The notes below the pieces were generated by a model. That model had not been told where the DNA came from, made no database searches, and saw only the letters and a list, made by a program, of their open reading frames with translations. From assembly GCA_027972325.1 (NCBI GenBank), contig JAPMOS010000124.1, forward strand, positions 58,019-122,018: a DNA stretch of 64,000 nt. Direction: 5' to 3'. How positions within the stretch are numbered: position 1 is the first letter of the stretch; each line of letters starts with the position of its first letter. The position numbers and the translations under genes are program-made. The DNA comes from Paratrimastix pyriformis (Eukaryota > Preaxostyla > Paratrimastigidae). This document shows positions 1 to 64,000 of this stretch, in pieces.

Positions 1-88
1 ATGCTGATGTGTGATTGGATGATGGATGGTGATAGGGCCCGCTGCCACAGCACCGGCAGGGGGAGGGGGATGGCTGATGCCAACAGAC

Positions 89-2708
89 CCGCACGGTCCA
101 GCACTTGACCTCATCGGCACCGGCGGTGAAGAAGTGGATGAGCGAGAGGGCATTGTACCCGGTGAGGATGATCTTGGGCAGAATCGAGGTCACCCCGGGA
201 TGCTCGGCCGTGAAGGCTGGAGATGGGGAGGGGGAATGTGGGGGAGGGGGGGATGGAGACGAGGTGTGAGCACAACCCGGGATGCTCGGCCGTGAAGGCT
301 GGAGGATGATGATGGATGGATGAGATTGGACGATCGGATGATTGGATGACGATCGGTGGTGACGATTGGATGCTGTGGTGGAGATATGGGCAGATGGGGG
401 AGGCTGACATGGGATGGTAGCATCTGAGAGGGAGCGGGGTGGTGGCAATGGGAGGGGCAGGCATCTGGGGGGATGTTGGCGGACCGGTGCGGGCCTCAGG
501 GGTCATCGCCTGCCACTCGGTCTCGAAGGGGGCCGAGAAGGGGATCAGCGTCTCCCCGGGGCAGTGCGAATCGACCCACTGCTTGATGGGGGCCAGCCTG
601 CACAGAGGGGGAATGGGGCGGAAGTTGTGAGAAGAATCTTCACTCGGCCCACCACCCCGGGAAACCGGCTCCCCCCTCTCACATTGCTCGAATGTTGTGG
701 CATGGTCCACGGTGTTCTCCAAGAAACCTCCCTCCATATCCATTCCGGACCTCCGGCCCATTGATTCTTATCCATTCGAAAATGATTTGGACTTGTATTG
801 TGAATGCGAACCCAAGTGGAGAAAAAAGGCTGTCGCCAGCACGGGGAGCCCACGAAGGCCCAGGGACCAGAAACCCCCAAGAGCCTCCAGGTATCGCCCC
901 CCATTCGGGCATGCTCTGCCAAGCTAGCGAAGGTCGGGCGACACGAAGTCGAGGCCGCGCTCCTTTAGAAGCCTGGCCGAGCCCAAGCCCGCCCAACAGC
1001 CGGGGTTGCCTCGGGGCGGCACTCGAAAAATTATGGGACACCAAAAAAAAATTCACAGCACGACATTTCTTTTGGCTGCACAGAGGATGATGAGGCGGAC
1101 GGACCAGCGGTTGCGCTTGCGGACGTAGTCGGCCGAGCTCAGGTTGACCAGGAAGACGACGGGCTTGGCCGTGAGCAGGGTGAAGCTGTTCACGAATTCC
1201 ACCTGTCGACATCACCCCCCCCAGTGGGTCACAGCCACCCATCCCAGAACACGCGGATGCGCCGTGAGTGCCGGGGTTGGGGAGGCGGTGCTGTGGCTGT
1301 GGTCCCAACATCGAAAGTGGACGACGAAGGGAAGGAGCCATCAGCTGAATGGATTAAGGTGCGTCCCTCATGGGTAACCATCGGGGCAACCGAGAGAAGT
1401 TGCATCAGCGGCTCCAACCCCAGGGCGAGCAGACCCATGCCCAACCAACACAGGTGGTCACAGCCACCATCATCGCCGTCATCATTGCCACGGTCAGTGC
1501 CACCAACGGCGACACGGCAATCCCGCACACCGACATCGAACACCGCGATCATCGTCATCCAATCATCCAATCATCACCCACATCAACGCAAAAAAGTCAC
1601 ACACAGCGCAGGGAGGCGGGCGGGCGGTGGGGCGGACCTCCTTGGAGTCCCAGTCGCCGAACCGCACGTCGCGGCCCTCCTGGAGCATGGCCAGGCACTT
1701 GTTGATGCACTCCTGTGATGGGGGCGCGTGGGTTTGATGAGGATGGGGTGACGTTGACCATGGGGGGGATAGAGATGGTGGCTGATGGGAGTGGTGGGGT
1801 GGGGTGGGGGGACACAGACGAATTCGGCCTTCTTGGTCTTGTCGTTGGCGCGGTTCAGGAGCCGTTCGAGGGGCTCGCGCTTCTTCTCGAGGACCTCAAT
1901 ATCCTGGGGGTATGGAAGACCGCGCCGGAAAAAAGAAAAATTCAGCAGTGAGGACTTCTGTTCGAGGCGGGAGAACAGAAAACGAACCTTCAGCCGCAGC
2001 TCCTGGGAGACAATGTCCAGATCACGGCAGGGGTCGACGTTGCCCTCGACATGGGTGATCTCCTCATCATCGAAGGACCCTGTCCGTGCGAGAGTGCGGA
2101 AAAGAGGAAATGAGCGAACGTGAACAACGGCGGGATCCCGGAACAACAGACTCACAAGGTGGAAAATGCCATCAACGGCCTGAATGTTGGACAGGAAGGC
2201 ATTGCCGAGACCCTGGCCAGAGGCGGCACCACGAATCAGCCCGGCGATATCAGTGACCTAACCCACCAGAGGAAGAGATGGTCACATAGAGAGATGAATA
2301 CGGAGGCCAGGAAGGTGATAATATATCGACCTGCAGGAAGGCCGGGATGCGGCGCTGAGGCTGGCACTTCTCGCACAGGAATTCCCAACGCTCGTCGGGA
2401 ACCTGGGCACGAGCGGTGGAGGGATCTGAGGGCCGGAGGGGGCGGTGAGTGTGGGGGACAGTAAGAATGATGCGGAACAGACCAATGGTGCAGAAGGGGA
2501 AGTTCTCAGCCCGCACACTGGAGTTGGTCAGGACATTGAAGAAGGTGGACTTGCCAACGTTGGCGAGACCCACAATACCCATGGTCAGATTGTTCGAAGG
2601 GCGGCCAAGAAGAATGTGCTCATGGGCAGGACCCTTGGCTGAGGGCTTCGCGGGGGCGGGATGGGGAGCGGCGGCAGCAGATGCCGGAGCGGATGCAGGG
2701 GCGGACAT
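89..2708 (-). CDS. OLA1: Obg-like ATPase 1 (YchF/OLA1 family), 3' end outside window
   Basis: OLA1 is a cytosolic P-loop ATPase of the Obg/YchF family that binds ribosomes. The start at 2708 opens an Ala/Pro-rich leader, then the G1 loop [17 protein letters not shown] and NFPFCTI. Later exons give [53 protein letters not shown] and the helical stretch up to [15 protein letters not shown]. Nine exons are visible: 2708-2483, 2425-2331, 2257-2152, from 2079, then exons ending near 1890 and 1630, about 1206-1105, 597-485 and 216-89. Phases agree at every junction I checked. Donors are GTCTGT, GTCGAT, GTCTGT, GTTCGT, GTCTGT, GTCCGC, GTCCGT, GTCCGC and GTCTGT. The C-terminal TGS part lies beyond base 1. 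Intron 7 (598-1104) is much longer than the 57-73 nt introns of exons 1-4 and holds an snRNA-promoter-like motif. Identity is certain from conserved motifs; exon borders are inferred by hand. Confidence 0.95.
269..303 (-). repeat. Echo of OLA1 exon 9 acceptor and first bases
   Basis: The acceptor CCAG and the first 20 or so bases of the exon starting at 216 occur a second time here, about 80 bp upstream on the coding strand, with nearly identical sequence. It is one of several partial splice-junction duplications in this window. Confidence 0.7.
822..978 (-). ncRNA. Candidate small RNA gene inside OLA1 intron 7
   Basis: This is a prediction by position only. The start was set 47 bp below the promoter-like element, the spacing seen at the U2 gene. 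The segment ends in a run of six T (A822-A827 on the plus strand), as a Pol III transcript would. Bases near the two ends can pair (GCCAG with CTGGC). I could not match it to U1, U4, U5, U6, SRP, RNase P or U3. It may not be an RNA gene at all. Confidence 0.3.
1025..1052 (-). promoter_or_regulatory. snRNA-promoter-like element in OLA1 intron 7
   Basis: Read on the minus strand this is a T-run, GG, two or three variable bases and then TCCCATAATTTTTC. The same arrangement lies 47 bp upstream of the U2 snRNA gene at 47624-47655. The core resembles the plant snRNA upstream element, which starts RTCCCA. It suggests a small RNA gene starting near 978 on the minus strand. The motif match is seen; the function is inferred. 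Confidence 0.45.
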
Positions 2709-2909
2709 TCTGGTTCCGCAAACTCGAAGCAAGGAACACGACGAGGAGCAAGAAGCTCGCTTCGATTTTTTGAAACCCAGCCGGCACGGTTCAAAAACTG
2801 AACAGACTGACAGCAAATCAAACGGGGATTTTTTTTTTACAAAATCGGCTAAGTTTAATCGCCACGAGCAAGCTGCGCGGACAGAGTTGGAGGGATCCTT
2901 GGATTCTCG

Positions 2910-3822
2910 TCAATGTGGAACTACGGCAAAATAGGAAGATGAGAAGCCCCTGTCGCTTTGGCATCCCGCCCAGACCACTAGGAGTTGCGAGGGCAAGTCG
3001 GTGAGCATCCTCGCGCCATCCTCGGTGATCTCGTTTTTATTCAGCTCCAACTATCGCCATTGAATCAGCCAAAATCACACACCGGATTTGAGACAGACCC
3101 GCTTCAAGGAATTCGGTCCCCGTAGCAGCTCGGCCAACACCTTGGCAGTGCGATCGGTCAGTCCGCATCCATTCAGGCAAAGCTGGGAGGGAGGCACGCA
3201 GGGACAGTTCTGAATCGTCCTCGGAAACCGGGGTGGCCAACAGACCCCGGTGAGTCGGGCCTTGGGGTCTTTGAGCGCCTCCACCAAGCAGATGATCCCG
3301 TTCTCGGTGAACGACCGCCGCGGGTTGGCCAGAATCAGCTGGAAGATGGGAAAGAGACAATGATGATCGTCCCCAACCACCTGCCTTCCTCCTCTCACTG
3401 ACACGCCACACACCCACCACGCCACATGCACACTCGCAGACCCACTCGATGTGGGGGGTGTCCGTCCGCAGATGCGTTGCCAAAAGGCGCAGCCCAGCGT
3501 CCGTCAGCTGCGAGTCACCCAGCGAAATCTGCCACGCACAAACCGAACGTGAGCGGGTGGTGGCGGGAGTGGTGGTGGTGTTGTGTGCGGTCGTGATTGA
3601 TGCGTCGCATGTGTGCCGAGTGTGGCGATTGGGTGGCTGTGCCGCTTGTGTGTGTCGCTTGTGTGTGTCGCGTGTGTGTCGCGTGTGTGTCGCGTGTGTG
3701 CGTGTCGTGTGTGTCGTATGCGTGGTGCGTTTCAAGGACGAGACACGGACCCGAGGGTGGGGGTGGGTGATGGCCTCGAGGACAGGCGGTAGCGTGGCAT
3801 CATCAACCAGAAACCCGTCCAA
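2910..3822 (-). CDS. Leucine-rich-repeat (ribonuclease-inhibitor-like) protein, 5' end uncertain
   Basis: Clear exons are 3822-3751, 3528-3442, 3338-3246, 3182-3099 and 3050-2910 (stop 2912-2910). All join in phase 0, which fits one repeat per exon. Each carries an LRR-like unit: LTDAGLRLLATHL, FTENGIICLVEALKD, LCLNGCGLTDRTAKVLAELL and LELNKNEITEDGARMLTDL. Such RNI-type repeats form a curved protein-binding scaffold; the partner is unknown. Donors are GTCCGT, GTCTGC, GTCTGT and GTCTGT. The intron 3529-3750 is filled with CGTGTGTGT repeats. The first exon or exons are not resolved: an open stretch with ATG at 3914 is possible, but its junction to 3822 does not fit a clean donor. The stop lies about 200 bp upstream of the OLA1 start on the same strand. 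Confidence 0.75.
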
Positions 3823-4029
3823 CTTGTGCTAGTGTGGGTCGTGGAGTGGGTAAGTGGATGAGGCACACACCCGTCAGTCTGGAACGTCTCGCCTCGCGGC
3901 AACGACATCCCCAACCCAGCACATCACGTGCCCGGTAGGCGGACGGACCATTGCAATTTTTGTGCGTTTGACGGCGCGAACCACGGGCAGATCAACCGCA
4001 GTGGCGACGACTACAGGAGTGATCGGAGT

Positions 4030-4090
4030 GTGTGCGCGTGGTGCAAAGGGACTGATCAATCGGGCAGGAAGGTCACTCAAATGCACGCAA
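4030..4090 (+). repeat. Dispersed repeat A, copy 1
   Basis: It shares GTGGTGCAAAGGGACTGATC, a near-match to ATCGGACAGGAAGG and nearby bases with three other places in the window (14100-14175 reverse, 52546-52592, 62258-62332). It is the most diverged copy. It lies antisense to the surrounding minus-strand genes. Confidence 0.55.
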
Positions 4091-4212
4091 ACAAGAATCC
4101 CAAACGATGTTTCACAAAAACATCAAAAAATCGAACCAGTCATCATGCACAGGGAGGCACGCAAATGAGGCAAGGCGGGATGCCTTCGACGGCCAAACAA
4201 ATGAAAAAAATG

Positions 4213-9454
<5,242 letters not shown>

Positions 9455-9554
9455 TGCCGGACGAATCTTCGCAGCCCCGAGGTCATCACCCACGCCTGCA
9501 CATTCGAAAATTTGGGACAAGAGCTGGACATGTTCGTGAAAATGGAATGGCGAT

Positions 9555-12247
9555 TCACTCCAACTCGCACATCTTGTCCGCGACCCAAACGGTCTCGTCA
9601 TGATCCTGGCCCAGCATGGCCACAAAGCACTTGTGCGCACTGGCATAGGAGAGCTTCCCATGGGCAAGGTGATGTTTGATCCGCCTCACCTGGTCGTCCA
9701 CCTCGGCACTGATCTCCTGCTGTCTGGCCAGACTCGGGTCTGCCAGTTCCCGGTTCTGGAGACGCTCGTGGCAGATCTGGGCCAGGGCCATGTGGATCTC
9801 ACCCATCCGGATGAAGACCCCGCCCAGGGATGGGGAATAATACCGCATGCCCCCAGCCCCCGATTCCGCCCGGCTTTCTTCGTCCTCCGCTTTCCCCCCA
9901 CCCACATTCCCCCGGCGAATCCGACCCGATGCGCCCGTCATGAGGACCCGCCGCTCGGCCAGCACCACATCCGTGCAATGGCCGAGCAGTTCAATCAATG
10001 CCTCCTCGTCTGTCCTCGGGGTCTGCCACCCCGAGAGGTAATGGCACCGGTCACGCCACAGCTGTACCGCCGCGGCGTGGAAGGGGTGGAGCAAGTCGCG
10101 CGTGAGCGGGTCATCCAGATTCGCCCCGGGCCGTTCGAGGGCATCGTATTGGCCGAGGTGACATGCAACGTGGCACCGCTTGCAGCGTGGCGGGTCGCCC
10201 AAAAGACGCACTGCGAGGGCCTGCTGCAGTCGGGACCGGGCGGCCAGGCTGGCGGGCAGGCAAGCCAGAGGAGCAGGAAGGGCGGGCAGGGTGGTCGAAG
10301 GAGAGGCGGGTGTGGGCGGGGAAGCGTAGACGAGCTCGCCGCGGCACTGGGGATCGACTGGAACGAGATGAGGGGGGACGTGGCGGGATGTGCATGAGGG
10401 CAGGTGTGAGAGCTCTGGAAAAGGAGACTGATGACGAGGCACGATCCAAATGGGTCTGGGTAATCGATGGGGTGGGGTGGGAGTAAAATCGTTTTGTGAA
10501 AATCCCTCCTTTGAATTTTATCAAGTCGTTCGTGCCTCACACGAGGCTGCACGAACATGAAACTGACCAACGAGTGAAAAACGGGCACAAATGACAGGAC
10601 AGCAGTTGCAGGCGGGGGTGGTGGTCCGGACGGCAGCGATACCCGCGAACGAGGCGATCATCATCGGCCCAATTGGTGCACCGCGGGCACTCGCACAGGA
10701 ACCCATACTGAGACCCCAGGTGCACCTGCCTACAGTGCATGCACACCAGCAATCCAACGCATCAGTGCCGAAACAGCGAGAAAATGAGCGTCATGAAGAG
10801 TGACAGGTCGATCCCGCTTGGTACGATCATCCGTGGTCTCAGTGATGAAGATCATGGATGCTGATTGGGGGACGGACCGGGCCAGGAAGTGGTCATACGG
10901 GTCGATGTACGAGATGGCGCACTCCTCGCCTGCGGAAAACCCACACCGAAAGCGACGGAATGGGTCAACGCGGAAATCTCGATCTGGTTGGGTCGATCTG
11001 GTTGGGTCGAATCTGTTTGTGTCATTCTGTTGTGTCAATGCGTCTCTCTCTGTGTCAATGTACCAATGTGTCAATGTGTCAATGCCAATGAGTCGTTGGT
11101 GTTTGGGTTGGTTGTGAACTGATCACACACGCCATGTATTCTTCCTGCCCAGGCAGCCACTCCAGACCGGGGCAGACAGGAGCGCACACCCGCACACACA
11201 TCCGGCATCCAAGCGGGGCGGCGCGGGCCCCAGGGGTGCCAATTCGGGGATCTCGGACGGGCATGGGCATGGGCATGGGCACGCAGTTCGGCAGGCACGA
11301 GTGGTTGAACAGGGCGGCGTGTGGGAAGAACCCGCGTCCCACTTGGCAGGCCCCTGTGGGTCGGCACAAGAAGAACAGGGGGAACCCAAGATGTGAAAGA
11401 AATCTGGGAGAGCGCGCCCAGAAAAGGTCTTCAATTGAGCGAAGGGTTTTCGGAAGACACACGACCCTCCCAGAGCGTCCATTCACAGGTTCTCGCCAGT
11501 GTTAATGGCCAGACAGACCACTTCGGGGGGGAGCAGACCTCTCGAATCCGGCGTCACCTCGATGCAACTCCTCGAGAGTCGGCACAGGACCTCCACCCAC
11601 CAGCCCTCGCCAGCCCACCGCTCGGCATGAGGCCCCTCGGCACGACCGAGTGGCTCCAACCGGTCGGGTGCGATACCCTCGACCAGCCGGCCCACCTCCC
11701 GTGCCGCTTGTCGGATGGTCTCTGTCCGGGCCTGTTGGTCTTGCTGCGAGGGCATCGCATGAAGTGCCTCGAGAGTTTGGGCGATGGACGGAATGTGTGC
11801 GGCCTGAAGACGCAGCGCAAGATAGCGGATCTAACCCGTGGGAGATGATGTCGCAGATCGGAGGGGATCCGGACAGACCAAAAGGAATGCTTCTTCACGA
11901 ATTGGTCTTGCTACTGCACTCTGTCTGAGACTCTGAAGGAGCTGACACTCGGTTGCCTCGTGGAGCGGTTCGAAGGGGGTGCAATGCTTATAGCAGCAAG
12001 GAAAGAGGTTAATCGAGCAAATAATGCAGCAGACCTCACAAAATGCAGCGGAATTGCATTTTGAGCAGGCGCAATTGTCAACAGGCGCGAAACAGAAGCA
12101 ACAATTCCGCAGACGTCGAGGTTCATTGACAGAACAGAGGAGAGACGATTCGTCTGTCAAAATACGTCCTGGAACAAGGTTCTGTGTAGCGCGATAGAAA
12201 CGCCCCGCGAGAGGATCGGTGCACAGAAGAACAAACTCATCTGACAT
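9555..12247 (-). CDS. SET and MYND domain protein (SMYD-like methyltransferase)
   Basis: SMYD proteins are SAM-dependent lysine methyltransferases whose SET domain is split by a MYND zinc finger. Start ATG 12247. Exons 12247-12035 and 11986-11879 together encode the MYND finger (NCCFCFAPVDNCACSKC, then FCE joined to HCTPFEPLHEATEC). Exon 11830-11519 is helical. A later exon gives GRGFFPHAALFNHSCLPNC, the SET NHSC motif, ending at 11259. The next gives GEECAISYIDPYDHFL, and the next a post-SET cluster QYGFLCECPRC. A long last exon is helical and TPR-like, ending at 9555. Donors are GTCTGC, GTCTGT, GTCTGT, GTCCGA and GTCCGT, with 48-nt introns at the 5' end. The junction between 11519 and the NHSC exon does not resolve in frame and may hide a small exon. 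The start is 68 bp from a divergent secreted-protein gene. Confidence 0.85.
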
Positions 12248-12315
12248 AAAACAAGGGGTACCCAACCTGTGGGGGAATCTCGATCATGTAAAGAAAGAAA
12301 GCACAGCGCTGTGAA

Positions 12316-14477
12316 ATGATGAGGCCGTTGCTGCTGATATCACTCATTTGCGGGGCCTTTGCACTGAGTACGTGCGAAGCCGAATGCCGCAATACTTTGG
12401 AGCGGTGCCTTACGGCCACTTTGGACGCCAAAGATATCCAGCAAGGCCTACAGGACTTCAATCATTGCCTTCAAACGAACGGGGCCTGCTTTTCCCAGTG
12501 TCATGGAGAAAAACCTCCTCGTGGCAACGACCAGTGCGTCGAAAATTGTGCCTCTGCAATGCGGAGTTGCATTCAGAGCGGAGCCCAGGTCTCCCCAGCC
12601 ACCCCCCCGGCCTCTCACAATCTTTCTTCTTTGAAAGAGTTGCATGACCAAGTGCAATGACGATGTGCGCTCACCGTGCATGTTCACCTGTGCCCTCGAC
12701 CTGTTCACCACCTGTGTTGATGCGAACCAGGTCAGTTTGATTTCTCCCTCCAGTTCTGTTCCCGACACGTTGTAGTATTGCAACCGGGGGTGCCGTTTGG
12801 GCACCTCGATGGAGCCCCTCCTCGAACAGTGTTCCGGGCAATGCCGGCCAAACCTCAAGTCATGCCTGCGCGGTGTCGCCAAGGACTGCCTCCGGCCCAA
12901 CTTCTCCCCAGACCAGACCAAGAACTGGTTCGTGCACTTTTGGTCCCGGTCACCGACTTTTTCTTTCTCTCTCCACAGCGCCCTGCATCTCCTGTCCTCG
13001 TGTCTCTCGGACAACGAAGCCTGCTATTCCCAATGCCTGGACAATGCACCGAGCCAGACGGGTAGCCAAGTCGACAAGGCGGACGCATCCCTGACAGGAA
13101 CGTTGCGTTATTTGAAGTGCATCGATCAATTGGTTCGGGGGATCGTCAAAAATTACGCTGCCTGCCAGCTGACCTGCCCCGATTCAGGTGTCTGTAGACC
13201 CCCGCGCACTGTCTCGATTCCTGCTTTTCTCTCTCTATGCAGGGGATCTGCATGCAAACGTGCATGGTCTCCAAGGCCTACGCGCAGGTGAGTCAGTTCC
13301 AGCAGTGTCTGAATCCCCAGGCGGAGGACGAGACTCCGGCGCAGGAGGAAGGGGACGCGGAGGAGCCCGTAGGTGATGAAGCGGGCGCCTTGCTCGATGA
13401 GGGCCTGATGGACGCCCTGTTGGACGGATGGGAGGGTGTACCTCCCCCCGGGTATTGGCCCGAGGAGGAGGAGGAGGAGGAGGAAGAGGAAGAAGGGGAT
13501 GGCGATTACAAGGCTCTGGGAAGCGACGAGGAGGACAACGAGGACGAGACCTTCGTTCCGCTGTCTGTGCAACCCACAGCATCCAATCCTCATCTCCAAC
13601 CATCCAACCATCCAATCATCATCCATCATCCATCATCCATCCCATCATCCACCATCATCCAGTCATCCTCACCATCCAAGCATCATCGCAGTCGCTCCTT
13701 TGTGGGGAGTGTGCTGCTTGTTCATGTCAGCAGTGTCTCATTCGCCCCGGTCCCATCCCCCCCGCCCGCCTCTTCCGACAGGTCAGTGAACAGCTTCTTC
13801 ATGCCCTATACTAAGGTCTGCTCTCGCAACCCCCATCCGCCACCCCTCATCTTCCCCATTCAACCACCACCACCCTGGGGGACACCCCTCATGTCCCCTG
13901 TTCACCACCCATCACTCATCCCATCTCCGGGGGGACAGTACACCAGGCCCCCATCGTGTCCCCGTTCGTCCGAATCGCTCACTCACCCCCCCATCGCCCA
14001 CCGCCACCAGTCCCCACCCTCAATCCCATTTTTTTGGCCCTTATGTCCCATGTCAGCGCTCATCCACCATCCACCAACCACCAACCACCAACCACCACGG
14101 CCAAGTTCGCTCAAGCTGTGGGTCATTTGAGACCCTTCCTGTCCGATTGCAGCCCCTTTGCTCCACACACACAACCAACGCCACCCAACAGTACACCCCC
14201 CCATCCATACCCACCGCCTCATGCCCTTTTATCATCCATCACCCACCCACCCACCCACCCACCCACCCACCCACCCACCACCACCACCACCCATCCCCAT
14301 CACCCACCCACCCACCAGTACACCCGGCCGCCCTCGTTCAGCTTCCCGGCCAACTTCCGCTCGATCGCCGGGGCCAACGTGAAGTACACATACAACCAGC
14401 CCCCCATCTACACCGCCCCCGTCTACCCCAAGCGCAACGCCCAGCTGCGCCCATACATGTTGGGCACGGGCCAGTAA
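12316..14477 (+). CDS. Secreted cysteine-rich repeat protein with acidic region
   Basis: It begins MMRPLLLISLICGAFALS, a typical signal peptide, so the product should enter the secretory pathway. The mature part has repeated CxxxC units: CEAEC, CFSQC, CVENC, CMTKC, CMFTC, CSGQC, CYSQC, CQLTC and CMQTC. An uninterrupted Glu run follows (about 13465-13500), then acidic sequence. The last exon starts after the acceptor near 14315 (YTRPPSFSFPANF) and ends RPYMLGTGQ at 14477. Probable donors include GTCTCC after codon 92, GTCAGT and GTTCGT. The introns between 13590 and 14315 are CATC- and CCCA-rich, and CAGTACACC appears three times (13937, 14188, 14315). I do not recognise the family. It may be a surface or extracellular protein. 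Middle exon borders are uncertain. Confidence 0.7.
14100..14175 (-). repeat. Dispersed repeat A, copy 2
   Basis: The reverse complement reads GTGGAGCAAAGGGGCTG, then ATCGGACAGGAAGGGTCTC, then CAGCTTGAGCGAACTTGG. It matches the copy at 62258-62332 along its length. It sits in an intron of the plus-strand secreted-protein gene, antisense to it. Confidence 0.8.
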
Positions 14478-14603
14478 AATGACATCTTCCTCGTAAATAC
14501 ACTGTCCTGCGAGGAGACTCGTGTGTTGCCGGCAAGCCAGTGGGGCAGTTGAACAGCAGCGAGTCCTCAGGCCACGCTCTTCCCCGCCTCCACACCACAA
14601 GGT

Positions 14604-14813
14604 TTGCTGACTTGGTCAACCCAGGGGGAGGCCTTTGCGGCCTCGGTGAAAGCCACCTCCTGGGAGACGAGTGCCCTCACGGGTCAGGGCGTCCAAGAGT
14701 GCTTCGCAGGCACGCGAGAGCTGCCATCACATCGCACCGATCGCGGAAGGACGACCCTTTCCGACTATGCCTGGCCCCTTCCTCCGCCACGCCCGAGGTG
14801 CATGATTGCGTGA
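14604..14813 (+). pseudogene. Orphan Rab/Ras-family GTPase fragment (G5 region)
   Basis: The reading frame contains GEAFAASVKATSWETSALTG followed by QGVQECF. This is the end of a Rab-type GTPase: the helix before G5, the G5 motif ETSA, and helix alpha-5. There is no GKS/T loop, DTAGQE or NKxD in the preceding 130 bp after the secreted-protein stop. The frame continues into unrelated sequence without a prenylation CC end. It is most likely a relic or displaced exon; it could be the last coding exon of a gene I failed to see. Confidence 0.55.
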
Positions 14814-15067
14814 TGAGCATGCGCCTTCACAGAAACCAAACCCTATTTCCATATTTGCTCTTGTGACTCGGCTGGGGTTTTTTTCTTTGTGGCGAACAAT
14901 AACAATCCATTTTGTGGCATCTCCTCAGACGCAAGCGCCCCAATCCCCTCTTCTCGTTCGTCCCAGTTCCGGCAATGACCTTTGATGATGATAACGTGTT
15001 GGCCCGGGAAATAGGAACAACAATTGCCAATAACCGCGGCAGCCACAAGTGCGCGCTGGTTCTCTCG

Positions 15068-17511
15068 ATGCTCCGGAACAAGGTCTGAGGCATAAAAAAT
15101 GTTGTATGTGAGTTCCTTCTTCTTCTCACAGATTGGCGTCGCCACGTCCCTCGTGGGACCAATGGGGGACCGCGATTCTTGCCGAGGAAGAAACTATTGG
15201 ATTCGCCGCCGTTGCGGCACGACTCGGTGGTGGCGCTCTGGCTCCAAAGGCAGACCAACTACAACAACTATTTGCGCGCATCGTTCGCATCCGTGCTGTT
15301 CCTGCCAGCGAAGACGCCCAGAATGATGATGATGATGATCGGTCATTTCTTCTTCGGTTACCCCCCGAGTTGCTGGTGTCCATTGTGGAAGCCTCTCCAG
15401 ACCCGCTTCACACATACCTCTCGCTGCTGAGTCTCTCCCACGCCACTCGGACGACCATCCGGGGCCCCCCACGAGTTGTCCTTCGAGGAGCCCGATCATG
15501 ACCTGGCCGAGTGCTCCGAGGGTGCCACTCCCATCCTCACCGCCGACGCCCTGGCCGCCATCGTGGGTCCATGCAAGGGCCTCATCAAGTTGACCCTTCC
15601 CACACGCAATGTGGTCCCGCCCCTTGTCGGGTGTGGCCTGGACGATGCCGCCTGCCTGCCCTGGGTGCGCGAGGCCTTCGCCGGTCACAGCCGACTGGCC
15701 GTGCTGCACGTGCCCTGGGCGGAGCCGCTCTGTTGGGCCATCCGACACATCCTCCCGCTCCTGCCCGGGCTGGAGGAGCTTTACTTTCTGAAGGCCCTCA
15801 ACGACAGCAGCTTCCTGGAGGTCCTGGCCCCGGCTCCGAGCGCTCCATTTCTCCTCGCGCTTTGGGATGATCGACGATCCCAGAATGGACTTCAGACGAC
15901 TTGCGCCCCTCGGGAAGACCCTCAATGATCTTGACGTTCAAATCCCAGGCGTTCAGGCCCTGGAGTCTTTGGTGTCATGCTTTCCCGATCTGAAGCACCT
16001 CACAGTGTGTCACGACCTGTACTCTGCGCCCGCCGCGCCTCACCCACTTCATGTTGCTGCTGGCTTCAGTGGGCTTCAGTCCCTCAGTCTGACTTCCTTC
16101 TCCTCTGCCGTTGTTGCCCAGTTGCTGGCTGCCAGCCAGGCCACCCTTCAATCCATTAAGCTCAATATCTTCGAGGATGAGATCTCTCCCACCCTTCTGG
16201 CTGCGCTGGGTCGACTTTCCCATTTGACCGGCTTCACATTGTGCCCAAGATTAAGATGCCAGACCAAGTCCGTTCTGGAGGCTTTCTGGCCCTTTATCGA
16301 CCGACTGGAGTGTCTTGCCCTCAAGATTTGGTGGTGTTCAATCCCCACCAGCATCAGCAGCAGCAACCTCCGCAAACTGACCATCTCAATGAGGGGAGCC
16401 CCCCTTACCCCAGCCCTGGAGGAGCTCACCCTGCCTTACTCGGATTTCGGTGGCCACCCACTGGTTCTCGCCTGTCCCCGACTGCGTTCTCTCGAACTTG
16501 GGGCTTCCACGGTCGACTTCTCTGCGGCCCTGCCGGCCCTACCGGACCTGGTGCACATCTGCGGCCCCGAAATGCTGAACTTCGACCCCTCTCTTGCACC
16601 GTGTTTTTCTTCTTAGGAGAAGGAGTTGGTGGAGTTGGTGGAGGAGTTGGGGGAGGGAGTGTCCGTTGAGCCTTCCTGGTTGCCCGAGATGCTTCTGGCC
16701 GCCGCTTCGTCGCTGCGCCATCTGTCCGGGGTGTGTGTCACAGAGCCGGCGACTCTCCGCCGATTGTGGGCGCTGGGCTCGCTGACCCGCCTGGAGGCCC
16801 GTTTGGATGCGGCTGCTTTCGGCGACTTACACCTGCCCGAGCACCTCCAATTTCTGAGCGTCGTCGTCGATCTGCCCCATGGCAAACCCTTTCACCAGTT
16901 GTCGTTGGAGTCCCCAGGGCTCCGCACCCTCACCCTCTCCAGCTTCACCCCCTGGACTCCTCCCCCTGTGTTGCTTTCTCTCCGATGTCCGGCCCTGGTG
17001 AACCTCAGCCTCATGCTCAGCAGCTTGGCCGTGTTGGGACTGGCCGCCGACGCGTCCCCGCCCCTCCGTTGCCTGACGATCGCGGGCGGGATGGAGCTCA
17101 GTGATGCCAGCCTGTTGGATGTCCTGGTCCGGCACGGCCACCATCTGCAGCATGTGGCCCTGGCGCATTGTTTTGGCAAAGACCCATGCCGGGCCTGGCC
17201 CTCGCTACAAGATGCCCTTGGGCGGCTGCCCCGGTTGGCCAGCCTCGAGCTGACACCTGCTCCCAACCAGGAAATGACGCTGCTTCCCACGTCTCCGGCG
17301 GCTGGTCATTGGTCAACTGGCTTCGCTCGTGCTCGACTGCCCGCTGCTGGAGGAGCTTCAGACAACATTCGAATCCCTCGAGAAGTTCCTGCTGGACCAG
17401 CCCGCACCCAACCTGCGTCTCATCGAGGGGTCGATGCTGGGGGGGATTTGGGGGGCGGATGAGCTCAGGAAACGCTTTCCTGGGGCGACCTTGGTGCCGA
17501 CCAATTGGTGA
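15068..17511 (+). pseudogene. Broken F-box/LRR-like gene (tandem copy of the gene at 18.3 kb)
   Basis: It aligns along its length with the intact neighbour. It has the same MLRNK leader followed by GTCTGAGG, the F-box-like LPPELLVSIVEASPDP and the leucine-rich body (LEELYFLKALND, LSLTSFSSAVVAQLL, LSGVCVTEPATLRRLWAL). Compared with the neighbour it has a 2-bp deletion near 15462, a 10-bp deletion near 15830, a stop near 16616 and another shift near 17290, each moving the frame. The last piece, LDCPLLEELQTTFESLEKF, ends at 17511. Several independent breaks point to a pseudogene; sequencing indels in homopolymers could explain some but not a 10-bp gap. Confidence 0.8.
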
Positions 17512-18307
17512 AAGTTCCTTTTTTTTTTGTCATCGTGTGCACGTTTTCAATCCCTGTCCCCCCCCCCCCCCCCCCCCCCCGCCGATGAGCGGAAGTGAAC
17601 GTCAATGGACTGGGAGGACGAGATGACCGGGCGAACGGGATTCAGCGACGGAGGGACGGGGATCTACTCGGGGTCATGCCGACTACTCGGTCTCGAAGGG
17701 CGCGGACTGAGCTGAGAGTGGGCTGCATCCGTTGATGTGGCACCAAAGGATCGCCGTGTCTCTGGCACGAAGCATGTCTCTCTGGCACCCCAAAGGCGTG
17801 GGCTCCTGGGAAACCTTGCCGATCGTTGTGGTGTCACGCCGAAGGGTCCGGCGCGCCCATCGCAAAACCAGAGGGACAGCACTAACATGCAGACCGTTTC
17901 TTCATCCCTTTTTCCCACCATTTATCGCGTCCAGTGCTGCTGGAAAGGGAGGGGCGCGTGATCAAAATGCTTGAGAATCGATGGCAGGCGTCGGGAAAAT
18001 GGGAGGAAAAAGCCTTGCCTCCGCGATGCTGTGACAAGACTAGGGCACTGACTGACCCAGATCGATCCGGAGTAAAAACCTTTCGCTCCACTAGGGGAAG
18101 TCTTGTTCCCTGATCGGTTGCGAGTGTCCCACGCCTGCGATCGTGTATCGGAAAAGTGGTAGCACAGCGGCATGTGCAAAACCCAAAAAACAGTTGCTGT
18201 GAACTCTTCTCGATTGCGATTCTCGTGAGCCACCTACGAGGCTGCATTACGAGACTGACTGACTGGATCCGATGCCGGTTGGAGTGGACGGCGCGCTGGT
18301 TCTCTCG
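17512..18307. other. Intergenic stretch with a poly-C run
   Basis: After the pseudogene there is a T-run, then a C-run of nearly 30 bases (about 17552-17580). I see no coding family and no RNA gene up to the shared leader of the next F-box/LRR gene. The 30 bp before that leader's ATG (GCGCGCTGGTTCTCTCG and on) also occur before the first copy at 15050-15067, so promoter sequence was duplicated with the gene. Confidence 0.6.
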
Positions 18308-20718
18308 ATGCTCCGGAACAAAGTCTGGGGCAAGAAAACAATATCGTCTTGAATTCCTTTTTCTTCTCTCAGACTCAACAGCAGCCTGTTGGCGTCGCTC
18401 CACGTCCCGTCTCGTGGGACCAATGGGGGACCGCGATTCTTGCCGAGGAGGAAACTATCGGATGGGCCGCCATTGCCGCACGACTCGGGGGTGCTCGGGC
18501 TCCAAAGACAGACCAACCACAGCCACTATTTGCGCGCATCGTTCGCACCCGTGCTGTTCCTGCCGGCGAAGACACCCATGATGATGTTGATGATCGGCCA
18601 CTTTTTCTTCGGCTGCCCCCCGAGTTGCTGTTGGCCATTGTGGAAGCCTCCCCAGACCCGCTTCGCACATACATTTCGCTGATGAGGCTCTCCCACGCCA
18701 TCCGCACGACCATCCGGGGCGCCCCCCACGAGCTGTCCTTCGAGGAGCCCGATCACGACCTGGCCGAGTGCTCCGAGGGTGCCTCTCCCGTCCTCACCGC
18801 CGATGCCCTGGCCGCCCTCGTGGGTCCATGCAAGGGCCTCATCAAGTTGACCCTCCCCGCACGCACCCTACCGAATGCGACCCCGCCCCTTGTCGGGTGT
18901 GGCCTGGACGATGCCGCCTGCCTGCCCTGGGTGCGCGAGGCCTTCGCCGGTCACAGCCAGCTGGCCGTGCTGCACGTGCCCTGGGCGGAGCCGCTCTGTT
19001 GGGCCATCCAGCACATCCTCCCGCTCCTGCCCGGGCTGGAGGAGCTCCACTTTCTGGAGGCCCTCAACGACACCATCCAGGAGGTCCTGGCCCAGTCCTG
19101 CCCCCGGCTCCGAGCGCTCCATTTCTCATCGCACCCCGAGATGACCAGCGAACCCAGATTTGATTTCAACGCGCTGAGGCCACTCTGGAGGACCCTCAGA
19201 GAGCTTGACATCGAGACCCCCGACGCTGTGGCCCTGGAGTCGCTGATGCTCTTATATCCCAATCTGGAGCATCTCACCCTGCGTTCCTGCAAGGACCGGT
19301 GCATTGCCCATCGCTCGCCGCCGCTCGAGGTGGCTGGCTCCTGTGGGCTCCGGTCCCTCAGTCTTCTTCACAATGGCCGGACTGTGTACCCCATTGCCGT
19401 TGCTGCACAGCTGCTGGCTCGCCTGCCCACCCTACAAACCGTCGAGCTCGTGGTTGATGAGTCACCCCGCCCTCTTCTGGCTCCACTTCTTCGGCTGTCC
19501 CATCTCACCAGCCTCCGGCTGTGCTTTGAAGGCGTACCACCTGCGAGCGCCCTGGACGGCTTCTGGCCCTTGGTCGATCGACTGGATCGTCTTTCCCTCG
19601 AAGGGTGGCGCATCGCATCCCCCGTCAGCATCACCAGCAGCCGCCTCCGCAACCTGTCCATCTCAACGAGTGCTCCCCTGACTCTGGCCTGCCCGGCCCT
19701 GGAGGTCCTCGCCCTCCCAGCATTCGGTGACCACCCACTGGTTCTGGACTGTCCCCGGCTCCGCTCTATCGCAGTCGGTGTCTCCACGGTCGACATGCGC
19801 ATCTCGGCAGCCATGCCTAACTTGACGCGCATCTGCGGCCCCGAAAATCTGGCCGTCGAGGACACCTCTGATGACGAAGAGTTCCCCGAAACCGCCTGGT
19901 TGCCCCAACTTCTCGACGCCGCGTCGCCATCCAGCTTGCGTCATCTGTCGGGGGTGTGCATCACGGAGCCGGCGACTCTTGATCGACTGTGGGCCCTGAA
20001 CTCGCTGACCCGCCTGGAGGCCCGTTTGGACGTAGACACCTTGACCGACTTACACCTGCCCGGACACATCCAATTCCTGGTCGTCTTCGTCATCCTGCAT
20101 GAGTGTGAACCCTTTCGCCAGGTGTCGTTGGAGGCCCAAGGGCTCCGCACCCTCGCCCTCGCCAACTCCAGCTCGTGGGCTCCCCCCGTGTTGTTGGCCC
20201 TCCGCTGCCCAGCCCTGGTGAGCCTCAACCTCAAGATCCGCAGCCTGGCCGTTGTTGGCCTGGAAGCTGGCTCGTCCCCGCCCCTCTGCCGCCTCACAAT
20301 TGCGGCCGGTCCGGACCTCTCGAATGGCAGCCTGTTGGATGCCCTGCTTCGGCACGGCCACCAGCTGCAGCATGTTGCCCTGGTGGACTGCTCCGGCATA
20401 AACACGCAACGGGCCTGGTCTTCGCTGAAATGTGCTCTTGAAGAGCTGCCCCGGTTGGCGAGCCTCGAGCTGACTGTTCCCGACCAGGATCTGGAGCTGG
20501 GCTGCTCAGACCTCCGTCGGCTGGTCGTCGTTGGGCGCCTGTCTTCGCTTGCGCTCAACTGCCCGCTGCTGGAGGAGCTTCGTACAACAGTCGAGCGGGG
20601 CTTAAAGGAGGTGGAGCTGGACGAGACCGCAAACCTGCGCCTCGTCGAGGGGTCGGGGAGTATGGTGGACGAATTCGAGCGCCTCTTCCCTGGGGCGATT
20701 GTGGTGGCTTCCGATTAG
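18308..20718 (+). CDS. F-box-like leucine-rich-repeat protein (intact copy)
   Basis: There is no ATG at the 5' end of the long open frame. A 5-codon first exon (18308-18322, MLRNK) joined over a 50-nt intron (18323-18372, donor GTCTGG, acceptor CTCAG) gives an in-frame 786-residue product. The N-terminal part has VSWDQWGTAILAEEE. An F-box-like helix bundle follows at about residues 85-130 (FLRLPPELLLAIVEASPDP, TYISLMRLSHAIRTTIRG), then degenerate LRRs to the end (LPGLEELHFLEALND, LPRLASLELTVPD, LNCPLLEELRTTV). By family analogy it may be a substrate adaptor of an SCF-type ubiquitin ligase, but I see no direct proof of Skp1 binding. It is a tandem duplicate of the broken copy upstream and ends 226 bp from a convergent gene. 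Confidence 0.8.
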
Positions 20719-20944
20719 GGTTCATTTCAACGTGTGGTTGGTCCGCTGCTGGGTGGGATTCCGTGTTGGCACTGCTCGGAACGCCCGGTAGTTGACCCAA
20801 TGTTGGACCGTCTCTCTTCCTTCCTTCTTTCCCTGTCCTGTCTTCTGGCGCCCGTCCCCGCCCCCGTCACGTCCCGTTTGTGGTCGATGTCCAACGACAT
20901 TTTCTTCTTTTTTCCGATTTTTCTGGTCCATTCGACGACCGAGT

Positions 20945-21536
20945 TTAGCAGGTGCCGGTCTTCAGTGTGGTGCGCGAGGCGGTGCACGCGGTCTTCTTTG
21001 GGGTGGCGGTCTTGACACACCGGGCATTCTTCGAGGTCTCTGCGCAGGCTCCAGACTTGGCCTTGGCTCCCTCGCACTGATCCCGACGGCCAACTTGGGA
21101 ACCTATTTTGCGCAGTGATGAATGGCCGGGGGGTGCCAGACGGACCTTGCCGATCTGCGTCGGTAAACTCGTCACCGACTTCAGCCTGGGCGTCCCACTT
21201 GTCCTCGGAGTTCTCTTCGTTCTCCTTCACACGCTTGCGGGAAGCGTCAATAGAGGTGGAAGTGGTGCTAACTTCAGCGCCCTTCATGTCGAAGCAATCA
21301 CCCATTGATCCTGTCGACAAAGTAACCGATTCGAGCGGAATGGCCAGCAGACCAAATGAGTCCCAATTTTCATCTGTCGTATCGCATCCCCAGACGCCTC
21401 CATTCACGAAACCGGTGTCCTCGCCTTTGCATTTCTGGCTGCTTGTTTCGCCATGGCAAGTTTCCTTGTTGCACGCGGACTTTTGCTTGAGGGCGAATGC
21501 GAGCCCAACAAGGAGGACGGCAACAACGGCCTTCAT
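20945..21536 (-). CDS. Small secreted cysteine-containing protein, 182 aa
   Basis: Start MKAVVAVLLVGLAFA is a clean signal peptide. Exon 1 is 21536-21146, a 43-nt intron runs 21145-21103 (donor GTCCGT, acceptor AATAG), and exon 2 is 21102-20945; the sum is 183 codons with stop. Cysteines are spaced through both exons (SACNKETC, SQKCKG, WGCDTT, GDCFDM; then DQCEG, GACAE, ARCVKT, TACTAS, GTC-stop). Without splicing the frame runs on as low-quality basic sequence, and the spliced frame keeps the Cys pattern, which supports the intron. Family not recognised. Confidence 0.7.
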
Positions 21537-21765
21537 TTCTTCGACGGCGCTCGACTGTCGCTTTTACAGTGATGACAGCGATGGATGTACGGCCCCAGGC
21601 GGTTCAACCATTTCGCAGGCAGCCAGTCTCAAGACTTAAAAAGCTCCCTGTTCCCCATTCATTGCCTCAAAAATCGCCATTGTCTTGAAAGAGCCAGGAT
21701 CACCATTCGGCGGCCAGTGATCACTCGATGAGATTGTTATTATTCGATGAAAAGAGTATATCAAT

Positions 21766-22606
21766 TTACAGGTTCGCGAGGAACTTGCGCCAATCGGCGA
21801 GGGACCACTCGTCCGAACAATCGTCGCATGGAACGCCATTCACCCAAAACGTGGGCGTTCCGAAGCAGCCATGGGAGACCGCAAACTTCCACGAGACACG
21901 GGTATCCCAGTTCGTGGTGCTGTTGTTCATCTGGGGTGGAAACAGGGCGGGTGAAGGAAAAAACAGAAACAAGTCGTCCCTGAGTGATGCCGGTGGTGTG
22001 TGCATGATGAGCAGCCGTCTCCCAAACAGTTGATTTTGGTTGGTGTCTTGGTGTTCGGGTGCGTGGTCGAGTGGATCGGCGTGGAGTGGGGTGGGGGTAG
22101 GCTTCCGCCCAGACCTGGCCAATGAAGTCATCGTGAGGCACACCCATCTTCCCAGCAAACCCGGCGAAGAGCTCAAGCACCTCGGGGTATGCCCTGCGAT
22201 GCGGATTCAACCCGGGGAATGGAACGGAAAAACAGGTTGGTCTCACATCACAAGAGTGAAACGATGGTCAAGCACAGACATGGAAGCTGTTGCCGTGTCG
22301 GACCACTGGTTCTGAGACTTGAACAGGTAATCCATCATCGGGACTGGGGAAGGGGAAAAAAGGTTGTAATGGATTCGTGTCCCCGTGGCAGCACAGACAA
22401 AATTGCCCTGGCCGCACACGGTCCACACCAAGAGCGGCCTGAGAAGCCAGGAAGGAGGAGCGGTGATACGGGAGGGGCAGGAGATGGGCCACCATCGTGG
22501 TCGACGCATCGGCCAGCTGCCGCATCACGGGCCAGACTTGAGCAGAGTCCGGACATTGGGGGTCCACAAAAACATCCACCTGAACTGGGGCCGCAGCAGA
22601 GCCCAT
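21766..22606 (-). CDS. DsbA-like thioredoxin-fold protein, 171 aa
   Basis: Exons are 22606-22399, 22343-22280, 22193-22115 and 21930-21766. Joining them keeps frame (208+64+79+165 nt). The N-terminal strand gives VDVFVDPQCPDSAQVWPVM, where DsbA-type oxidoreductases carry CxxC. The helical insert gives LLPLPYHRSSFLASQAAL and FFPMMDYLFKSQNQWSD. The C-terminal part has GTPTFWVNGVPCDDC, the cis-Pro loop of this fold. The active site reads PQCPDS, one cysteine only, so redox activity would differ from DsbA. Donors are GTCTGT, GTCTGT and GTCTGG; introns are 55, 86 and 184 nt. No signal peptide, so probably cytosolic. The start is 185 bp from the divergent GCP3-like gene. An in-frame upstream ATG (22660) is possible. 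Confidence 0.8.
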
Positions 22607-22791
22607 TCTAAACAGGAGTGACGTGTCACTAAAGAAGTGGCACTGACCGATATCCGTCATAATGCTTGGGAATTGGAGCACCCGCGAAAACTGGAACCAA
22701 GAGGCAAATGCATGCCCAACCAAGCAGCCGCATTTTTGGACTCGAGAAAATTCGATCTGAATCACCAACCGGGTGAAGTTAACTGTCCGAG

Positions 22792-34167
<11,376 letters not shown>

Positions 34168-34351
34168 CGGCACTCTTTTGTTTGTTTTTTGTGTTGTTTT
34201 CAGCTGATTTTATTGGTGTTTATACAGTCTCGACGATGATCCCGCTCTGCCGGCAGGCGTCGCAGGAGCGTTCGGCGTTCTTCCCTTCCATGTCAACTTC
34301 GCGTTACACCACCATGAGAAAATCCGTGTCAGCCAAGAGCCCGGACAAAAA

Positions 34352-38235
<3,884 letters not shown>

Positions 38236-39138
38236 TGGCGCTGTCCTCGAAAATCCCTCATCGGTGTCAACCCCTATTGGGCGAGCCTCATTGCCAATTT
38301 GAGACCCCTCTGCCGAATCGCCGCAGCTCGAGCTGGACCCCCTGCGGGCCCCCGCTTCGCAGTTGAGGGCCGCTGCGAGAGACTGGATGAAAAGCCCCCC
38401 AAAAAAGGAGGAGTGTCTCAACGACCCGGCGCCTTCCCTGGATTCTGGGAGTCAGTCAGTCAGTCTCGTGTTCATTCAGCCTCGTGTGAGGCTGTAAGAT
38501 GGGAGGGACGCATCGCACAACCGGTCGGCCTGCTGGGCCCGCATGGGGCCCCGTCTGCGCCTCCTCTTCTTCTTTGCGCCCCCGAGGCGGCCAGTGACTG
38601 TTGCGGCCCTGGGCAGGCTGCCCCGTCTGGCCAGCTCGAGTTGAACATCGACAACGCCCCGTCACCCCTGTCGCTGACCTGCCCCCAACTGCGGATGAGC
38701 AGGTTGGAGGGGCCCCGGAGGGCGGGGTCGACCTGGCCTGCCCCCTGCTGGAGTGGTTCGAGGGGTACCCGGGCTGCCATTCTGAAGCTGGCCGTGCGGG
38801 CGCCCAACCTGCGAGACTGAAGCAGCCACCACCACCCACCCACGCACACACACAGACGAGGTGGGGGCATCGCACGCTCTGGTGTTCGAGAGTCGACACG
38901 GGAACGGGACACAAACCAAACGAAACCAAGTGAAACCAAGTGAACCAAAATCAACAGGACCAAAACCAAAGCGAGGGGGTTGGGGGTTGGGGGTTGGGGG
39001 TTGGGGGCTGGGGGGTTGGGAAGAAAAGAAAAGCAGATTCGTGTGATGCCCGCAAACCAATGCCGCCTCTGTGGGTGCGTGTGGGTGCGTGTGGGTGTGG
39101 GTGGTGGTGAGGTGAGTGCGCGTGGGTGCGCGTGGCTC
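38236..39138. other. Intergenic region between two convergent paralogues
   Basis: It holds the F-box/LRR relic listed separately, a GGTTGGGGGTTGGGGG run (38975-39015) and CACACA runs. A short palindromic motif, CAGCCTCGTGTGAGGC, near 38480 is also found near 10540. I see no other gene. Confidence 0.6.
38590..38820 (+). pseudogene. Decayed fragment of the F-box/LRR family
   Basis: The text ALGRLPRLAS then, one base shifted, LELNIDNAPSPLSLTCPQL, and later LKLAVRAPNLRD before a stop, matches the 3' part of the intact gene at 18.3 kb (ELPRLASLELTVPD, ELGCSDLRRL, LKEVELDETANLRL). A one-base deletion at the junction and loss of the middle break it. Confidence 0.65.
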
Positions 39139-42100
39139 CTACTTGGAGCCTGTCCTCTTCTTCTTCTTCTTCTTGTGCGCCTTCGTCACCGCCGCCATTT
39201 CGTCCGCCGACACGGCCATCACGCCCTCCTGCCCCTGCCGGGCAGGGTGGGTGGGGGTGAGTGCCGGCGGCTGGGTGCGCAGCCGGGACAGGGCGTGGGC
39301 CAGCCGGGCAAAGGCAAGCGGCGCGTCGGGCAGCCAGGGGGCCGTCTGGAGGCCCTCCAGCAGGGGGATCATCTGGGCCCGGACGAAGGCCGCCCGGATG
39401 TCGGGGGCCAGGCAGAGGTTGGTCACGGCCAGCAGGAAGCTGTCGGCGATGGGGCCGTTGACCACCCGGTGGGAGCGCAGGAAGTTGGCCAGGGCCGGGA
39501 CCAGGCCGCTCTCCAGGAAGAGCGGAACGTAGTCGGCCTCGAGGACCGTCAGGTGGCACACGGCGTCTGGGGGGATTGGGGGGGGGGGGGGGGGATTGAG
39601 TGGATGATGACGGTGACTGGGTGACGGTGATATGGTGACGATGGTGACGATGATGATGGTGATGGCGCGCTGGTGATGACTGGATGAATGATGATGATGA
39701 CTGGATGAATGATGATGATGATGATGACTGGATGAATGGTGACGATGATGACTGGATGAATGATGAGGATGAGGATGACTGGATGAAAGATGATGATGAG
39801 GATGACTGGGTGAATGATGATGATGAGGATGACTGGATGAATGATGATGATGAGGATGACTGGATGAATGACGATGATGACTGGATGATGGCGATGATGG
39901 TGATGGTGATGGTGATGATGGTGAGTGATGATGGAGGAGGGAGTGTGCCTGCTGGAGAGGCAGGCGAGGCTGACGGACTCACGAGCTGCTTGGCGGCCCG
40001 CTGGTGGCCGCAGACAGGCGATGCGGTGAGCAGCTTGGCCAGGACGGGTGCCACCCCGGCCTCCATGAAGGCGCGCATGTGCTGGGGCCGCTCAAAGCAC
40101 AGCCCGCAGACGACGCCCAGCAGCTGCTCGGCCACGTGGCCGTGGAGGATGACGATGGGATGCTGCAGCAGAGCCACGACCAGGGGCACCACCCGGGCCG
40201 CGACCAGGGCCTCCCGGAAGCCATCCTCGCCGCCGGCGCCCAGGGAGAGCCGGTGCAGCACCCAGAACAGGTCGACCGACAGGGTGGCCGAGCAGAGCAG
40301 CAGCGGGCGCTCGAGGAGCGAGAGCAGGGCCGGCAGCAGGTTGGCCTTGAGGAAGGCCGCCCGGAAGGCCACCAGGGGCATGTCGCACAGCTCGCCAATG
40401 GTCAGCACGGCCCGGGCGAGCAAGTCCTGACTCTTGAGGACGGTCGGGCGCCGAAGCAGGTCCACCAAGGCCTCGGCGACGGCATCGCAGCCCTCGGGGA
40501 AGGCCGGCGCCACGTCCTTCTCCTCGGGGAGCCGGGCCAGCCGGGCCAGGGCCGTGCAGAGGATGAAAGGTCGGCCCGAGTCGAAGACGGAGGCCACCCA
40601 GGCCGCCAGCCGGGCCAGCAGGCCCGTCTGCAGGAAGGCATTGACCCGGGCCGAGCTGTGCAGACACAGGACCATGTTGGCCATCAGGTGCTCCATCATG
40701 GGCGGGGTCAGGGGCGCCTGCACCAGGGCCAGGATGGTCTCCTCGATCCGGGCCGCATCCACGGCGGCCTGGCCCTCCTCCCCGCTGGTGCACATGAGTC
40801 GGAGGGCCGTCTGGAAGGCCACGAAGTAGAACGGGTGCGACTGCAGGGACGGGTCGACCATCAGCCGCAGGAGCGACGGGGCCGCGCCCGCCCGGACCAG
40901 CGCCGCCCCGTGCTGCTCGTCGGTGACGAAGTCGTTCAGCACGAAGGCCAGTTCCTTGGTCATGTCGGCCGTCTGCATGATCGGGTCGGCCATCATCCGG
41001 GCCAGGGCCTGGGCGCCCCCCAGCCGGAAGAAGCAGGCACGGGCGGCCGAGTCGGGCTTCAGTGACTGCAGCAGCAGGAGCAGGTTGAAGGCCGCCTGCG
41101 GGTTGCCGAGCACCTTGGGGTGGTCCATCAGGCGCACCAGCAGATCCACTTGGCCCGTCTGTGGGGAGGCAGAGGGGCGACGGGGGCAGAGGTGGGCGGC
41201 GTGTGAGTGCAATGGGTCGGCCCATTTGGCTCGTCTGCAGGGACAGGGGTGGGTGGGGCGTCGTGGGAGCGCGAGCAAGGGCGGCAGGCCTGGCAGAAGA
41301 GGTCCCGGACGGCCTCGGTGGACGCCAGGTTGGACAGGTGGTACAGGCCGCCCGCCAGGACGGAGGCCGGCTCGTCAGGCAGCCCGATCGAGGCCCGGAT
41401 GCTGGTGAACATCTGCCGGGCGATCCACGCAGTGCGACGAAAGGGGACGAGTGGTGTGGGCGGTGGGGGTGGGGGGCAAAGGGTGGGTGGGGGGGTGGGG
41501 GGGGTGGGGTGGGGTGGGGTGGGGGGGTGGGGACCAGGGGACAGAGGGGGAGGGATGGTTGGGCCGACGGACGGTCGTGATGGGGGGACGATCGGTCGGG
41601 TCGGGTCAGGAACGGTCGGCCGCGCTGGCGGCAGGCGGCGGCGGCGGCAGAGCAACAGGAGCAGCGGCGGGATTGGTTCCGGCTGAGGTCAATGACTTGT
41701 TCCTCGGTGCTTCTTCGCTTGGATGGCGCCGGCAGGTGGTGGCGGAGGGGGTGGCGGGTGGTTGGATGGGGAGGGTGGCGGCAGGGAGTGGCGGAGGGTG
41801 GAAGGCATGACGGGGCGGAGGGGCTGGCGAGGGTGGCGGCGCGAGTGGCGGGTGGCGAGAGAATGGCGGTGGTGGAAGATGACGGGCCAGTGGAGGGGCG
41901 GCGGTTGCAGCAGCGGGGCTGCAGGGAGGGCGAGCGGACGGCATGGAGTTGAAGCGCGGTCGGAGGGAGAACGGACCAGCAGAGGTGGCCGGAGGGGCGG
42001 CGGAGGGAGGTGGAGGAGGGAACGGAGGGATAGGGAGGGATCACCGAGGGGAGGAGGAGGAGGGGAGGGGGAGAGGGAGGAGAGGGGAAGGAGGAGGGAG

Positions 42101-42839
42101 GAGGAGGAAGGGGGGAGGGAGGAGGGGGGAGGAGGAGGAGGGGGAGAGGGTGAACGATCAGCGAGGAAGCTTTGGATCAAGAGCACGAGCGGACCAGTCA
42201 ACTCGTCGCCCTGGTAATGCGGCCGGAGCGTCGGAAGACCGTCCAGGCCGGCAGTCGTTCCAAAGCGGCTTCATGGTCGCGGGAACCTGGGCTGTTGCCG
42301 GGGCTGTGGACGGAAGGGCGGATGGGGGAGAGGGAGTGGCGATTGCTGAGGCCGGAAGTTGTGCAGGGGCAGCACCGAGAATCGCCGGTTCGCGAAGGGG
42401 CGAGTGGGGTGGTGAGAGGGACCCGATTTCGAAAGGAAGAGGGAGATCAGGCTGAAAAAAGAAAATGGGTGAGCCGCCGGAGCGATGAGGTCGGCAAACC
42501 TCTTTCAATGAAACATGAAGTTCGGCGAGGGGTTGCGAAGCAAGAAAATCGCGCAGTGCGTGATCGGTATCGACGACTATCATTGCGAAAACAAAACAGT
42601 TGACGAAGGTGGTGTGGTGATCGGAACAACAAACCGTGGGTGGCGTTTTGACTCTGATACCACATGGTCAAGTTGTCAGTGTTCGGAAAGAAGGGCTCTA
42701 AGAACTTCCGAAACCCGCTAATTTCGTCAGGAAAAGGTGTAGGAGCGTATAATTGAGTGATGGAGCCGTCATCAGAGAGTAATGTCAAGGGTGTTGCACC
42801 ATCAGAATGCTGTGTCCCTCTCTTGGTGTTCGATGCCAT
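39139..42839 (-). CDS. Armadillo-like repeat protein (paralogue B)
   Basis: The probable start is MASNTKRGTQHSD at 42839 (an upstream in-frame ATG at 42980 exists). The first exons give PTPFPDEISGFRKFLEPFF and ALRDFLASQPLAELHVSLKE, parallel to the N-terminus of paralogue A. After a Pro/Ser-rich GC-biased stretch (42.4-41.5 kb) come ARM-type exons: SVLAGGLYHLSNLASTEAV (41.4-41.3 kb), then one long exon 41160-39960 with VDLLVRLMDHPKVLGNPQAA, ALARMMADPIMQTADMTKEL, LLRLMVDPSLQSHPFY and LLALLERP-like repeats. The last exon (about 39565-39139) contains YVPLFLESGLVPALANFL and ends in Lys-rich HKKKKKKRTGSK. The donor before the 39.6-39.9 kb repeat reads GTCCGT. It lies tail to tail with paralogue A. 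Role unknown; a helical protein-binding scaffold is inferred. Confidence 0.72.
39600..39935. repeat. GATGACTGGATGAATGATGA repeat
   Basis: Imperfect 20-40 bp units of GATGATGAGGATGACTGGAT type in an intron of armadillo gene B. A poly-G run is next to it (39580-39594). Confidence 0.9.
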
Positions 42840-43054
42840 TGAGGACCCAAGAGAAGGGCTCGGCCGGCGCTTCGACTGGTTTGAAAAGCTTCGCGAAACT
42901 GTTGCAGCAACCCCGGTACTTACAATCATCCGACGGACGACGTCGGGCGTCCCGTGTGGCCTCTTGTTCAAGGCACCCACCCCCTAAAACATGGGGCTTC
43001 CGCCATTCGCTCTACTTCTTCTCCACGGGCATTCTCTTCGGTTATTTGAGCTGA

Positions 43055-45299
43055 TTAGCCAAGTCGTATTTCTTTTTTAATGCTCTCCGTCAAAGAGGCC
43101 TTGAAACTGCAGAGCCCGGCACCATCCGATTCGCCGGGGCGCTGAAGGAAAGGTGAGAAGTGGACCAAACCAATCCTTGAGGGCTGACCTTGACGACTTC
43201 CCCTCGGAGGAAGGCAAGAACTGGGGGGATGTCCTCCAGTAGTCGGCTCTCGAAAAGTTCTGCCTCACCCGTGCGGGGCTGACAGAGGAGTACTCGGGTG
43301 GGGAGGGGTCGGAGCGATGTGGCCGGCTGCAACCGGCGACCGAGGGGCGCTGTACACCCAGGAAAACGCAGACATGACGGCATGATGATATCACCCAGGT
43401 CGGGTCGCACAACAGACTGGCAGGAGACGGCGGCCAGATGGGGCTCTCCTCGATTCCGGGGGCCGACAGTGCCGGCCGGTAGAGGAGACGCTCCAGCCCC
43501 CCATCGAGCAGGTAGTACAGGTGTCCCCCGCACAGCACGCTCATCATGCTCAGGGGCATCTGGTCGCTGCATCGGCGGAGAAAGGGATCGGGAGCGGAGG
43601 ACACCCAATGATGAGTTGGGTGATTGGGTAATGATGATGAATGCCCAGAAGAAGAAGAAGTAGAAGGCGAAGGTGAGGTGACCGACCTGGAGCACGTGTC
43701 AGCGCTGATCCAACCCGAGAGGGCGGGGCGCAGGGTCCGCAGGATGGTGGGCGCATCGAGGTACCTGCACACACACCCACCACCCCACAAACCGACCACC
43801 GCCGGACGAACCAATCCGGATGAACAACAGGCACGACATACCACCAGCACCAGCAGGCAGAGGGTGATGGCGATTGGGTGATGGCGATTGGGTGATGGCG
43901 ATTGGGTGGTGGCGATTGGGTGATGGCGATTGGGTGATGGCGATTGGGTGATGGCGATTGGGTGATGGCGATTGGGTGATGGCGATTGGGCGATGATGGC
44001 GATTGGGTGATGGCGATTGGGTGATGGCGATTGGGTGATGGCGATTGGGTGATGGCGATTGGGCGATGATGGCGATTGGGTGATGGCGATTGGGTGATGG
44101 CGATTGGGTGATGGCGATTGGGTGATGGCGATTGGGCGATGATGGCGATTGGGTGATGGTGATGATTGTTGGCGATGCTGCTGCTGGCGATGCTGCTGCT
44201 GCTGCTGCGGTGCGGACCGGAGCCACGACCGCCAGAGGGCCGGCGGAGCCCCCGCTTGGTATGCCTCCGGGGATGCGGTCATCAGCGGGTGGTGCAGGGC
44301 GCAGTGGATGGCGGGCACGAGGGCCGCCAGCCCGGGCGCCTCGGCAAAGGCGAAGTCGTAGCTCAGCAGGGCCGTCCGGCCATCCCAGTCCTTCTCGTTG
44401 ATCGCCTGTGCAGACAGCAGCAGACAACGGGCAAGGAAAAGGGTGAGATTCGTGCATCAAACTCATGAGTCCCTGTTCTTCTCGTTGATCGCCTGATGTG
44501 GTGGGGCCCATTCAACTCGTGACCCAGTCCGTATGGGTCGGAGATGATGTGTCAGATGAACACCCGTCTGCCGCGGCAAGGGCAGCATGAAGGACAAAAC
44601 AGTGGATGTTCCCTCGGGGCGATGTCGATTGGCGCACTGTCTGCCGGACGGACCTCGTGATAGCGGGCGATGATGAATGACGAATGATGATGATTTAATG
44701 ATGGTGATAATGATGAGATGCAGTGCCGGACGGACCTCGTGATAGCGGGCGATGATGAATGACGAATGATGATGATTTAATGATGGTGATAATGATGAGA
44801 TGCAGTGCCGGACGGACCTCGTGATAGCGGGCGATGAGAGCAGCAATGTCCTGGGCCAGCAGCCGGGTGGCCGGTTCTGAAGGCTCCCGCCGCCAGGCCC
44901 ACAGCCCGAGGGCCGCGTCGAGCCGGGCCGCTTGGAGGAGCCCCACCGGGTCTGCGGCCAGGCCCGCGGCGGTGGCCGTGAGCAGGCGGGCGGCCCGGAG
45001 GCCTGGGGAGGGGAGGGGATGAGGGGGAGAGGTGAGCCAGTCAGCATTGTCGGACAGCCGTCATCATCGTCGTCGAAGTCATCGTCGTCATCATCCGATC
45101 ATCATCACCATCCATCATTCATCATTCATTCATTCATCATCCGATCATCATCATCATCCGATCATCATCCAAATCATCACCATCCAATCACCATCCAATC
45201 ACCATCACCAACATCATCACCAGCATCAGCGCCACCATCTCATCCAATCATCTCATCCGATCATCGTCATCGTCATCATTCGATCATCCCGATCTCCAG

Positions 45300-45333
<34 letters not shown>

Positions 45334-48300
45334 CTCATCACTCATCATCATCATCATCATCATCCAATCATCATCATCATCCAATCATCATCATCATCAT
45401 CATCCAATCATCATCATCCAATCATCATCATCCAATCATCATCATCATCATCATCCAATCATCATCACCCAGTCATCCCGATCATCCCGATCTCCAGATC
45501 ATCAGTCATCCCCCATCAACAGCATCGCCGCCAGCAGCAGGATTCATGACGATTCACGCGCATGATTCGGACCTGCGGGGGCAGCGAGAGTCATGTTGAC
45601 TGGGGTGTACTCGACCAGGATCTGCATGGCCGGCCGGGGGGCCTGAAGTGGGTACGCCCTGGAGGGGAGCGCGGCGGCGGGAGAGGAGGGGATGAGAGGT
45701 GTTAAGTCGGTCCGACCACGAAATGGGGTGCGGGGATGCGGGGATGCTGATCGACCAAGAGTGCACGAACAATCCATGAAGGAGGGTGGAAGGTGAGGAG
45801 GGGCGATGGATGGAAGGAGAGGGATGAGGGCGGGGAGGGCAGGGCACGGACTGGAAGCCGCGAGCGCGGAACTCGAAGGCGAACTGGAGCGGCAGGCACT
45901 GAGTGGGCCGCAGGAGGACCGCCCTGCAGGGGGAAGGTGGTGGCGGGGGGCGGGAAAGGTGGAGGCATGGAGATGGGGACAGATGAGTGACGGCCTGTCA
46001 CGTGTTTCTCGCCCCCCACCCGCACATTCGACACTGACACCACGCAGATATCGACATTTCGTCGACACGCACACACAGACATGGACACTAACCCTATCGA
46101 CACGCACATGGACACACACCTCGACATTTCGACACGCCATCCAGTCCGTTCGCCTGCCGCCATGCCCCCCCCCCCCCCCCCCCCATCCCTGTCCGCACCC
46201 CCTTTTGCCCGCCATTGCCCTTGGGATGTCCGGGGCGCTCACAGGGTGTCGTGGGGGCGGCGACCAGGAACCCCTCGATGCCGCTGTACTCGCCGCGGAG
46301 CATGATGACCCATCGCCACAGTACCAGAGCATATTTTATGGAGTAATATGTTAAAAAAAGAGGATAAATATTATCATAAAGAAATGTCTATGCTAATGGA
46401 ACTTTATTTCTCTGTCGATAATGATATTCAAATGACAATTGATTATGAAAAATCAGATGGAACTAAAATGTCTTTAATTTTAGATAAAGATACACCTATT
46501 CTAGATGATGTAGAATTTGGCGATAAGGTTTTACAATCTATGGACATTTTAGATAAAATTAGTAAAATTACAGAAATTACTAAAGATATGACTACAGTTG
46601 AAAAAAACGGTGTGCCTGAGCTCCACACACACACGTGGGCACACGGCCAATCCACGCCGTCACACGGCCACACCCGCCCTCAACCACAAAACGCAAAGTG
46701 TGTGCACGTATCAAGGCCGCGATTCGTTTTGATTGTATGAACCAGAGCAACAATGAGCAGGGGCGGGCCGCCAGACGGACGTGTAGAGGCCGGGCTCACC
46801 CGAGGGGTGTCTGTGGAGGCCCGAGTAGCGCAGGCCCAGCGGCTCGGCGTGCCATTGGGGGCTCGTCCGCACCCGAATCAGGCAGCGTCGCATGGCGGGC
46901 AGGGTCAGCTCACCGAGCCTGGGGGTGGGGTGGGACGGCGGCAGAGGGTCAGGGGAGGGGTGCGATGGAGGGAATGGCGGGCAAAGGGAGGTCAGTGGGT
47001 GGGCGGACGGGGAGGACGGAGGGGTGGTGGGGGGGACGGACAGGGTGGGCGCGAGCGAGGGCAGGGCGGCCGGGCTGGGGAAGTGCTGCACCAGGCCCCT
47101 GCGTGACAAAAAAAACGGAACGGGTTGGGTGATCTGGGCACGTCTGAAGAATGAAAAAGCACTTCCCTACCACCTGCCCTTCTGGGGCCTTGGGAGACTT
47201 GACCCACCTTTTCCGTGCCCCTTATGACTCGGTCCACTTGCTTGTACAAATTGTTTCTCCTCAACCACAATCGCAGCACCCTACCCCGAAGCAGTGGGAC
47301 ATCAGAAACAGGCTCTGTCCATGCACGTTCACCTTCAGGTGGAGCTCCCACTGCGCTCATCTGAAGTTCAGGAACCGAATTGAATGGTGGGCCACGCTCG
47401 GCGGCAGTGCAGTGCCGAGGCGACCCGTGCCCGCAGCTCTGGCAAGCCAGATGGCGCTGCGTGCCCGTGCCAAATATTGGATTAATAACGATGGGGGCAC
47501 ATGGCCCCCAATTCAGTTATTAAGCTGAATAGAACAGATACTACACTTGATCTTAGCCACGTAGGCCGAGAAGGTATGCATGTGAAAAATTCGGTGTGCC
47601 TTCTTGAACTCCACCATCCAACAGAAAAATTATGGGACGGCCAAAAAAAAAAATATCAACAGACCCCGTCCATTGGGCAAGGACCCGCACGGCCCCTAGG
47701 GCCGACGGATCCCGGCCGCCGCTGTCCGCCAGCGGGTCGACATCGTCACCCGAGGGAGCGGGGCCCGTAGTGGCCGTGGCGCCTGCCCCAGCAGCAGGCC
47801 CGAGGCCGGACATCAACGGCTGCAGCCAGGTGGGCCCCAGCACGACCAGGTCACAGCACAGGGCCGCCGCGGTGAGGGAATTCGCCTGCCAGGGGCGGGT
47901 GGGTTGATGGGGGTTGATGAGGAGGATGGAATGGTCACGGGATGACATGAGAGGGAGAAATGGGGGGGAACGAGGACAGCCGGCGCGGGGGGGGGGGGGC
48001 AGCACCCTGGCGTGAGCCACCACAACCCCGGTGATAGCCACCACAACCCCGGTGATAGCCACCACAACCCTGGTGTGAAAGCTGCCACAACCCTGGTGTG
48101 ATAGCCGCCACAACCCTGGTGTGATAGCCGCCACAACCCTGGTGTGATAGCCGCCACAACCCTGGTGTGATAGCCGCCACAACCCTGGTGTGAAAGCCAC
48201 CACAACCCTGGTGATAGCCCCGCCGATGCAATCCTCTCGCACACTCACATGGGGTGTGTCTGGGGGTGGCACGCAGACCTCAGCCTGCCAGCCGAGGCGC

Positions 48301-50308
48301 TGCGGGGGCGTCGCCAGTACCATCACCACCCGGGCTGCACGGACGGGGGCGGGGCGGGAAGAAGGGCGGTGATGCCGATTGAGGGAAACTGGATGGGTTC
48401 GGCGGGTGATTGATCAGGGGGGGGGGGGGGGGGGGGGGCTGGGGGAACGGGAACGGAACGGGGATGTGTGATGGCGTGCGAACGGACCGAGATGTGAGGC
48501 CGACAAGGGGGTGAAGGCACCAGCCAGCACCTGGCAGGCTGTGTGTGTGTGTGGGGGTCGAAAACGCGGTTTGTGGCCAAACCAGATGCACAGCGCGTGC
48601 AGGGGCGGAAAAACGCGAAGGTCGACCATCCACACCCCCAAATACAAACGCGCTGCACACTGTGGCCACAGGGGGGGCGATGCACGGGGGCTCGGAGATG
48701 AGGGGGGTGAGGGAAGGGTTGTGGTTGTTGTGGTTGTGGTGGTGATGGTAAGGCGAGATGGAAGTGGCGGCGGTCAGGGGAGTGAATGGAGGGAGGGGTG
48801 GACTGATACTGAGGTCGGGTGGTGGCGGTCAGGGGGTGGTCAGAGGGTGGCAGTGGTGGTGGTGGTGGCCCAAGTGGTGGAAGGGGGGATGGATGGAGGA
48901 AGGAACGGACCGAGGCTGAGGTCGGGTGGGCCCGCAGTGCGCAGGGATCCGAGCGCCTCAACCACACGCAGCATCGCCCGCTCGCCCGGCTGTGCTCGGG
49001 GGGGGGGGGGTGTGATGGGCGATGGATGGAGGCGGGGTGAGGGGGGAGGGAGGCAGAGGGATGGATGGGGGTGTGTGGGTGGGTGTCGGGACCTGGGTGG
49101 CGATGAGTGCGCTCAGGGGCACGAGGCTGTCCAGGGCTGACGGGTGCGAGCCCACCAGGAACCGGATGGCCGGCTTGCGCGCCTGGGGATGGTGAGAGGG
49201 AGGAGGTGAGGGAGAAGGATGGGGGTGGGGGTGGGTGAGGAGTCAACTGGGCGAGGAGTGCAGGGGCTCGGGGCTCGAATGGGGGGTGATGGATGCGGGT
49301 GTGGCGGTGTGCAAACTGAAGGGATGGACGTGGGCGGATGCAGGGCTTGAAGGAGCGACGGGAGGGCTGACGCGCCCGCCAGCAGGCCAGGCCAGTCCAG
49401 CGGAGGCCTGCCCATGGGGACGGGATGGGTCAATGGGGGGGGGGGGGGGGGGGAAGGGACGCGATTGATGATGAAGCCCAAGGAGGAGCAACCAAACCCC
49501 AACACAACACACAAAGAGATCGGATGTCGACAACAAGAAAGGCGCACCACCTTTGACGGTTTGGGGCAAAGGATGCCAAAAGCAGGGGCGGAGTGGAGAG
49601 GGATCAAGTCTGGCAGTCAAAAAGAGACGCACCGCTGATGGTTTGGGTGAGGGCGAGCTTCAGCGGTTCCAGCCACTCGGGGGCAAAGCCACAATCGACC
49701 GCGAAAAGGGTCACCGGTTGGGTGGCGGCGGCTGGAGCCGGGGTTCCGGGACGAGGCGCCTCCTTTTCGGGTGAAGCGAGGGCTACAAAAGAATTGGATG
49801 GGATGGCACAGGCAATGGAGACTGCACACGGACGGGGGGGTGCCGGAATGAGGCAATCGAGCACAGGACTGTTTAGTTCGAGCGCACCTGCGCGCTGGTC
49901 GGCGGTGGAATACTGGGGAGGTAGGGGGGTCTCTTGGTGGCAGAAGGGGCACATAAACTTGTGGTTGCCGGGGAAGGCGAGTGATGGGTTGGCCAGCCCG
50001 AGGCATTTCTGGCAGTGGGGGATACTTGAGAGAGTGGGACATGGTTTGGAGAAATCAGGAGGTTCCGGGAATGGTTGAACGAGACAACCCCATGGGAAAG
50101 CGGCTTTTGCCAAGACAGAGGCTGATCGGGAAAAACGAGTTTGTGCGGAAACTGGAATCAGCTGAACAGACGATCCTTCGGGAAGTGTTCGAGGGAAAAG
50201 GACACCAGGGAAGTCATGTTCTGTCGAACGCCACCCCGAGAAAGCTTTTGTTCCGGCCGGAAATAGTCTCTGTCCGTTTGGCGTGGGCGATCGCACTTTT
50301 CTTTCCAT
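43055..50308 (-). CDS. Sec24-like COPII coat protein
   Basis: Sec24 binds cargo in the inner COPII coat on ER exit sites. Near the N-terminus are FPRTLPEGSSVQ, then WGCLVQPFPEPPDFSKP and the zinc finger CQKCLGLANPSLAF plus MCPFCHQETPLPPQY. A trunk start follows, TLFAVDCGFAPEWLEPLKLA. Later exons give IRFLVGSHPSALDSLVPLSA, RAMLRVVEALGSL, beta-sandwich IQLVEYTP-like MQILVEYTPVNMTLAAP, helical GLLQAARLDAALGLWAWR and LIARYHEVR, ALVPAIHCALHHPLM, YLDAPTILRTLRPALSGW, gelsolin-like MPLSMMSVLCGGHLYYLLDG and ELFESRLLEDIPPVLAFLRG. The end is SFKASLTESIKKEIRLG (stop 43057-43055). Donors are GTCTGT, GTCCGT, GTCGGT and others. The U2 snRNA gene lies in the intron 47099-47664. An AT-rich segment sits at the edge of one exon (46331). 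The Sec24 call rests on motif order; Sec23 is less likely. Confidence 0.65.
43865..44165. repeat. 14-bp minisatellite GATGGCGATTGGGT
   Basis: About 21 copies, with GGGCGATGATGGCGATT variants at regular spacing (43990, 44060, 44140), which shows higher-order amplification. Intron of the Sec24-like gene. Confidence 0.95.
44642..44835 (-). repeat. Three copies of exon end plus donor
   Basis: On the minus strand, GCCCGCTATCACGAGGTCCG (exon end ARYHEV with donor GTCCGT) occurs at about 44835, 44753 and 44672, a period of about 82 bp. Only the highest-coordinate copy follows the coding exon. The copies are separated by ATCATT microsatellite text. Confidence 0.85.
45060..45540. repeat. ATC/CCAATCATC microsatellite
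   Basis: About 480 bp of ATC units with CCGATC and CCAATC variants in an intron of the Sec24-like gene. Confidence 0.93.
46331..46610 (+). other. AT-rich foreign-looking segment with a short ORF
   Basis: From about 46331 the composition switches abruptly from GC-rich to strongly AT-rich and back at about 46607. A plus-strand frame from 46348 starts MLKKEDKYYHKEMSML and continues VEFGDKVLQSMDIL to VEKN. Codons end mostly in A or T, unlike every other gene here. It then runs out into host CACACA text with no stop of its own, so it is a fragment. No family recognised. A possible 4-bp GAGC occurs at both edges. The lower edge abuts coding text of the Sec24-like gene (LWRWVIMLRGEYSG) with no AG acceptor visible, so it may interrupt that gene. 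Transfer, insertion or a chimeric assembly join are all possible. Confidence 0.7.
47415..47577 (-). ncRNA. U2 spliceosomal snRNA gene
   Basis: On the minus strand the RNA starts ATACCTTCTCGGCC and continues GTGGCTAAGATCAAGTGTAG and TATCTGTTC, almost identical to U2 from other eukaryotes. GUAGUA, the branch-site pairing sequence, is intact. Stem IIa (TTCAG/CTGAA) and stem IIb (GGGGGC/GCCCCC) can form. An Sm-like site AATATTTGG lies at about 47473-47481, followed by a hairpin with GCAGC/GCTGC arms. The 3' end is approximate. It lies on the same strand in a 566-nt intron (47099-47664) of the Sec24-like gene, with its own upstream element. U2 pairs with intron branch points in the spliceosome. 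Confidence 0.93.
47624..47655 (-). promoter_or_regulatory. Upstream promoter element of U2 snRNA
   Basis: On the minus strand it reads a T-run, GGCCG and TCCCATAATTTTTC. Its 3' edge is 47 bp above the U2 start, where a PSE or USE would be. The only other copy I see is in OLA1 intron 7 (1025-1052). The TCCCA core recalls the plant USE. It begins about 10 bp inside the host intron. Confidence 0.6.
48000..48230. repeat. 24-bp minisatellite
   Basis: About nine copies of GTGATAGCC(G/A)CCACAACCCT with GTGTGAAAG variants, in an intron of the Sec24-like gene. Confidence 0.93.
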
Positions 50309-51367
50309 GTCAGCCCAACCCTCCCCGTCCCCAGCGCCTGCTCCATCCGGCACGTTTGTGTTCCCATTTGACAAGGCTCGGAGCGACGTCCAGCATGTTT
50401 TTGAAGTGAGCAATATGCCTTTTGATGGTGAATGGTCTCCAAATCGAGCGGTGCCCCACTTTCACCTCTCATTAGGAAGCTCCTGAAAGAAAATGAACAA
50501 TGTCGGGTATATTCACGCGACATTCCGGATGGCACTGGCCTTCCTGAGTTCCGTGGTGTGGGTGATATTGATGGCATTTCCCCTTGGGAGCTGGGCCTTG
50601 TGATGCGCGATTATGCATTTCGCCGGAACTGGGATAACACCACCCTTCAGCAGGGTATGGTCGGCTTGAATGCCTGGATTTTTGTGGATCAGTATTTTTT
50701 TTATTATTTTTTCAGCTGGCCAACCCCGAGCCTGACTTCTGGCTCTCGTACAACCTTTCGGCACCCAGTCTCGGCGGGATGATCAGCGCTCGGGATTTTA
50801 CGGACTTCCAATTCGCTCGCGCCGATTCGGATGGCGGTCTGGTCGCCGACGTCGACATCATCCTTGGTACATCCTCCTCGCTCGCTCATAGGTTACACCC
50901 ACGGAGGATCCGCCTGCGATTTTCCTGAAGTTCCTCCGTTGAAGGTCTGCCAATGGTATGATGACATCGACACACCCGTCGCCTCCTTCTCCCCAGGGCA
51001 TCGTGCGCGGTAATAACTCCAGCTGCGGCGTTCGGATGCAGCCCATCCCGGGGGCCCCTGACAAAGTGCGCCTGCACTACGTGATCCGGTCGGACCTGCG
51101 GGGGAGCTTACCCCGGTGGGTGGTCAACAAGGCCATGGGCGGCGTGATCGCCGACTTCTACGCCAAGTTGCAGCTGAACCTGCCCAAGGTCCGCCCCGGC
51201 CACTCTTACCGCGCTCGTGCTCACCACATTGCCCTATATCTCCTCCCTCGCAGCGGGACCGGAGCAGGTATCCCCCTCGCCCCGAGGCCCCCGGCCAGGC
51301 GAGCCATCCTGGGTTCCAGATCCCCCGTCTCGATGGGACCCCCGGGGTGGTGGCGCCTCGCGGATGA
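50307..51367 (+). CDS. START-domain lipid-binding protein, 273 aa
   Basis: START domains bind a single lipid or sterol in a helix-grip pocket. Exons 50307-50434, 50476-50659, 50716-50866, 50892-50944, 50997-51188 and 51254-51367 sum to 274 codons with correct phases. Motifs: FEVSNMPFDGEWKLLKENEQ (across intron 1), VYSRDIPDGTGLPEFRG, MRDYAFRRNWDNT, then GIVRGNNSSCGVRMQPIPG, VRLHYVIRSDLRGSLPRWVV and NKAMGGVIADFYAKL, the C-terminal START helix. A 35-residue Pro/Arg tail follows. Donors are GTCTCC, GTCGGC, GTACAT, GTCTGC and GTCCGC. Introns are 41, 56, 25, 52 and 65 nt; the 25-nt intron is needed to keep the frame and is unusually short. It is cytosolic, with no membrane segment. Its ATG shares a CATG with the opposite ATG of the Sec24-like gene. 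Confidence 0.88.
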
Positions 51368-51379
51368 GGCGAACAATGA

Positions 51380-52340
51380 TGACTCAGATTTTCCTTGAGA
51401 AGGAGACGCAAAAGAAAAAAACAAACAAAAAAAGAGCAAAAAGGGAGAGAACAAAAAGGGGAGAGAACAAAAAGGGGGAGAGAACAAAAAGGGGGGGAAA
51501 GAACAAAAAGGGGGGGAGAGAACAAAAGGAGAGAACAAAAAGGGCGGGGGGGGGGGAACAAAAAGGGGAATCGGAAAGACGCGAAACATCAGGGGGAAGG
51601 GAGAAGCAAAAATTGAGACCACGAGAACACGGAGAAAACAGCAGCCTCGTGAGGAGGAAGGGGAAGGGATGAAAGCAAAACGCTGAGCAGAGCAAGCCCC
51701 AGAGAAGAGCCAGCACACCGGGTCGACAAAAGCAGACGTCACTTGGAGAGACGAGACGCTCAACGGATGCAAGCATTCGTGGTGAGGGGGGCGGGGGGGG
51801 GGGGGGGGGGGGCGGGGGTGAGAAAGAGAATCAAAGAGAGAATTTGTCAAAATTCTCACACAAAGGACGACGAATCGAATCATTTGGAATCATTGACATT
51901 CGTGCCGAGAACAACAGTCTCGCTGGGAAGGAAGCTTGGGCCGGGGGCGAGGGACAGGGGGACAGGGGGACGGGTGGCGGGTGGGTGGCGGGTGGGTGGG
52001 TGGGTGGCGAGAGGCGAAGAAGGAGGACGCTGAGGAAAAAATGAGACAGATGCATAAATACGAAACCACAGGGGCATCACGCTATTTTATTCAACCCGAA
52101 ACAAAGGAGATCATCAGAAACGGAAGAGGGGAGACGCACGCACGCACGCACGTCCAAGCACACACAGACACTGACACCCACACGGAAAACAATCAGAGGA
52201 ACCCAACCAGGTCACAGCAGCCCACAGCACGAAAAATGGTCAAACCAGGAAGATAGAAGCAACGGGAAAAGAGGACCGTAGGAGGGGATTGGGTGCAGAT
52301 GAGCGCATTATGCCAACAATTGGGGGTCCGGAACAGGCGC
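51380..52340. other. Intergenic, low complexity
   Basis: A purine-rich minisatellite of AGAGAACAAAAAGGGGG units (51420-51560), a poly-G run (51787-51812) and a GGGTGGCGGGT run (51965-52010) lie between the START gene and the stop of the TmcB-like gene. No gene or RNA recognised. Confidence 0.7.

Positions 52341-64000
<11,660 letters not shown>

Follow-up and report, generated by a model that had tools for sequence, protein, structure and literature searches.

Do the introns of Paratrimastix pyriformis begin with the usual GTAAGT or GTGAGT and, if they do not, what in the spliceosome reads them? The question arises from the window considered here, the whole stretch of 64,000 nucleotides of contig JAPMOS010000124.1 that was analysed, in which the initial annotation had read the donors of all genes as GTC(C/T/G)G rather than GTRAGT, with C at +3 and G at +5 nearly fixed, and had proposed that U1 or another factor should have co-evolved.

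Donor sites of homology-fixed introns and of the window

Junctions were fixed by spliced protein-to-DNA alignment in a donor-neutral manner, with every GT..AG pair weighted alike, in eight CCT chaperonin genes found outside the window via Pfam PF00118 and in OLA1, which lies within it. Close relatives with solved structures served as the homologues, OLA1 was aligned as two pieces, making 10 alignments in all, and none of the 41 introns obtained was dropped from the counts. GTCYG begins 38 of these introns, GTC 40 and GTRAG none, against 8.0% GTCYG and 2.5% GTRAG among the 1283 GTs of the same loci (binomial p about 1e-38). The base at +3 is C in 40 introns and T in one, and that at +5 is G in 39, with one C and one T, so that the near fixation of both positions holds as first described; +4 is divided between T (20) and C (20) with a single G, +6 is T in 19, C in 18, G in 3 and A in 1, and G precedes the junction at -1 in 36. 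The three donors outside GTCYG are GTCCCT, GTCGTT (weakly supported) and a GTTCGT that the spliced alignment places in OLA1, at window position 1987, in line with the expectation that exceptions such as this exist. All acceptors are YAG (C in 32, T in 9), and the intron borders can be summarised as G/GTCYG..YAG, the slash marking the junction. Enrichment of a TACTAAC-like branch site is weak; 17 of the 41 introns reach five of the seven positions and none more, compared with about 8 at five and 1.4 above in shuffled sequence.

The choice of these junctions was then loosened or constrained. Freeing the donor dinucleotide while requiring the acceptor AG leaves 38 of the 41 junctions in place at their GT, and the three that shift move to TC, CT and CG; freeing donors and acceptors together adds 0 to 16 to the alignment scores. 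When only GTRAG donors are allowed, the score equals that of the alignment with no intron in 9 of 10 cases, and when only GTCYG donors are allowed, the full score is kept in 7 of 10. A GTRAGT a few bases away, the observation named beforehand as speaking against the unusual donors, was looked for on these alignments rather than on spliced reads, and one intron of the 41 has a GTRAG no more than 30 nt from its junction. The introns thus start with GTC(C/T)G in place of GTAAGT or GTGAGT, which confirms the donor observation.

One might still ask whether GTCYG simply reflects base composition or a preference for C-ending codons (GTC CGC encodes Val-Arg), picked out by eye and reinforced by a gene finder that learns from its own output, while the real donors are ordinary. 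The sequence does lean this way: the window is GC-rich, at 0.54-0.65 per 4 kb, as is a 200-kb stretch also analysed (0.64), the introns called by the gene finder described next are C-rich around the donor, and 35% of all GTs in the tested loci are GTC. However, the excess over the 8.0% background was obtained with no donor preference applied, the alignments restricted to GTRAG collapse as described, and the change in U1 reported below matches independently. We give a compositional artefact next to no weight, and it is rejected by the donor-neutral spliced alignment.

A second view of the donors came from a two-strand HMM gene finder which required only GT..AG and trained itself on 264 kb for both coding statistics and signals; the analysis as a whole drew on the window, the 200-kb stretch and smaller loci of the assembly (56.06 Mb, 495 contigs). 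Leaving out genes that scored below 15 gave 479 introns, and 282 remained once those flanked by an exon of score 8 or less were set aside too. From a neutral start, these 282 show C at +3 in 0.89, G at +5 in 0.79, a pyrimidine at +4 in 0.82 and a pyrimidine at +6 in 0.86, C being commoner than T at +4 (0.61 and 0.21); starts from canonical AG/GTRAGT, from GTATGT, from GTCYGY or from two decoys led to the same GTCYGY donor, making six starts with the neutral one. Taken alone, the window yields 46 introns with C at +3 in 0.76 and G at +5 in 0.72, and one GTGAGT among them. The HMM set is only partly clean, with G at -1 in 0.59 as against 36 of 41 for the homology-fixed introns, and false introns occur in it, simple repeats being abundant in the sequence. 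Long repeats of the GATGATTGGATG type occur in the window, for example at 4334-7604, 28377-29376 and 52341-58830; they translate as stretches rich in His, Ile, Ser and Pro and mislead gene finding.

Within the window, OLA1 is the sole gene that was aligned to a homologue (5ee0_A), and eight of the listed donors rest on the homology considered in the initial annotation (Table 1). Of the 12 donor coordinates given there, 10 fall exactly on a GTCYG site, and the other two are displaced, 33003 by one base and 54640 by seven, the latter marking the far end of its site. The HMM models agree with four of the 12 (2482, 1104, 51189 and 54647), leave six uncovered and disagree at two (26593 and near 33004).

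Table 1. Donor sites and the U2 snRNA gene in the window, with the basis of each assignment
Feature	Positions	Strand	Basis
5' splice site GTCTGT, OLA1	2477..2482	-	Spliced alignment to 5ee0_A, loss 33 if banned; HMM agrees
5' splice site GTTCGT (+3 exception), OLA1	1982..1987	-	Spliced alignment, loss 42 if banned
5' splice site GTCTGT, OLA1	1814..1819	-	Spliced alignment, weakly fixed, loss 3
5' splice site GTCCGC, OLA1	1632..1637	-	Spliced alignment, loss 51
5' splice site GTCCGT, OLA1	1099..1104	-	Spliced alignment, loss 23; HMM agrees
Putative donor GTCTGT, LRR gene	3093..3098	-	Sequence present; outside HMM models
Putative donor GTCTGT, SET/MYND gene	11513..11518	-	Sequence present; outside HMM models
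Putative donor GTCTGC, SET/MYND gene	12029..12034	-	Sequence present; outside HMM models
Putative donor GTCCGT, secreted gene	21140..21145	-	Sequence present; outside HMM models
Putative donor GTCTGT, DsbA-like gene	22393..22398	-	Sequence present; outside HMM models
Putative donor GTCCGC, GCP3	26593..26598	+	Sequence present; HMM disagrees and opens an exon here
Putative donor GTCCGC, GCP3	33004..33009	+	Sequence present one base past 33003; HMM model on the opposite strand
Putative donor GTCTGC, START gene	50945..50950	+	Sequence present; outside HMM models
Donor GTCCGC, START gene	51189..51194	+	Sequence present; HMM has the same donor
Donor GTCCGT, TmcB-like gene	54642..54647	-	Sequence; HMM has the same donor, exon ends at 54648
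U2 snRNA gene, branch-site stretch GUAGUA	47382..47577	-	Rfam RF00004, 160 bits; GTCCCATAA upstream at -61

The U1 genes and their predicted pairing with the donors

A search of the assembly with the Rfam model of U1 (RF00003), in which 41 of 992 candidates were scored, found eight full-length U1 genes on eight contigs, all matching positions 1-166 of the model (E 4e-13 to 2e-10) with 50.8-60.2 bits, scores below the gathering cut-off of 69.5. All eight start AUACAGACCUUG (over longer extents AUACAGACC, ACAGACCU and AUACAGACCUUGCUUGGCCAG), where the usual start is AUACUUACCUG, and the usual 5' end (ACUUACCU, also written AUACUUACC) is absent from every one of them; positions 5-6, normally UU, read AG in 8/8. 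The frame of the molecule is kept in the cmscan alignment, with the first stem-loop and its GAUCA loop, the AUAC..ACC 5' end, an Sm-like site AAUGUUUGG (AUAAUGUUUGG) and the final hairpin. In the predicted fold of one copy (L004, 1501-1656), the 5' end CAGAC (4-8) could pair with GUUUG of the Sm-like site (118-122). U1-C was not located; in the sole zf-U1 match a WW-domain-like stretch comes next, an arrangement known from WBP4, and the protein looks WBP4-like rather than like U1-C.

The prediction that U1 would have changed so as to be complementary to GUCYG, a 'GAC-type' end, is thus borne out by all eight genes reading AUACAGACC. U1 bases C8-A7-G6-A5-C4 would pair with G+1 U+2 C+3 U+4 G+5 of the donor, and the replacement of UU by AG matches C+3 and U+4 exactly. 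Averaged over the 41 donors, the U1 end found here gives a duplex energy of -8.99 kcal/mol and 7.10 Watson-Crick pairs of 11, compared with -3.76 kcal/mol and 5.46 pairs for the usual end. Among the 16 dinucleotides that could be placed at positions 5-6, AG is second best; GG does better (-11.47), given that C occupies +4 in half of the donors. The prediction needs one refinement, for a U at +4 pairs with U1 and a C does not, even though the two are equally frequent in the homology set. A C at +4 faces A in both U1 and U6, and we see no clear difference in compensation elsewhere in the donor, where the remaining pairs number 6.50 with C against 6.75 with T (homology set) and 5.73 against 6.02 (HMM set). 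As for the suggestion that another factor might have adapted, none is needed for +3 and +5, and one may matter for +4.

Could the genome hold two U1 populations, a usual one and a variant that serves a subset of the introns? Variant U1 genes are described for S. specki and for human in the reports considered below, and human variant U1 snRNAs coexist with the usual U1. The HMM set of the window includes donors of other kinds, +3 being C in 0.76 of 46 introns with the one GTGAGT, but this set includes false introns. A standard U1 end, whose presence would have spoken against a change in U1, was searched for directly: the usual 11-base end ATACTTACCTG has no match on either strand of the 56-Mb assembly. 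Its reversed pattern has 57, and the complete absence is striking beside that number, with the reversal serving as a rough expectation only. A query with the body of U1, from which the first 12 bases had been excluded, returned the same eight genes and a 32-base stub ending in a run of N. A usual U1 might still lie in unassembled sequence, one U1 copy being this stub beside an assembly gap. With no usual end found and none of the 41 introns beginning GTRAG, we regard two coexisting populations as very improbable.

The other spliceosomal RNAs

Standard motifs are found in the partners of U1, namely the ACAGAGA box of U6 (GAUACAGAGAAGAUUAGCAUGG) in all four copies found, loop 1 of U5 (GCCUUUUAC) in all seven, and GUAGUA in the single U2 gene seen. 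U1 and U6 share the stretch AUACAGA, which in U1 forms the first heptamer. ACAGA of U6 is complementary to UCUGU, and forms five Watson-Crick pairs with GTCTGT and three with GTAAGT. An upstream element, TCCCATAA, is located near -60 of all eight U1 genes, of U2, of six of the seven U5 genes and of a U12 candidate, and near -68 of three of the four U6 genes and of U6atac, the remaining U5 and U6 copies carrying one-base variants of it; the comparison covered loci L001-L019, L050 and L053 and window positions 47577-47677. A TATA-like box is present as well, near -30, in two of the U6 copies and in U6atac. The shared element resembles the upstream sequence element of plants. Since they share TCCCATAA, the snRNA loci look like true genes. 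The genome also has a METTL16-like gene (PF05971), whose best solved homologue is a U6 A43 methyltransferase (E 8e-30), and a match to SNRNP27.

The match of U6 to the donors raises the alternative that U1 plays a minor role, that the ACAGAGA box, together with U1-C-like proteins, mainly selects the donors, and that these drifted to full U6 complementarity while U1 changed passively. The five pairs with GTCTGT fit this well. Splicing occurs in Cyanidioschyzon and Entamoeba, which are reported to lack a recognised U1; the two nucleomorph U1 RNAs described keep the usual motif, and the Bigelowiella nucleomorph does so with introns that have no donor motif beyond GU. Against it, the eight intact U1 genes, their shared upstream element and their invariant 5' end argue that U1 is used, and the G at -1 in 36 of the 41 introns can pair with C9 of U1 and not with the U6 box, with the reservation that loop 1 of U5 could read this G too. 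We consider a passive U1 unlikely, if a good deal less so than the other alternatives weighed here.

A minor spliceosome seems present, since a U12 candidate (44.9 bits, below the cut-off; L053 1501-1675, G000:C432:103343-103517) carries UAAUGAGUAAGGAAAAUA as well as the shared upstream element. The U6atac gene scores 46.6 bits, above the cut-off (L050 173-305, G000:C445:22122-22254), and has its own upstream element; its donor-binding stretch, normally AAAGGAGAGAAGG, reads AGCCGAGAGAAGG, predicting minor donors of the form RTATCGGCT. In 352 kb searched on both strands there are 14 RTATCGGC and six RTATCCTT, none tied to a junction. For U11, no Rfam match was obtained among the 39 candidates scored of 1576, which is no proof of its absence.

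Might the introns then be of the U12 type, or of a third class, rather than U2-type? These two minor RNAs would be the argument for it. However, RTATCC-like donors number 0 of 41. The requirement for GT..AG kept AT-AC introns out of that alignment, but freeing the donors displaced three junctions to the dinucleotides given earlier, none of them AT; the acceptors are YAG, and the donors fit both U1 and U6. This reading has hardly any probability left in our estimate, and the minor spliceosome is rejected as the cause of the unusual donors, none of which fits it.

A probable rewired donor code and its relation to known systems

We conclude that the major (U2-type) spliceosome of this organism very likely uses a rewired 5' splice site code, in which AG at U1 positions 5-6 pairs with the donors before they are handed to U6. 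Judged from sequence, the U1 genes are probably expressed, the pairing probably selects the sites, and U1 and the donors probably changed together. The free 5' end of U1, AUACAGACCUU, would pair with (A)AG/GUCUGU instead of CAG/GURAGU, and a donor AAG/GUCYGU bound by U1 would then be passed to the unchanged ACAGAGA box of U6, also complementary to UCUGU, so that one donor could pair with both RNAs. A plausible route would be a drift of the donors towards a complete match to the U6 box, after which two substitutions brought U1 into line. An A-C wobble or inosine might account for the equal acceptance of U and C at +4 and +6, where C faces A in both RNAs. As a tentative extension, which we hold to be possible though less probable than not, U1 may have converged on U6 over AUACAGA, such that the donors are read twice by the same sequence, first in U1 and then in U6, with the A facing +4 and +6 taking U or C through A-C wobble or A-to-I editing; perhaps the minor spliceosome was rewired too, its altered U6atac reading RUAUCGGCU donors.

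Much of the ordinary system is retained, including the GAUCA loop, the Sm-like site and the last stem-loop of an RF00003-type U1, GT..YAG introns and the standard motifs of U2, U5 and U6; what differs is AG for UU at U1 5-6 and GTCYGY for GTRAGT in the donors. U1 is known to carry pseudouridine at position 6. Pseudouridine at position 5 has been reported in human and yeast (PMC10581693), and both modifications would be lost here. The same study (Parker et al. 2023, PMC10581693) describes a +4 switch in Saccharomycotina, with ACUUACC of U1 and ACAGA of U6 invariant and the switch linked to METTL16 and SNRNP27K; ACUUACC is given there as invariant wherever U1 was found (227/230 Saccharomycotina and 9/10 outgroups), and a change of U1 position 5 to A is named as a hypothetical compensation only. 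The two cases have in common a lineage-wide shift in donor preference away from A at +4, but U1 itself has changed here. The yeast-type route through loss of METTL16 or SNRNP27K does not simply fit this genome, because a METTL16-like gene and an SNRNP27 match are present.

Other departures from the usual donor or from the usual U1 differ in what accompanies them. In the diplonemid S. specki, a usual U1 coexists with an alternative U1 gene whose 5' end is altered and bears a C stretch, and the two are reported to have comparable complementarity to the canonical donor logo (PMC12621601). In Fritillaria borealis, most introns likewise depart from the usual ends, but the U1 5' end is strictly preserved, and the change is attributed to U2AF paralogues and m6A patterns (PMC13326754). 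Several human U1 genes also differ from the usual one (PMC13172311, PMC5159530), whereas no usual U1 was found here. The nonconventional introns of euglenids are defined by having no conserved borders (PMC6221363), unlike the conserved ones of this genome. We found no comparable genome-wide, co-evolved change of U1 among the matches listed in the open-access literature, and one may have been reported elsewhere.

If true, the change would amount to the classic compensatory-mutation experiment performed by nature on the introns of a whole genome. It makes testable how a spliceosome changes its donor code, whether complementarity to U6 sets the direction of such a change, and what reads position +4. 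In practical terms, gene prediction based on GTRAGT donors would probably annotate this genome wrongly.
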